From Sarcina sp. DSM 11001 (GTDB lineage: Bacteria > Bacillota > Clostridia > Lachnospirales > Lachnospiraceae), in contig NZ_FNFZ01000002.1 in NCBI RefSeq assembly GCF_900101015.1, positions 27,221 to 91,220 of the forward strand: a stretch of 64,000 nucleotides of DNA, written 5' to 3'. A program made the position numbers and the translations under genes. Below the pieces are notes generated by a model. The model was not told the DNA's origin and ran no database searches. It was given only the letters and a program-made list of their open reading frames with translations. This document shows positions 1 to 64,000 of the stretch, one piece after another. Every line of letters starts with the position of its first letter. Positions within the stretch are counted from its first letter, which is position 1.

Positions 1-44
1 AAAACGGACCGGGCAGGAGGACAGCTGATTTTTTTTTTTGGGTC

Positions 45-80
45 TGTGACGCTTTTTTATATTAGATGCTTTGTATAATG
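45..80 (+). promoter_or_regulatory. Candidate promoter of the first AP2-G1 cassette
   Basis: A perfect TATAAT lies at 74-79. A block TGTGACGCTTTTTTATATT starts at 45, and the same block with one T-to-C change precedes the second AP2 gene at 45646, with the same 29-base distance to its TATAAT. Conservation of block and spacing between two otherwise diverged leaders supports a real promoter. No good -35 hexamer stands 17 bases upstream, so the TGTGACG block may be an activator site or an atypical -35. Inferred only. Confidence 0.5.
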
Positions 81-231
81 TACTTGGTCGAAATAGTATT
101 TCTACCTATCCGGCTTCAGCCTGTCCTATATCGCTGAGGCTTGATATAGAAATGAAAGGAAAAAGAAACCAGGAAAGATGCAGCCATATGACCTGCGGCG
201 AAAGACTTTTTAGCTTGGAGGCATCACAATA

Positions 232-1359
232 ATGTCAATATCACCAATAACGCTGGAGCATTTGGAAAAACCCGAAGAACTGGAACAGCCGGGACGGAAA
301 ACACGATCAGAGAAACAGGTGCGTCTGATCAGGGCGAAGTACCGGACGCGGGAAAGTGGTTCGACACGATCAGCACAATTCCCGAAGCCGGCAAAGATCT
401 CCAAAATCACTTGTAAGGCCCGCTTTGGACATCTCACTGTCCTTGAGCAGACAGACGAACGAAAGAACAGATATGTAGTATGGCGCTGTCGATGCGATTG
501 CGGAAATGATTGCACGGCGGCAAGCCGCGAACTGAAAAGCGGCAGGGCAGTTTCCTGCAAGGATCCTTCCTGTAAATATTACGCAGAAGTAATGATAAAA
601 CGCTGCGGCCGGGAAGATTTCACAGGCCGGCGGTTCGGGAAGCTGTTTGTACTCGGTCCGGTTGCGGCAGATCTCGCTTCAGTATCTGGAGAGCCTGTCC
701 AGAGCAGAATTAAGCGGGACGCGAACGGCCGGGTTCTTTGGAACTGCAGGTGTGACTGCGGAAATACCGTTGAGGCCACGAGTACGGAACTTAAATCAGG
801 AAACAGAAAGAGCTGCGGCTGTCTCTCGCGTCCTCCCCTCTACGATTGGGTGGGAAAACGATTCGGCAGGCTGACGGTCACAGCCTATGACGGGAAACGC
901 AATGGCTGTCATTACTGGAGATGCCTTTGTGACTGCGGAACTGAGACGGTGGTTTTTTAGACCAGTCTTCTGCGGGGGCACACCTCCAGCTGCGGGTGCC
1001 TTAACAGGTCTCTGGCAGAACGCCGGACTCTGGTCGACGGAACCTGCGTGGAAATCCTGAGGTCCGCACTTTTGAAGGGAACGATCCCCCAGAATAACAG
1101 CTCCGGAGTCCGGGGAGTGTACTGGCAGAAAAAACAGCAGCGCTGGTGTGCGCAGATCATGTTTAAAGGAAAGATGATCTACCTCGGGAGTTATAACACG
1201 ATCGGGGAAGCCGCGATTGCACGCAAACGCGGCGAACAGAAGTACTTTGGAGGCTTCCTCGAAGAGTATGATGCCAGGATTACGGGGGAAGAGCAGCAGA
1301 GAGAGGCCGGGGAGCAGCAACTGCAGGATTGCTCTGTAGGGGAAGACAGATGCGGGTGA
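232..1359 (+). pseudogene. AP2-domain Cys-repeat protein, copy 1, interrupted by an amber codon
   Basis: This is the sister of the intact gene at 45808-46893. It reads through three repeats of the form RFGxLTV...WxCxCDCGN...SCGC, then hits TAG at 958-960, where the intact copy has CAG (Gln). Reading continues in the same frame to 1359 and encodes the AP2 domain (NSSGVRGVYW...YLGSYNTIGEA). The translated product would be 242 residues without AP2; a separate ATG at 1048 could start a 103-residue AP2-only piece, but no clear ribosome site precedes it. The start at 232 is chosen because GGAGG lies 10 bases upstream and because an upstream ATG at 189, in frame with the longer reading of copy 2, stops here at once. 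CxCDCG-repeat and AP2 proteins are known mainly as phage or mobile DNA-binding proteins; a role in controlling G1 is inference. Confidence 0.8.
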
Positions 1360-1614
1360 CCCGGCCGGCAATGACAATATAATCAGTCTTGTTAAATGCA
1401 GCGGATAAAACATTGTAAAATCATTGTACAGGAAGACCTGCGGGTGAAGCCTTACAGAGACATGCTCACAGGAAAACACTGTAGAAGATACAATGTAAAA
1501 GAAACTCGGTAAATGTGTCTGAATTTGAAAGGAATTGGTGAACACAGCGACGACTGTAAAAACCACGGCAGACATCAGACAGCATAAGTTAAGCAGAAGG
1601 AAGCGCAAGTAAAT
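1360..1614 (+). other. Spacer between AP2 copy 1 and G1, with about 190 extra bases
   Basis: The last about 60 bases (from ACGGCAGACATC near 1566 to the G1 start, including GAAGCGCAAGTAAAT) closely match the 50-base gap between the second AP2 gene and G5. The preceding 190 bases or so have no counterpart there. They contain A/T-rich stretches but no gene, terminator or convincing promoter that I can defend. The insert may separate G1 expression from the broken AP2 gene. Confidence 0.55.
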
Positions 1615-4600
1615 ATGAAAGCATTACTCCGAAGAATCAGGCAGATATTAAGGGACCGTAGAGTGCGCCGCATTTTCACGAGATTTGTGGGCACAGTTGC
1701 GGCCATTGTTGTCTTTGTGACAACGTATGCTTTGGTATTACCGGCCATTACAATGGAGGCAGAGGCGCTGTGCGGCATCGAAGCTCACCAGCATGATGAC
1801 AGCTGCTACACGGAGAATCTGATCTGCGGTCAGGAAGAGTCCGAAGGACATCATCACACAGAAGACTGCTATACAGTGACTAAGGAACTGGAATGCCAGA
1901 TCCAGGAACATCAGCACTCCTTGGAAAACGGCTGTTTCGATGAAGAGGGCAATCTCGTGTGTGAGCAGGAAGAGCATACACATTCGGATTCCTGTTATAA
2001 AGAGCATCGGGAACTGACATGTGGGCTGGAGGAGTCTGAAGGGCACCATCACACGGATTCCTGTTATGAAAAGGTGCTGACCTGCGGAAAGGAAGTCCAC
2101 ACCCACTCGGCAGCGTGCTATAAAACAGATTTGAAAATCGAGTCTGCAGCTGTGGCTTCGACCGGAGTGACTAGTGCTGCTGCTGTCCCCGATCTTTTTA
2201 ACGAAGACATCTATTCGGAGGAGCCGGAGCATTCACAGGATGATCCCGCCGCAAACGAAGCTCTGGATGAACAGGATCAGACAGATGAGGATGAAGAGCA
2301 TACAGATAAAGAGCGTGCAGATGAAGATGCGGAAAACGGGGATGCCTATATCCCTGAAAAAGAAGAGCTGGATTTCAACACTGTTCTGAACAGCCGGACG
2401 GGCATTTACTACCATCACGTGGCGGAAGATGAGGAGATTGAGGACAGCTCCGCTATTTCCGACTGGGACAAGGCGGACGAGGACACAGAACTGAACCGCG
2501 CGGATCTCATCCGTATGTACCTCAGCTATACGCTCCCCAGGGATACTGTTAACGCGACCAATGACATTGCCAGATACCGCCTTCCCGATAGTCTTCACCT
2601 GACGGACGAGCAGGTCGACGCGATCAACGAGTGCGAAAACGGAATATCTTCCCAGTATATTGAATATGACAGTCTTGAGATCACAGATGTCGAGCGCCAC
2701 ACCGCTTACCTGGGACTGGAATCTGTAGAAGGCACCCGCCGCCCTGGTGAAGAGCCTGAGGAAGACGACCAGGAATATATCAGCGCCACAGTCAAAGCTG
2801 AAAAGATCTATGACGAGGAAACCGGTGAATACGAGGGAACTGATCTGATCTTCACTTTCAGTCCCTACACCGTCGAAAAAAACGCGCATGCCTATGACAA
2901 AAAAGGACAGCCCACCAGAGCCGGTGAAGAAGTGACCGGCTGGCTGACCCTCGACTTCAACATGGGCCAGATCGACTGGGCGGAGGACAACACTTCCGAG
3001 ATCATTTTTGCGGAAGAAGACCGGGAAAACAAAGTCTCTGAGATCAGCACTGTCCTTAAGCAGGCAGAGGATGATGATCTGGCAGCAGCTGGAATGACAG
3101 AGGCAGCTGCCGAAGACATGACTGCAGACGAGGATGCAGCGGATGCAGCGACAGAAACCGCTGCTGCGGATGAGACTGCGGAGATCGCAGCTCAGGATGC
3201 GACAGAGGAAGCCGCCGCAGCGGATGTGACTGCGGAGGAGACCGCTGCTGCAGACAATACTGTTGATAAAGCGGAAGAAGCAGGCACAGAGAAAACTGCT
3301 GCTGAAGCCCCCGATGATGAAAAGGATAAAAAGGAAGAGTCAGTGGCTGCCGGCTACCCTGCAGCTGTCTTTGACGACTCCATCACTGTCCGCTCCGGCC
3401 GCCTTGACAGCGACCTGGATGACACGGACATTCCGAAGAAAACCAAGATGACGGTCCACGTTGAGGCCGATGAAGGGACATTCCCTGAAGGTACCAGGAT
3501 GGTCCTCAGCGCCGTCGAAGACCTCGACGCCGTGGCCGAAGCAGTCGGTACTGCCATTGACGCAAAGACCCGCGGCTTCCAGGCTGTCGACATCACCTTC
3601 TATGACAAAGATCCTTCCGAAGAAGACGCGAAAGAGATTGAACCCCTGAAACCCATAAGGGTTTCCATTAAGAGCGACGAGATCAGGAAAGCTGCAGAGG
3701 ATTCCTCCACAGCTCCTGTTGTCGTGCACATCGAAGATGACAACACCGCTACGGAAGTTGAGGGCACTGCATCCAAAACTGACAGCGCCGCAATTGAGAT
3801 CGAGAAGCCCGGCGTGGAAGCGGAAGTGACTGCTCCCGGAAATGACAGCGCGAATAATGAGGACGAGAGTAAAGACGCCGCGAATAAAGCCGGAGACAAT
3901 AAAGACTCTGAGAATAAGGCCGCAGAGGATAAAGACAGGGAGGATGCGGCCAATGAAGATGCTGCCGACGACAGTACCGAAGGCGTAACTGGAACGAATG
4001 ATGCAGGTGAAGAGACAGATCCTGCTGCCGACGACAGTTCTGAAGGCGTGACCGGGACGGTTGATGCCGCAGCAGGCGACGCCGTGAGCTTTGAAGCGGG
4101 TTCCTTCTCCATCTATGCCGTGGTCTATACCGTAGACTTCCACTGGGAAGTGGATGGAAAATTATATGATTTTAGTATTCCCGGGGGTGGATTTGTCAGC
4201 CTTGAACACCTGGTTGAGGCACTGGGTATAGGCACAAGTGATAAAGAAAGCACAAGTGAACACGAGACAGCTGCCAATATTGAAGAAGCAGCAGAAACAG
4301 AAGATCACCCTGCGCCCTGTGACGAAGCCATCAAGCTGAACGAGGTAAAAATCAGTGACACTACAAGGAAATTTGTGGCGGATGTAGAGAGGGTAGAATT
4401 CTCAGTCCCGGAGCTGGTATGGGTTGGAAAGGCTGATTCGGACAGCACAGTCGGAAGACTCAAAGAAGCCAACGAACTGAAAGTAGAATACAGCGCGGAG
4501 CTTACAGAAAAAGAGATCGGGATGATCAATGCACAGACGGTAAAGGCCGGGGACTGGGCTTTGATCAGTTTGCAGCCGTTCACGAGTGAAGAGGCGCTGA

Positions 4601-7600
4601 CTGTGACTATGAAGGATGGTGAGACATTCACGATCCGTGTTACTGATGCGCAGATTAAGAAAACTGTAATTGACGCCAAAGGCGACACCTGGGTGATCAC
4701 TGTGACTTATGGAGAGGATGCGAAGATCCCGAATGGGGCAGAGCTGAAAGTCAGAGAAATCCTTTCGACCGATGAAGAGTATGAGTCTCTCTGTAATAGT
4801 GCGGCGACAGAAGCCTGCAGTGATGCGGGAGAGCAAGGCATCGACATGCCGATCCTTTCCGGTGCCCGTTTGTTTGATATTGAGATTCAAAGTGAAGAAG
4901 GTAAGGTTGAACCTTCTGCACCTGTTCAGGTGAGTATCCGTCTTCTTGGCACGGCCCCTGCGGACCATACGTCCGTGGTCCACTTCGAAGAAGATGGAGC
5001 AAGAGTGTTGACGGCTCAGAAATATGAAATTCAGATGCCTGAGACCCGTAAATCTAATGTTGAGGCACCTGTAGAAGCAGCAGATGAAACGCAGGGGTCT
5101 GCTGAGAACAGATCGAATGAGACAGATGCTACTGAGTTAAGTTTTCAGACGGATTCGTTTTCCGTTTACTCTGTGGTAAATGTAACAAATATGAGCAGTC
5201 TCGTTGGCAGCGACAAAAAGTTTGCTCTGGTTAGTGGTATTGCCCATGATCCGGGAGCAACTACGGGCTATTCGGAAACGTGGGGACGAGATTATTTTAC
5301 TCTTATCGTAAACGCTCATGCGTTATCGGATCAGTATGTTTATGATAATCAAAACAGAGTTGATGGTCTCCGGGTGGAACCTGTCCACGCCTATGAGGAT
5401 GGGAGCATTTCCTATATCGGCGGCAATCCGGCTCAGTGGCAGTTTGAGAGTGCAAGGAACGGAAAGTATTATCTGTGCGTCGATGGTAAATATCTGCAGA
5501 GATTTAACAAAGGCGAGAATAACAACTACGGCTGGGAAGCCCGACTTGTCGAGAATAAAAATAATGCAACGCAGCTCAGCATCACTGTCAATAGCGATGG
5601 AACGATATTGATTTATGATGATCTCGGTGGGCAGGGGCAGCAGTATTATCTGCACAACGAAGGACCCAGCCAAGGCAGCGAGTTTAATTCCCGCATCTTT
5701 AAATTTACAAATCAGAACGTCAATACAAACTCTGCGGCATACCGGTTCAGGGTTTGTGAGGAGTCTGATCAATTTGAAAGCTTTGCTGCACGTAAGGTTT
5801 CCGTGCAGAATCTTACGGTCAATGACAGTTTCCTGATCTACCGCAAGTTCGAGGACAGCCAGGGTAAAGAGCAGCTGTTCGCGCTTGCAAGCGACGGTAC
5901 TTTTGTACGTGTATATGACGGCGGTGATAGTGTCTACTGGCGTGAGACGGATAAAAACATCTACTGGAACTACAGGCTGGAAGGTAACTATTACACTATC
6001 TACTCTACTCTTCCGGGAACCGGCGAACCCGTTTACATCAATCCGATGTATTCGTCTGATCCTAAGCAGACAATCACAAGTACACCATCCGGTCTGACTC
6101 TTATCGGGAAAGATAATGGCGAGTACGGAACTGCGATCGAGAACTGGGATCAGACCGCATACGATTATGCTGGTCTGCATGTGACTGTCAACGCACAGGG
6201 AGAAGCAAGTTTATCTGCCGGTACCCGAGTCGGAGAAACGTCCGATGTATTCCTGTTCGCGGTTGCCAGCAGCATGCCCGGAGAGACGGCGGAAACGGTT
6301 GATACTGTGGACAGTGACAGCCTCGGTATCAAGATTACCATGTTTGACTATGGGAGAGCGAAGGGCAGTTATAGTGCCGGCGATAAACTATCTGAAATGA
6401 CAGCTGTGGCGGGCAGTGCTGAATATACCCCTCATGCTGCGCATCAGCTTGTCAAGGCCTACCTTGAAAACGGATTACCTTCCAGCAAAACAAACGGTGC
6501 GATGGAGGGATTATTTACAGAGGGCGGGAGTGCAGTTACTGCATATAAAGAAAATGTGAATCATCTCTTCCTTCAGAGTTATTATGACGAGAATGGCATG
6601 TTCCGTTATCGGTCAGAGGATAACTATGCTTATCTGTCTTATGATCCTGATACAGAAAAAATAACGGGTACTGACTTTACGGTTTATCGTCAGGCAGCTA
6701 CGCCGTACCCTTATGATTCCCAACCGGGTCATTCATATTATACGCATGGTCATTTTATGCCTTTTAATGACATTGATATGACCCAAAACGTTTCCCGTCT
6801 AATGAACCAATACGGGAATATGTACGATCTTGCCCATCCAAATGACATTATCGGAGAATTGCCTATTGGTGATGGTCGGACCTACGAGGATATCTATGCC
6901 ACACAGGGTATCCCCAACTTCTACACGGGAATGAAAATGGAAGCCAATTTTACCCAGCTCAAAGACGGTAAGCTGGAGAACGGCGATCCCATGGTTTTCA
7001 AATTCACCGGCGACGATGACATGTGGGTATATATTGACGGTGTGCTCGTGCTCGATATCGGTGGTATTCACGAGCCCCTGAGCGGGACCATCGATTTTTC
7101 TACCGGCAAAGTAAGCAATCCGTCCGGATCCAGTCTTGCCGGAGAGAAGACGCTGTACGATATTTTTATGGCGGTGAAGGAAGCAAATGGAACGCCGCAG
7201 GAAGTAAAGGACAAGATCAATTCCATTACCTGGAAGGATGTGGATGGAAATGGAAGGCCGGATACATTCGCAGACTACACCAATCACGACTTTAAAGCGT
7301 TCTATATGGAGCGTGGTGCAGGTGCATCCAACCTGGATATTCAATTTAACCTGAAGGTCATGCATCCGGATGAATTCGTTGTTACTAAACAGATTCCCGA
7401 CGGCGTTGATCCGCGGTTTGTCAACCAGGAGTACAAGTTCCAGGCGACCTTTAAGGACTACACAAATAACGACGAGATCAAACCGCTGTTCGTGGGGCAG
7501 AAATACGGTACACAGCAAGAGCTCATCGCCTGCACCAGCATCGTCTACAAGGACCGGAAGGATGAAAACGGCAATCCTGTCCCGGTAAATGTGGGTAACG

Positions 7601-10600
7601 ATGGTTGTTTCACGCTGAAAGCCGGCGAAGCCGCTGTGTTTAAGATGGCGGACAAAAAGCTGCAGTATACCGTTAAGGAAGTGGAAATCGACTCTGTTCA
7701 GAAGACTGAAAAGGTTGAAATCAATGGACAGGTAGTAACTATAGCGAATGGAACTGCGGAAGCCGCCTATGCCCGGGTACAGGATCGCAGCCAGCTCAAC
7801 TACAAGAACCACCCCTTCCTTCAGAACCTGAACATTATTAAACATCTCCTGCCTGAAGGCACCAAGGACGGGCCGGGCGATGTGTTCGAGTTCCGCGTGT
7901 ATTTGGAATCCACTGTAGAGGTGGAAGGCCAGCTTATGCAGCAACTGGTGCCTTACTCCTATGGGCCGTACTATGTCACCAAGATTGTTGACGGTCAGAC
8001 CCACTACTATACTTTGACCGGAACGAATAACGCGCCTGTGGATAAGGGAACGACTCCCGTGGTTTGCTCCACCACCGGCAGAAGCGGTTCGATAAACAGT
8101 ATTCCTCCCGAATTCACCGTTGAGATTCGTAACCTGGCGGTGGGTACACACTTCTACGTCGAAGAGCGACGTGATAATATTCCGTCAGGATTTGTTTTTG
8201 ATCATGAAGATTTGGTTGAAGGCACTTATGACGGTCAGACATTGGGCACTAATGAGGATATTATAAGTCGTATTATTGCGCGCGACGAAAAGGATCATCA
8301 GTCTTTTGACCCCGATACGGTCGGTAAGATTAAAAAAGGCGTGGACGCGCAATCCGAAGTGTTCAATAAGAAGGTCAGTGTCAATGTCCGGAAGCAGTGG
8401 CTCAAAATGAACGGGCAGCCTTATACACTTGAGCAGGCCCGTCAGCTTCCCGGCAGCCAGAGCGCGGTGATCACGGCGGAGCTCTGGAAGAAAAAAATCG
8501 CTGAGGAAACAAGCGGAGAGACAGATAACCCCGTCACTGTGACCTTTATGGTCAACACAACTGCGGATACAGAATATCGTCAGGTATCTGTTCCGGTTAC
8601 GATAAAGAATGGTTCAACACTGGAATTCTCTCTTGGCGCCAGAGGAACAAGCCAAGCCCAGGAGATCCATAGTGAACCTGAGTACACTATTTCACGCAGC
8701 AGCGTAACATCGAACCCGAAGATCCATTACTCCAATGGACGCCAGAAGGATAAGTGGAGCAAATATACGATCAGCGGGATTACTGAAGACACAAAAGTCT
8801 ATGCGACCTTCGATGCGGACAAGGTCGGAGATGACTTTGTCGGTCTTTACATCGCTTCGAAGGTGGATCCCGGTTCTTCTGAGACGCCTGTCGAGGAAAA
8901 GGTTGCTGATATCACCCTGAACGACGCCAATGATTGGCTGCAGCAGATCCCGAAGGAATCGGGTTATACCTATTTCCTGATGAACGTTGTTGAGACCGGA
9001 TTGGAGGGACATGCCCACGAGTATACCTTCATTGACTCTCCAACGGTTACCACAGATGCAGACGGGAATCTCATTCTTGCGGTCGCGAATAAGTATCGCG
9101 AACCTATCAACGTCACCGTTGAGAAAGTCTGGTCTCCTGCGCTGACAAGTGAAGAAGAAAGCGATGCACATGTAATCGTTGAGCTGCATCGTTATGCCAA
9201 AAAGACTAAAGGTCTTCTGGAAGTCGTACTCAAAGACAACTTTGGAGCTCCGATCGAGGGGGCCGTATTCAAGCTGTATAAAGACGGCGTTGAACAGGAA
9301 CAGACTTATACTACGGACGTTAACGGAAAAATAGCAGCCGGCAACCTGGAACCCGGGACATATAAGTTTAAACAGATCAGCACGCCGGAAGGCTACAGCA
9401 TGTCCGATTCTGCCCCGCAGACTGAAGATTTTGTGGTGGAGGATAACAAGACCGCTCCGCAGGAGATGCACTGCGAGCTCCAGAATCAGGCACTGGAGAC
9501 GAATGGTGTTGCAACGTTGACTCTGCTTGATAATAATGGTGCTCCTATCCAAGGCGCAAAGTATGAGCTGAGGAGGAAGGGAACGGAAGAGATTATTAAA
9601 CAGGGGCTTGTGACCGATGAAGATGGCAAAGTCACGGTCTCACAGCTTAAGGCGGGAACGTACTATTTCTTCGAAACAGAGCCGCCCGCAGACTACAACC
9701 TTCCCAATGAATGGCAGGATACTGAATTTACCGTGTTGGAACACCCTGGGATCGTACAGACTTTCAACATCAGCATGGTCAACAATCTGAAGGGAAAAGG
9801 CTACGTTGAGATTACCCTTACCGGTCCTGACGGACAACCGGTCAGTAATGCCACATTCGAGCTGTACAAGGGCAGTGAAAAACTGACGGAAAGGACTACT
9901 GGCAACGACGGCAAGCTGACTTTCGGTAATCCCGAGAGACTTGCCGCGGGCACTTATGTTGTAAAACAGATAAGCACGGACGCCAATCTGCTTCCGGCGA
10001 ATCAGCAGTCGTTCACGATCCAGGATAATGGAAATGCGAACCAGAAAAATGAGCTGACCTTTAGCAACTCATACAGGGGCATGGGTACTGCGACTGTAAC
10101 CTTGACCAGGAAAGACAACAATAATCCTATCAGCGGTGCAAAGTTTGAGTTGTACAAAGATAGTGAGTATTTTATGGAAAAGACCACCGACGAAAATGGT
10201 CAGCTGGTTTTCGGTTCTCCGGACAAGTTACCTGTTGGGAATTATTACATTAAACAGATTTCCACCGTAGATGGATTGGACCCTATAGTAAACAATTGGC
10301 CTTTCGAAATCCTGGAGAATGGTAATCCGAATCAGACGTATTCCTGGAATGTTCAGAATGAGGAAAATGCCGGGAATGTGACGATTAAACTGTGGAAGAA
10401 GGGGGGATTCGGACAATGGAATTGGTCGTGCTTGAATACTTATACAGATTTAAGGCCAGGGCGTACTTATTCGTTTACAGCTCAAATTAATCAAGGGTTT
10501 AATATAGAACATCTTTGGTGTTATCAGGATGAATCTGATCACATTAACGCGGATTCTATATCTAATGGTCAAGTGACAAATTTGAATCCTGCCGGATGGG

Positions 10601-12027
10601 ATGATAGTACGTATACCTATCATTTTACAATTACTCCGACAAAGGACAATTCGGTATATTCGTATGTATTATTGACGGATTGGGATGCAGGCAATATTAA
10701 ATCTATGACCATGGATGAATCGAGCCGTCAAGCGGCAGCCCCCGCTTCTGGTCGCTCCCAGTCTCAGCAGGTCAAGAAACTAGCTGTATCAAAGAACGGT
10801 ACACCTGGTTCTGTGCAAGATTCCGCTCAGATGGCTCAGGGCGTTCAGAACAATACATCAACACCAGATAGCGGCAACAAGAAGAGTTCCAGTGAATCCA
10901 GTAAAGGTTCCGCTCTGAGAGACGTCCCTCAGGTTGTCAGTCCTTCCAGCCCCCCCAGTGATGATTATATCGTGGACGCCAACTTTACGAAGACCTATAA
11001 AATCACAAAGGAGGACAACAATTGGAAGCATGTATTTGAGAATCTTGATAAATACGACAATGATGAGAATCCCTACTACTATTACGTTGTCGAAACAGAA
11101 TGTGTACCGGATTCCTATCATGTAACATCTTATACCAACGACAATCTGACAGAAACCGGTACGATCACGATTACAAATCAAAGAGAGCTAAAAGGTTCCC
11201 TTTCTGTGACGAAGCAGACAAATGGTTTGGATTCTGCAGATGCATCAGGAAAGACCTATCAGATTGGTGTGAAAGATGTATCCGGGAATTACTACACATT
11301 AAACGGAGAACTTTCAGGAACAAGCCCATATTATGTAACATTCAATGCAAATGATACAAAGACCTGGGTGGAATTGCCCAAAGGGTCATATACAGTTGAG
11401 GAAGCAGATGCTGCGGTTTCCGGTTACACATGGTCCGTCACAGGGACCGGCAGTATTAGTGTGCTGGATGGAGGATCAGCTTCAGCAACGGTAATTAACA
11501 CATATACCAAAAAATATGTGAATCTGGATATTCTGAAAGTTCAGAAAGATACAGAAACACCTCTTGAGAACGCAACGTTTAAGTTGTGGAAGATTGACGG
11601 CGAAAGCAGCAGCATAAGCAAAGACAGCACGACAGAACAGACAGTAACAACAAATGCTCAAGGTAAGGCAAGCTTCATTAATCTTACTGTTGGTTACTAT
11701 ATCATCACGGAGACGAATACTCCCGCCGGATATGTAATTACAGGAGATGATTCATTCTATATCGAAATAACAGACAGCGGAATAAGCTTGCTCACAAAGG
11801 GAGAAGGCACTCCCAGTACCTGGCCAAAGAATGCTGCTTCTTATGGTATCGTGAAGACATTTACAGCGGCAACGGCGGATTCAAATGCACAGGCGACAAT
11901 TGAGAATGAACCTGGCGCAGCCCTCCCCAACACGGGCGGTCCCGGCACGTGGCTCTTCACGATCCTCGGCAGCATCCTGATCCTTGGATCGGGCGTGCTG
12001 CTGTGGAGACGACGGAGATTAATTTAG
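1615..12027 (+). CDS. G1: giant LPxTG surface protein (class A), fibro-slime and SpaA/CnaB domains
   Basis: A 3470-residue wall-anchored protein, probably an adhesin. Order: basic n-region and hydrophobic signal (1-52); His/Cys module of six HxH...C units (53-168); conserved domain (about 246-450); Ala/Asp/Glu-rich linker (486-580); second conserved domain with VEADEGTFPEG (612-709); acidic linker; a junction carrying FSIYAVVYTVDFHW (about 831); a further conserved domain (904-1022). Next come a fibro-slime-like domain (about 1573-1919, signature GDDDMWVYIDG at 1799) and a CnaB-like region. Four tandem SpaA-like domains of about 97 residues follow (2530-2890), then a Ser/Gln-rich stretch (3035-3100), a last SpaA domain and the LPNTG sorting signal at 3437 with membrane segment and Arg tail. 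The start has AAGGAAG about 12 bases upstream. It follows the amber-interrupted AP2 gene and ends before a TTCG-loop terminator. SpaA/CnaB folds typically form Lys-Asn isopeptide bonds; ligand and partner are unknown. Confidence 0.9.
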   Translation: MKALLRRIRQILRDRRVRRIFTRFVGTVAAIVVFVTTYALVLPAITMEAEALCGIEAHQHDDSCYTENLICGQEESEGHHHTEDCYTVTKELECQIQEHQHSLENGCFDEEGNLVCEQEEHTHSDSCYKEHRELTCGLEESEGHHHTDSCYEKVLTCGKEVHTHSAACYKTDLKIESAAVASTGVTSAAAVPDLFNEDIYSEEPEHSQDDPAANEALDEQDQTDEDEEHTDKERADEDAENGDAYIPEKEELDFNTVLNSRTGIYYHHVAEDEEIEDSSAISDWDKADEDTELNRADLIRMYLSYTLPRDTVNATNDIARYRLPDSLHLTDEQVDAINECENGISSQYIEYDSLEITDVERHTAYLGLESVEGTRRPGEEPEEDDQEYISATVKAEKIYDEETGEYEGTDLIFTFSPYTVEKNAHAYDKKGQPTRAGEEVTGWLTLDFNMGQIDWAEDNTSEIIFAEEDRENKVSEISTVLKQAEDDDLAAAGMTEAAAEDMTADEDAADAATETAAADETAEIAAQDATEEAAAADVTAEETAAADNTVDKAEEAGTEKTAAEAPDDEKDKKEESVAAGYPAAVFDDSITVRSGRLDSDLDDTDIPKKTKMTVHVEADEGTFPEGTRMVLSAVEDLDAVAEAVGTAIDAKTRGFQAVDITFYDKDPSEEDAKEIEPLKPIRVSIKSDEIRKAAEDSSTAPVVVHIEDDNTATEVEGTASKTDSAAIEIEKPGVEAEVTAPGNDSANNEDESKDAANKAGDNKDSENKAAEDKDREDAANEDAADDSTEGVTGTNDAGEETDPAADDSSEGVTGTVDAAAGDAVSFEAGSFSIYAVVYTVDFHWEVDGKLYDFSIPGGGFVSLEHLVEALGIGTSDKESTSEHETAANIEEAAETEDHPAPCDEAIKLNEVKISDTTRKFVADVERVEFSVPELVWVGKADSDSTVGRLKEANELKVEYSAELTEKEIGMINAQTVKAGDWALISLQPFTSEEALTVTMKDGETFTIRVTDAQIKKTVIDAKGDTWVITVTYGEDAKIPNGAELKVREILSTDEEYESLCNSAATEACSDAGEQGIDMPILSGARLFDIEIQSEEGKVEPSAPVQVSIRLLGTAPADHTSVVHFEEDGARVLTAQKYEIQMPETRKSNVEAPVEAADETQGSAENRSNETDATELSFQTDSFSVYSVVNVTNMSSLVGSDKKFALVSGIAHDPGATTGYSETWGRDYFTLIVNAHALSDQYVYDNQNRVDGLRVEPVHAYEDGSISYIGGNPAQWQFESARNGKYYLCVDGKYLQRFNKGENNNYGWEARLVENKNNATQLSITVNSDGTILIYDDLGGQGQQYYLHNEGPSQGSEFNSRIFKFTNQNVNTNSAAYRFRVCEESDQFESFAARKVSVQNLTVNDSFLIYRKFEDSQGKEQLFALASDGTFVRVYDGGDSVYWRETDKNIYWNYRLEGNYYTIYSTLPGTGEPVYINPMYSSDPKQTITSTPSGLTLIGKDNGEYGTAIENWDQTAYDYAGLHVTVNAQGEASLSAGTRVGETSDVFLFAVASSMPGETAETVDTVDSDSLGIKITMFDYGRAKGSYSAGDKLSEMTAVAGSAEYTPHAAHQLVKAYLENGLPSSKTNGAMEGLFTEGGSAVTAYKENVNHLFLQSYYDENGMFRYRSEDNYAYLSYDPDTEKITGTDFTVYRQAATPYPYDSQPGHSYYTHGHFMPFNDIDMTQNVSRLMNQYGNMYDLAHPNDIIGELPIGDGRTYEDIYATQGIPNFYTGMKMEANFTQLKDGKLENGDPMVFKFTGDDDMWVYIDGVLVLDIGGIHEPLSGTIDFSTGKVSNPSGSSLAGEKTLYDIFMAVKEANGTPQEVKDKINSITWKDVDGNGRPDTFADYTNHDFKAFYMERGAGASNLDIQFNLKVMHPDEFVVTKQIPDGVDPRFVNQEYKFQATFKDYTNNDEIKPLFVGQKYGTQQELIACTSIVYKDRKDENGNPVPVNVGNDGCFTLKAGEAAVFKMADKKLQYTVKEVEIDSVQKTEKVEINGQVVTIANGTAEAAYARVQDRSQLNYKNHPFLQNLNIIKHLLPEGTKDGPGDVFEFRVYLESTVEVEGQLMQQLVPYSYGPYYVTKIVDGQTHYYTLTGTNNAPVDKGTTPVVCSTTGRSGSINSIPPEFTVEIRNLAVGTHFYVEERRDNIPSGFVFDHEDLVEGTYDGQTLGTNEDIISRIIARDEKDHQSFDPDTVGKIKKGVDAQSEVFNKKVSVNVRKQWLKMNGQPYTLEQARQLPGSQSAVITAELWKKKIAEETSGETDNPVTVTFMVNTTADTEYRQVSVPVTIKNGSTLEFSLGARGTSQAQEIHSEPEYTISRSSVTSNPKIHYSNGRQKDKWSKYTISGITEDTKVYATFDADKVGDDFVGLYIASKVDPGSSETPVEEKVADITLNDANDWLQQIPKESGYTYFLMNVVETGLEGHAHEYTFIDSPTVTTDADGNLILAVANKYREPINVTVEKVWSPALTSEEESDAHVIVELHRYAKKTKGLLEVVLKDNFGAPIEGAVFKLYKDGVEQEQTYTTDVNGKIAAGNLEPGTYKFKQISTPEGYSMSDSAPQTEDFVVEDNKTAPQEMHCELQNQALETNGVATLTLLDNNGAPIQGAKYELRRKGTEEIIKQGLVTDEDGKVTVSQLKAGTYYFFETEPPADYNLPNEWQDTEFTVLEHPGIVQTFNISMVNNLKGKGYVEITLTGPDGQPVSNATFELYKGSEKLTERTTGNDGKLTFGNPERLAAGTYVVKQISTDANLLPANQQSFTIQDNGNANQKNELTFSNSYRGMGTATVTLTRKDNNNPISGAKFELYKDSEYFMEKTTDENGQLVFGSPDKLPVGNYYIKQISTVDGLDPIVNNWPFEILENGNPNQTYSWNVQNEENAGNVTIKLWKKGGFGQWNWSCLNTYTDLRPGRTYSFTAQINQGFNIEHLWCYQDESDHINADSISNGQVTNLNPAGWDDSTYTYHFTITPTKDNSVYSYVLLTDWDAGNIKSMTMDESSRQAAAPASGRSQSQQVKKLAVSKNGTPGSVQDSAQMAQGVQNNTSTPDSGNKKSSSESSKGSALRDVPQVVSPSSPPSDDYIVDANFTKTYKITKEDNNWKHVFENLDKYDNDENPYYYYVVETECVPDSYHVTSYTNDNLTETGTITITNQRELKGSLSVTKQTNGLDSADASGKTYQIGVKDVSGNYYTLNGELSGTSPYYVTFNANDTKTWVELPKGSYTVEEADAAVSGYTWSVTGTGSISVLDGGSASATVINTYTKKYVNLDILKVQKDTETPLENATFKLWKIDGESSSISKDSTTEQTVTTNAQGKASFINLTVGYYIITETNTPAGYVITGDDSFYIEITDSGISLLTKGEGTPSTWPKNAASYGIVKTFTAATADSNAQATIENEPGAALPNTGGPGTWLFTILGSILILGSGVLLWRRRRLI

Positions 12028-12044
12028 CACAAGGTTAACAGAGA

Positions 12045-12076
12045 AGTCAGTCACTTCGGTGGCTGGCTTTTCTTTT
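12045..12076 (+). terminator. Terminator of G1
   Basis: Ten-base arms AGTCAGTCAC and GTGGCTGGCT (two G-U pairs in RNA) around a TTCG loop, followed by TTTCTTTT, 18 bases after the G1 stop. The TTCG-loop hairpin at 34601 is closely related. Confidence 0.8.
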
Positions 12077-12153
12077 GGGGATGGGTTAGCATAACCTAAC
12101 TGCCAGATATAAAATGACGCCGCCCGGGACTGTGCCGGACAGCGTCGGTGTGA

Positions 12154-14953
12154 TTATTTTGGTTCGTTTACTTTCTCCTGATAGAGTTTCATCAGCCATG
12201 CAACACAAGCTGCCTCGTCGGTCTCTTTGATCGGCATGCCGTATGCCTGCATAACCGCACGGTCATTGTTCATATGAGCTTTGCGGAGCTCAGGCGGCAT
12301 AAAAGTTGGATCGTACAAATCAGCCAAGCAAGAATTCGAATAAAGAAAGCGGGCATCAAGGATTCCCTGTGCAGTTTCTGCTATACGCTGCTTTTCCTTT
12401 TCTGCTGGCTGTGGCCATGGGAAATTATTGTACACAGAAGCCTGGTATCTGAAATCAGACTTTATTCTACCACAGACCACTCTAACCCAAGCCATATGAA
12501 CATTCGATGTCAAAATACCAAACTCATAGAGCCCCAGATCCGGAATAATAGTACATGCATCACCGGCTATTATTTCAGGCTGTATGAATCCAAATGGGAT
12601 ATATCGCCTTGTCTGTGAAGAATGCCTTGGAATCACCAAATATGTGGACTTGGGCTGGCGTATCTGGCAAAACAGATAAGGAAGATCAGCCTTTTTCTTT
12701 ACTCTGTCGATTTTACTTTCAGTTCTGAGTTGCCGGACACGTTCTATTCGCTCTTTTACTTCTGGAATATTTCTGATTTCGGACAAGTCGGCCTTATCCA
12801 GCCAAAGACAATATCGGGAGTACTGGCCGATCCGATCATGTAGAAATTCGTGAGCGCCAATGAAGGGTTTAATGTATTTAGCCAGGACAGGATACTTCGA
12901 AACCAGCGTTTCTCTTTCCTCTGCATCAAGGATGAAATTCCCATAATCCATTGGTTGAGAGCCTGTGGTCATTTTTGGCAACGAGCCCTGCGGCTTGTTT
13001 GTACGACTTTCAAGCCATACATCAGGAGCAGCAATGATATAAGGGTTGATATGATCAACTTCCGTCACATCCGAACCATCAAATAGCTTTTTAGGCTTCC
13101 GGACAGATCCGTATGTGAAACCTACAATAACACAGTGGACATGGGCTTTAGAACTTGCTTCGCTGTCCCAGATAAACGTCGAATAGGCGAATTGGATCTC
13201 CGCTTTATGATCGACAACGAGCTGTTTCCAGAAAGCGGGTACAGATTCTCCTTGGCAAATAGAGTTTGTAGAAACAAAGGCTGCAGTAATGTGACTGACA
13301 GCTGTCTCCATATACTCAATTGCTTTTTGATACCAGCAAATGACATAGTCAAGTTTGGATTCAGTTTCCCCTTTTCCAAACACGATAGAGATATCTTCTT
13401 TTTGTGCATTTGATCTGAGGTTGTGTCCTACAAAAGGAGGATTCCCCATGATATAGTTCAGCTTGCTCTTGTCCACCACATCATTCCAGTCTATCCGCAG
13501 GGCATTGCCTTCGACGATATACGCGTTCGTCTTCAGTGGCAGGAAATCCAGCTGCATGTGGACAATGTCCTCTGTCTCTTTTAGCATCTGGTTCTCGGCG
13601 ATCCACAGTGCTGTCCGGGCGACCGTGACAGCGAAATCGTTGATCTCAATGCCGTAGAACTGGCTGATGGAAACCTTGATCGGAGAGAAGCCTTCATAGC
13701 CAAAGGTGATCTGGCCGTGGGTCAGCAGGCGAAGGATCTCGTTCTCCAGCTTCCGAAGCTGTAAGTACGATTCCGTGAGGAAATTTCCGCTGCCTGCGCT
13801 CGGATCGAGGAACGACAGGGATGCCAGCTTGTCCTGCAGGGCATGGAGCTTTTTCTCCTGCGTCCGCAGCACAGAGATGTTTTTGATCTCCTCAAATTCC
13901 GCCTTCAGATCGTCGAGGAAAAGCGGGTCGATGACTTTGTGAATGTTCTCGATTGACGTGTAGTGCATACCACCGGAACGCCGGGTCTCCGGGTTCAATG
14001 TGCTCTCAAACACCGCGCCGAAGATGGTCGGGCTGATTTCCGACCAGTCAAAATCATCACTGGCCTTACGGAGAAGCAGATCCATGATTTCATCAGTGAA
14101 GGGCGGGATCTCGATATCGTCGCCGTCGAACAGGCCGCCGTTGACATACGGGAATGCTGCCAGCATCTGATCGTCGTCCGCAAGATACGGATCACGGTCT
14201 TCCGGTTTCTGGTTCAGTACGCGGAAAAGATCCCGCAGCCCCTTACGGGCGTGTGCGGCATCGAACTGCTGCATATAGTCATGGAACATGCTCTTCCTGC
14301 CAAAGACTGATGCGTCCTCTGCGTAGAGGCAGAAGACGATTCGGACGCAGAGCTTGTTCAGGGACTTCAGTGTCTCCTCATTCTCCGGATCTTTACTGCT
14401 TCAGGAAGGCATCATAAAGTTGACCAACAAGCTCACCGGCCTGCAGGGAGATCTACATCTCGTCGGTAACTTTCCTGACCTCTTTGTTTACGAGGAAATC
14501 CAGCATGTGATATTTTGCAGGGAGATCGGTCAGTGTGATCTTGACCGGATCGGGCTTTACAGCATCGCGGTCATAGATCCAGATCTCCTTGAAATTGGAT
14601 GTGATGATCCAGCGGGCACACTCACTGAAGGGCAGATAGTTATCATAGTATTTGGCTTGCTCATACGGCGTCATGCCGTTGTGTCCGGCCTGCGGTTTAT
14701 CAAGTGCGATGCCCAGAGATTTCTGTTCGATCAGGACATGGGTCTCCGGGATATAGACATCAATTCTTTTTGTATTGCCGTCGCCGCCGACAACCTTCTT
14801 TTCAAAATCCACGCGTTCTGTCACGCGGTCAAACCCGAGGATGTTGGTCAGGATCTCGATCCAGTAGGAGCGGGCATCCTCATCCTCGCGGCCCTTGCCG
14901 TTCCATCGATAGAAAAACTGGCGGGCAGCTTCCCTTTGTTGTGCATCTGTCAT
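12154..14953 (-). pseudogene. MmeI-like restriction enzyme / adenine DNA methyltransferase, disrupted
   Basis: The two halves of one gene are still clear. The N-terminal part (14953-14453, 166 residues) resembles the MmeI N-terminal nuclease domain, with RIDVYI followed by IEQK (a D...ExK pattern). The C-terminal part (14289-12154, 711 residues) carries the helical spacer, SAM motif FLDPSAGSGNF, catalytic NPPF in GNPPFVGH, and the target-recognition region. Together about 930 residues, normal for this family. Between them the frame is broken twice: TAG directly after VTDEM (where family members seem to have Glu), then a stop and frame change near 14393-14400, after which SKDPENEETLKSLNKLC reads on into the second half. 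MmeI-type enzymes both methylate adenine and cut DNA. Two independent lesions argue for loss of function, though the long C-terminal frame remains clean, so decay is recent. An XRE gene lies 17 bases upstream, and GGAGGG precedes the start. Confidence 0.82.
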
Positions 14954-14970
14954 TGTGGCTTTCCCTCCGA

Positions 14971-15174
14971 TCAGTCGTCTATGGTCTCCATGATATCATC
15001 CAGGTGGACATGAAGGGCTTCACAGATTTTCAAAAGAACATCTGTGGTAATGTTTTCCCCTTTGCCCAGCTTGGAGATAGAAGCGCCGCTGATTCCTGCA
15101 GCTTCTTTCAGATCCATTTTTTTCATGTTCTTGTCGATCAGTAGTTTCCACAACTTGTTATAACTGATATGCAT
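14971..15174 (-). CDS. Small XRE-family (Cro/CI-type HTH) regulator
   Basis: A 67-residue protein that is almost entirely a helix-turn-helix domain: LKEAAGISGASISKLGKGE is the recognition region and LLKICEALHVHLDDIME the C-terminal helices. This short form is common in Firmicutes beside restriction-modification genes, where it can act as a controller of enzyme expression. A strong AGGGAGGGAG lies just upstream of the ATG. The MmeI-like gene starts 17 bases downstream and a degraded reading frame ends 15 bases upstream, so the three were probably one operon. The regulator looks intact although its presumed target gene is broken. Confidence 0.85.
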   Translation of the reverse strand: MHISYNKLWKLLIDKNMKKMDLKEAAGISGASISKLGKGENITTDVLLKICEALHVHLDDIMETIDD

Positions 15175-15189
15175 GGCGCTCCCTCCCTT

Positions 15190-15484
15190 TTAATCGTAGA
15201 CCGCGTACATCATTTTATAGTGCTGTCCCTGTTTCATGATTTCAAAAATCTTCTTGAATATGGCCTTGCAGACATCCGGATCGGCGGATTCTTCGACATA
15301 GTGAAGCCCGTCGTTGAATCCGATCCGTTCAGGACTGATGTAAGCAAGCATGGACTGTGCAAGGTCAAATTGCTCCTTATCTTCATTGCCGAATTCATCA
15401 ACGAACGACTATCTTGCCATTTTTATCCAGTGTTGTTAGAATATCTATATCTAAAAATATTTTTCGAACAATTTCTCGGTTCAT
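15190..15484 (-). pseudogene. Degraded small gene at the head of the restriction operon
   Basis: Read on the minus strand from ATG at 15484, one frame gives MNREIVRKIFLDIDILTT and runs to DKNGKIVVR. The following frame then reads DEFGNEDKEQFDLAQSML through to HYKMMYAVYD and stops at 15190. The two join naturally if one frame change near 15400 is allowed; the second frame alone has a TAG just upstream. The composition looks coding in both parts. I do not recognise the family. Position just ahead of the XRE and MmeI-like genes suggests a former member of that operon. Confidence 0.4.
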
Positions 15485-15862
15485 CCGCAAGGTGACACGC
15501 ACAAAAGGATAAAATGAACAACAGGATTCACGGGTCAGTCCCCATGAAAACAGGTTGTTTTTTCTGGTTATTCGGGATAATATGTCCATGTGTTGTCCTG
15601 TGGCTGAATGTATTTGAGAGGACAATACAGATTGTTGTGTTAGGAGCACTTTCCTTCACCCACAGCGACGGTCGCTTCAGAAGACCTTTATCAGAGGCCA
15701 GGTCTTCTGAAGTGACCGTTGCGGGTGTGTGGATACTGACTTCTTCGCGGAGACCTCACGGGGGATTGTCTTGTGTCATATGTATGATTCATAGCACTTA
15801 GTGCATTTCAATACGGAAATACCTTACACAAAATAACAATAGCAACAAGGTGTAGGTGCAAC
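15485..15862. other. Gene-free spacer upstream of G2
   Basis: Holds the large hairpin at 15668-15719 and the G2 leader with AAGGTGTAGGTG close to the start codon. No convincing gene on either strand. The reading frames crossing it run through the hairpin and lack ribosome sites. Confidence 0.5.
15668..15719. repeat. Long near-perfect inverted repeat
   Basis: Arms ACGGTCGCTTCAGAAGACCT (15668-15687) and its complement at 15700-15719 match at 19 of 20 positions around a 12-base spacer, with partial pairing continuing outside (CACCCACAGCG against GCGGGTG). No T-run follows on either side, so a plain terminator is not the best reading. A protein-binding palindrome, a structured leader RNA or a small mobile-element relic are possible. 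Confidence 0.6.
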
Positions 15863-18800
15863 ATGAGAAAACTTCTTGCCAAAATTCGGAAAATCCTGAA
15901 AGACCGCAGGACGAGGCAGCTGCTTACGCGCACTGTCAGCGTCACTGCGGCCATTGTCGTTTTTGTGACAACATATGCTCTGGTACTTCCGGCAATCACA
16001 ATGGAGGCCGAGGCTGACTGCGGCATCGAAGCCCACCAGCACGACAGCAGCTGTTATCAAGACCGGCTGATCTGTGATATTCCCGAATCCGACGGACACC
16101 AGCATACTGCCAGTTGCTATGAGAAGATCTTGATTTGCGGCAAAGAAGTGCACACCCATTCCACGGAATGTTACTCTCCTGCCAATAATACCTCTTCTTC
16201 CTGGTCGACGGAGTCCGCTGCCGTTGCGGCAACTGACAGTGCTGCTGCAGGTATCACAGTCCAGACATTTATGGATGATGTGGAAATATTGGAAGACGAC
16301 TCTTTCTCCTCTTCCACATTTTCAACTTCTTCTACCGCGGACAGCGAATCAGACGATGCAGCAGATCTGTACGCAACATTTTCGGAGGACATAGATGCTT
16401 CGGGCGGTGATGCAGCAGAAACAGATAATCAGCTGTCTGAAACTGCTGATTCACCACTGGTTGCTGATTCACCACTGGCTGATGATTCGCCATCATCGGT
16501 GTCCGATGCAAATGCGGCAACAGAAACCGATACGGTTATCAATACCGCTGACGGTGCAGCTACCAATGAGATTGCAGCAACCAATGAGACTTCAACAACC
16601 GATGATACAGCCATTACGAACCCTGATGCATTTTCAGCATCCGGGACATCCACAAGTACCGAGGCACCTGCAGTTTCAACCACATCTGCTGCATCTGATA
16701 CATCTGCAGCCGAACCCGCAGCAACATCTTCTACTGCCTCTGTGTCTTCTACAGCTTCCACAGCCTCCACAGCCTCCACGGCTGCCGGAGCTTTTGAGGA
16801 AGACAGCTATGTTCCCAGCCTGGATCCTTTGGATTTCAGCCGGATCCTCACTACCGACACTGGAATTTATTACTACCATGTGGAAGACAAAGACACCGCT
16901 CCCGAGAATTCAGGAGACATAAAAGACTGGAAACCGCTTGACGAAGACACTGTTTTAGATCCGGCAGATATTCTCCGGGTCTATTTGGCATACTCTATTC
17001 CCGCAGGAAGTCTCAATGCAACAAATCCCGTTGCCCGCTATCGCCTGCCTTCGAACCTGCACCTTTCAGAAAAACAGGTGGAGTCGATAAATGCCACCGT
17101 AAACGGCATCGCCAACCAGTATGTCAGCATGGACACTCTGGAAATCACAGATTCGGAGAAATATAAAGAGTCGCTCGGTGTTGAGGCGATAGAAGGAAAC
17201 CGCATCCCTTCTGATGACATCGAAGAATACTTCGAAAAACACCGGGAGCTGGATGGGCAGGAATACATTTCCGCGACCGTCAAGACAGAGGACGTGTACG
17301 ACGTCGATGAAATTACCGGTGAGTATGGCGAATACCTGGGGCAGGATCTCATCTTTACTTTTACCGACTATACCATCGCGAAAAACCGCCACGAATATAA
17401 CAGGAACGGACAGCCCACTAAAGCAGGCGAAAAAGTCGACGGCTGGGTATGTTTTGATTTGAAGACCAGCCAGGTGGATTGGATCGAAGTCGAAAAAGAT
17501 ATCCAGATTGATGAACAGGAGGCTGACGGTGTAGAAGACACAGAATCAGTCAGGCAGGGACTGAACGAATCAGAAGATGGCGACAACCAGAAAGAGGATG
17601 GGGCGGCTTCGGAAGAAAACAAAGAAAAGGCGGCGTCAAATTCAACTGCTTTAGATTCATCAGCTTCAGCTTCTGCTGCTTCAGATTCAAATTCGTCACA
17701 TTCTGGTGCAACAGATTCCTCAGATTCTGAAAGTATGGATTCAGAGGCGGCGTCAAAAATAACCAAAACAAGGACCGTCAAAAATGAGGCAAAAGTTGTA
17801 TTTGCAGAAGAAGTCAAGGAAGATAAGAAAAACGATATCGATGGCATCGAAGAGATCAGCACGACTCTGACGATGGAGGAAACGGTCATCGATGGGCCAG
17901 AAACACCTGCGGAAACTGATCATTTAAATGATGAAAAAGAAATAATCAAAGAAACTGACAAAGAAGATAAATCGGATACAGATTCAAATACAGGCATAAA
18001 GGCTGAAACTAAGGATGAGTCAGAAGAAAACAATGTGTCTGAAGAAAATAAGGCGTCAGAAGAAAACAATGTGTCAGAAGAAAATGCCTCTTCAGATAAG
18101 ACTGCCCGAGTTACACCGGAAACACATCCGGCAGCTTCTTTTGAAGAGAGCCTCACTGTTTACACAGGAAGATTAAACTCCGACACTGAAACCGGAAAAC
18201 TTCCTGATGACACCAAACTGACCGTCAGCGTGTCGGCGGACGAATGCACCTTCCCCGCAGGTACAACCATGAAGGTGTCCGCAGTCACTGATGACCAGAT
18301 GGATACTGTTGCAGCCGCAGTCGAAAGTGCAGTGGCCAGCGATGACACCGTCAGCAACAGGACCCGGGGATTCCAGGCTGTTGATATTACCTTCTATGAT
18401 GCGGACGGAAACGAGATCGAACCCCTGAAATCCATCAGGGTTTCTATGAAGAGCGATGAGATCAGGAGAGCGGTTGAGGACGAGACCACCGCTCCCATTG
18501 TTGTGCATGTAAGCGATACCTCAACTACAGAGGATAAAGCTGGAATTGATACTACAGATGAAATTGATACTACAGCTGAAATAGGTGATATAGATGAAAC
18601 CGGCAGAACCGCTGAGATCAGCCGAGACGATGATGATGAAAATGCTGATAAAAATGCAAATGATAATAAAGAAAACACAAATGAAAATGAAGAAAATACA
18701 AATAAGATTGAAGAAAATGCAAATGAAAATAAAGAAAAGAACAATGAAAAACCTGGAAAGGAGACTACTGATCTCATTGCCACAGTGATTGAGACATCCA

Positions 18801-21800
18801 CAGGAGAAGAAGCAGAAAAAGACGCTGACCTGACCTTTGAGGCAGGAACGTTTTCCGTATATGCGATAGTTTATACAGTGGACTTCCATTACGAAATAAA
18901 CGGAAAAATGTACGATTTTTCACTTCCTGGGGGCGGTTTTGTCACTTTGCAGCAGCTTGTGGAAATACTTAGTATAGCCAACAATGATACATATAATGAA
19001 AATGCGTCTAAAGCAGAGGAGAATAACGAGAATTTTCATACGGAAGATGACGAATACAGCGCAGGGAAAGTGCAGAGTGTAGATGATGGTGCATATGGGA
19101 AAGAAAACAAAAAAGTTGACAATGTAGCAGGGGTGCATGGGACTGATAGTAAAAGTGCGGGCGATGGCTCTGAAAATAATATTGCTGATACAGCTGATGC
19201 TGAGAGTACTGCATACGAAAAAGCTATCAGCCTGAATAATATGTCAGTAAGCGAGAAGACGAGAGAGTTCGTTGCGGACGTGATGAGTGTGGAGCTTTCG
19301 AATCCTGAGCTGATTTGGGTTGGTAAAGTTGAAGAGGCTGTCACAATAGGAGAATTGAAAAAAGCTTACGGTCTTCAATGTCAGTACAGCGTGGAACTGA
19401 CTGAGGAACAGATATCAGAGATTGACGAGAGCACAGTTGAAGGTGGAGACTGGGCTCTGATCAGTATGCTTCCGTTTACTAGTGAAGAAACACTGAATGT
19501 CACCATGAAAAACGGAGTTCAGTTTACGGTGAAGGTGACGGATGACCAGATCAGCAATTTTGATTCGCTGGTCAATAATGAAAGATACGTCCTCTACATA
19601 GACGTCAATGGCACATATTATGCTCTTGACAATACAGGAAACACAGTCCTTGTTCCGGACAATGATTTGGACATACTTCCCAGTGAATATCTTTGGAGAT
19701 TCTCCTCACAGGAGAATGGCTCCTATCAATATGACAATGCCTGCAGTTGGCTGAGTGGAGGTAATTATCTTGACGTTTACTATACAGACAAGGAGAAGCC
19801 TGTAGTCAACTCAGCAAATTCTGATAACTGGATTCCAATTGTAACACTGATCCAGCATGGTGACGGATTTTATTTCCGAGATCTGAACCCGGATCGTTTA
19901 AGAATGGACCAATTCTGGAATACTTACTATCAATGTCGTTTTTTGAAAGACAATTATGATTCTGACACGGACACGCACAATCTCCAGACTGTTTTTGGGA
20001 ATGAGTATTATTACGATTTTTGGGGGGGACTCCATGGGAACCCTTATAACGGGGCAGCTGTCATCCATGTCTACAAACAGGGGTCGGCTTACACCGTAAA
20101 GACCCAGTCTAATGATGAGACGTTTGGCCATGTGAGATACACGCACGATACTACTAATGAGCAGACATCTGCATCGCATACATCTATAGAAGTTTTGACG
20201 GAAAACAATGTCGAGAAGAATAAGGCTGTTCCCGGCAGCTTTACTGCTGTTCCTGAAAACGGATACAAGTTCACAGGGTGGGAGATAATCCATATCAACT
20301 CATGGGATACCTGTGAAGTTACGGACTGGGGCCCCGGCGCCACGCGGGAATCCGCCACGATTCAGCCGACTGTCAACGGCAATCTCATCCTGCAGGCAAA
20401 CTTTGCTCCGGAGAAGCTCTATCCGTTTACAGTAACAACCAATGATGAGACCATGGGTACAGTCGGCGGAGGGAACAAGGAAGGCTCTAATGTGGCAGGC
20501 CAGAATACCTTCACATCTATCTCAGGGGTTGTGATTGATGGAACGGGATGGAATGCATATGCATTGAGTGCCGTACAGAAACCACTGCATAAATTTGTCG
20601 CGTGGGAGCTGAAGAATGCCAATGGCGTAGTGGTTCAAACTATTGGGAATGACACTATTCCAGCGCATTACTTTGAGCTTACAGAGGATGGCATGACCCT
20701 CACGGCAATATTCCGGATAAAGACCGAGACGGAGATTGATGAGGGAGATATCGACACGCTGCTGGGTTCTTGGAAAACGGACATGACCAGCGACTTTGTC
20801 GGAGTTGATAAGACTGCGCATGTTCATGATCCTGAAAATCGTATCTATGAAATCGATTTGAGCGCATCCTCCGGCAAATGGGCAGTGGAGAATAATATTA
20901 ATCTGGATTTCATCACAGATACCTCACGGTCAATGTATTTCCCGGCAAACCTGGAATATGCAAAAGGAACTGAAGAGGCAAGTTCCTGTACGAAGCTCAA
21001 GAGCTGGCTGAATGATAACGGCACAATAGGCGAGACGTATTATGTCATATCGTCTGATAATACTGCTACCATGTACGCAGTCCACTATGAAGATGGAGAA
21101 TGGAAGTACCGAGATGCATCGTATTATTACTATTGGAAAGGCGAAAACCGGACCTCAACTCCTGTTCCAGATAGTTTGGGTCTGTCAAAAACAATAACAG
21201 GTATAATTTATAAATCGAGAACGGCACCTGCGTCTTACCAGGCTCATGGAGGTGTGCCATCCTCTTTGGAGGAGTACTGGTCGCGACTGGATTATCTTTA
21301 TAAGGCGGTCATGACGGCTACAGAGACACTGAAAGCAATTGATCCGCAGGCTGCGGTCCATTTAACAACATTTAATAAACAATCATTTAATAATGGATGG
21401 ATTGTAAAATCTACAGATTCTCCGCTAACGGAGGAACAAATATTCACCAGCAGCTTAACGGGCGTTACTCTGAGCGGAGGTACACGTCAGGACGAAGGCC
21501 TATATACCTCCAGAACGGGAGAGGATCGGACCGGCACAAGTGGAGATGGTCCAGGCCCGGGTACGATAGAAGGAGTTGGTACTGGCGAGAACTGTGCATT
21601 TGCTGACAGCAGTCACAGACATTTTGCAATCCTCGTTACTGACGGCGCTCCGAATGGCGCGACATGGGGCAGCGAAGACAATACTGCATACAATACAATT
21701 TTCGGTCAGGCAAAGCGGTTAAAAGATATTGAGGATGATAAACATAATCCACTTACATTAATGACTCTGGGCATAAGTTTGAACTTTGTAAATGAAACGG

Positions 21801-23659
21801 ACAGAACTAATCTGCAACGTATATCTTCCAGTCCTTATTCTGACAAGTATGCAAAAGCAGCAAACAACGGCGGTCAGATTGTAACGGCTATCGAACAGCT
21901 TGTGGAAAGCATGGCCTGCAAGGCCGCTATGTTCGGAACTGTGTCCGATACGCTGGATCCCGCTTTCTACCCTGTGAAAGCTGACGGAACTCCCATCACA
22001 CCTGGTTATTACACGATGGATGGAGACTCTTACAGCCCAGCGGCAAATGACACAAACGAGTACTGTCAGTGGAGCAGAAACGGCGATTCCTGGACGGTCA
22101 CTTACTATAACCAGACTTTTAAATGGCCTGAAAGAGATGGCAACGGTAACATTACCACAAACGGATGGGAACACGCTTTTTATGCCAAGGCAAAAGAAAA
22201 CTTTATGGGTGGGAATGCCATAGAGACTAATTCTGTAGGCAGTACTACCTTTACCGGGACTCACACCATTTTAATAGATAGCTCCGGAAATGTTCGGCCA
22301 GATACGAAAAAGGAGGTTGTAGATAATTTAAACCAGGCGAAACCCATTACCAAGAGCGACATCCCGACACCGCATGTCAATGTCAAACAGCTGACCCTCA
22401 TGGAGAACAATACCGAGTGGAAGGTTTACGTTCAGACGGGGGTTGAGCCCCTGCCCCAGATCAAAGCTCTGTATGACAATATCTTGGTTCAGGAGGTCGT
22501 TGACAGCTCTTCAGAGCACATGATCACGAACAAATCTGCCATGCTCTTCAATCCTCCTAAGGAAACCGACCCCGAGACCTTCTATTTGAAGGATGTGTTT
22601 GGGGATTCAACTACTATAGACTGGACGGTGCTAACCGCAGCCAGGGAGGAAGGTGAGCCGCCTGCTTATGTGGACTTGCTTTACAATAACACAGACCTTA
22701 ATTATGGTCATACCACTGGATACATTCGCGTGACACTGACAAAGGAAGGAGATACTGCGAATTATGATGATCATTTGACGAGCAGCAATCTGAACGATGT
22801 TGAGACCTATGTATTGTCAGCGCAGTTCATTCCTTATACCGCGAGTGAGATGATCGATGCGCACGGGGAGGAGACGGACACGCATGACCATTTGTATCAT
22901 ACTACGTCGCTTCAATCACCCGGTGTGGAACAGTTGAGTGGTAAACCTTCAGAAAACACCCACATAATCGATCTGTTCGTACGAGGTCTTGGTATCACCA
23001 AGACAGATGAAAACTTCGCACAGGGATTAGCGGGAGCTGAGTTTACGGTATATCGCCCCGCTACAGCAGAGGAAGTCGCAGACAGTGAAAATGAGATCAA
23101 GACATTTGAAGGTGATTCCGGCAATTACATCTTTGACAGAAATCTTTCTTTTGATAGCAATGGTGTCGCATTTGTAAACGGTGTTCAATCACTCACTGCT
23201 CCCAGAACCACATACTATCTGGTTGAAACGAAAGCCCCGGACGGGTATGACCTGCGTGCTGACCCCATCCCCGTTGTGCTGGAGGTCACGAACGAGTATA
23301 CCCCGCTTCCTGTCGCGAAAGGAGAACAGCCTGTTACACAGAACACGAAACCTGAGTCTGGAATGTATAACTGGGTAGAGAAAGCCAGCCTTAAAATGGT
23401 CTCTGACTATGGGATTTTGCGTACAACTGGTTCTTATGATCCAACAAATCCAGACACCGTGTATGGTCATGATGCAGAACCCACTTCTGAATACGAAGTA
23501 ATGTATTACCGAATTTCTAATAACCCGGGAGTTGAACTTCCAGCCACCGGCGGTTCCGGCACAAACCTCATTTACATCCTTGGTTCCATACTGACAAGCC
23601 TTGCGAGCGTAGGGCTCGTGATGAAACGGAAAAGGAGAGACAGAAGTGCTGCAGCGTAA
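15863..23659 (+). CDS. G2: giant LPxTG surface protein (class B) with VWA domain
   Basis: A 2598-residue wall-anchored protein. Order: class B basic signal region (MRKLLAKIRKILKDRR) to about 52; three His/Cys units (53-102); a long Ser/Thr/Ala-rich stretch (about 110-310) with short repeats; conserved domain (315-543); acidic and Ser-rich linkers; second conserved domain (787-885); Asn/Glu repeat linker; junction FSVYAIVYTVDFHYEINGK (about 997); further conserved domain (1119-1231). The specific core has two divergent InlB-B-like repeats (about 1409-1620) and a von Willebrand A domain (about 1675-2020) with MIDAS motif DTSRS at 1686-1690. One SpaA domain (about 2373-2480) and LPATG at 2559 close the protein. 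VWA domains with a MIDAS bind a divalent metal and often a host or matrix ligand. AAGGTG precedes the start. A strong hairpin follows at 23743. The ligand is unknown. Confidence 0.9.
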   Translation: MRKLLAKIRKILKDRRTRQLLTRTVSVTAAIVVFVTTYALVLPAITMEAEADCGIEAHQHDSSCYQDRLICDIPESDGHQHTASCYEKILICGKEVHTHSTECYSPANNTSSSWSTESAAVAATDSAAAGITVQTFMDDVEILEDDSFSSSTFSTSSTADSESDDAADLYATFSEDIDASGGDAAETDNQLSETADSPLVADSPLADDSPSSVSDANAATETDTVINTADGAATNEIAATNETSTTDDTAITNPDAFSASGTSTSTEAPAVSTTSAASDTSAAEPAATSSTASVSSTASTASTASTAAGAFEEDSYVPSLDPLDFSRILTTDTGIYYYHVEDKDTAPENSGDIKDWKPLDEDTVLDPADILRVYLAYSIPAGSLNATNPVARYRLPSNLHLSEKQVESINATVNGIANQYVSMDTLEITDSEKYKESLGVEAIEGNRIPSDDIEEYFEKHRELDGQEYISATVKTEDVYDVDEITGEYGEYLGQDLIFTFTDYTIAKNRHEYNRNGQPTKAGEKVDGWVCFDLKTSQVDWIEVEKDIQIDEQEADGVEDTESVRQGLNESEDGDNQKEDGAASEENKEKAASNSTALDSSASASAASDSNSSHSGATDSSDSESMDSEAASKITKTRTVKNEAKVVFAEEVKEDKKNDIDGIEEISTTLTMEETVIDGPETPAETDHLNDEKEIIKETDKEDKSDTDSNTGIKAETKDESEENNVSEENKASEENNVSEENASSDKTARVTPETHPAASFEESLTVYTGRLNSDTETGKLPDDTKLTVSVSADECTFPAGTTMKVSAVTDDQMDTVAAAVESAVASDDTVSNRTRGFQAVDITFYDADGNEIEPLKSIRVSMKSDEIRRAVEDETTAPIVVHVSDTSTTEDKAGIDTTDEIDTTAEIGDIDETGRTAEISRDDDDENADKNANDNKENTNENEENTNKIEENANENKEKNNEKPGKETTDLIATVIETSTGEEAEKDADLTFEAGTFSVYAIVYTVDFHYEINGKMYDFSLPGGGFVTLQQLVEILSIANNDTYNENASKAEENNENFHTEDDEYSAGKVQSVDDGAYGKENKKVDNVAGVHGTDSKSAGDGSENNIADTADAESTAYEKAISLNNMSVSEKTREFVADVMSVELSNPELIWVGKVEEAVTIGELKKAYGLQCQYSVELTEEQISEIDESTVEGGDWALISMLPFTSEETLNVTMKNGVQFTVKVTDDQISNFDSLVNNERYVLYIDVNGTYYALDNTGNTVLVPDNDLDILPSEYLWRFSSQENGSYQYDNACSWLSGGNYLDVYYTDKEKPVVNSANSDNWIPIVTLIQHGDGFYFRDLNPDRLRMDQFWNTYYQCRFLKDNYDSDTDTHNLQTVFGNEYYYDFWGGLHGNPYNGAAVIHVYKQGSAYTVKTQSNDETFGHVRYTHDTTNEQTSASHTSIEVLTENNVEKNKAVPGSFTAVPENGYKFTGWEIIHINSWDTCEVTDWGPGATRESATIQPTVNGNLILQANFAPEKLYPFTVTTNDETMGTVGGGNKEGSNVAGQNTFTSISGVVIDGTGWNAYALSAVQKPLHKFVAWELKNANGVVVQTIGNDTIPAHYFELTEDGMTLTAIFRIKTETEIDEGDIDTLLGSWKTDMTSDFVGVDKTAHVHDPENRIYEIDLSASSGKWAVENNINLDFITDTSRSMYFPANLEYAKGTEEASSCTKLKSWLNDNGTIGETYYVISSDNTATMYAVHYEDGEWKYRDASYYYYWKGENRTSTPVPDSLGLSKTITGIIYKSRTAPASYQAHGGVPSSLEEYWSRLDYLYKAVMTATETLKAIDPQAAVHLTTFNKQSFNNGWIVKSTDSPLTEEQIFTSSLTGVTLSGGTRQDEGLYTSRTGEDRTGTSGDGPGPGTIEGVGTGENCAFADSSHRHFAILVTDGAPNGATWGSEDNTAYNTIFGQAKRLKDIEDDKHNPLTLMTLGISLNFVNETDRTNLQRISSSPYSDKYAKAANNGGQIVTAIEQLVESMACKAAMFGTVSDTLDPAFYPVKADGTPITPGYYTMDGDSYSPAANDTNEYCQWSRNGDSWTVTYYNQTFKWPERDGNGNITTNGWEHAFYAKAKENFMGGNAIETNSVGSTTFTGTHTILIDSSGNVRPDTKKEVVDNLNQAKPITKSDIPTPHVNVKQLTLMENNTEWKVYVQTGVEPLPQIKALYDNILVQEVVDSSSEHMITNKSAMLFNPPKETDPETFYLKDVFGDSTTIDWTVLTAAREEGEPPAYVDLLYNNTDLNYGHTTGYIRVTLTKEGDTANYDDHLTSSNLNDVETYVLSAQFIPYTASEMIDAHGEETDTHDHLYHTTSLQSPGVEQLSGKPSENTHIIDLFVRGLGITKTDENFAQGLAGAEFTVYRPATAEEVADSENEIKTFEGDSGNYIFDRNLSFDSNGVAFVNGVQSLTAPRTTYYLVETKAPDGYDLRADPIPVVLEVTNEYTPLPVAKGEQPVTQNTKPESGMYNWVEKASLKMVSDYGILRTTGSYDPTNPDTVYGHDAEPTSEYEVMYYRISNNPGVELPATGGSGTNLIYILGSILTSLASVGLVMKRKRRDRSAAA

Positions 23660-23742
23660 GAGCAACCGAGGACCGGCCCCCAATTCACATAAGAATTGAG
23701 TGGTAATTCAGCTGAAACTGCGTGTCTGATCTACGAAAAAAT

Positions 23743-23795
23743 GAAGCAAATGTGCAAAAAGTTGATGACTTTTGGCGCATTTGCTTCATTTCTCA
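23743..23795 (+). terminator. Terminator downstream of G2
   Basis: Twenty-base arms (23743-23762 and 23768-23787) pair at 18 of 20 positions around loop TGATG, followed by ATTTCT. It lies about 85 bases after the G2 stop. The T-run is weak but the stem is very stable. Confidence 0.7.
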
Positions 23796-23952
23796 ATTAC
23801 TGTTTATCAGGAATACCGGAATCTATACGAGCCCTATTTTTCTTTCTGATTCTATTCTCAGTAAAAAGTCCTTTTGAAATCCCGATTTTAGATGCAATGG
23901 TTTTGACAAGGACCATCTTAAATCTCATATGACATAAGAAAAGCTCCAAGTG

Positions 23953-24014
23953 AATAACGAACAGAAAACAGAGCATTGAAGATATCTTCATCGCTCTGTT
24001 TTTTGTTCGCTATT
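23953..24014. terminator. Second long hairpin with T-run after G2
   Basis: Arms at 23953-23974 and 23993-24014 match at 20 of 22 positions. The inner part, AAAACAGAGC against GCTCTGTTTTTT, is a classical rho-independent terminator, and the A-rich left arm would give a T-run on the other strand too, so it may work in both directions. The loop contains the palindrome TGAAGATATCTTCA. Confidence 0.7.
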
Positions 24015-24466
24015 ATCATTATGGAAGAGTGGCGTAGTGAGCAGCTTGACTCAGTAATCACTGTTATTGGGTGTAATGAATATTGTTTATGACGGGACGG
24101 GTGCTTGCTTTCAATGAAGCTTTCAGACTATACTTCCTGCTCTTTGTGACGGTTTTTTAGAGGATGATTTGATAGACTCTATTTAAATAGGTCTCTATGA
24201 CCTTTTTTGACTGTGAATGGATCTTTGACGGGAAACAGCTTTGGCTGTTATCGGATTACCGTTACAGTTTTACATGGTGAATGCTCTGTCTTAAGAGCAT
24301 TTTGCCTCTACGATACACGCTTCTATTTAAGATACATATAGCTTAAGATACATATAGCTGTTAAGATACAGGCAACTATTTGATCAGTATCAGCTTCATC
24401 GGTGCTCATACTCTCATAAAAGCACCAACTCTATCCGGTGCGTATACCCATAAGGAGTGCAGAAAA
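24015..24466. other. 452-base leader region of G3
   Basis: No supported gene. It contains TTGTGACGGTTTTTTAG at 24144-24160, resembling the promoter-linked block before both AP2 genes, an imperfect AT-rich palindrome around CTATTTAAATAG near 24178, and tandem 16-base repeats at 24327-24358. A candidate -10 could not be fixed with confidence. Confidence 0.5.
24327..24372. repeat. Tandem 16-base repeat in the G3 leader
   Basis: TTAAGATACATATAGC occurs twice head to tail (24327-24342 and 24343-24358). A third partial copy, TTAAGATACA, begins two bases later. The repeat ends about 95 bases before the G3 start codon. Iterated sites of this kind can be regulator-binding sites; nothing in the sequence proves it. 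Confidence 0.7.
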
Positions 24467-27400
24467 ATGAGAAAACTTCTGGCTAAAATACGGAAAATCT
24501 TACGTGATCGCAGAACCCGCAGATTCCTGACGCGATTTGTTTCAGGAACTGCAGCCATAGTCGTTTTTGTAACGACCTATGCGCTGATTCTTCCCGCCAT
24601 CACGATGGAAAAGGAAGCTAACTGCGGCATTGAAGCACATCAGCATGATGATTCCTGCTATACCGAGGAGCTGATTTGTGACATACCGGAGAGCGGCGGA
24701 CACCACCATGACGAGAGCTGCTACAGTATAACATCCACCCTCATATGCGGGATGGATGAGCATGAGCACAGCGTGGAAAACGGCTGCTATGACGAAGACG
24801 GAAACCTCATTTGTGAGATAAAGGAACACAGGCATAATGACGAATGCTATGAGGAGACCCGGGAGCTGACATGCCGGATTCCGGAGTCGGAAGGCCACCA
24901 GCACACAGATGCGTGCTATGAGAAAGTCCTTACCTGCGGCAAAGAAGTCCATGTCCACAGTACTGCCTGCTATGAATATGATCCTGTGTCTGATTCTGCT
25001 GTGGCGGCAAGCACAAGCAGTGCTTCCGCTGCTGCTACAAGTGCCGGCAGTGTTTCGTCCGCAGGGATGACGCTGAGTTTTGTAGATGAGACCGTCAGAC
25101 CAGGCGGGACTGATGAACAAGCTGCTATGGACCAGCCGGTCGATAATAATAGAACCAGCGATAACGGTGGGTTCGTTGATAATGATGGATTGGGTGAAAC
25201 GGATGGACCAAGCGGATCAAGCGAGATTGGCGGATTAAGCGAAACTGACAGATCCAGTGAAACTGCTTCATCGGGTGAGGGGAACACGGAAGTCCCGATG
25301 GAAATGACATATGGTAGCGAAAACGCCGGAACAGGAAGCACAGAAGCTTCAAACGCTGCATTGACCAATGCGGACAACAGCGCAGCTGCCTTAACCAGCT
25401 CAACAGCTGCAGATCAATATATTCCTCTGTTGGAGACTGTTGATTTCAACACAGTCCTCAATGACCGCACCGGCATCTACTATCATCACGTAGCGGACGG
25501 AGAGACTGTAGAAGACAGTTCTGCCATCCCAGCAGAAGACTGGAACCGGATTCCTAATAACACTGATAATACTGACCTGATGGAGAATATGGATGACGTG
25601 GAACTCGGAGGCAATGACCTTCTCCGGGTCTATTTGAGTTACACGATTCCTGCCGGAAGCCTCAACGCGACCAACCCTGTCGCCCGCTACAGGCTTCCTT
25701 CCAACCTCCACTTGACAGATTCCCAGGTCAAAGCCATCAACGAAAATGTCAACGGCCTTGCCGGACAGTATGTTGATCTGTCCACGTTGGAAATCACAGA
25801 CCCGGACATGTACAACGCTTACCTCGGGGTAGAAGCTGTAGAAGGAACCCGCAGACCGGACGAAGCTGTTGAGGATTACCTGGCAGAGCAGGCCCGAAAA
25901 GCCGGCACAGACCCGGATGATGCCGCTGAGTACATCAGCGCAGCAGCCCGTGTGGAAAACGTCTATGATGCTGACGGCATTTACGGGGAGAAGGATGCGT
26001 ATCTGGGGCAGGACCTGATCTTCACTTTTGCCCCCTATAGCATTGAAAAGAACCAGCATGAATATGATTCTAAAGGCCAGCCGACAAAGGCAGGCCAGGA
26101 GATCAAAGGGTGGCTCACCCTGGACCTCAACCTGGGACAGGTGGATTTCGGTGAAGCAGAGATTACCACGTCGACGGTTGACTTGTCAGAGGCAGAAGAC
26201 GTAGACGGCCTCATCGAGGATGACCTTGCTGAAGACGGCCGCACCGAGGATGATCGTAATGAGGATGAGCACACCGAAGACGGCCGTATCGAAGATGACC
26301 GTAATGAAGGTGACCACACTGAAGACAACCGCACTGAAGATGGCCGTATTGAAGATGAAGACGCATCAGAAGGTCAGACCGAAGATGAACATAATGCGAA
26401 TGATAACAATGCAGAGAATTCTGGCGAGGATAACGAAAACAATGCAGCCGGAGAATCCGGAGAAGAAACTGAAAACAGGCAGAACAAAGCTGTGACCATA
26501 GAGCGTGCAGAACGTACTGCTGAAATTGTTTTCGTCGAAGAAGGGTGGGACCAGAAAGACAATAAGATTGACCAGATCAGTACAAGGGTCACAGTCGTAG
26601 AGAAAACTGTAATTCAGACTCAGGATAATGATACTGAGGAGAATGATGCAGAGGCTGCCGCAGAGAATCCTGAAGAGCCAGGTGCGGGAAATACTGAAAA
26701 GTCAGCGGAAGGGAGTACCGAAGAGTCAGTAGCAGATAAAGATGCAAATCAATCGGACAAAGGAGATACAGACCAGGTCATCATGCCTGCCATGAGTTTT
26801 ACTGACTCCATCAGAGTTTCCACAGGCAAGCCTGCCGGAATTGATGAGGAGGCGGAAGGTACCCTCGGCAGTGCTGTGAGATCTCTCCCTCAGGAAGCAG
26901 AAGTCTCCGTACGTGTGGAGGCTGATGAGGGCACATTCCCGGCCGGCACGACAATGGTGCTGAAAGCAGTAGAAGACCTTGATGCTGTGGCAGAAGCTGT
27001 CACAGAAACGGTGGAAAACAGCGATCCGTCCGTATCTGCCGATGGCGCGGATCATCAGTCGGAACAGACGGAAGACAGTAAAAACAATAACGGTACAGAA
27101 GAAAAGAAAAATCTGAAGACTTACGGCTTCCAGGCGGTGGACATAACCTTCCTTGACAAGGATGGTAAAGAGATCCAGCCTGCAAAGCCTGTTCGTGTTG
27201 CAATGACCTCGGAGATTGCGGAACAGGTGAAGGAAGAAGCAAAAACCGGTGCAGTGCCTGATCCTGTCGTTGTCCACGTGGACGATGACGGAAATGCAGA
27301 GCAGATGGAACTGGTTACGCCGGAGGAAATAGAGCCGGCACAGGGAAAGAAAGAGGAAGATCTTCTGGAAGAGGACCGAACTTCAAACGGTGAACAGGAA

Positions 27401-30400
27401 GAAACCGGAACCATGGATGTAGCTGGTGAAGCTCCTTCCGTTGGTTTTACCGCCGACTCTTTCTCAGTCTATGCGATCGTTTATACTGTGGACTTTCACT
27501 ACGAGATAAATGGCAAAACTATGGAATTCAGCATTCCCGGAGGCGGTTTTGTCTCACTTGAACATGTAGTGGAAATGCTGGGTATAGCATCAGCTAATGA
27601 GAACAGGGAAAATGGGGATGAAAATGCCGCGAACGATGCTGAAAACGGAGATGCATTCGTAGGAGAAGTGCTGGGTGCAGATGTAAATGATGAGAACGAT
27701 AAGGTCTACGAAGAGGCAATTAAGCTGAACGAAGTTGAGGTCAGCGAAGCTGCGAAGAGATTTGTCGCGGATGTCCAGAGCGTAGTGTTCTCTGATCCTG
27801 AACTTGTGTGGGTTAGCAAAGTTGACAGCGATACCACGGTAGGACGGATCAAAGAGGACAGAGGGGTAGAAGTTGAATACGGTGCAGATTTGACAGAAGA
27901 GAAGATCGCGGAGATTAATGCGCAGACGGTGGAAGCCGGAGACTGGGCTTTGATTAGTGTACTTCCATTTACGAGCGAAGAGACGCTGACTGTGACCATG
28001 AAGAATGGGGATCAGTTTGTCATTAAGGTGACAGACGCGCAGATTTCCACACATGTGATAACGGCAGACGGACAGGACTATAATATCACTGTGACTTATG
28101 ACGACGCAGCACAAATTCCGGAAGGCGCGGAGCTGAAGGTTACAGAGATCAATGAAAAGGATGTACATTTTGCAGATTACCTGCGACGAGCTCTTGTAGA
28201 GATCGAAGGATCAGATGCTGTTGAAACGTCTGATGAAATGGAATCCAATGCAGAATCGCTGCCGGATGTAATACCGGATGACAGTGAGAATGCCTGGACG
28301 GCGAAATCAGTATCCGCAACAGACGCTCAGACATATTCCCGTTTCTTCGATATTGAAATTCAGGCAGATGGTCAGGACGTGGAGCCTAAGACGGAAGTCT
28401 TTGTACAGATATCTCTGACGAATGTTCCGGAGACTGCCCAGAATGGTCTGAAGGTGATACATTTTGGGGAAAATGGCGATGAGCTGATGATGGTAGATGC
28501 GAGCTCAGATTCAGATAAGAATACTTCCGAGATATCCTTTGTGACCGAAGGGTTCTCTGTTTATGCCATCGCATCTCGGGGTGACGGCACAGATGTCAAT
28601 ATTTTCAACAAGGAATATGTATTGGTTCATAACAATGTGGCGCTCTCCCCAGAGCCAAATCCGGGCAACAATAATCATCTTCGTGGTATTTCTGTTAGCA
28701 TTAGCGGAGATTTAATTTCCACCAGTGAGAACTCTCTGCCGGTGTGGAAGATTGAACGTTACTGGGATAATGCAGCAAATGACTGGCGTTACTATCTGTC
28801 AACGATGATGGATGGCTCGAAAGTCTACCTGAACCTTCAGAATCAGAGCGGTGGTTCAGCTACTGTTTCTTCTACACCACAGGCTTTGCTTCTGGATACT
28901 CAGAACAATGATCATTATGAATGCAGGTTCCGCGTGGCGGAGAGTCCCAATGCGGCATTGGATTTGGATTATAACAGTATTAATAACGGCTTTCATGCGT
29001 ATGTTAACGGAAGTAATGTGTATTTCAGACTTTATGAGCTGGGCGATGAGGTTTACAACAAAGTTACAGTACATTTTGTTGACCGCGAAGGAAATCCTGT
29101 GCCCAGCGTGACGAACTACAATGGACCGTACAAAAGTCAAGTAACGGCTAAAGGCAACAACACATTTGAGATTCGATATGATTGGAAGAGCCAGGATGAA
29201 GCCATCGTTAATTTGAAAAATGATTTTGCCACATCTGGTTATACTTATGCCAGCAGTCACTTAGCCGGAACTCGTTCAGGGGAGAACGAACTGACTTACG
29301 GAGGTCTCACCATTGATGAGAAACTGCATAGCACGGGCAGTTCACTTGAGTTTTATTCCGATCGCGGCAAAAATCAAATGCCGGTCGGAGTTGCTTATCC
29401 TTATGCTAATCCTAATGAAGTAGGAAATGTAGGATATTTTCATCCGGTACAATACAATTTCAACAATGAACTAAAAACATGGAATTCCAACAATCAGGAG
29501 GTACTTTATTCCCCTGCGGGAGTAGATAAGGATGTATATGTCATATTAGATCGTAAAATTGCGGGTGCCGGATCAAGCAACAGTGGGTCTGGGAGTGGCT
29601 CTGGAAGCGGATCCGGAGACAGCGGAGACTCCCTGGAAGTGGATGCCCCTAACTTCAATAAGAAATTAGATAAAAACCCGGATGGTACGTATACCTTGTC
29701 TCTGAGTGTAACAGGACATGCAAAGAATATTGAAGAGCGTCCAAAAGCAAATATTTTGCTGGTAGTAGATACATCTTCCAGTATGACTAAACCAACTACA
29801 GGCAGCAACACTCGCCTGAGTGACACCAAGGCAGAACTTAAAATACTGGGAGGCCAGTTGCTGGACAAAAATACGCCAGGAGATCCAGACCCTAGTGTAG
29901 AGATTACTATGATCTCTTTTGACGGTGGCGTTAAGAATGAAATTACTGATGAAAATAATGAACCGATTTGGATAGATGATAAAAACACTTTTAACAGCAT
30001 TGTAACATCTTCTTCTCATCTGGTTCCAACCAATGGAACGGACTGGGAGGACGGGCTCAAGCGGGCACTTGAAATTGCTAACGATAAAAAAGCTTCAGAA
30101 CCGGATCAGCCGGTATTCATCGTGTTTTTCACGGATGGTGAACCTTCCCAGTATACGAACTTTCACGGTAAAGGCAGCGATGGGTACTATCATTATTACG
30201 GATATTATCTTTCCAGGGAGGCGTCTAAGGATGAATTGCGTACTATCGTTCAGGCGGGGCATCGTCTTTACGGTGTGTATGCTTTCAATAGTTATACTCC
30301 ATCTACCAATTATGAACATCCGACTAATCCATATAACGCTGAGACAGGTGATCAACTTCTTCATCACGCAATTCAATATGGTTATGACACAACGGCGAAT

Positions 30401-33400
30401 TTAGAAGGTTCCTATTATCATTATGCTTCAAATAGGACAGACTTAAATAATACCTTTACATCCATCCTTCGGTCTATCAATGAAATTGTCGGCTTTGATG
30501 ACCTGGTGCTGAATGATAGCATTACTTCGCTTACCAGCGTGGGTGCCACTATAGAAGACAGCAATACTTATGGGTTCAAATATACCCGTTCCGGAGGCAA
30601 GTATGGTGATGGGGAAACCTGGACTGACGCGCCGCAGGTGACTTTCACGGAAGCGCAGGGTGATGAGCTTGCCAAGGTGTCCTGGGATTTGTCTAATATC
30701 GGATATCTGGAAGATGGCGTGACCTATACGGTTAGTTTTACCGTGTGGCCCACTCAGGAAGCTTATGACTATGTCACGAAGTTGAACAACGGGTTTATTG
30801 AAATAGATGATATTCCGGAAGAAGCAAGATCCTGTTTCCTTTACAATGAATCTACCGGGAAATATGAGGTACAGACCAATCCCGTGAGCGGTCCTGATGG
30901 TGAAGGGAATGTGACCAACGAGATCGACTATAAAAAGGATCAATCATATACTGTCAACGAGGATGAGATACCTGCAGACGCTTCAAGAGATCCCGAAAAT
31001 CCGGATATTGTAACTTTTCAGGAGGGCGACTGGCCTCAGGTCACGACGGAAACCTGGTATGAATATATCGAAGAGGATGATACATGGATAAAGCATGTGA
31101 CAACTGAAGTGGTGACAGCTTTCGGTCCGCCTGACAAGAATATGGAGTTGGAGGACAGCGCTTTTAAAATCCAAAAGAAGTGGGAAGTCAGCAGAGAAGA
31201 AGAAATGATCCACTTCCTTTATGATGCGACAACGGGCTTGCCCAATGAAGATCACAAGTATTTAAGGTTTGACGTACAAAATGTGGACGTCCCTGTTGCT
31301 CCTGTGATTTTTTCAGGGGTTGACATGGGTTACGACGAGCAGCTGGGTGATTATAGATGGGCGGATACTACGCATACTGTTTACGTGCATGAAATTCCTC
31401 ATCAGTTAGGCAAGATCTGGGAGAAGGATCTGGACATTTCCTATGGACTGATGATCAGCCCTGAGTATGCTGCTGAACGCAACTTGTATCTGGGGGATCC
31501 CAGGTTTATCCCGATTTATGCCAGTGAAGTTGCCAGACAAACCGGTACTGTAAGCTACTATGTGCTGGAGAAGGGGCATGATTACAAGATCGCTGAACCG
31601 GCTCTGGATTATCGTTTTGAATTCCGGACAGAGGTTTACCACCCCATGCTGGTGAACGGCACGCCTTCAAATGTCAAGATTACGTACAACGGAAATACGT
31701 ACGGTATCCTTGAGGAATCGGAGAGCGAGTCTATACTGATGGGTAGGAACGTGCTCCGCGGCGAACTAAAGATGCGCAAGGTCGTAATTGGCCCGGATGG
31801 TGTGCCTTTTACAAACAACCAAACTGTGTTTGATTTCAAGGTTACCCTGACCAATAATGATGATCCGGGTCCATTCTATGATGATCCTGATAACCCTGAT
31901 GAGCATAACATCCCCTGGTACGGTGTTAAGCTAAATGGTGTAGGAGATTATTTGTACTATCATAAGACAGAACCGAACCCGGATGGAAGTATCGAATACA
32001 CCGATGAACTGAATGCATGTGTTAACGGCAACTACAACAACGGATTGCGTGAAGGATATGAGGGCAATAAGATGGAGCCGGACAGCGAAACGCCCCAAAA
32101 TATTGTTACCGCAGACATCAAGATTAAAGCGACAGACGAGTGGAACATTACCAACATCCCAAGCGGGACAGCGTATAAGATTGAAGAAACCACGACAGAT
32201 GGATATGTATTTGTAAAGGCCGAGGAGAAAGGTAATACCGGTAATCTGGTCCAGGCATCATCGAATCCTGTAATTGAAGGTAATATCCCTATTAATGCCG
32301 CTACCGAAGTTATTTTTACCAACACTATTAACACGGCCGTTAAAGTGCAAAAGGTGTGGGCTGATGACGGATATGAGGGAGTCGATCACACAGGACAAAC
32401 GATAAAGTACAAAATCTACAGAATCCCGTATCGGATGATTAACGACCCCGAAAATCCTGAGGGAGAAAAGATAAGGGTAAATTATCCTGTGGAAGAACTG
32501 GTCAAGACATCAGGTGAACAAGGAGTCGGCAAGGTCTACGTGAAGTCTATGACGGGTTATACCGGACAGCTCAAGTACAATGCTGACGAGGAAAAGTGTT
32601 GGAAGGAAACAGTTACAAAGCTTCCTAAGGCAGGCCAATATACAGATGGCGATGACACAGTCTACGTATGCTACGACTATTATGTCTTGGAAGACGAAGA
32701 GGTTCCGGGATATAAAACTTCAATTGATGGCGGCGAGATAACCGAGGGAGAAAACCAGGGCACATTTTCTTATATAATTACAAATGAGCCAATGGGTCCC
32801 ACGGATCAGGAAACATCGATAGATGTCAGAAAGGAGTGGAAGAATGCAGATGGTGAGCCTGATGAGGATCCACACAAGACGGATTCCATCGTGATGACCG
32901 TTACCCAATACAAGTACGAAGCGAAGGTGCTTATAGGAACAGGAGAACAAGCCCAGCAAAAGATGCTGTATCCGATAACGATTAACCTGAATGACAAAAA
33001 TGGTGATAATAACAATCCTCGTGTAAATCACACATATGTTGTATATGTGCCGGAAGGTGCTTCTTTTACCATGGAACCGCATTGGGTTGAGAACGGAGAT
33101 AATGTGAATAATCATACGGTGTATGTATATGGTAACGATGTTACAGCGATTCCTCGTAACCAGTCACCGGCGACCATTATCTATGAACAGTATCCTGCTC
33201 GAACGTATTATTATCCCGGTGCCAAATTTACAATAGAAAATGTCGACTCTGCGAAAGAAGTCACACTTGTGCTTCACGCCGGAGATGATAAGTGGATGGA
33301 TTTGTACGATATGTACCATTTGTCCGAGGAAGAGGTGCCTACTTACACAAACAAACATCAATGGACCTGCGAAATGACGAGTCCCTATGAAATTATTTGG

Positions 33401-34489
33401 GATTTGAATGAGATGCTTGATAACGTGCTTGAAGGCGCTGCTGGCCCTGCGAATATAGAGCCTGTTCTGGTAAACACCAGTTATCCTAACTACACGATGA
33501 AGCTTACCAATAATGAAACCGGTTTACCTACGGTTATCACTAAAGGTGAAAATGCGCCGGGTCATGGAGAAGGCTCTGAAGATGAAAAATGGGAAGGCAG
33601 TATAACACATCTTCCATGTTATGAATACAAGGCACCGACAGGAGAAACAGCAGGCGCCTCATACATATACACATATGAGGTGGCAGAGAATGCGGTTGGT
33701 TCGGACAATGTTGACACCACCAATAAACCTGTTGAACCAGCTGATTATTGGAATGGCCAGACTAAGTCCTATCTCGTAAAATGGGAACAGAATACTAACG
33801 AGGAAGACGATGAGTATGAGTTGTGGACCATCATAAATCAGAGGAAGCCGGATATTTCCATTCACAAGGTAGACAAGGATGACCTGGAAACGGATGATCC
33901 GGATCTGTTGGCAGGGGCCAAATTTAAGCTGATCAAATACTCTTCACTGACGCCAAAGAGTATCGACAGTTATTGGGGAACAAATGGCATATCTGAAGTG
34001 GTTTCAGATAATACTGAGAATCCGGGCATCTTTACTTTCCGGGATTTGAATGCCGGGTATTATGAAATTGTAGAGACTAAATATCCGGACGGCTATATTC
34101 AGACAACTGAGAGTCCGATTTTCCAGGTGCAGTATGAAATTGTTACAGAACCCGATACTGTAATTGATCCTGAAACTAATGAAGAAACCAATATTGAGAA
34201 GATCGTCTCTGTTAAGCCGAATATCTTTCTTGTTCACGTAGTAAATATCGCGAGTGAAGATCCTTATGAGTCTGAGGAGCGTGTAGTTGAACCAATTATC
34301 GGAAATAAGACTGACATGGTGAGATTTGATGTTGATAACAAAGACTTCATTATCGGCAATACCCCAGGCGCGGCCCTTCCGAGCACAGGCGGTCCCGGAA
34401 CCAATCTGCTTTACCTCCTCGGAATCATGCTCACAGGCTTTGCAGGCACGAGATTAGTGATGAAGAAGAGAAGAAGAGATGCGGCATAA
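24467..34489 (+). CDS. G3: giant LPxTG surface protein (class B) with VWA and CnaB domains
   Basis: A 3340-residue wall-anchored protein. The start at 24467 is chosen over an in-frame ATG at 24380 because TAAGGAGT lies directly upstream and the product then begins MRKLLAKIRKIL as in G2. Order: signal (to 52); six His/Cys units (53-168); Ser/Ala and Gly/Asp-rich stretch; conserved domain (317-562); acidic tandem repeats (584-668); second conserved domain with an insertion (about 815-945); junction FSVYAIVYTVDFHYEING (999); further conserved domain (1083-1197). The core has a Gly-Ser linker (1702-1722) and a von Willebrand A domain (about 1755-2010, MIDAS DTSSS at 1768-1772). CnaB-like domains (from about 2622) resemble those of G4. 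A SpaA domain (3130-3232) and LPSTG at 3304 end it. Five bases after the stop begins an orphan sorting-signal tail of the other class, suggesting replacement of a former gene. Probably an adhesin; ligand unknown. Confidence 0.9.
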   Translation: MRKLLAKIRKILRDRRTRRFLTRFVSGTAAIVVFVTTYALILPAITMEKEANCGIEAHQHDDSCYTEELICDIPESGGHHHDESCYSITSTLICGMDEHEHSVENGCYDEDGNLICEIKEHRHNDECYEETRELTCRIPESEGHQHTDACYEKVLTCGKEVHVHSTACYEYDPVSDSAVAASTSSASAAATSAGSVSSAGMTLSFVDETVRPGGTDEQAAMDQPVDNNRTSDNGGFVDNDGLGETDGPSGSSEIGGLSETDRSSETASSGEGNTEVPMEMTYGSENAGTGSTEASNAALTNADNSAAALTSSTAADQYIPLLETVDFNTVLNDRTGIYYHHVADGETVEDSSAIPAEDWNRIPNNTDNTDLMENMDDVELGGNDLLRVYLSYTIPAGSLNATNPVARYRLPSNLHLTDSQVKAINENVNGLAGQYVDLSTLEITDPDMYNAYLGVEAVEGTRRPDEAVEDYLAEQARKAGTDPDDAAEYISAAARVENVYDADGIYGEKDAYLGQDLIFTFAPYSIEKNQHEYDSKGQPTKAGQEIKGWLTLDLNLGQVDFGEAEITTSTVDLSEAEDVDGLIEDDLAEDGRTEDDRNEDEHTEDGRIEDDRNEGDHTEDNRTEDGRIEDEDASEGQTEDEHNANDNNAENSGEDNENNAAGESGEETENRQNKAVTIERAERTAEIVFVEEGWDQKDNKIDQISTRVTVVEKTVIQTQDNDTEENDAEAAAENPEEPGAGNTEKSAEGSTEESVADKDANQSDKGDTDQVIMPAMSFTDSIRVSTGKPAGIDEEAEGTLGSAVRSLPQEAEVSVRVEADEGTFPAGTTMVLKAVEDLDAVAEAVTETVENSDPSVSADGADHQSEQTEDSKNNNGTEEKKNLKTYGFQAVDITFLDKDGKEIQPAKPVRVAMTSEIAEQVKEEAKTGAVPDPVVVHVDDDGNAEQMELVTPEEIEPAQGKKEEDLLEEDRTSNGEQEETGTMDVAGEAPSVGFTADSFSVYAIVYTVDFHYEINGKTMEFSIPGGGFVSLEHVVEMLGIASANENRENGDENAANDAENGDAFVGEVLGADVNDENDKVYEEAIKLNEVEVSEAAKRFVADVQSVVFSDPELVWVSKVDSDTTVGRIKEDRGVEVEYGADLTEEKIAEINAQTVEAGDWALISVLPFTSEETLTVTMKNGDQFVIKVTDAQISTHVITADGQDYNITVTYDDAAQIPEGAELKVTEINEKDVHFADYLRRALVEIEGSDAVETSDEMESNAESLPDVIPDDSENAWTAKSVSATDAQTYSRFFDIEIQADGQDVEPKTEVFVQISLTNVPETAQNGLKVIHFGENGDELMMVDASSDSDKNTSEISFVTEGFSVYAIASRGDGTDVNIFNKEYVLVHNNVALSPEPNPGNNNHLRGISVSISGDLISTSENSLPVWKIERYWDNAANDWRYYLSTMMDGSKVYLNLQNQSGGSATVSSTPQALLLDTQNNDHYECRFRVAESPNAALDLDYNSINNGFHAYVNGSNVYFRLYELGDEVYNKVTVHFVDREGNPVPSVTNYNGPYKSQVTAKGNNTFEIRYDWKSQDEAIVNLKNDFATSGYTYASSHLAGTRSGENELTYGGLTIDEKLHSTGSSLEFYSDRGKNQMPVGVAYPYANPNEVGNVGYFHPVQYNFNNELKTWNSNNQEVLYSPAGVDKDVYVILDRKIAGAGSSNSGSGSGSGSGSGDSGDSLEVDAPNFNKKLDKNPDGTYTLSLSVTGHAKNIEERPKANILLVVDTSSSMTKPTTGSNTRLSDTKAELKILGGQLLDKNTPGDPDPSVEITMISFDGGVKNEITDENNEPIWIDDKNTFNSIVTSSSHLVPTNGTDWEDGLKRALEIANDKKASEPDQPVFIVFFTDGEPSQYTNFHGKGSDGYYHYYGYYLSREASKDELRTIVQAGHRLYGVYAFNSYTPSTNYEHPTNPYNAETGDQLLHHAIQYGYDTTANLEGSYYHYASNRTDLNNTFTSILRSINEIVGFDDLVLNDSITSLTSVGATIEDSNTYGFKYTRSGGKYGDGETWTDAPQVTFTEAQGDELAKVSWDLSNIGYLEDGVTYTVSFTVWPTQEAYDYVTKLNNGFIEIDDIPEEARSCFLYNESTGKYEVQTNPVSGPDGEGNVTNEIDYKKDQSYTVNEDEIPADASRDPENPDIVTFQEGDWPQVTTETWYEYIEEDDTWIKHVTTEVVTAFGPPDKNMELEDSAFKIQKKWEVSREEEMIHFLYDATTGLPNEDHKYLRFDVQNVDVPVAPVIFSGVDMGYDEQLGDYRWADTTHTVYVHEIPHQLGKIWEKDLDISYGLMISPEYAAERNLYLGDPRFIPIYASEVARQTGTVSYYVLEKGHDYKIAEPALDYRFEFRTEVYHPMLVNGTPSNVKITYNGNTYGILEESESESILMGRNVLRGELKMRKVVIGPDGVPFTNNQTVFDFKVTLTNNDDPGPFYDDPDNPDEHNIPWYGVKLNGVGDYLYYHKTEPNPDGSIEYTDELNACVNGNYNNGLREGYEGNKMEPDSETPQNIVTADIKIKATDEWNITNIPSGTAYKIEETTTDGYVFVKAEEKGNTGNLVQASSNPVIEGNIPINAATEVIFTNTINTAVKVQKVWADDGYEGVDHTGQTIKYKIYRIPYRMINDPENPEGEKIRVNYPVEELVKTSGEQGVGKVYVKSMTGYTGQLKYNADEEKCWKETVTKLPKAGQYTDGDDTVYVCYDYYVLEDEEVPGYKTSIDGGEITEGENQGTFSYIITNEPMGPTDQETSIDVRKEWKNADGEPDEDPHKTDSIVMTVTQYKYEAKVLIGTGEQAQQKMLYPITINLNDKNGDNNNPRVNHTYVVYVPEGASFTMEPHWVENGDNVNNHTVYVYGNDVTAIPRNQSPATIIYEQYPARTYYYPGAKFTIENVDSAKEVTLVLHAGDDKWMDLYDMYHLSEEEVPTYTNKHQWTCEMTSPYEIIWDLNEMLDNVLEGAAGPANIEPVLVNTSYPNYTMKLTNNETGLPTVITKGENAPGHGEGSEDEKWEGSITHLPCYEYKAPTGETAGASYIYTYEVAENAVGSDNVDTTNKPVEPADYWNGQTKSYLVKWEQNTNEEDDEYELWTIINQRKPDISIHKVDKDDLETDDPDLLAGAKFKLIKYSSLTPKSIDSYWGTNGISEVVSDNTENPGIFTFRDLNAGYYEIVETKYPDGYIQTTESPIFQVQYEIVTEPDTVIDPETNEETNIEKIVSVKPNIFLVHVVNIASEDPYESEERVVEPIIGNKTDMVRFDVDNKDFIIGNTPGAALPSTGGPGTNLLYLLGIMLTGFAGTRLVMKKRRRDAA

Positions 34490-34493
34490 TATC

Positions 34494-34586
34494 GACGACC
34501 CCGGAACAAGGCTCTTTACGATTCTTGGATCGATCCTGATCGCAGGAGCAGGCTTGTTGCTGCGGAGGAGACGAAGAACACTTTAA
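34494..34586 (+). pseudogene. Orphan class A sorting-signal tail after G3
   Basis: Directly after the G3 stop the sequence reads DDPGTRLFTILGSILIAGAG followed by a Leu/Arg-rich end and TAA. This is the membrane segment and basic tail of a G1/G5-type sorting signal, without the LPxTG and without any start. It is followed by a TTCG-loop terminator like that of G1. It is best explained as the 3' end of a former class A giant gene whose body was lost or replaced by G3. Confidence 0.85.
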
Positions 34587-34600
34587 CATGATTTATGGAG

Positions 34601-34634
34601 AGGCCAGTTCACTTCGGTGGACTGGCCTTTTATC
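34601..34634 (+). terminator. TTCG-loop terminator after the orphan tail
   Basis: Arms AGGCCAGTTCAC and GTGGACTGGCCT pair at all 12 positions (one G-U) around TTCG, then TTTTAT. It now serves G3. Its likeness to the hairpin after G1 shows it came with a class A 3' end. Confidence 0.85.
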
Positions 34635-34924
34635 TGAACATCGCACTTTAGCGCGGAGATTCGTTAAAGCGCACAGATGCGGGCGCTATTGCGGCACTTC
34701 TTTCCAAAAGGGATGATTCAGCAGAATATTCGATGAACAACAGAAACTCTATCCCGGAGACAATGCAAAGATCGTTCAGGAAATAATCAGAATCTGCTAT
34801 GGATTTACAATGAAAACTGGTCCTTCCGCATGTCTTAGTGATTTGCTGCGTTTATCCGGATATCTCCGTAAAAAGTGCAAGCTGATGCGGAAGACCCAAT
34901 ATTCCTTGAACAATCAACATGTGT
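34635..34924. other. Spacer between G3 terminator and AAA gene
   Basis: A + strand frame from about 34714 to 34958 is open without a stop (FDEQQKLYPGDNAKIVQEII and onward) but has no start codon with a ribosome site and overlaps the 3' end of the opposing gene. It could be a decayed coding fragment. A gapped inverted repeat (GGTCCTTCCGCAT near 34820 and ATGCGGAAGACCC near 34887) is also present. Confidence 0.3.
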
Positions 34925-36598
34925 CTACGCGTTTTCAATGCGACATGTGTGATGCTTAAAATCAGGTTTTTTACTGGACACGTCTTTGTTGTAATCAACA
35001 GCAACCAGCAGGATATTTCCTTTGTAATGTTCCAGTCTGTCAGGATATCTCTGTTTTCTGATCTGAGAGATGGCTGTCTCTGCTGACTGATCATATTTCA
35101 GCTCAATGAGCAGTACTGGGAGTTCAGGGTACAGGGGAGCAGGAAGATAGACAATATCCGCATATCCTTTTCCACTGTCCAGTTCCAGAATCGTAGTGTA
35201 GTATTTCTGCGCTGCATAATATCCAAGTTGAATCGCATAACTGAGGGCCGCTTCATCATGATAAGTTTTATTGCCGGCGTTATTGTGCGCTTCTTCCAAT
35301 AATTCTGCAACTCTGGCTTCATTCTTATCCCAGGTTGCGCGGAGCAGCTCCTGGGATTTTTCGTAAGCGCGGAAAGCACCTTCCCATTCTTTGGTTTTCG
35401 TGGAAGTTCTGAACTCACCCAGGATTTCCCTGTTTGGGATGAAAACTTCGCTCCTCTCGTCATTAAACCCCAGATATCCCAGATGGATCAGGAGTGAGAG
35501 CACATCATCTCTTCCGTGAAATGTTGTCATATCGTTCTGATAGGTAGATGTATCTACTTTGAGTCTTCCGCCATCCATTAAAAGCGTGACAGCGTCTTGA
35601 AGCCCGTCAAAATCCTTACAAATGTACTCCACTAATGCCTCATATGTTTCCGTTTCATTCCAGTAATCTCTAATCACCCCTGTAGTCATTGCTTCTACGA
35701 CGGAAAGCGGACTGTACAGCTCGTAGCGGGCTGCTTTCGGGGCTATTCCGGTTGCTTTTTGTTCTTCGTGATCCGGATCCGGAGGCACTACATCGCTGAC
35801 AGCATAGCCATCGTACCAGTTTTTGACAGCTTCATAGTCCCGCCCATAACGATTACAAAGAGAGAACACTTCTTCTTCTGTGAATCCTGTATATTTAGCT
35901 GCCTGGCGGGGAAACATCATGGAATATTCCGTAAACATATTCAGGGCGGAGTGCCTGCCGTATTTCTTGATGGGGAGAATTCCGGTCATATAGGCGAGCG
36001 CAATGTAGGGCTTGTCTTTCATCCAGTCCCTCAGGAAATCAAGATACTCCGTCTGCCCGGCTCTGTCTTCTTTTTGAATGCGGAAGACGGCGTCCCACTC
36101 GTCAATTAAAATCACAAACTGGATATCGGATTTTCTGTAAAATCTGTCCATGCTGTAGATCAGATCGTTCGGATCATAACGCACACCGGGATACATCTCT
36201 TCCAGTTCTTCCAGGATTCTGGAGGTCATCGTCCGGATACCATCAGCAATTTTCCGGCCCTGTTTGAAAAAATCAGTCATGACAAGTCTGATCACATCAA
36301 ACTTCCCCAGATAAGCGTCCCAGGGAATTTCATTTTCACCATTCTTAACAGGCGCAGAAGCGGCCAGTTTTCTCTTCTCGAATACTTTCCTGCTGTCAGC
36401 CCCGCGGTCATAATAAGCGCAGAGCATGTCTACAGCCATGGATTTTCCAAAGCGGCGGGGGCGAGACACGATGGCATACCTCTGCTGCGTGTTGACCAAA
36501 GTGTTCAGAAAGGCGATCATCTCGGTCTTGTCTACAAAAATTTCGGAATTGACCGACATTTGAAAATTATTCCTGCCGGGATTCACATAGGTTCCCAT
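34925..36598 (-). CDS. AAA-ATPase with C-terminal PDDEXK nuclease-like domain, copy 1
   Basis: A 557-residue member of the AAA-ATPase-like plus PDDEXK_9 family, greatly expanded in gut Firmicutes and Bacteroidetes and of unknown function. The start at MGTYVNPG is chosen because AGGAGG lies 7 bases upstream and copy 3 begins with the same residues; a longer frame adds an unlikely 29 residues. Visible motifs: P-loop SRPRRFGKSM (GKS 51-53), Walker-B-like LIDEWDAVF (DE 166-167), sensor-like YMTGILPIKKYG, and a C-terminal nuclease core with YADIVYL, then IELKY (ELK 499-501) and SAETAISQI. All expected parts are present, so it is probably intact. It lies between two giant genes on the opposite strand and has no operon partner. 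A defence or regulatory role has been suggested for related proteins only by inference. Confidence 0.88.
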   Translation of the reverse strand: MGTYVNPGRNNFQMSVNSEIFVDKTEMIAFLNTLVNTQQRYAIVSRPRRFGKSMAVDMLCAYYDRGADSRKVFEKRKLAASAPVKNGENEIPWDAYLGKFDVIRLVMTDFFKQGRKIADGIRTMTSRILEELEEMYPGVRYDPNDLIYSMDRFYRKSDIQFVILIDEWDAVFRIQKEDRAGQTEYLDFLRDWMKDKPYIALAYMTGILPIKKYGRHSALNMFTEYSMMFPRQAAKYTGFTEEEVFSLCNRYGRDYEAVKNWYDGYAVSDVVPPDPDHEEQKATGIAPKAARYELYSPLSVVEAMTTGVIRDYWNETETYEALVEYICKDFDGLQDAVTLLMDGGRLKVDTSTYQNDMTTFHGRDDVLSLLIHLGYLGFNDERSEVFIPNREILGEFRTSTKTKEWEGAFRAYEKSQELLRATWDKNEARVAELLEEAHNNAGNKTYHDEAALSYAIQLGYYAAQKYYTTILELDSGKGYADIVYLPAPLYPELPVLLIELKYDQSAETAISQIRKQRYPDRLEHYKGNILLVAVDYNKDVSSKKPDFKHHTCRIENA

Positions 36599-36717
36599 CC
36601 CCAACCTCCTGTGCTGTTGAAGCATTCTGTGACTTTTCTTTTTCGTTAACGAATATATTTTAACAGTCATGGCTTGACGACGCAATTAATATACTTTCCA
36701 GATACCTGAAAAAGAGC

Positions 36718-36876
36718 AATGTGTATTTCCACATCAGGGGTGGGTCAGTTTTCCCTGACAATCAACACGCCCTCCCGAACACCGGCGGTCCGGGAACAAG
36801 GCTCTTTACGATCCTTGGATCGATTCTGATCGCGGGAACAGGTCTGCTGCTGTGGAGGAGATGGAAATTTGTATAA
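36718..36876 (+). pseudogene. Second orphan LPNTG sorting-signal tail (class A)
   Basis: The frame reads ALPNTGGPGTRLFTILGSIL, then a hydrophobic stretch, WRRWKFV and TAA at 36874-36876. The frame is open back to about 36700 but has no start, no ribosome site and no domain. It carries a complete LPxTG, membrane segment and basic tail, closest to the G1, G5 and 34494 tails. It marks the 3' end of a lost giant gene between the AAA gene and G4. Confidence 0.85.
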
Positions 36877-37126
36877 TGGAAAGGTATTATGACACAGGGG
36901 ATTTTGGGAATGCGGATCGTGGACTGTCCTGAGTATTTTGAAAGATCAGGCTCAGGTATGGGGTGATATAATTTTCATCATTATAAATGGTGTCATATTT
37001 TTATCAATTTGAGCAGTATGCGGCATGATTACCCGCTGAAATGACTGAAAATAGTTTTTTTGGGGTTTTTTTGGCTTTTTTTGACGGGTTTTGTGACGCA
37101 AGAGACTGTACAATTAGTTGAGAATT

Positions 37127-37160
37127 AGGTTATACTTAGCCATAGTATAACCTTTTTTTA
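37127..37160 (+). terminator. Terminator-like hairpin in the G4 leader
   Basis: AGGTTATACT (37127-37136) and AGTATAACCT (37144-37153) form a perfect 10-base stem with a 7-base loop, followed by seven T residues. It lies 120 bases before the G4 start. It could end transcription coming from the relic upstream, or act as an attenuator if the G4 promoter lies further upstream. Confidence 0.7.
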
Positions 37161-37280
37161 TGCTTGGTAAGGTTGATGTCGGGTAGCAGTCATGGTATAA
37201 CAATATAAGTAAATTGAAACGCTCCGGCATCTACGATCCGACAGCAGGCTTTATTTCTTAACAGAAAGCAGGAAAGCCAA

Positions 37281-40200
37281 ATGAAAAAACTCATCGCTAG
37301 AATTCAAAAAATTTTGCATGACCGCAGAACCAGACAATTCCTCACCCGGTTTGTCAGTGTAACTGCGGCTATTGTCGTGTTTGTGACGACATATGTTCTG
37401 GTTTTGCCTGCCATCACAATGGAGAGGGAAGCCCATTGTGGTATCCAGGCGCACCAGCATGACGACAGTTGCTATGAGGAAGTACTTGTCTGCGGCCTGG
37501 AGGAATCTGAGGACCACCAGCACACGGCTGATTGTTATGAGAAAAAACTGGTCTGTGGTATGGAAGCACATACGCACTCTCCTGCGTGTTATAGTGATGA
37601 GGTTTCTGCAAATGATAAAGAAAACGCAGCCGTGGCAGCTACGCATTCCCTGGCCGGCGCGGTCAGCGAAACCGAAGGAAATGACAACAGCTTCGATGCC
37701 TATGCAGGTGATTTTGAAGGGACTGATGCCGCGGTAAATAAGAGCATTCAGGAAGCTGATGACGAAGCCGATAACTATGAAGAGAATGCAGCCGGTGCTT
37801 CCTTCGACGAAATGAGCACCGATGCCCCGACAGATTCCCCGGATAAAACAGACAATAGAACATCTGCGGGAGAGACAGTATCAGATACCATTTCAGAAGA
37901 GAAGGATTCTGAAATATCTGCAGGAGAGGCAGCATCTGATACAATTTCAGAAGAAAAAGATTCTGAAATATTAGCGGAAGAGAAAGACTCTGAAATATTT
38001 GCGGGAGAGACAACATCCGGAGCAGTTTCTGAAGCGAATTTCGCTGAAATAGACCAGGCAGACACTGCCCGTACGGAAGAGGTCTCAGGTGAAAACATCA
38101 ATGCAGATCCATATGTTCCTGCCCTGGAGCCGGTAGACTTTAATACTGTGCTGACTTCTTCAACCGGGATCTATTATTACCACAAGGATACACACAAGGA
38201 TACAGAAGCAGACGCTGAAACAGACGCTGATACGGACGATAAAACAACACCTGTGACCTCTGCAGAGATCACTGATTGGAAACCCGTTGAAGAAGATACC
38301 ATTCTGGCCCCGGAAGACCTGATCCGGGTGTATCTGCGTTACTCTGTCCCGGCTGGACAGCTGAACAGCACGAACACCCTTGCCCGATACAGGCTCCCCG
38401 AAAACCTCGTCCTTTCAGAAGAACAGGTAACAGCGATCAACAAAGCTGAAAACGGGATTTCGGCACAGTATATGGATTACGACACCCTTGAGGTGAAGGA
38501 TCCTGTTGCACACGAGGAATCCCTCGGCGTTGAAGCCATTGAGGGGACCCGCACCCCTGACCAGGACGTGGACGAGTACCTCGCCGGCATTGCCGGCCCT
38601 GAAGGCGATGCCCGGGAATATATCTCCGCAACCGTAAAAGTTGAAAATGTTTATGCTGAAAACAGCTATGCTAATGAAGAAAACTACGAAAAAGAAACAG
38701 CTGCTTATGAAAATGAGGGCCACGCAGATAACGGAGAAAGTGGATCTGACAGCGCATGGCTCGGCCAGGACCTGATCTTTACCTTCACCCCTTATACAGT
38801 TGAAAAGAACCGGCATGAGTATGACTCTTCTGGTCAACCGACCAAAGCAGGACAGGAAGTCGATGGATGGCTCGCCCTGGATTTCAATATGAGCCAGGTT
38901 AAATGGGTTGAAACAGACAGAGATGCTCAGACTGTGGAGCAGGTGACCGATACTGAGCCTGAGGATGATATTGAAAGCAATGAACACAACAGCGGCGAAA
39001 CTGCTGATCATTCCGACCTGGGGACAAAGGATGAGGTTCCTTCCGATAAAGAAGAGGAAAACCCCAACTCCGGGAAACAGGACACTCTGGATCCTTCAAA
39101 AACCGTAAAAACGATTACGACAACAACAGTCAGGAAAGAAGCGGAGATTGTTTTTGTAGAGGAAATTAAAAAAGACAGAGATAGTAACATCGAATCCCGT
39201 GATGAAATCAGCACAAAACTGACACTTGTTGAGACAAGTGCTGAGGAAACGGAAGCACATGCAGATGGAGCAGCCGTGGATGAAGAAACGACGGCACGTT
39301 CAAAGACACAGAATGCGGATGATTCCAAAAAACAGGGGGGAGATAAAGAAAAAGAAGAAAAAGATAAAGAGAATGATCAAGAAGAAGCAGAAAAAGAATC
39401 TGAAAAAGAAGTGAACAAGCTTACTGTCACTATGCCGGCAGCCACCTTTGAGGATTCCATTGTTGTCCGGAGCGGAAGCTTAATCTCCGACACGACAGCG
39501 ACGGAACCGGAAGAAACAGAGATCAAAGTCCATGTAGAGGCTGACAAAGACACCTTCCCGGAAGGTGTGAAAATGGTGCTCAAAACCGTATCTGAAGAAG
39601 ATCTGGAAGCGGTCGCATCAGCAGTTGAAGATGCTGTATCTAACGATGACACTGTCAGCAATAAGACCAGGGGATTCCATGCTCTGGATATCAGCTTTGT
39701 CAATAAGGACGGCAGAGAGATCGAGCCGTTAAAACCGATCAGAGTAAGCATGAGCAGCGAGGCCATCAGAGCCGCAGTCGAAGATCAGACGACGGCTCCG
39801 GTTGTGGTACACGTGAAAGACGATAATTCAGATACTGATACAGAAACTGCTGATCCAGACAAAACAGAAAATAGAGAAACTCCTGAGATTTCTGAAAACC
39901 AGGATCAGGACACTTTCGGGAACCGGGAAGAGAATAAAGGCACAGTTACAGAAGCAACTGTTATCGTAACAGAACCTGTGAAACAGAATGCTGCGGAACA
40001 AAATGCCGCGGAATCTGAGGAAGAGAACTCTACTGACACCATCACATTTACATCGGATTCCTTCTCTGTTTATGCAATAGTCTACACCGTCGACTTCCAC
40101 TTCGAAGTAAATGGAAGGGTGTTTGAATTCAGCATTCACGGTGGTGAAACCGTGAGCCTGAAGACCGTTCTTTCCGCGCTGAACATAGTACCCGGAGAGG

Positions 40201-43200
40201 AAGGGGAGGAAAAGTATTCCGGATCGGAACAGAATTTCACGAATGCAGACGTTGATTCTGCGCCTGGTGACAATGATGCTCAGGAGACTTCTGAGGAACC
40301 TGCAGAGGACAACAGCGACTCCCCTGCTGACGGAGATGATAAAACAGCTGCGCCCCTATATGAGGATGCAGAGGAATTTATTTCAAATATCAAATCGGTG
40401 ACATTCACCGATGAAGACCTGCTGAGGGCAGCACAGATTACCGGGAAAACAACTGCCGCAGCGTTGAAAAAAGCGCTGGGGCTGGTTGTCGAGCCGTCCG
40501 CTGAGATCACAGAGGAAAAACTTGCCGAGTATGACGCGCGTGAGTTAACTGCGCCGGACTGGGCTCTGATCAGCTTGAAGCCGTTTGATACTGAGGAAGA
40601 GTTGACTATCACCATGAAGAATGGGGATCAGTTCCTGATCAAGGTGACGGATTTGAATGAAAATCCTTTTGGGTTAAACGGGAAATCATTCAAGATAGTA
40701 AATAATTCAACTGCCATGAGGAATAATGTGGCTGGAACATATGGTGCCGGACAGGTTTTTGATCAAACCAACACTCTCAGCTCAGGTGAAACATGGACAT
40801 TTGAATACACTGGCACTGATACCAAATTCCTGTTAAAAGACCATCAAGGGAGTTATTTGGTGATGATACCGAGTGCTGATCCGGCAAATGGGCTTGTAAA
40901 AGGTCTTCAATTGACTGCAGACAGAACGCTTGCTGAGATGTATCCGATAGTTGTCCAGGAGGTGATTGACAGAAACGGAACTCGCGGATATGCGCTTTTA
41001 GACTCGACATCAACACATGGGCTGATGCATAACAATAATAGTTATTATCTGGCAGAAGAAAACTTTTCGGGAAACAATACTAAACCAGAATACTGCATGC
41101 AGCTTCGGAATCCATCCAATACCGGCAAGCCCGGCACGATAGGCACGGCGGATACCAGGTCAGAAGGAATTACCATCAATCTGTTTGATTATAAATCCAT
41201 TGTCACTAAGTCCTATCAGAATCCGAACTACCCGTGGAATTGGATTTCCTATGAAACTGATGAGCTGGACGAAGCGGCCAATGCAGTGCCAAATGCATAT
41301 AATACAGGAATCAATAAAGGTCATGATTTAAAGTTTACATCTCATGGTACAGCCCCGGATTCTTCCAGTAATGTGTCTATAAATAACTGGGCTGATCCTT
41401 CCATGAACAATAGTAAATATGTATCTATACAGGGTGTCGTACAGTCTGAGCTTGAGAACGGCTTTCCGAAGCTGGCTACCGGCAGTAAGGAAAATCTGGG
41501 ATATCTATTCAATACGACAGCGATTGAAAATGCAAAAGATGTTTACGCTGACGTTAACCATCTTTTTATCAAGGACGAAAGAGGATATTATCGTTACAAC
41601 AGCGACCAGAACTATGCCTTCTATAATTCTACGGAAGGTGGAGGTGACTTTACAGTCTACGCCGGAACATTCAACGAAGAAGGTGGAGATGGTCATCTGA
41701 ACGAAGCAATCGGTTTTTTCCCGTTCAATGACTATGATGCCAGTCATACCTGTATACACGGCGATGGAAATGATTTTTATTATTATAATGGTCACAATTC
41801 ATCGCAGACCCCCGGCTGGTACAACCACCAGTTTGGCATGACGCTGGAAGCAAATTTCGTCATGACACCGGACGGCAAGTATCTTGGCGATGATATTGTG
41901 TTCAACTTCTCTGGCGACGATGACCTGTGGGTGTTTGTGGACGGTGTGCTGGTGCTGGATATCGGCGGCATACATAATCCCGTTGCTGGCAGCATCAATT
42001 TCAACTCAGGCAAGGTTACTGTGAGGGATGATGTTAACGGCGGGACACCTTCTCAGATGGTCGTAAATGGTGGAGTGGCGGGTCCCGGGTCGATAGAGGA
42101 AGCTTTTGAGCGTGTTACTGGTAAGGAGTGGGATGACAGTCCTTATACTCGTCACAAACTGCAGGTGTTCTATATGGAGCGCGGTGGCATGTATTCCAAC
42201 CTGTCCATCAACTTCAACCTGCCCGTCTACAAGACGGTTACCGTCCAGAAAGAACTGGACGGTCTCACCGAGGCACAGCTGGAGACCTACAATGATGAAT
42301 ACTTTTACTATCAGGTGAATATCGACGGTCAGCCGTACACCGGCCCGTACGGCGTACTTACGCGACCGGCAACACCAGAAGAACTAGCAAAATGGGAATG
42401 GGATACAGAAGATCGTACCAGCGGCCATTGGACCGATGGCGGTACTCATACAGAAACTATCAATAAAAACAACGAATTGGTCAAATGGCACATCTATGTA
42501 AAAGACGGCCTCGTGCGCGTAAAGCCCGGCTGGTACTTCACGATTGAAGAATTGCCCCAGAATGCCACTTTCTCTGTGGTGGAGCTATACGGATATGATT
42601 CCAGTTATGCAGGTAAATTCCATGACGGACAGGTTGATACTCCACAGACTGCCAATCTGATGGATCCTTTCCTGACCCCCTGGGCGGATTACAGATATAA
42701 AACTGACCCCCTTAATCCCTTGATCGAGGAAGATCTACCTTTGCATGAAGTGACTGTAGACGGCCGCAAGGCCTGGAGCAGCCCTAATAACCCTGAGAAG
42801 CCGATACGATATTCCGATTGGGTCTTGTTCCACAATCATCTGTCCACAGCGCTTCAGGTTGAAAAGGTGTGGTATGATCGCGAAGGGCATGTAGTCACCC
42901 ACACAACGGATCCGATCAATTACAAGATCCACCGGATTCCTTACCAGATAGTCGATGATGATGACCCTGAAAATGAGACGGGGAAGAAACGGATCGATTA
43001 CCCTGTGCAGGAAGTTGTAGATTCGCCTGAAAAGGTAGTAGGAGCAGGTCAAGTCTACGTACAGTCTATGCAGGGCTATACCGGAACGCTTGCCTACGAC
43101 GGAGAGAATCCTGAGAATTATTGGAAAGAAAAAGTAACAGGACTTCCAAGAGTTGGCATGTATACGCCAGCCGGTCAGACAGACCCGATTAAAGTGCTTT

Positions 43201-45356
43201 TTGAGTACTACGTCACGGAAGAAACTCATGTTAATGGGTATAAGCATTTTATCGAAGGCGGCGAGATAACAGATACCGATGATCCAAATTACGGTGAGTA
43301 TTCGTATGAAATCAAAAACGAACCGCTGAATCCGACGGATCAGCAGACGCAGCTCGATATTGAAAAAATATGGGAGGACGATGATGATGACCTTCACAAA
43401 AACGACACCATTGTCTTTACGGTTACGCAAAAGAAATACCTTGCCGAGGCTAATTTGAACGGGACAAAGCGTAAGCTGTACCCGATCACCATTAACCTGG
43501 TCGACGAAGGCGGTCATGCCGGAAATCCTCGTGAAACAGATACGAGAGTCGTGTATGTTCCCGAGGGCGCATCATTTACTCTGACGCCCTACTATAATGA
43601 TTCAGGAAATGAAAATGAACATGTGGTGAGTGTGGGCGGCAATGGGGTTATTGCCGGTACTACTACCGGCGCTTCACCCAGAACCAGAACAATTGTCACC
43701 AGCAATGGAGCTCCAAGCACCACATATTATTATCCTAATAATCATATTTCGGGGTATCCCGGCAATTCTCAGCTAACGTTTACATTTAATAATGTCAACG
43801 AGGCCAGGGAAATTACGCTGTGGCTTTATGCTGGAAATGATGAGTGGGTCAAGCTTTATGACGTTGACCATCCGACAGTTAATTATCTCGATAAAACCAT
43901 TCCGGGCGGTCAATCGGAATATCATCACTGGACGTGCGAACTGTCCAGTAATGGACGGATTATCTGGGATATTGAAGAGGTTTTGGATAACATTGTCCCG
44001 GGCCACAATCCGAATATTGATCCGAATAACCTGTCAGAGCCTGTGTTGACCACTTCGTACGAGTACACGATGAATCTCACCAACAGCAGCGAGAACGGAT
44101 TGCCGACGCTTTTCACCAATGGTGTCACAGGTGGTGTTGTTGCACTGGGATATGCTGAGGGTGCCGATGACCAAACATGGAAAGGCAGCATTACGGAACT
44201 TCCACGTTACGAATATAAAGGAACTCAGAATTTACCTTACATCTATACATATGAGGTGACAGAGGCGCGTATTGGCTCGGAGACTGTGATCGTTTCGCCG
44301 GTCTATGATACGGAGACTCCTCCGGGATTGTACAATGGCCAGACTTCGCAATATCTTGTGAAGTGGAAAGAACAGTCTGAAGGAAACTGGAAGTTCACGA
44401 ACAAGGCAAAAGAAACAACAGAGGTGAATGCGTCTAAGAAATGGGTGGATTCGGACGGGAATCCAATGACGCCGCCCGAAAGCGCAACCGTGACCTTTGA
44501 GCTGTTGGCGGACGGAGAATCCACAGGAAAAACCATCATACTGAACGGCACGACAGTTACGGAACAGATTGCCCAACTCGAGGCAATTACAGATATGACG
44601 GAAGAACAGGCTGCAGAATTAGCATCTCTGAAGGCTTTGGCGTTTGGGGAGCTGACAACAGCCTGGAAAGCCGAGTGGAAGAATCTGCCCAAATATAAAT
44701 ATGAGGTAATAGAAGAAATACCGGGAACGGCTCCAACCGTGACTCCGAACCAAATTATTGCTTATACCGTGAAAGAAACGGTGGAGTATTCTGGTTATCA
44801 GAATATGAATCCGGACGGCGTCGGAAATAATGGCGAAATAACTAATAAACAACTCAAATTCAGCCTGAAGATCTTAAAGGTTGATGCAAACAGCAGAGAA
44901 AAAGCTCTGTCAGGAGCCACATTCCAGCTGATGCGAAGGCTTCCCGGGGAAAGCATCTTTACAAAATTTGAGAACGACAGCTTCGAAGTAGAGGATAATA
45001 ATAAGAGAACGGGGCCGTTTACAGTGTCATCACCGCAGGGCATCACCCTTGATGGGCTTGTTCCGGGCGAATACCGGATAGAGGAAAAGGTGGCTCCGGA
45101 TGGTTATAATATTATTTTACAGCCATTTACCTTTACGCTTGTCACAGATGGAACAGTAACGACTTCGGATTCAGATAATTCACTGGTGGTGCTGTTCCAG
45201 AAGAATGGTGACGATCCGTCAGGATTGCAGATTGGAAACACTCCCGGTTCTGCGCTTCCGCATACTGGCGGTCCGGGTACCAAACTTTTCATCTTCCTCG
45301 GAATAATGCTTACAGTATTTGCCGGAGCTGGCCTGATCATACGGAAAACAAACTGA
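37281..45356 (+). CDS. G4: giant LPxTG surface protein (class B), fibro-slime and CnaB domains
   Basis: A 2691-residue wall-anchored protein. Order: class B signal region (MKKLIARIQKILHDRR, to 52); three His/Cys units (53-103); acidic linker with repeated EEKDSEI segments (about 195-250); conserved domain (277-543); charged linker; second conserved domain with VEADKDTFPEG (748-845); junction FSVYAIVYTVDFHFEVNGR (928), whose usual IPGGGF is replaced by IHGGET; a diverged third domain (1024-1123). The core is a fibro-slime-like domain (about 1296-1650, GDDDLWVFVDG at 1545). A CnaB-rich part (1857-2375) closely matches the G3 C-terminal half, including PVQEVV, QGYTGTLAY and VYVPEGASFTL. A CnaB domain (2381-2505), a SpaA domain (2527-2625) and LPHTG at 2659 follow. 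The ribosome site is CAGGAAAG. Predicted adhesin; ligand unknown. The mix of a G1/G5-like core and a G3-like end suggests domain shuffling. Confidence 0.9.
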   Translation: MKKLIARIQKILHDRRTRQFLTRFVSVTAAIVVFVTTYVLVLPAITMEREAHCGIQAHQHDDSCYEEVLVCGLEESEDHQHTADCYEKKLVCGMEAHTHSPACYSDEVSANDKENAAVAATHSLAGAVSETEGNDNSFDAYAGDFEGTDAAVNKSIQEADDEADNYEENAAGASFDEMSTDAPTDSPDKTDNRTSAGETVSDTISEEKDSEISAGEAASDTISEEKDSEILAEEKDSEIFAGETTSGAVSEANFAEIDQADTARTEEVSGENINADPYVPALEPVDFNTVLTSSTGIYYYHKDTHKDTEADAETDADTDDKTTPVTSAEITDWKPVEEDTILAPEDLIRVYLRYSVPAGQLNSTNTLARYRLPENLVLSEEQVTAINKAENGISAQYMDYDTLEVKDPVAHEESLGVEAIEGTRTPDQDVDEYLAGIAGPEGDAREYISATVKVENVYAENSYANEENYEKETAAYENEGHADNGESGSDSAWLGQDLIFTFTPYTVEKNRHEYDSSGQPTKAGQEVDGWLALDFNMSQVKWVETDRDAQTVEQVTDTEPEDDIESNEHNSGETADHSDLGTKDEVPSDKEEENPNSGKQDTLDPSKTVKTITTTTVRKEAEIVFVEEIKKDRDSNIESRDEISTKLTLVETSAEETEAHADGAAVDEETTARSKTQNADDSKKQGGDKEKEEKDKENDQEEAEKESEKEVNKLTVTMPAATFEDSIVVRSGSLISDTTATEPEETEIKVHVEADKDTFPEGVKMVLKTVSEEDLEAVASAVEDAVSNDDTVSNKTRGFHALDISFVNKDGREIEPLKPIRVSMSSEAIRAAVEDQTTAPVVVHVKDDNSDTDTETADPDKTENRETPEISENQDQDTFGNREENKGTVTEATVIVTEPVKQNAAEQNAAESEEENSTDTITFTSDSFSVYAIVYTVDFHFEVNGRVFEFSIHGGETVSLKTVLSALNIVPGEEGEEKYSGSEQNFTNADVDSAPGDNDAQETSEEPAEDNSDSPADGDDKTAAPLYEDAEEFISNIKSVTFTDEDLLRAAQITGKTTAAALKKALGLVVEPSAEITEEKLAEYDARELTAPDWALISLKPFDTEEELTITMKNGDQFLIKVTDLNENPFGLNGKSFKIVNNSTAMRNNVAGTYGAGQVFDQTNTLSSGETWTFEYTGTDTKFLLKDHQGSYLVMIPSADPANGLVKGLQLTADRTLAEMYPIVVQEVIDRNGTRGYALLDSTSTHGLMHNNNSYYLAEENFSGNNTKPEYCMQLRNPSNTGKPGTIGTADTRSEGITINLFDYKSIVTKSYQNPNYPWNWISYETDELDEAANAVPNAYNTGINKGHDLKFTSHGTAPDSSSNVSINNWADPSMNNSKYVSIQGVVQSELENGFPKLATGSKENLGYLFNTTAIENAKDVYADVNHLFIKDERGYYRYNSDQNYAFYNSTEGGGDFTVYAGTFNEEGGDGHLNEAIGFFPFNDYDASHTCIHGDGNDFYYYNGHNSSQTPGWYNHQFGMTLEANFVMTPDGKYLGDDIVFNFSGDDDLWVFVDGVLVLDIGGIHNPVAGSINFNSGKVTVRDDVNGGTPSQMVVNGGVAGPGSIEEAFERVTGKEWDDSPYTRHKLQVFYMERGGMYSNLSINFNLPVYKTVTVQKELDGLTEAQLETYNDEYFYYQVNIDGQPYTGPYGVLTRPATPEELAKWEWDTEDRTSGHWTDGGTHTETINKNNELVKWHIYVKDGLVRVKPGWYFTIEELPQNATFSVVELYGYDSSYAGKFHDGQVDTPQTANLMDPFLTPWADYRYKTDPLNPLIEEDLPLHEVTVDGRKAWSSPNNPEKPIRYSDWVLFHNHLSTALQVEKVWYDREGHVVTHTTDPINYKIHRIPYQIVDDDDPENETGKKRIDYPVQEVVDSPEKVVGAGQVYVQSMQGYTGTLAYDGENPENYWKEKVTGLPRVGMYTPAGQTDPIKVLFEYYVTEETHVNGYKHFIEGGEITDTDDPNYGEYSYEIKNEPLNPTDQQTQLDIEKIWEDDDDDLHKNDTIVFTVTQKKYLAEANLNGTKRKLYPITINLVDEGGHAGNPRETDTRVVYVPEGASFTLTPYYNDSGNENEHVVSVGGNGVIAGTTTGASPRTRTIVTSNGAPSTTYYYPNNHISGYPGNSQLTFTFNNVNEAREITLWLYAGNDEWVKLYDVDHPTVNYLDKTIPGGQSEYHHWTCELSSNGRIIWDIEEVLDNIVPGHNPNIDPNNLSEPVLTTSYEYTMNLTNSSENGLPTLFTNGVTGGVVALGYAEGADDQTWKGSITELPRYEYKGTQNLPYIYTYEVTEARIGSETVIVSPVYDTETPPGLYNGQTSQYLVKWKEQSEGNWKFTNKAKETTEVNASKKWVDSDGNPMTPPESATVTFELLADGESTGKTIILNGTTVTEQIAQLEAITDMTEEQAAELASLKALAFGELTTAWKAEWKNLPKYKYEVIEEIPGTAPTVTPNQIIAYTVKETVEYSGYQNMNPDGVGNNGEITNKQLKFSLKILKVDANSREKALSGATFQLMRRLPGESIFTKFENDSFEVEDNNKRTGPFTVSSPQGITLDGLVPGEYRIEEKVAPDGYNIILQPFTFTLVTDGTVTTSDSDNSLVVLFQKNGDDPSGLQIGNTPGSALPHTGGPGTKLFIFLGIMLTVFAGAGLIIRKTN

Positions 45357-45409
45357 TTTTTTGCAGAACAGTGTCAGGTATCGACAGCAATAGTAAGCGA
45401 TAGTAATAA

Positions 45410-45455
45410 AGATAAAGATACAGATAAAGATACAGATAAAGATAAAGATAAAGCC
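45410..45455. repeat. Hexamer microsatellite after G4
   Basis: About seven tandem copies of AAAGAT, two of them varied to ACAGAT, run directly into the left arm of the terminator at 45447. A short-unit tract like this can slip in copy number, but it lies downstream of the gene and outside the terminator stem except for its last unit. Confidence 0.75.
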
Positions 45456-45489
45456 CTGTGGAGATCATCCTGCTTCACAGGGCTTTATC
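45447..45489 (+). terminator. Terminator of G4
   Basis: A perfect 14-base stem, GATAAAGCCCTGTG against CACAGGGCTTTATC, with a 15-base loop, about 90 bases after the G4 stop. T-rich sequence (TTGAGTTTTG) follows. Confidence 0.8.
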
Positions 45490-45645
45490 TTGAGTTTTGC
45501 CGCTTTTGCGGATTAACGCGATAAAGCGCATTTAGAGCGTTTGAATAAACAAAAAATGATTCCGTCCATATCGGGTACTGATTTGCCATGAATACAAAGA
45601 GAAATTTTGTTTAAAATTTCACACAATTATGCTTTTTCCTCAGCT

Positions 45646-45681
45646 TGTGACGCTTTCTTATATTGTTCAATTCGTATAATG
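45646..45681 (+). promoter_or_regulatory. Candidate promoter of the AP2-G5 cassette
   Basis: TGTGACGCTTTCTTATATTG at 45646 and TATAAT at 45675-45680 repeat the arrangement before the first AP2 gene, with identical spacing. The predicted transcript would carry the AP2 gene and, across only 50 bases, G5. Confidence 0.5.
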
Positions 45682-45807
45682 CATTTGGTCATACCGCCGA
45701 GTCTGGATATGACCATGATAAGGACATCATAGATAACAAGAAACCAGGTAAGATGCAGCCATATGACCTGCGGCGAAATACTAATTAAGTTTGGAGGCAT
45801 CACAATA

Positions 45808-46893
45808 ATGTCAAGGCAAATGATAGTGCCGGAGCACTTGAAAAAAACGGAAGAACTGAAACGGTCAGAACGCAATATACAGTCGGAAAGTCAGAAGTGC
45901 CTGGTCAGGGCAAAGTACCGGACACAGCAAAATGTTTCGACCCGGTCCGGCCAGCCTCTGCAATCGAAAAAGACTTCCAGAATCATATGCGGAGCTCGTT
46001 TCGGTCATCTCACTGTTCTTGAACAGACAGAAGAACGAAAATGCGGATACGTGGTATGGCGCTGCCGCTGCGATTGCGGAAATGAATATGGGGCGGTAAG
46101 CCGTGAACTGAGAAGCGGCAGGGCAGTTTCCTGTAAGGAGCCTTCCTGTGAATATTACAGAGAAGCCTTGAATAAACGCTACAGCCGGGAAGACTTCACA
46201 GGACGGCGGTTCGGGAAGCTGCTGGTACTTGGCCTGGCTGCAGAAGATATTACTTCACCATCTGGAAAGCCTGTCCAGAGCAGAATCAAGCGGGATGCAA
46301 ACGGCCGGGTCCTCTGGAACTGCAAGTGTGACTGTGGAAATACCGTAGAGGCCACGAGTTCGGAACTTAAATCAGGTAATCGAAAGAGCTGCGGCTGTCT
46401 TTCACGCCCGCCCCTGTACGATTGGGTAGGAAAACGATTCGGCAGGCTGACGGTAACAGCCTATGATGGAAAGCGAAACGGTTATCATTACTGGAAATGT
46501 CTTTGTGACTGCGGAAATGAAACTGTCGTTGTCCAGACGAGCCTTCTGCGCGGACACACCTCCAGCTGCGGATGTCTCGGCAGGTCGCTGAAAGACCGCC
46601 GGACTTTGGTTGACGGAACCTGCGTAGAGATCCTGAGATCTGCTCTTTTGAAGGGGACGATCCCACAGAATAACAGTTCCGGAGTCCGGGGGGTGTACTG
46701 GCAGAAAAGACAGCAGCGCTGGGTCGCGCAGATCATGTTTAAAGGAAAGATGATCTACCTGGGAAGCTACAATACCATCGGGGAAGCAACGATCGCCCGT
46801 AAACGCGGCGAACAGAAATACTTTGGAGAGTTCCTCGAAGAGTACGATGCCAGGACTGCAGAGGAAATGCAGCAAACAGGTACCGGGGATTAA
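45808..46893 (+). CDS. AP2-domain protein with three CxCDCG zinc-ribbon-like repeats, copy 2 (intact)
   Basis: A 361-residue predicted DNA-binding protein. Three repeats share the pattern RFGxLTV or RFGKLLV...WxCxCDCGN...L..G...SC: one with WRCRCDCGNEY, one with WNCKCDCGNTV, one with WKCLCDCGNET, the last two ending SCGC. The spaced cysteines suggest metal-binding ribbons. A C-terminal AP2-type domain follows (NNSSGVRGVYWQKRQQRWVA then YLGSYNTIGEATIARKRGE), the fold used by plant AP2/ERF factors and some phage HNH proteins to bind DNA. There is no HNH nuclease motif. The start at 45808 has GGAGG 10 bases upstream and matches copy 1; an ATG 15 codons earlier lacks support. G5 begins 50 bases downstream with no terminator between, so co-transcription is likely. 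A role as regulator of the giant gene is inference from this repeated linkage; being a mobile-element relic is the alternative. Confidence 0.85.
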   Translation: MSRQMIVPEHLKKTEELKRSERNIQSESQKCLVRAKYRTQQNVSTRSGQPLQSKKTSRIICGARFGHLTVLEQTEERKCGYVVWRCRCDCGNEYGAVSRELRSGRAVSCKEPSCEYYREALNKRYSREDFTGRRFGKLLVLGLAAEDITSPSGKPVQSRIKRDANGRVLWNCKCDCGNTVEATSSELKSGNRKSCGCLSRPPLYDWVGKRFGRLTVTAYDGKRNGYHYWKCLCDCGNETVVVQTSLLRGHTSSCGCLGRSLKDRRTLVDGTCVEILRSALLKGTIPQNNSSGVRGVYWQKRQQRWVAQIMFKGKMIYLGSYNTIGEATIARKRGEQKYFGEFLEEYDARTAEEMQQTGTGD

Positions 46894-46943
46894 CGGCAGA
46901 CATCAAACAACATATGTTTTAACAGAAAGAAGCGCAAGTAAAT

Positions 46944-49900
46944 ATGAGAGCATTACTTCGAAGGATCAGACAGATATTGAGGGACCGCAAAACGCGCCGC
47001 ATTTTTACCAGACTTGTGAGCACGGTTGCGGCCATTGTTGTCTTTGTGACAACGTATGCTTTAGTATTACCGGCCATTACTATGGAGGCAGAGGCACAGT
47101 GCGGCATAGAAGCCCACCAGCATGATGACAGTTGTTATGAAGATGTGCTTGTCTGTGACATTCCGGAGAGCTCCGGGCACCATCATGACGAGTCCTGCTA
47201 CAGTGTGGATCTGCAGTTGATTTGCCGGATTGACGAACACCAGCATGATGCCGGCTGTTATGACGAGAATGGCAAGTTGACCTGTGGAAAGGCCGAACAT
47301 GTCCACAGCGAAGAGAATGGCTGCTACAAAGAAGTCCATGACCTTGTGTGCGGCCAGGAGGAGAACGCCGGACACAAGCATGATGACAGCTGCTATAAGA
47401 AGGTGCTGACATGCGGGAAGGAAGTGCATACCCACAGTCAGGCCTGTTATCGTTCTGATGATGCAGAAATAAACACGGAGAGTGCGGCAGTCAGCAGTAC
47501 GGGTTCAGCGGCGTCCATAGAGACAAACGCGTCTTCTGCGTCGACCGAAACAGTCGGCAGGGAGGGGGCGGGCGCATCAGCTTCCACAGCAGAAACGGAT
47601 ATTGAAAATATAGATAATACAGGTTATACAGATAGTACAGGTGCCGTAAATTCCGGGTCTTCTGCAGCATCCGGATCTTCTGAAGGTTCCGGGAGTTCTA
47701 CAGCCTCCGGGAAGACTACAAATGATGAAGCATCTGATGAAGCATCTGCTTTATTTACTTCATCTACTACATCCTCTGCATCCGGCACATCCACAGTCGT
47801 GGGCACTGCCTCAGGAGATGCATATGTTCCTGTGCTGGATTCTCTGGATTTCGACCGGATCCTCACAGACAGCACCGGCCTCTACTATTTTCACGCCAAA
47901 GACGGAGAAACTGTTCCTGAGAATTCCGTGGATATAACGGACTGGAAGCCCCTGGATGAAGATACCGTTTTAGCTCCGGCAGATATCATCCGGGTCTATT
48001 TGGCGTACTCCATTCCTGCAGGGGGCCTCAATGACACAAACGCCGCAGCCCGTTACCGCCTGCCTTCGAACATCCATCTTTCAGACAGTCAGATGGAGTC
48101 TATCAATTCCAACGTAAACGGCATCTCGAACCAGTATGTCAACATGGACACACTGGAGATCACGGATCCCGTCAAATACAGCCAGACTCTTGGCGTGGAA
48201 GCTATTGAAGGAACCCGCAAGCCTTCCGATAACTTTGAAGACTATTTCGCAAAGCACAAGGAGTCGGACGGGCAGGAGTACATTTCTGCGACCGTAAAAG
48301 TCGAAGATGTCTATGATACAGACGATTTCGATGCAGCAAAGAACGGGACCAGAACCAGGTTGGGAACTGACCTCGTTTTTACCTTCACTCCCTACTCTGT
48401 TCGGAAAAACCAGCACACCTATGACAGTGCCGGAAAACCCACCAGTGCCGGACAGGAGATCCAGGGCTGGATGACCTTTGATCTCAGAACCGACCAGATT
48501 GATTTTGAGACCATTGATGTAAAATCAAAGAAAAATAAGGATTCGGAGCAGAGCAAAGATGATCAGGCCGAGACGGATCGAAGCGAGACTGATGGAGCCA
48601 AGGCTGATCGAACTAAGGCTGGTTCAACCGGAACTGATCCAGTCAAAACTGATTTAGCTAAGACTGATCTCAGCGAAAAAGAGACTGTAGAGAAAGAGGC
48701 AACTATCGTCTTTGTTCCGAAAACCAGTAAGTCACAGTCGGGATTAGATATAGACGAGATCAGCAAGACCCTTCATCTGCGGGAAAGCGCTGCAGGTTCT
48801 GTAACTGCTTCCGATGGCAGAACAGAAGAAGCAGATAAAAAATATGATTCAGATAAAGGGACAGAATCAGAGGAAAAATCAGATTCAGATAAAGACGTAA
48901 ATCCGGATACAGCAGGGATAGGTGACAGGGCGGAGAAACTGCCTTTGCGTTACCCTGCCCTGACATTCCGGGATTCCATCACAGCTTCCATGGGAGCTTT
49001 GTCCACAGATACAGAAAACGGACAAACGAACTCGATTCCGGAAGAGACCGAACTGACTGTCCATGTGGAGGCAGACGAAGGAACCTTCCCGGAAGGGACC
49101 ACCATGAAACTCTCCACCGTTGAAGACATGGGCACCGTCGCCTCCGCTGTCGAAGAAGCCGTGACCGCTGACGATGCAGTCAGTAGTAAAACGCGTGGCT
49201 TCCACGCCGTGGACATCAGCTTCTGGAACACGGAAGGCTCCGAGATTGAACCCCTCAAACCCATCAGGGTCTCTATAAAGAGCGAAAGCATCAAACAGGC
49301 TGTCGAGGATAACTCTACGGCTCCGGTTGTTGTACATGTAACTGATTCCGTGACGGATAAGACCCCTGCTGGCAAGACAGATGAAGCCGAGACAGAGCAT
49401 TCACGGGTAATGAACAAGGAAACAAATAGAGGATCGGCAGAGGAAAAAAGAGAAACGGAAGAGGATACGGAGACCGAAGAAACCATAGACGAGGAGGGGG
49501 ACAGCAAGACTCCTTCTGCGACGATCGTAGAAACTGAAAAGCAGATTTCAACTGAAAATAGTAAAAAGGACGATACTGACACCATTACATTTGAAACAGG
49601 AACCTTCTCTGTCTACGCTATTGTGTACACAGTGGATTTCAACTGGCAAGTAAATGGGAAAATGTATGAATTTTCTATACCAGGGGGCGGATTTGTAAGT
49701 TTTTCAAAACTTATGGAAGTCCTCGGTGTAGCAGAAAACAACACGCAGAGTGACTCCGGGAAAAAGTCTGCAGGAGCCCGGGAAGAGGAGAATATGCCGG
49801 TTACATCTGCGCTGACACAGGACGACCTGCAGATAAGCGAAGAGACAAAAGAATTTGTCGCAGACGTGGATAAAGTTGAGTTCTCCAATTCGGATCTGGT

Positions 49901-52900
49901 ATGGGTTGGGAAGGTTGACAAAGAGAGCACAGTCGGCCTTCTGAAGAAAGCAAACAAACTGGACCCAGAATACAGCGCAGAACTGACAGAAGAACAGATT
50001 GCGGAGATTAATTCGCAGACGGCAGCCGCGGGCGATTGGGTCCTGATATCTTTAAAACCGTTTTTGAGCGAAGAAAGCCTGACGGTATATATGAAGGACG
50101 GTGAGATATTCACAATCAGTGTCACCGATGCACAGATTAAAAAGACTGTAATAAGTGCGAGAGGAGACACCTATGAGATCACTGTCACATATGGAGAAGA
50201 CGCGCAGATTCCGAAAGGAGCTGAACTGAAGGTCAGGGAAATCACTGAAAAAGACAGTCAGTATGAGGAACTCAGGAAGAAAGCTGATCGTGCTTACGAA
50301 GGTAAACAGGGCTCAGCTCCTGACAGCCTTGCTTTCTTTGATATTGCTATCATGGATGGAAATGTAGAAATTGAGCCGGCAGACGGCAGCACTGTTGCCG
50401 TGGAAGTCCGTATGCTCAAGGAACTTGCGCAAAAAATGCTGAGCAATGATAACGATGAGGATCAGTTGGAGTCTTCCTCCAATGGAAACGTGCCGGATGA
50501 ATTCAAAGACGAGGTCTTTTTGGAAGGATCGGGCGTCTGGCTGAATGGTGTCCCCGTTTCTCAACTGTCTGCATCAGAAATTAAAACTGAGAATGATGGC
50601 TCGGTGGCAGATCAAGTACCACAGGATGTTTTTTCAATCATTCACTACGATGAGACAAATGAGACATCGTTCGTGAGAGATGTCAAAAATGATTTAGAAG
50701 AAAAGCCGGGTCTGACCCTGTCATTCTATACAGACTCCTTCTCAGTTTATTGCTTTGGTTCTTATTATGGTGATTACACAAATCCGAATAGTGTTAATGC
50801 TATTCCAGATACACTCTATATCGGCGAGACTATGCAATTCCAAGGATATGATGCAAAAAACTATTTGGTGTCAAATGTAACTAATGAATGCATAGATCTG
50901 AGTGAACGTGGTGACAATCAGCATAGGGTGCTTTCAATCATTAATGAAGGTACTTTTACCCTCCAACACACAACGTATCCCAGAGCGACTAAAACATTTA
51001 CTGTTAAAAGCAGAAAGACAACGCCGTATTCAAATACCATTGATACGGTCAATAATAGTGATATCGGAATCACTATGAGTCTGTTTGATTATGACCTTGA
51101 CAATCAGCTGAATGAGCTTTGGTGCCGAACGTATGATGGCCAATGGAGCACTGTCAGAGATTATTATATGAAACATGGTATCAATAATGGCCACGTCCTG
51201 AAATTCTGGGCAGGTGGACCTACCTATACCAGTGCGGCAAACCATCCCGAATACAATGCATGGCTCGGTGACGAACTCGGAAAGACGATTGTGTCGACTG
51301 ACATAAATAGCAAGGGTTATCCACAGACAACAAGTGGAGAGTCACTGGAGTATTTGTTCGAAAAGAAAGATGGTACAGATAAGAAATATTACCCGGCTAA
51401 TAAACTGTTCTCCGAAGAAAATGGCTATTATGTATATAACAGTGGTATGACTTCGGACGGAGGAGCCGGACATTACGCTTATTACAATAAAGATACGAAG
51501 GAATTCGAAGTATACGACAAAACATATTATTACACAAAGGATGGGAAGCAGTTCCCGATCGGTTTCTTCCCGTTTTCTCAGCTTGATGAAGACGCGGTCA
51601 AAAACGGATTTCTGAGTTCTAACCAGTATCCGAACCATCATTTTGGGATGTCCATGGACGTGGAATTTGACATCCCGGAGGACAAGCTTGATCCGAAAGA
51701 CAATCACATTACCTTTGAATTCTCTGGTGATGATGATATGTGGGTCTTTGTTGACGGGAAACTTGTTCTGGATATCGGAGGTATCCACCAGCCTATCGGC
51801 GGAAAGATTGACTTTACGACAGGTGAAGTTACATACCAGGACAAGAATGGCGGTACTCTCATAGACAATGCATACAGCCCTGACCTGGACAACCTGATCG
51901 GGGATCGAAATGTAGCCGTCAATTCGTTTGGAACGCATAAGCTGCAGGTGTTCTATATGGAGCGTGGCGGCGGTGACTCCAACTGCATGATCGAGTTTAA
52001 CACAATTCCATATAAAAGGATAAAATTCAATAAGATTGATGCGGATAACAACAGGATTCCCGGCGCAGAGTTTAAACTCTATAAGGATGAGCAATGTACC
52101 CAGCCTCTCATGATCCCCAGATCAAAGATTGAAGGCGGTCATATGGTGAACTACTATGAGGAAGCGACCTCCATTTCAAATAGCAGTGGTGAGGTTATCT
52201 TCGACAAGATTCCCATCGGCACTTATTATATGAAGGAGACAAGCGCTCCCACGGGATATGACCCGGACGGAAAGGTGTACACTGCCGTAGTTACGGCATC
52301 CCGTGTCGGGGATCCGGCCGATGACAATTATGCGACGATCTATTGGAAGAACAAAGACCATCTGATTGGAAACGGTGTCATCAACTACAAGCAGCGCCCG
52401 CTGCAGGTTACTAAGAAATGGGTAAAGGCCGGAACGACCGACGAGGCTCAGTGGCCGGAAGGATGTCAGATCAGTTATAAAGTCATCAGGCATGTGTATC
52501 TGGAAACCGACGATGGTTTGAAGGAGATTCCCGATACGTCAGCTGTTATATTCACAGCTGAAGACGACGCGCTTCTGACGAAGACGCATGACTCCCATAT
52601 TATAGAGAACCTTTCCCAGGTTGGGAAATGGAAATCTCCGCTTGCTATAACTGTGGAAATGCAGGCTTTGGGCATTGAATCGAACAAAGAGTATCCGGTG
52701 ACATACAAATATACGGTTGAAGAAAATCCGGCGGGGTCCGTTCTGCCGGCGGGCTCTCCGTATGTACTGCTGCCGGTGCAGGCTGAGATGACAGAGAATA
52801 CAGACGTCACGGTCAATAATGAGACGGTACATGGCATCAAGGGCCTCCTGACCAATGAGATCACTGAGCTGTCTGTGCTGAAGAAATGGTCGGATGATAA

Positions 52901-54872
52901 TAAGAATCATCCCAATGACAAGGTGACTGTTCAGCTGTATCGTGTGAGCGTGGAAAATGATACTCCTCCTATTCACGATGATCCTGCAGATGAAAAGATT
53001 TCAATCCTTGTAAATACACGGTGGCTGTATGAAAACGGAACCAGTGCTGACCTGAAAAACATCCCGAAATCCGGGAAAATCGTCGCACAGATCTCTGACG
53101 GAGAGAACAGCTGGACAGTGGAACTTAATCCGGACAACAACTGGGCCGCTACAAAATCAGACCTGCCTAAGAAGGGTGAGGACGGGAAGAATATCACCTA
53201 CACAGTGACATATCTTCAGCAGCAGAGCGGCGGATTCGGCGGAGTAAATGTACAGCGTGTTGTTGTGACACAGCCGTCCGCAGTTGTCGGCGCAAACGGT
53301 AAGGTCACCCTGGAGGCAACAGTAAAGAAACCTGATCCGGTAAATACGACCATGGCTGTTCCGTTTGACGTCACCTGGGTAAACGACAAAGGCGAAAGCG
53401 TTACTCCGCCTGATAATGGAGAGATTACCGCTGTGGTGAAAGACGCTGATGGAGTTACTGTAGCCACAGTGGTACTGAAAAAGTCAAATAACTGGGCATA
53501 CACGCAGACGCTGCCTTGTATCAAGGATGATGAAACTGTCCAGTACACCGTCGAGTATTCGGGCAAAGGGGACTATGTGACCGGAGCCGATGGAACGAGA
53601 AGCTTTTCAGGGCAGGGAAGCGCTGCTCATGCCGTTGGACAGATTACGATACCAGAGGTTTCCGAGGGGAAGATGGCGCTGCAGGTAGTGGCAAACGGGA
53701 TCAAAGCCACCGGAAATGACCAATGGATGATCCAGATAAATCAAAGCGTCCACAGGGTCGACCAAAATGGTAATGACATCTGGGACAAGAACCAGTACAG
53801 TTTCCCGGATGGTATTCTGAATGATTCAACCACAAGCAGCACGATCACGGAAATGAACGTAAAGGATTCGGACAATCAGACAATTCGCTACAAACTGCAT
53901 GTGCAGGCGGAGCACATTACAAGCGGAACCATCAGTGTGGTTAATCCGAATGGAAATGTGATTAAGTCGCAGAACTTCACTGATGGATGGACTGGCGATC
54001 TGTATTTTAACGCTCAGCCCGGCACATTTACGGTCCGGATCAATGGGGAGAATGCAGCAAAATCCAGGAAGACGGCAGTTCGAAAAATGAATGCAGCCCC
54101 TTTGAAAGCAGGGGGAGACCAGAAGACATTTACAGATGAAATCAGCCATTCCGGTCTCATTCTTCCGGCAGATGCAGATCCCGTAGGTGAACCGGTCGAG
54201 CTGAACAGCGGGAATGAGTGGGAATTTCAGTGGCAAAACCTTCCCGTAAAGGACAGTGAAGGAAATACTTATTATTACTATTTGAAAGAGGTCTCTGCCA
54301 CAACCTCTGGAATCGTCTATGAACTTGGAGCAGTTTATGAATACGATAACTACTCCGGGGAAAGTGGAAGAATACGTGAACTGACAATTACGAATACGCC
54401 AATAATTATTAAATCAGATGTCCAGATTAAAAAGGTGGATGATGATGAAACACTTTTGTCCAATGTTCCTTTTACACTCTGGCAGAAGGGAGGAACCGGC
54501 AGTTCAGGCGGAGAATATATCAAAGTGGAAGGCTATACCGATGTAAAAACAGAGAATGGGATCCTTACATTCGAAGATTTACTTCCAGGTGATTACAAGA
54601 TCACCGAAGGAACGCCGCTTCCCGGGTATTTGGATTTTTCAGAAGAGATTCCATTTACGTTGAGTGTAGATGGAAAACTTACAGGATTTGAGAATACTGA
54701 ACTTGTAAAACTCAATGAGGAGGATGGTACATTTATTTTTACCATTATAAACCAGAAAGGCGTAGAACTTCCTTCCACCGGCGGGCCCGGAACAAGGCTC
54801 TTCACGATCCTTGGGTCGGTCATGATCTGTCTGGCCGGTGTGCTGCTGTGGAGGCGGCAGAATCTTGTTTAG
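46944..54872 (+). CDS. G5: giant LPxTG surface protein (class A), fibro-slime, SpaA and CnaB domains
   Basis: A 2642-residue wall-anchored protein and the closest relative of G1 at both ends. Order: signal region MRALLRRIRQILRDRK to 52; six His/Cys units (53-168); Ser/Thr-rich stretch (about 175-290); conserved domain (293-523); Asp/Thr/Lys-rich linker; second conserved domain with VEADEGTFPEG (704-801); junction FSVYAIVYTVDFNWQVNGK (888); further conserved domain (960-1070). The core is a fibro-slime-like domain (about 1375-1690, GDDDMWVFVDG at 1595). A SpaA domain (1692-1790), CnaB-like domains (from about 1818 and about 1975), a long beta-rich region, a last SpaA domain (about 2491-2600) and LPSTG at 2609 follow. 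The leader is nearly the same as that of G1 for about 60 bases up to the start. It lies 50 bases after the intact AP2 gene. Predicted adhesin; ligand unknown. Confidence 0.9.
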   Translation: MRALLRRIRQILRDRKTRRIFTRLVSTVAAIVVFVTTYALVLPAITMEAEAQCGIEAHQHDDSCYEDVLVCDIPESSGHHHDESCYSVDLQLICRIDEHQHDAGCYDENGKLTCGKAEHVHSEENGCYKEVHDLVCGQEENAGHKHDDSCYKKVLTCGKEVHTHSQACYRSDDAEINTESAAVSSTGSAASIETNASSASTETVGREGAGASASTAETDIENIDNTGYTDSTGAVNSGSSAASGSSEGSGSSTASGKTTNDEASDEASALFTSSTTSSASGTSTVVGTASGDAYVPVLDSLDFDRILTDSTGLYYFHAKDGETVPENSVDITDWKPLDEDTVLAPADIIRVYLAYSIPAGGLNDTNAAARYRLPSNIHLSDSQMESINSNVNGISNQYVNMDTLEITDPVKYSQTLGVEAIEGTRKPSDNFEDYFAKHKESDGQEYISATVKVEDVYDTDDFDAAKNGTRTRLGTDLVFTFTPYSVRKNQHTYDSAGKPTSAGQEIQGWMTFDLRTDQIDFETIDVKSKKNKDSEQSKDDQAETDRSETDGAKADRTKAGSTGTDPVKTDLAKTDLSEKETVEKEATIVFVPKTSKSQSGLDIDEISKTLHLRESAAGSVTASDGRTEEADKKYDSDKGTESEEKSDSDKDVNPDTAGIGDRAEKLPLRYPALTFRDSITASMGALSTDTENGQTNSIPEETELTVHVEADEGTFPEGTTMKLSTVEDMGTVASAVEEAVTADDAVSSKTRGFHAVDISFWNTEGSEIEPLKPIRVSIKSESIKQAVEDNSTAPVVVHVTDSVTDKTPAGKTDEAETEHSRVMNKETNRGSAEEKRETEEDTETEETIDEEGDSKTPSATIVETEKQISTENSKKDDTDTITFETGTFSVYAIVYTVDFNWQVNGKMYEFSIPGGGFVSFSKLMEVLGVAENNTQSDSGKKSAGAREEENMPVTSALTQDDLQISEETKEFVADVDKVEFSNSDLVWVGKVDKESTVGLLKKANKLDPEYSAELTEEQIAEINSQTAAAGDWVLISLKPFLSEESLTVYMKDGEIFTISVTDAQIKKTVISARGDTYEITVTYGEDAQIPKGAELKVREITEKDSQYEELRKKADRAYEGKQGSAPDSLAFFDIAIMDGNVEIEPADGSTVAVEVRMLKELAQKMLSNDNDEDQLESSSNGNVPDEFKDEVFLEGSGVWLNGVPVSQLSASEIKTENDGSVADQVPQDVFSIIHYDETNETSFVRDVKNDLEEKPGLTLSFYTDSFSVYCFGSYYGDYTNPNSVNAIPDTLYIGETMQFQGYDAKNYLVSNVTNECIDLSERGDNQHRVLSIINEGTFTLQHTTYPRATKTFTVKSRKTTPYSNTIDTVNNSDIGITMSLFDYDLDNQLNELWCRTYDGQWSTVRDYYMKHGINNGHVLKFWAGGPTYTSAANHPEYNAWLGDELGKTIVSTDINSKGYPQTTSGESLEYLFEKKDGTDKKYYPANKLFSEENGYYVYNSGMTSDGGAGHYAYYNKDTKEFEVYDKTYYYTKDGKQFPIGFFPFSQLDEDAVKNGFLSSNQYPNHHFGMSMDVEFDIPEDKLDPKDNHITFEFSGDDDMWVFVDGKLVLDIGGIHQPIGGKIDFTTGEVTYQDKNGGTLIDNAYSPDLDNLIGDRNVAVNSFGTHKLQVFYMERGGGDSNCMIEFNTIPYKRIKFNKIDADNNRIPGAEFKLYKDEQCTQPLMIPRSKIEGGHMVNYYEEATSISNSSGEVIFDKIPIGTYYMKETSAPTGYDPDGKVYTAVVTASRVGDPADDNYATIYWKNKDHLIGNGVINYKQRPLQVTKKWVKAGTTDEAQWPEGCQISYKVIRHVYLETDDGLKEIPDTSAVIFTAEDDALLTKTHDSHIIENLSQVGKWKSPLAITVEMQALGIESNKEYPVTYKYTVEENPAGSVLPAGSPYVLLPVQAEMTENTDVTVNNETVHGIKGLLTNEITELSVLKKWSDDNKNHPNDKVTVQLYRVSVENDTPPIHDDPADEKISILVNTRWLYENGTSADLKNIPKSGKIVAQISDGENSWTVELNPDNNWAATKSDLPKKGEDGKNITYTVTYLQQQSGGFGGVNVQRVVVTQPSAVVGANGKVTLEATVKKPDPVNTTMAVPFDVTWVNDKGESVTPPDNGEITAVVKDADGVTVATVVLKKSNNWAYTQTLPCIKDDETVQYTVEYSGKGDYVTGADGTRSFSGQGSAAHAVGQITIPEVSEGKMALQVVANGIKATGNDQWMIQINQSVHRVDQNGNDIWDKNQYSFPDGILNDSTTSSTITEMNVKDSDNQTIRYKLHVQAEHITSGTISVVNPNGNVIKSQNFTDGWTGDLYFNAQPGTFTVRINGENAAKSRKTAVRKMNAAPLKAGGDQKTFTDEISHSGLILPADADPVGEPVELNSGNEWEFQWQNLPVKDSEGNTYYYYLKEVSATTSGIVYELGAVYEYDNYSGESGRIRELTITNTPIIIKSDVQIKKVDDDETLLSNVPFTLWQKGGTGSSGGEYIKVEGYTDVKTENGILTFEDLLPGDYKITEGTPLPGYLDFSEEIPFTLSVDGKLTGFENTELVKLNEEDGTFIFTIINQKGVELPSTGGPGTRLFTILGSVMICLAGVLLWRRQNLV

Positions 54873-54984
54873 GAAACTTGTGTAATAGGACGATAAACGG
54901 GCTGTGAGAAAGCGAGAGTGATGATCAGTTGCTCTCAGTTTTATCGATGAGGATGACATCATCTTTTATGAAGCCGCCATGGAG

Positions 54985-55015
54985 AAGCATCGGTCTTACG
55001 GATCGGTGCTTTTTT
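54985..55015 (+). terminator. Terminator downstream of G5
   Basis: AAGCATCGGTC and GATCGGTGCTT pair along 11 positions (two G-U) around TTACG, followed by TTTT. It lies about 110 bases after the G5 stop. The apparent start of the following reading frame lies at its left edge, so that start is not real. Confidence 0.8.
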
Positions 55016-55038
55016 CCTGCTTAAAGATAATTGTAAAG

Positions 55039-55326
55039 ACATTCCCCATCGTTCCCAGGACAACAAAGATCACCAAGGTCAAAGCCGGGAAAAAGAAGCT
55101 GACTGTGAAATGGAACAAAAAGGTCCTGTCGTCAGGAGGTTATCTGATGCAGTATAGTTTGAGTCCAAAGTTCACAAACGCCACAAAAGTGAGAATCACA
55201 GGTTCCGGCACCACATCCAGGACATTCAAGAATCTGAAATCCGGAAAGACCTATTACATACGGATCCAGGTATCCGGAAAATCGAAAGCTGACGGTAAGT
55301 ATTATTATTCAGCTTGGAGCCCGATC
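55039..55326 (+). pseudogene. Fn3-like C-terminal fragment of a surface protein
   Basis: The frame reads TKITKVKAGKKKLTVKWNKK, then YLMQYSLSPKF, TFKNLKSGKTYYIRIQV and DGKYYYSAWS. This is the fibronectin-III-like module that often closes secreted proteins of Clostridia. There is no signal sequence or proper start: upstream is a terminator stem, and the frame runs on into a second terminator. It is best read as the surviving 3' end of a lost secreted protein. Confidence 0.65.
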
Positions 55327-55354
55327 ATGAAGCAGAACCCGGTACAACAAAAAC

Positions 55355-55399
55355 AGAGAGAAGCAGATCCTTTTGGAAATGCTTCTCTTTGTTCTTTAT
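55355..55399 (+). terminator. Terminator after the Fn3 fragment
   Basis: AGAGAAGC pairs with GCTTCTCT, with extra partial pairs, followed by a T-rich tract (TTGTTCTTTATTTG). The surrounding about 60 bases are nearly repeated at 57297-57360, on the far side of the AAA gene. Confidence 0.75.
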
Positions 55400-55463
55400 T
55401 TGATAGAATGTCATTGCGCTTTCCATGCAAAACAAAATCTTTTTCCCAATTTACCTCCTGAAA

Positions 55464-55472
55464 TGATACAAT
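55464..55472 (+). promoter_or_regulatory. Extended -10 promoter of AAA copy 2
   Basis: TGATACAAT is an extended -10 (TGnTACAAT). The block TCCCAAT...CCTGAAATGATACAATAATGCAATA is nearly repeated at 59650-59686 before the zinc-ribbon gene. The gene starts about 110 bases downstream. Confidence 0.6.
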
Positions 55473-55584
55473 AATGCAATACAGAAAACATCAGGATCCG
55501 CATGGAATTAATGGATCAGGCTGTCGGATTTACTGGCAGCAGCGGTCATTTACCAGTACGCACACAGGAAAGGACCAAAAATAA

Positions 55585-57300
55585 ATGTATTACCTGGATA
55601 CCGCAAACGGGGCATCCATGTTCCGTGAAGCCCGGCAGCACACGGATTTCGTTGACAAATCTGCTTTGATTGACGATATTTACAGATATGCCCGGAAGGA
55701 GAATAAATATATAGCCATCACAAAGCCCAGACGTTTCGGTAAAACCATGGCAGCTAACATGCTTTCCGCTTTTTTTACAAAAGGGCAGGATGCGGAGGAA
55801 CTTTTTTCCGGGCTTGCTGTCGAGGAACGGAAGGAGATATGGGGGCTTCGGAACAGTTTTCATGTGATCCACATGGATTTCCTGCCTGAGCTGGGAGAGG
55901 CCTATTCTTTTACGCAGTTTCTGGACCGGATTCGGACCCGGCTGCGGATGGACCTGGTAGAAGCTTTCCCTGCGATGGAAGTCACCGATGTGGATGATCT
56001 CCCATCCCTGCTGTCAAAAACGGGGGAGTCCTTCGTCTTTATTCTGGACGAGTGGGACGCTGTATTTGAGTCGGGCTTTATGACAGAAGAAGACAGGCTT
56101 TCTTATGTTCTTTTTCTGCGGGGATTGTTCAAAAACAGAGCTTATGTGCATCTCGCCTTGTTGACAGGGATACTTCCCATTGCAAAATATACTTCCGGAT
56201 CGCCGATGAATATGTTCCATGAGTTCAACAGCTTCGGGAGAATCGGGTTCGAGGAGTACTATGGTTTTTCCGAAGAGGAAATACAGGGGCTGATTGAAAA
56301 CAGGAGGGCACGGGTTCAGGAAAGGCAGGTAAAGGTTCAGGAAAGGCAGGTAAAGGCCCAGGAAAGCCAGACACAGGCTCCGGATAGGAGGGTACAGGCT
56401 CAGGAAAGGCAGGCAGGGGCCAACGGTATGAGGACAACAGTTCCGGATATAGAGGAGATTCGTCTTTGGTACGACGGATATGTCCGCAGGTCTGATGGCG
56501 GGCATATTTATAATCCGGATTCTGTCTGCAAGGCGCTGATTGACGGAAGGTGTCAGAATAACTGGGTCGGAACAGGCCCTATGGACGACATAGCGAACCT
56601 TATTGCGGGAAATGCTTTTGAAATCCGAGGGGATATACTCAGGATGCTCGCCGGAGAATCAATTGAGATCCAGCTGGACGGATTTGGAGCGGAGGAGAGG
56701 GTCCCTACGACGAAAAAAGATATTCTTTCCGCAATGGTCGTTTACGGGTTTCTGGCCTATCATGATGGAAAACTGTCCATCCCGAACCTGGAGCTGACTC
56801 AGAAGTTTTCCAGAGTGCTGGACAGAGGGACCCTTGGTGTGCACATGACACTGGAGGAATCGAGAAAGCTTCTGGAAGCTACTCTGTCAGGCAGGGAAAA
56901 AGAGGTGGCGGCAGCAATAGAAAGAACTCACGATGAGCAGATCCCTTTTATTGTTTATTCTGATGAAAACTCTCTCGCCTGCGTCATCATGTATGCATAT
57001 TACGCCGCATCTGACTGGTATGAAGTGCGCAGGGAGGAAAAATCCGGGAAAGGCTTCGTGGATTTCCTGTTTTCCCCGTTAGACCACAGACACATTCCAA
57101 TCATCATGGAACTGAAATATAACCGGAGTGCCCGTGCTGCTATCGCCCAGATCCGTGATAAGAATTACATCCAACGCATGAAGGACAGTCCGGAGGTACT
57201 CTTTGTCGGAATTAACTACAGCACCAGGACGAAAAAGCATACCTGTCTGATCCGCCGGACGAATTACGCTGCCGAAATGGCGCTCAAAGATTCGGAATAA
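55585..57300 (+). CDS. AAA-ATPase with C-terminal PDDEXK nuclease-like domain, copy 2
   Basis: A 571-residue full-length member of the AAA-ATPase-like plus PDDEXK_9 family. The P-loop is TKPRRFGKTM (FGKT 51-54), the Walker-B-like motif ILDEWDAVF (DEW 155-157), with TGILPIAKYTSG after it. The C-terminal nuclease core has FVDFLFS (Asp493) and IMELKYN (ELK 509-511), then SARAAIAQI. Between the ATPase part and the IRLWYDGY motif it carries an insert of five heptads (residues 244-278), rich in Gln, Glu, Arg and Lys and encoded by 21-base tandem repeats, absent from copies 1 and 3. The start has AGGAAAGGA upstream, and a clear extended -10 promoter and a terminator bound the gene, so it is a single-gene unit. 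Near-identical terminator blocks stand on both sides. Function of the family is unknown. Confidence 0.88.
   Translation: MYYLDTANGASMFREARQHTDFVDKSALIDDIYRYARKENKYIAITKPRRFGKTMAANMLSAFFTKGQDAEELFSGLAVEERKEIWGLRNSFHVIHMDFLPELGEAYSFTQFLDRIRTRLRMDLVEAFPAMEVTDVDDLPSLLSKTGESFVFILDEWDAVFESGFMTEEDRLSYVLFLRGLFKNRAYVHLALLTGILPIAKYTSGSPMNMFHEFNSFGRIGFEEYYGFSEEEIQGLIENRRARVQERQVKVQERQVKAQESQTQAPDRRVQAQERQAGANGMRTTVPDIEEIRLWYDGYVRRSDGGHIYNPDSVCKALIDGRCQNNWVGTGPMDDIANLIAGNAFEIRGDILRMLAGESIEIQLDGFGAEERVPTTKKDILSAMVVYGFLAYHDGKLSIPNLELTQKFSRVLDRGTLGVHMTLEESRKLLEATLSGREKEVAAAIERTHDEQIPFIVYSDENSLACVIMYAYYAASDWYEVRREEKSGKGFVDFLFSPLDHRHIPIIMELKYNRSARAAIAQIRDKNYIQRMKDSPEVLFVGINYSTRTKKHTCLIRRTNYAAEMALKDSE
56314..56418 (+). 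repeat. In-frame 21-base minisatellite in AAA copy 2
   Basis: Five tandem 21-base units encode VQERQVK, VQERQVK, AQESQTQ, APDRRVQ and AQERQAG. The first two are identical at the base level; the others are increasingly diverged, a pattern typical of recent expansion at one edge. Because each unit is seven codons, changes in copy number keep the frame. Confidence 0.9.
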
Positions 57301-57304
57301 AAAC

Positions 57305-57350
57305 AGAGAGAAGCAGACCCTTTTGGGAAAGCTTCTCTCTCTTCTTTTTA
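57305..57350 (+). terminator. Terminator of AAA copy 2
   Basis: AGAGAGAAGC and GCTTCTCTCT form a perfect 10-base stem with CCCTTTTGGG in the loop, followed by CTTCTTTTTATTTG, 4 bases after the stop codon. Confidence 0.85.
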
Positions 57351-57387
57351 TTTGAAAGCTATTCATTCAGCAAAGGAAATGCAGGAT

Positions 57388-58167
57388 TCAGCTGAAAATG
57401 TCCGGAATTTCTTTTACGCCTCTTGAGAGGCAGATCAGCGGGGTGGGGCCATCCCACGTAAGGGGATTTCCCTCAAGGTCTGTAACAGTACATCCGGCTT
57501 CTGCCGCGATGAGCGCGGCTGCGGCGTAATCCCAGAGCTGGATCCACAGTTCAAAATACAGGCCGCACCTGCCCAGGGCCACACAGCACAGGTCCCATGC
57601 GGCACTGCCGGATCTGCGCAGATCCACACAGAGCGGCAGCAGGTCCTTTGCCAGCGCAAAGGTGCGGTCCCTGAATCCGTCATAGTAGGGCGAGGTTCCG
57701 AACACTGCCAGAGACTCGGACAGGGGAGATTCTGAGGACATGATTCTCTCCCCGTTCGAAAAGGCGCCCTGTCCGGAAACGGCATGCAGCATCATATTTT
57801 CAAAGGGATTATATACGACCCCCATGTATGGCTTTCCGTCTTTGAGGAGGCCGACAGAGATCACTGAGGGGCGGTAGGAAAACATAAAATTGGAAGTTCC
57901 GTCGATCGGGTCGATCACGAAGCAGTAGCCGCTGCTCATTTTTTCGGTGAACACATCCTGCCCGTCCTCTTCGCCCAGGAAGGCAGCTTCAGGCAGCACT
58001 GTCCTCAGATTTTCAATCAGAAAAGCCTGGATCTTTTCGTCGGTTTCCGTGACGAAATTCGCATGACCGCCTTTCTCCATTACTTTCGGATGGACAGCTG
58101 TCAGCATGATTTTTCCGGCTTCTCTTGTGATGTCTTTGATTTTTTCCATCAGCTTTTCTTCGGACAT
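57388..58167 (-). CDS. Inositol monophosphatase family protein (SuhB-like)
   Basis: A 259-residue cytoplasmic phosphatase of the Mg-dependent, Li-sensitive family that removes phosphate from inositol phosphates or related sugar or nucleotide phosphates such as PAP. Family metal-site motifs are all present: GEEDG (65-69), IDPIDGTSNF (85-94) and WDYAAAALIAAEAGC (212-226). Length is normal. AAGGAGGAG precedes the ATG. The gene lies 41 bases downstream of the truncated AAA gene on the same strand with no terminator between, so the two are probably co-transcribed, but no functional link is evident. The exact substrate cannot be told from sequence; some relatives act on fructose-1,6-bisphosphate. 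Confidence 0.9.
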   Translation of the reverse strand: MSEEKLMEKIKDITREAGKIMLTAVHPKVMEKGGHANFVTETDEKIQAFLIENLRTVLPEAAFLGEEDGQDVFTEKMSSGYCFVIDPIDGTSNFMFSYRPSVISVGLLKDGKPYMGVVYNPFENMMLHAVSGQGAFSNGERIMSSESPLSESLAVFGTSPYYDGFRDRTFALAKDLLPLCVDLRRSGSAAWDLCCVALGRCGLYFELWIQLWDYAAAALIAAEAGCTVTDLEGNPLTWDGPTPLICLSRGVKEIPDIFS

Positions 58168-58208
58168 TTCGCTGCTCCTCCTTGTCTGTAATGACCTGGA
58201 AAATATCC

Positions 58209-59429
58209 TTAACAGATCTTATATTTCCGGATCAGTTCAACCAGGCTTTTATGTTTTGCCTTTCGAAGAGTTTTATCGAATTCTGACCGGACTTCTTCAT
58301 TGGGAATCCATGCCAGGCCGGTCAGCACATCTTCTTCATCGTCATCATAGGAATCCGTTACTTCTTCATAGGTCAGGTAGCCAAGATGGATAAGAAGCGT
58401 CAGTACGTCATCTTTGCAGGTAAAAGTTTTGACATCATTCTGGAAGAAGTCCGGGTCCACCACAATGCTTTCACCGGCAATCAGCCTGGCAATATCTTCC
58501 TGAAGTCCGTCCTGATCCATGTCGATGTAGGTCATGAGCGCTTCCGCGGCAGAAGTCTTTTTCCAATAAGACTTGATTTTTCCGGTATCAAGAGCCTGCA
58601 TCACGGAATAGGGATTGTAGACAGAATGCCGGTCTCCGACAGTGTACCCGTCGTACCATCTCTTTATGGCGGTAAAGTTCCTTCCATGCAGTCTGCACAG
58701 TTTCTGTACTTCCTCCTCCGTGAAGCCCACATATACAGCAAAGTCCTGCGGATCCAACATGGAATATTCCTGAAAATCAGAGATTGCGGACTGAGAACTG
58801 TCTTTTTTTATAGGAAGGATTCCTGTCATATAAGCGGCCGCAACAGCTTTAGGTGTGAAATTGTTGTTTTTAAACCATCCCCTGAGCAGGTTCAGATATC
58901 TTCGCTGAGCCTCTTCGTCGGTATCCGGTTCTCTGATGATGGAATCCCACTCGTCAAGGACAAAAACGATTTTTTTCCCCGTTCTGTTTACCAGTTCAAT
59001 CAGCACATCATTTAGAGATTTCTTCTTTGTGACATCCGGAAGGATTTCCTCAACCTCGCGCCGGAGCGCGTCAGAGATCTGCATAGGAATCTCCCGGAGA
59101 GAGAGGCCTTCTTTCCTTGATTCTGAAATAAAATTTGTGATATCAAGATCAATGACATGATATTTGTTGAGATGCTGCTCATAAGAAGGATCCTTAGAAA
59201 TACTGTATTTTTCAAACAGTTCGTGTGAATCGCAGGTCGCATCGTAGTAGGCGCACAGCATCTGCGCCGCATAGGATTTTCCAAAGCGGCGCGGTCTGCT
59301 GATGCAGGTGAGATTTTTTGTGGTGCCTATGGCTTTATTCAAAAGTCCGATCATGCCGGTCTTGTCAACATATTCGTTGTTGGCAATCCTGGCAAACCCG
59401 CCGTTTCCCGGATTCAGATATGTCCCCAT
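58209..59429 (-). CDS. AAA-ATPase family protein, copy 3, lacking the nuclease domain
   Basis: A 406-residue protein that begins MGTYLNPGNGGF, much like copy 1. It has the P-loop SRPRRFGKSY (GKS 50-52), VLDEWDSII, YMTGILPIKKDSS and RWYDGYTVGD, but ends after the segment DDVLTLLIHLGYLTY...WIPNEEVRSEF with RKAKHKSLVELIRKYKIC. The whole C-terminal PDDEXK_9 region of about 150 residues present in copies 1 and 2 is missing. No nuclease remnant lies in the 41 bases before the phosphatase gene, so this is a clean deletion or an old truncation rather than a simple stop mutation. The ATPase may still be made. A TATAAT on the minus strand at 59539-59544 is a plausible promoter. Confidence 0.85.
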   Translation of the reverse strand: MGTYLNPGNGGFARIANNEYVDKTGMIGLLNKAIGTTKNLTCISRPRRFGKSYAAQMLCAYYDATCDSHELFEKYSISKDPSYEQHLNKYHVIDLDITNFISESRKEGLSLREIPMQISDALRREVEEILPDVTKKKSLNDVLIELVNRTGKKIVFVLDEWDSIIREPDTDEEAQRRYLNLLRGWFKNNNFTPKAVAAAYMTGILPIKKDSSQSAISDFQEYSMLDPQDFAVYVGFTEEEVQKLCRLHGRNFTAIKRWYDGYTVGDRHSVYNPYSVMQALDTGKIKSYWKKTSAAEALMTYIDMDQDGLQEDIARLIAGESIVVDPDFFQNDVKTFTCKDDVLTLLIHLGYLTYEEVTDSYDDDEEDVLTGLAWIPNEEVRSEFDKTLRKAKHKSLVELIRKYKIC

Positions 59430-59538
59430 TTTTTGTTTTCCCTTTTTACTGTTTATATGATTCTATCTGAAAAAGATATGCCGCCTGTGAGCATTCCCGG
59501 TCAAATCTTTTTTTCTTCAAGGTTCTCTGCCTGATACC

Positions 59539-59544
59539 ATTATA
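59539..59544 (-). promoter_or_regulatory. Candidate -10 for AAA copy 3 and the phosphatase gene
   Basis: A perfect TATAAT on the minus strand, 110 bases before the AAA start. The -35 region is weak (TGAAAA at 17 bases). Confidence 0.4.
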
Positions 59545-59667
59545 GTCTATTCCTGCCTGTTTTTCATCCGGAAAATAGGACCTCAGGGGATCAGAGGGAC
59601 GGCTCCCAGGTCTGCTCCTCGTCTACTCCTCATCCTGCAAATCTTTCTCCCAATCCCATCCCTGAAA

Positions 59668-59676
59668 TGTTACAAT
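59668..59676 (+). promoter_or_regulatory. Extended -10 promoter of the zinc-ribbon gene
   Basis: TGTTACAAT, inside a block CCCTGAAATGTTACAATATT that is nearly the same as that before AAA copy 2 at 55464. It lies about 90 bases before the start codon. Confidence 0.6.
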
Positions 59677-59767
59677 ATTGCAATAGATAAAGTCTGTGAC
59701 TTCATATATAGAGACAATTATTAGTGAAAACCGACTTTTTTTACTTGTTGGTGACTGGAGGTGGAGA

Positions 59768-60370
59768 ATGAAGTGTCCTTTTTGCGGCAGTACACGTCTT
59801 GCACCTATTATCTTCGGACTCCCGGATTATACGGAAGAGCTGGTGCGCCGGGTGGAGAATGAAGAAGTATATCTGGGCGGGTGCCTCATTATGGATGGGT
59901 ATCCGCAGTACCATTGTTTCGCCTGTAGGCAGAATGTTGGCAAGAGGCCTGTTCTCCGCTCCAAACGCGGCCTGGAATACTATCGCTGCATTGTCACGGG
60001 CATCCATTTCCGCGATGACGGCTTTCCGCAGATTTTTATGGATAAGAAAGACGGTCATATCCGGCTGGAGATCCGTCCTGCCTGCACGGATACAGAACCA
60101 GTCTGTGAGCGGCAGCCTGCTTATGAGCGCCTGATGTCGGAAACAGAATGGGATGACCTGCTGAATCTGCTGTACACAGAATTGTATCTGCACGAATGGG
60201 GTGGTTTTTTTGTCAGCCGCAGTTTTCCTGACGGGGAACGATGGGAGCTGACGATAAAGTTCACAGAGGACAGGGAAAGGATCTATAGAGGTTTCGGAGG
60301 CTTCCCGCCCTACTGGGAAGAACTGAAGGCAGCATTCCGGCCCTTCATCGAGGAGAGAGGGATTTGCTGA
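59768..60370 (+). CDS. Zinc-ribbon protein of unknown function
   Basis: A 200-residue cytoplasmic protein. It begins MKCPFCGSTRL and has a second Cys pair in YHCFACRQNVG (about 45-55), together a four-cysteine zinc ribbon. The rest is mixed alpha/beta, with LLYTELYLHEWGG and a Trp-rich segment, and no catalytic motif that I recognise. The start is placed at 59768 because GGAGGTGGAGA is adjacent and the CPFC motif then sits at the N-terminus; an upstream ATG at 59696 would add a hydrophobic stretch with no support. It has its own promoter and is followed by a stable hairpin at 60436. Similar zinc-ribbon hypotheticals are widespread in Lachnospiraceae. Confidence 0.7.
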   Translation: MKCPFCGSTRLAPIIFGLPDYTEELVRRVENEEVYLGGCLIMDGYPQYHCFACRQNVGKRPVLRSKRGLEYYRCIVTGIHFRDDGFPQIFMDKKDGHIRLEIRPACTDTEPVCERQPAYERLMSETEWDDLLNLLYTELYLHEWGGFFVSRSFPDGERWELTIKFTEDRERIYRGFGGFPPYWEELKAAFRPFIEERGIC

Positions 60371-60435
60371 AACATTCTGGTGGGGGAAGCAGAATATGCA
60401 GAACATAGGAAGCGGAATATACAGGGCATAAAAAA

Positions 60436-60492
60436 GACAGAGAGACGGTTCTTTTGTCTGCTGATTGGCAGAAAAAGAACCGTCCATCTGTC
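60436..60492. terminator. Long hairpin, terminator or dispersed repeat
   Basis: GACAGAGAGACGGTTCTTTT...GTCTGC on the left pairs with GCAGAAAAAGAACCGTCCATCTGTC on the right for about 22 positions. It could end both the zinc-ribbon gene and the opposing gene at 60664. From memory, sequences containing GGACGGTTCTTTT and its complement are dispersed in many Firmicute genomes, so a REP- or MITE-like element is an alternative. Confidence 0.6.
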
Positions 60493-60663
60493 TTCCTGAG
60501 GTTTATGTATTCCCGGATTTACCACATTTCTTTTTTAAATACAGAAAATTTAAATACAGAAAAGTTTGACTGTCAATAATTTCTCTTTTATAAGTTTTTA
60601 TGGGTCGGTATTAGTCTATTCCCCTTACTCGATCAGAGTGGATCGTGCACAGAAATTTGAAAA
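60493..60663. other. Spacer after the hairpin
   Basis: A/T-rich, with a short direct repeat AAATACAGAAAA near 60538 and 60552. No gene seen. Confidence 0.4.
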
Positions 60664-61461
60664 TCACTTCTTCTGGATGAATATTTTATAGTTGTAGTGG
60701 TTGTAGCTGTCATTCTGGTTGTTTACATGAATGAAATAGGCAACGCCTTTTTTCAGGTTCGTTGTCACGCTCATGTACTGCCCTTTCTCAATGTGGGAAT
60801 TTCCGCCCAGCTTTGTATTGCTTCCATTCACCAGAGACCCTCTGATCCAATCAGTATTATCCAGGTTCTTGACAACTACTCTGTACTTTCCTGTCGCCTC
60901 GGGTACGAATTTGAAATAGTCATTATCCAAAACAAAGTCATTTGTCCCATAGTAGTTCTTGCCGACTTTCAGACTCTTTGCTTCGCGCATCAGAGCACCT
61001 TCCGGATCTGCAGCGGACAGGATATGGAAGCCGACCTGTCCCGCACCTCTGTTAGAGTTTTTGATAATGATGTAGTACCAGCTGTTCGTCTTCAGAGGTT
61101 TCGTGTCTGCCTCAAACAGGCATCCATTGGTTTTTACAATATTTTTGTTGTTACTGACTGCACCGGCGTCTTTTTTATCTGTTCCGCGCAGATATACACT
61201 GATCGGCTGTGAAACACTTCTGTTGGAAACTGACACTAAATAATAGGACCGGATGCTGCTTGTTTTAAATTTAAAAATAGAATAGGTTTGTGAACTCTTG
61301 ATCGTAGTGTAATAAGATGTGTCCGTTTTGATGGTTTCAGCAGTTCCCCTGCTTCCTCCGCCTGTAACCTTTGTATCAGCCGCCGAGACCGGGAATGCAA
61401 AAGCTCCCAGGATCAGCATCAGACATAAGACAGGTACTGATTTCTTCCACATTTTACGCAT
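60664..61461 (-). CDS. Secreted protein with two PPC-like beta-sandwich repeats
   Basis: A 265-residue exported protein. The start at 61461 (MRKMWKKSVPVLCLMLILGA) is chosen over a far upstream ATG because it has GAGGAGGG just before it and opens a typical signal peptide, cleaved near VSAAD. The mature part shows two repeats of about 100 residues resembling bacterial pre-peptidase C-terminal (PPC) beta-sandwich domains: YSIFKFKT...YYLVSVSN...WYYIIIKN, then DYFKFVPEATGKYRVVVKN...GVAYFIHVNN...YKIFIQKK. There is no LPxTG, no protease domain and no anchor, so it is probably released or loosely bound. PPC-like domains elsewhere assist secretion or bind carbohydrate or protein. It stands alone on the minus strand. 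Confidence 0.75.
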   Translation of the reverse strand: MRKMWKKSVPVLCLMLILGAFAFPVSAADTKVTGGGSRGTAETIKTDTSYYTTIKSSQTYSIFKFKTSSIRSYYLVSVSNRSVSQPISVYLRGTDKKDAGAVSNNKNIVKTNGCLFEADTKPLKTNSWYYIIIKNSNRGAGQVGFHILSAADPEGALMREAKSLKVGKNYYGTNDFVLDNDYFKFVPEATGKYRVVVKNLDNTDWIRGSLVNGSNTKLGGNSHIEKGQYMSVTTNLKKGVAYFIHVNNQNDSYNHYNYKIFIQKK

Positions 61462-62161
61462 AATGTCCCTCCTCAAATGTCGTGTGGTATCCGGTATCCC
61501 GTTTGTTCGGGATGAGGAACTGCCCGCCGATAATCTGACCATTTCGAACGCGCAGGTTTTTAGGTGACAGGTCCTGAGGTACAGGTTTTTTGCGGTTACT
61601 TCATATATAGATTTAAATAAAACTGGTTCATATATTGCCCCTGTTTTAATTATCCCTGTTTTCCGCAGTGCTGCAGTCCCTTTATTTAATCTTAGCACAA
61701 AAGAACAGATTTTGTATAAATTTAAAAATTAGCACAAGCCGATTATGCCGGAATTTGCCTTTTTAGCTGACATTTAATGTCCGCTTTGATATAGAATGAT
61801 CATGGAAAACGGATATTATTATTCCAGACAATTTCGGACGATTTCCAATAGGGGGTGGATATGGTGACGATCGAGGAAATGAAAAGATGGAAAAGGACAC
61901 TGGGCATGACTTCTCCAGGATCCTGCGCAGGATTGAACGATACTACCTGGACTGACAGCCGACCAGAAAACAATCCGATGTGCACGCTTCTTAGCGGTAC
62001 CAGTGTGCCGTCTCAATCATAATTAGAATTAAAATCACCATCTCGGACACTGTGAAACTGTGTTGCCGCCCGCATCGTTGTTGTCAGTCGCCGATGGGCT
62101 GGTGAGTCGGGCATCTGCAGTAAAACCCGCTGCGGGGAGCCGCACCTCTGTTTTCGAGGCC
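61462..62161. other. 700-base spacer with a possible HTH gene relic
   Basis: Contains the leader of the secreted-protein gene, an A/T-rich stretch (about 61600-61800) and a short relic frame at 61861. No intact gene was identified. Confidence 0.5.
61861..62022 (+). pseudogene. Possible N-terminal relic of an HTH protein
   Basis: A 53-codon frame with GGGGGTGG upstream begins MVTIEEMKRWKRTLGM. That start resembles HTH-plus-Uma2-type proteins of Lachnospiraceae, which begin close to MVTIEEMKRRKRELGY and continue with an HTH. Here the sequence after about residue 16 no longer resembles an HTH, so it appears to be a truncated or frameshifted stub. The recognition rests on memory of the family only. 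Confidence 0.3.
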
Positions 62162-63301
62162 TTATTTTGTGTCAAATCTTGTCACGATCATGTGGACGAT
62201 GTAAGGGATCAGGATGACCGGGATGGCCAGGTAGGCGATGGTACTGTAGGCGCGCTGGATCAGGGTCAGCAGGCCGAACTGGGCGATGCCGAAATCCGCC
62301 AGGCAGCATACCAGGGCAATCACGATGGTCTTCAGGACAGGTTTTCCCTGATCAGTGAGCGCTTTTTCTTCGTCTGTCTCGATCGCGTTTCCAATACGCC
62401 GGACCATGGCGGCGACCATGTTGACAGCGGTAGTCACTGCCCCCAGGATGATCAGTATGGAAATGAGAGGAGTCAGAACACTGGCGCCCACACCCTGCTG
62501 CACCATGAACAGTGTGGGGACGGACTGTTCCGTCATTTCAGGCTTGGCGTAGACGGTCAACAGGCCCAGGACTACGACCAGCATGAGGGCGGAGTTGATC
62601 ACCCAGCCAATCAGCATGCTTTTTTTGGCGTCGCCCGGTTTCTCAAAAACCTGGCCGTGCTGGACGAAGACTGCGACGTTGCACAGCTGGAAGGTACCGT
62701 ACAGGAAAGCGGAATAGAGAGCCTTTCCAAAGGGGACCGGCGCAGCCTGCATGGCTGCGACGGATGCGCGGATCCCATCGGCGTTCACAATGATATTCGG
62801 GACATAGACGGCAACCAGGCTTACGATGATAACGATTGACAGTACGGAGGAAACGCGCCGTACCAGGTCTGTACCAAAAATTGCCACAATGAAAATAAAG
62901 ATTCCGATGAGCAGTGTACACAGCAGGTAGGGCAGGCCGGTGACCGTGCTGAGCGTTGCGCCGCCCGTCGCGAAGGCCACTGCCGGGGCTACGCACATTA
63001 CGACGATATAGAGAAATTCAAAGAGATTCGAGAAAACCGGTGCGAACCGTCCGTAAAAATGGTTGTTGTAGGAGCGGTAGTCATACACTTCATGTTTTCT
63101 GGCATACCGCAGACAGTAGCTGAAAAAGAAGGCATTATATGCCATAGCCAGCACCGGCATCAGGAGGCACCAGAGCCCGAACCGCAGATAATAGGAATAC
63201 AGCTGGGCGCCGGAGGCGAAGCCTCCTCCGAAATGCGTGGTAAACCACACGAACGCAACTCCCATGATCAGCGAGCCGGGTGTACTTCTGTTTTGTTTCA
63301 T
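62162..63301 (-). CDS. YkvI-like polytopic membrane protein
   Basis: A 379-residue integral membrane protein with about ten hydrophobic segments, and the family signature FVWFTTHFGGGFASG near residue 20. It matches the YkvI family, uncharacterised proteins related to the LeuT/APC fold of amino-acid and amine transporters, so transport of a small solute is likely but the substrate is unknown. The start at MKQNRSTPGS (63301) has GGAGG 7 bases upstream; the open frame upstream of it is not membrane-like. It lies about 200 bases downstream of the dehydrogenase gene on the same strand. The gap contains small inverted repeats (GATAATCGTAGTGATTATC near 63470; GCCCG...CGGGC near 63343) but no clear T-run, so co-transcription is possible. 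Confidence 0.8.
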   Translation of the reverse strand: MKQNRSTPGSLIMGVAFVWFTTHFGGGFASGAQLYSYYLRFGLWCLLMPVLAMAYNAFFFSYCLRYARKHEVYDYRSYNNHFYGRFAPVFSNLFEFLYIVVMCVAPAVAFATGGATLSTVTGLPYLLCTLLIGIFIFIVAIFGTDLVRRVSSVLSIVIIVSLVAVYVPNIIVNADGIRASVAAMQAAPVPFGKALYSAFLYGTFQLCNVAVFVQHGQVFEKPGDAKKSMLIGWVINSALMLVVVLGLLTVYAKPEMTEQSVPTLFMVQQGVGASVLTPLISILIILGAVTTAVNMVAAMVRRIGNAIETDEEKALTDQGKPVLKTIVIALVCCLADFGIAQFGLLTLIQRAYSTIAYLAIPVILIPYIVHMIVTRFDTK

Positions 63302-63501
63302 TTTCAACCTCCATACCTTTATAATAATTAGTTTATAGCTACATGCCCGCGCAGCCGGGCGCGGTGACAATCCTGCCGTTGCGAAGTCAGCCCCGCAACA
63401 TGTGATCGCGGTCTGACTATCTACGGCGTCATTTCGCTCGACCTTCCGGCGAGGAGGAGACATCTGGTGATAATCGTAGTGATTATCGCGATGGTTGTCG
63501 A

Positions 63502-64000
63502 TTATTTCGTGATTTTCTGCAGTTCTTCGAAGGCCTGCACCATCATATCCCTTGTGATCACATAGGGGTTGTGGTCAATATCCGGCATGGCGAGGGCCTT
63601 GTCGATGACGGCATCCTGATCTGCGGCGGACAGCCCCAGATCCTCCAGACGGGTGGGAAGACCTGTTGCGCGGCTGAAGGCCAGCATGCGGTCAAATTTT
63701 TCCCGCATGGACGGATCGACCTGAGACTCGACCAGGAGCAGGACCAGCACTCCGAAAGAGACGATCTCACCGTGCAGGTGATTGTGCTCTACCTCCGGGT
63801 AAGAAGTCAGACCATAATTGATAGCGTGCGCCAGGCCGGTGTTGTAGTCAATGATCTTGTCCTTTGTGACCAGAATGGAGGTCAGGGCGGTTGTCACGTT
63901 GATGGCCAGGACGACATTTTCAAGCGCTTCGGACGCGATGCCTGCCTCATTATCCCGGAGTGCCTGTTCACCGTACTCCAGAATCGGTCCCAGACACATG
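63502..64000 (-). CDS. Iron-containing (glycerol-type) alcohol dehydrogenase, 3' part only
   Basis: The C-terminal 165 residues of a metal-dependent alcohol dehydrogenase, cut by the window end. The helical metal-binding half is visible: LAHAINYGLTSYPEVEHNHLHGEI supplies the His residues (HAINYGL and LHGEIVSFG) that bind the metal in the glycerol dehydrogenase-like branch. NAD-binding and catalytic N-terminal parts lie outside the window, so the substrate (glycerol, glycerol-1-phosphate or another polyol) cannot be decided. An internal Met near the window edge is not taken as the start. Confidence 0.8.
   Translation of the reverse strand, partial: MCLGPILEYGEQALRDNEAGIASEALENVVLAINVTTALTSILVTKDKIIDYNTGLAHAINYGLTSYPEVEHNHLHGEIVSFGVLVLLLVESQVDPSMREKFDRMLAFSRATGLPTRLEDLGLSAADQDAVIDKALAMPDIDHNPYVITRDMMVQAFEELQKITK

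Follow-up and report, generated by a model that had tools for sequence, protein, structure and literature searches.

How can neighbouring genes for giant surface proteins keep the same two ends while differing in between? The question is raised by a 64,000-nt stretch of the 4.15 Mb draft genome of Sarcina sp. DSM 11001 (hereafter the window; C36:27221-91220), in which, according to a preliminary description of the DNA, five giant + strand genes of 2598-3470 codons fill about 44 kb. A reading-frame check bore this out, the five frames being uninterrupted and amounting to 44.3 kb in sum. Positions below are those of the window unless a contig (C) is named; other genomes are given as G with three digits.

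1615..12027, + strand: giant A, 3470 aa, with leader, six CxxxxHxHxxxCY-type units, N-module, fibro-slime core, SpaA and SdrD_B stalk, and LPNTG
15863..23659, + strand: giant B, 2598 aa, with a weak InlB-type repeat below cut-off, one SpaA, and LPATG
24467..34489, + strand: giant C, 3340 aa from ATG, with VWA_2, DUF7604, DUF7601, SpaA, and LPSTG
37281..45356, + strand: giant D, 2691 aa, with a weak PA14-like stretch below cut-off, SpaA, and LPHTG
46944..54872, + strand: giant E, 2642 aa, with fibro-slime, SpaA, Cna_B, and LPSTG; a mosaic

The listed start of giant C is a TTG at 24380 (3369 aa), the ATG at 24467 (3340 aa) being a possible alternative. The genome holds ten intact giants, namely A-E on C36 and one each on C48 (G48), C74, C14, C41 (J41), and C61 (K61); because C74 and C14 are short contigs, neighbours of their giants may be missing. 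The term "dedicated locus" used for the array in the preliminary description is too strong: half of the ten intact giants are found outside C36, and ends like those in the array recur in some of these, for example in G48. Directly upstream of the window lies a sixth giant, F (C36:13205-22988), whose frame is broken within the first 170-225 codons, and upstream there is also a relic, R (C36:23440-24842), cut short beside a DDE transposase gene. The transposase gene is flanked by two 95-bp repeats that are 100% identical (C36:24617-24912 / 27116-27315).

The front is common to A-E and consists of a leader of ~47 residues with the motif TTYALVLPAIT or close to it, three to six CxxxxHxHxxxCY-type units followed by an acidic linker, and an N-module of ~1000 residues. 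In an all-against-all alignment, the five proteins matched one another by BLASTP at E ~1e-80 to 0, far beyond chance, over up to ~1470 aa; the N-modules are mostly 34-45% alike, indicating that the giant duplications are old. The leader and Cys/His repeats matched no Pfam family at E 0.001 (A-E) and no NCBIfam family (A, B, and E), and among solved structures the N-domain profile gave one chance-level match (E 0.34), the leader profile none, and giant C none. We may speculate that the Cys/His repeats bind metal or form disulfides. The proteins end in LPxTGGxGT-type signals, which exceed the Pfam cut-off in A, B, and E and are recognised in C and D by motif (LPSTG or LPHTG, a hydrophobic stretch, and a basic tail), the profile score for D being E 0.11. 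The shared N-terminal plan with an LPxTG end, as described earlier, is therefore present in all five. Between these ends, SpaA is over cut-off in 5/5 giants and Cna_B in giant E only (in A it is below), fibro-slime (by NCBIfam, applied to A, B, and E) in A and E, and VWA_2 in C; B has a DxSxS-like motif (D-T-S-R-S) in a stretch that is VWA-like by eye only, and PA14 stays below cut-off in giants D (E 0.0056) and E (E 0.00058). No toxin family was matched in A-E in Pfam at E 0.001.

The interiors were examined by sliding comparison of the array giants against 23 other giants, in which the best partner changed along a single protein. The different cores reported previously were recovered, with little or no match among these 23 for aa 1400-2400 of B and aa 1800-2400 of E; in a wider comparison, the B core had relatives at 30-41%, and aa 1750-2350 of E had none. 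Since the cores differ, a recent whole-gene duplication was rejected. Giant E is nearest in turn to A (residues 0-200, 69%), B (200-600, 59-71%), and G48 (600-1000, 49-66%); giant C is nearest to G042:C24_642 over aa 1000-2600 (49-77%) and to G044:C36_535 over its last 770 residues (aa 2600-3374, 47-80%). In giant F, aa 100-500 are nearest to G033:C130_29651 (72-77%, versus 51-67% for G042), whereas aa 1300-2100 and 2400-3100 are 77-93% like G042:C24_18351, to which the intervening foreign stretch, aa 2100-2300, is only 24-48% alike; the front part of F is, however, largely G042-like as well (51-76%), which counts against a mosaic reading of this giant. A division of this kind was also seen with a giant of Eubacterium sp. 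UBA4343 in the following feature.

4615..11215, + strand: core of A, aa ~1000-3200, 73% identical to the UBA4343 giant

Identity between these two giants is 0.73 over aa 1000-3190, 0.40 over aa 1-900, and 27% from aa 3200 on. Differences at 4-fold sites amount to 397/741 in the core and 86/121 in the first 900 aa; for reference genes, as a gauge of possible lateral transfer of the core, they are 103/179 (rpoB), 59/98 (glgP, short stretch), and 152/232 (glgP, longer stretch), so that the divergence of the A core is near that of rpoB and the short glgP stretch and below that of the longer one (Fisher p 0.0014). The F core differs from G042 at 215/565 4-fold sites and is less diverged than glgP (70/139) or the r7 transporter (99/184), which, with two reference genes to rest on, hints at lateral transfer of this core. 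A 26-row tree built on the first N-domain grouped the UBA4343 giant with G044:C56 (99/97), B with E (98/96), and three G043 giants together (100/99), and placed F among G033 and G043 rows (99/98). Forcing A together with UBA4343 was rejected (AU test, p 0.00012), whereas forcing F together with its core partner G042 was not (p 0.128). Collectively, front, middle, and end of the giants have had discordant histories.

The front ends themselves point to exchange within the genome. The likeness between the A and E regions takes in a pair of upstream genes and, past ~250 nt unique to the A side, extends from 50 nt ahead of the ATG through codon 65.

211..1311, + strand: paralogue of the AP2/zinc-ribbon-like gene at 45763-46893, lying upstream of A and interrupted by two TAG stops
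45763..46893, + strand: AP2/zinc-ribbon-like gene directly before E, intact; AP2 E 4e-7, just under the Pfam cut-off
1565..1808, + strand: 5' arm of A, from ~50 nt ahead of the ATG through codon 65, 88% identical in DNA to the E arm
46893..47137, + strand: 5' arm of E, pairing with the A arm (88%) and with G48 (81-82%)

The two AP2/zinc-ribbon-like genes are 78% identical in amino acids and 81.8% in DNA over 1155 bp. As a constant partner of giants, this gene was rejected, there being two copies in the own genome and no match to the query in the relatives' stretches tested. After codon 65, the identity between A and E falls sharply from 88% to ~57%; the arms have a dS of 0.40 and differ at 6/24 4-fold sites, versus 112/174 further on. 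For a wider test, 61 frames were gathered, of which 47 had a leader and entered the leader test, the rest being without the part or a match; the sorting-signal test comprised 50 frames (shorter pilin-like proteins included), the N-module test 39, and the core test 36. By DNA, the nearest neighbour of 20 of the 47 leaders, in six genomes, lay in the same genome, versus 11.5% by shuffling (0/5000 shuffles), and by protein this held for 17/47. The corresponding values were marginal for N-modules (10/39, expected 13%, p 0.045), 2/36 for cores (expected 14.5%), and 3/50 for sorting signals, taken as control (expected 11%). Against an exchange model stands the fact that 27/47 leaders are closest to one from a different genome. 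The divergence of leaders at 4-fold sites is 65.1% inside a genome and 69.9% across genomes (1/2000 shuffles as low), and that of sorting signals 58.3% and 59.3% (561/2000 as low). The leader effect is small overall, with ~24 sites per close pair, and is carried by few such pairs, namely A/E (6/24), E/G48 (7/23), three G043 pairs, and G042:C13. The values for A/E (0.25) and E/G48 (0.30) lie below those of glgP between the own genome and four relatives (0.35-0.50), and A/G48 (10/23) is no closer than reference genes between species. In the adjacent pair of G042:C13, aa 1-500 are 66-91% alike and aa 700-2500 are 14-31% alike.

A second conserved arm was found at the 3' end, where displaced copies also occur.

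11923..12090, + strand: 3' arm (tail) of A, sorting signal and terminator-like hairpin; five further giants, mostly unlike in their cores, have nearly the same sequence
34500..34631, + strand: displaced old 3' arm behind C, with a remnant sorting signal at 34500-34580 (E 2.1e-11) and a UUCG terminator-like hairpin at 34598-34631 (z -5.5)
36772..36870, + strand: orphan sorting signal before D, within a 70-codon frame

The tail of ~165 nt is common to six giants of three genomes, namely A and G48 of the own genome, two of G033, and two of G044; a seventh giant (G042:C13) has the hairpin part only. Relative to the stop codon, identity among the six is 0.25-0.30 before -150, 0.48 from -150 to -102, 0.83-0.97 from -102 to +33, and 0.87 up to +63, and then drops to 0.36. 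Nevertheless, 15 of the 21 pairs among the seven hairpin-bearing giants have no core match at E 1e-6. The hairpin, a 15-bp stem with a UUCG loop, folds far better than shuffled sequences (z -5.1), and its 32-nt pattern (up to 3 mismatches) occurs seven times in 62 genomes, in four of them, every time directly after a giant gene; the reversed pattern, as control, occurs in none of the 62. In the own genome, two of the ten intact giants (A and G48) carry this common tail, and the others have other 3' ends. Ten nucleotides behind the stop of giant C (34489), a remnant sorting signal of another type is followed by a related hairpin; we take this remnant for an old tail pushed aside. Such fossil sorting signals lie behind 4 of the 41 frames of at least 1000 codons, four of which had <300 bases downstream, namely behind own C, J41, G043:C19_55, and, weakly (E 2e-4), G044:C52; searching the reverse frames gave nothing at E<0.9. 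The orphan signal before D is likely a relic of a lost giant end. With the broken F, relic R, and these orphan and displaced signals, the earlier mention of relics of at least two more giants holds.

An exchange of interiors is indicated at one slot, next to the gene below.

12154..14289, - strand: MmeI-type restriction-methylase gene, 711 codons versus 936 in the G018 counterpart; marker of a slot also present in G018:C42

Sequence matching G018:C42 comprises the last part of A, beginning with the sorting signal, the intergenic DNA, and the MmeI-type gene, with identities of 76% over 404 bp and 88% over 1568 bp. Compared with A, the giant in the G018 slot is at the usual paralogue level in its first 1400 residues (33-65%), falls to 17-31% in residues 1400-2600 when the alignment is forced, and returns to 68% at the end; BLAST between the two interiors found the SpaA stalk repeats only (E ~1e-4). 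Thus, with a common 3' flank and cores that have no BLAST match except SpaA repeats, different interiors occupy one slot in two species. The upstream flanks of the two giants gave no match.

We consider it probable that recombination between the conserved ends swaps the interiors of these sortase-anchored giant adhesins. The giants would be sandwiches: at the 5' end a conserved arm made up of ribosome site, leader, Cys/His repeats, and N-module; inside, an exchangeable part with a head of PA14/fibro-slime-like or VWA type and a SpaA/Cna_B stalk; and at the 3' end an arm of sorting signal and terminator, common to a subset of them. Homologous recombination at the arms would move kilobase interiors among giants, both within the genome and between relatives, and gene conversion would homogenise the leaders inside a genome. 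The products would be secreted by the leader and anchored by a sortase encoded elsewhere, each giant presumably displaying a different binding head for plant fibre, mucus, or other cells. A more specific form of this proposal, in which interiors of several kilobases, bordered on one side by a leader arm homogenised per genome and on the other by a portable sorting-signal/terminator arm of ~165 nt, are exchanged between genes and across species in a cassette pool, and displaced tails record the swaps, seems to us evenly poised between right and wrong. The preliminary description had taken the array for a diversifying adhesin locus, a reading that is supported in part; diversification on an evolutionary scale is backed by the mosaics, the slot, the leaders, the tail, and the fossils, while adhesion is predicted from domain names.

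Could the same pattern be left by ordinary old paralogues, arisen by tandem duplication, with fast core divergence, a leader and sorting signal kept by constraint, and no exchange? Functional constraint on the leader and sorting signal and the mostly 34-45% alike N-modules agree with such a history, which we nonetheless hold to be unlikely: cores are closer across species than front ends, A with UBA4343 is rejected in the N-domain tree, non-coding tails are near-identical across species, one slot holds different cores, and old tails lie displaced. These observations contradict it unless the mosaic junctions are assembly artefacts.

Another reading takes the array as a system of active antigenic or phase variation, in which expression is limited to one or few giants at a time and changes through recombination or linker frame breaks. 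The array layout would suit it, as would the breaks within or next to the linker that follows the Cys/His repeats, seen in F (C36:13205-13900), R (C36:23440-23880), and one G033:C130 relic (~137 kb), that is, in 3/6 broken giants looked at, and the leader-only and end-only giant fragments found repeatedly. However, the arms of A and E agree at 88% and have no exact match longer than 38 nt, no intact giant lacks a start codon of its own, and no slippage repeat is established at F, where, as elsewhere, the breaks may be plain decay, a hotspot, or sequencing errors. Switching by inverted repeats was rejected, C36:10-86 kb having no opposite-strand self-match >90 bp at E 1e-8, a threshold that leaves room for shorter repeats. 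On balance, active switching appears improbable.

As to anchoring, the four sortase matches of the genome are all off C36, on C61, C32, and C48, two of them beside the K61 giant and a pilin-like gene. The array giants thus look like solo fibrillar adhesins served by a sortase in trans. That they are instead tip subunits of polymerised, sortase-assembled pili is hardly probable, for although VWA and SpaA domains occur in pilus tips, and C61 combines K61, which is related to the array giants, with two sortases and a pilin-like LPSTGGIG protein, C36 has no sortase match and C36:1-110000 no sorting-signal or pilin-like frame >400 codons other than the giants. The pilus-like locus (C61:23.8-35.0 kb) comprises the 2213-codon K61 with the leader motif, the 560-codon LPSTGGIG protein, and the two sortases; pairs of a giant and an LPSTGGIG protein also occur in G018, G033, and G043.

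The distribution among relatives was compared with one genome per species, most of them draft assemblies or MAGs. The N-terminal profile matched 30/62 genus genomes (9/26 good ones) and 11/90 family genomes, own included, and the own genome tops both sets with 15 matches, sometimes several per gene. Relatives' stretches were chosen from the profile matches, a subset of the 30 matching genomes being followed and nine stretches of G004, G007, G010, G039, G054, and G057 left out. Smaller tandem groups of giants were found in G043:C17, G033:C130, G044:C36, G042:C24, and G042:C13. The same five orthologues, which the preliminary description had named as a refuting outcome if found in distant species, were not seen; counterparts of the A and C cores lie in different genomes and in other combinations. 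Of the best 80 of 166 relatives, most are MAGs labelled as Lachnospiraceae, Oscillospiraceae, or other Clostridia; many come from the guts of goat, sheep, deer, or cattle or from RUG assemblies (presumably rumen), and two of the 80 are isolates, Faecalicatena contorta ET55 and Lachnoclostridium sp. Marseille-P6806. A gene pair to the right of the array is ~85% conserved in G042, G033, G025, and G039. On its array side, no giant lies within 8.6 kb (G042), 13 kb (G033), or 8.5 kb (G025), the distance in the own genome being 7.3 kb, and G039 offers <3 kb, too little to tell. These pairs without a giant in G042, G033, and G025 indicate that the array site is not fixed.

Several known systems resemble parts of this arrangement. 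The sapA array of Campylobacter fetus consists of paralogues with conserved 5' ends and a divergent remainder; unlike it, the present array has sortase-anchored giants, no inversion was found, and the arms are far from identical (best pair 88%). Fibrillar adhesins, of which the richest proteomes have about ten in the passages of Monzon et al. (2021, PMC8286594; 2022, PMC9210967), likewise have a very long chain, an adhesive head (VWA, PA14), a SpaA/Cna_B stalk, and a sortase anchor, whereas arrays with a common front module or common tails do not appear in those passages; the terms "Lachnospir" and "paralog" are absent from the main texts of both papers. In the Csh family, as described by Barringer et al. 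(2023, PMC10952558), adhesive domains are similarly recombined into many architectures, but there one domain fold is followed across bacteria, whereas here whole interiors seem exchanged between conserved ends of one gene family. The closest operating analogy is that of CDI/Rhs loci, which, in the relevant passages of PMC4927057, have a large conserved front, a replaceable part, and an old 3' end as downstream fossil; the giants match no toxin family, change in the middle, and have a sorting signal as 3' end, so that they may work like such replacement loci without being members. The displaced-end logic of CDI/Rhs toxins would thereby be extended to Gram-positive adhesins. No literature titles on such arrays in this lineage were found by a search whose coverage excludes most subscription journals. 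The proposed exchange offers a testable model of how a commensal may renew its surface, the secretion and anchoring ends being kept and the part in between swapped; the arms could serve as sequence markers to find and date swaps in strain collections, and the interiors are candidate binders of plant fibre, mucus, or other gut microbes.

Further observations concern the neighbouring genes. Rfam gave no match, and neither did a plasmid comparison with one flank gene. The MmeI-type gene region (12154-14997, - strand) is spread over more than one frame, 13432-14997 being 88% like the G018 DNA and other parts matching poorly, which suggests a patchwork there too. Between C and D lies the following gene.

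34925..36685, - strand: AAA-ATPase_like / PDDEXK_9 gene

It is one of three AAA-ATPase_like genes in or beside the array, with those at 55585-57300 (+) and 58209-59429 (-), and two of the three have PDDEXK_9; upstream of the G018:C42 giant, another AAA-ATPase_like frame was seen by eye. Directly behind E, a short fn3-containing frame (54979-55461) is possibly the remnant of a larger surface protein.
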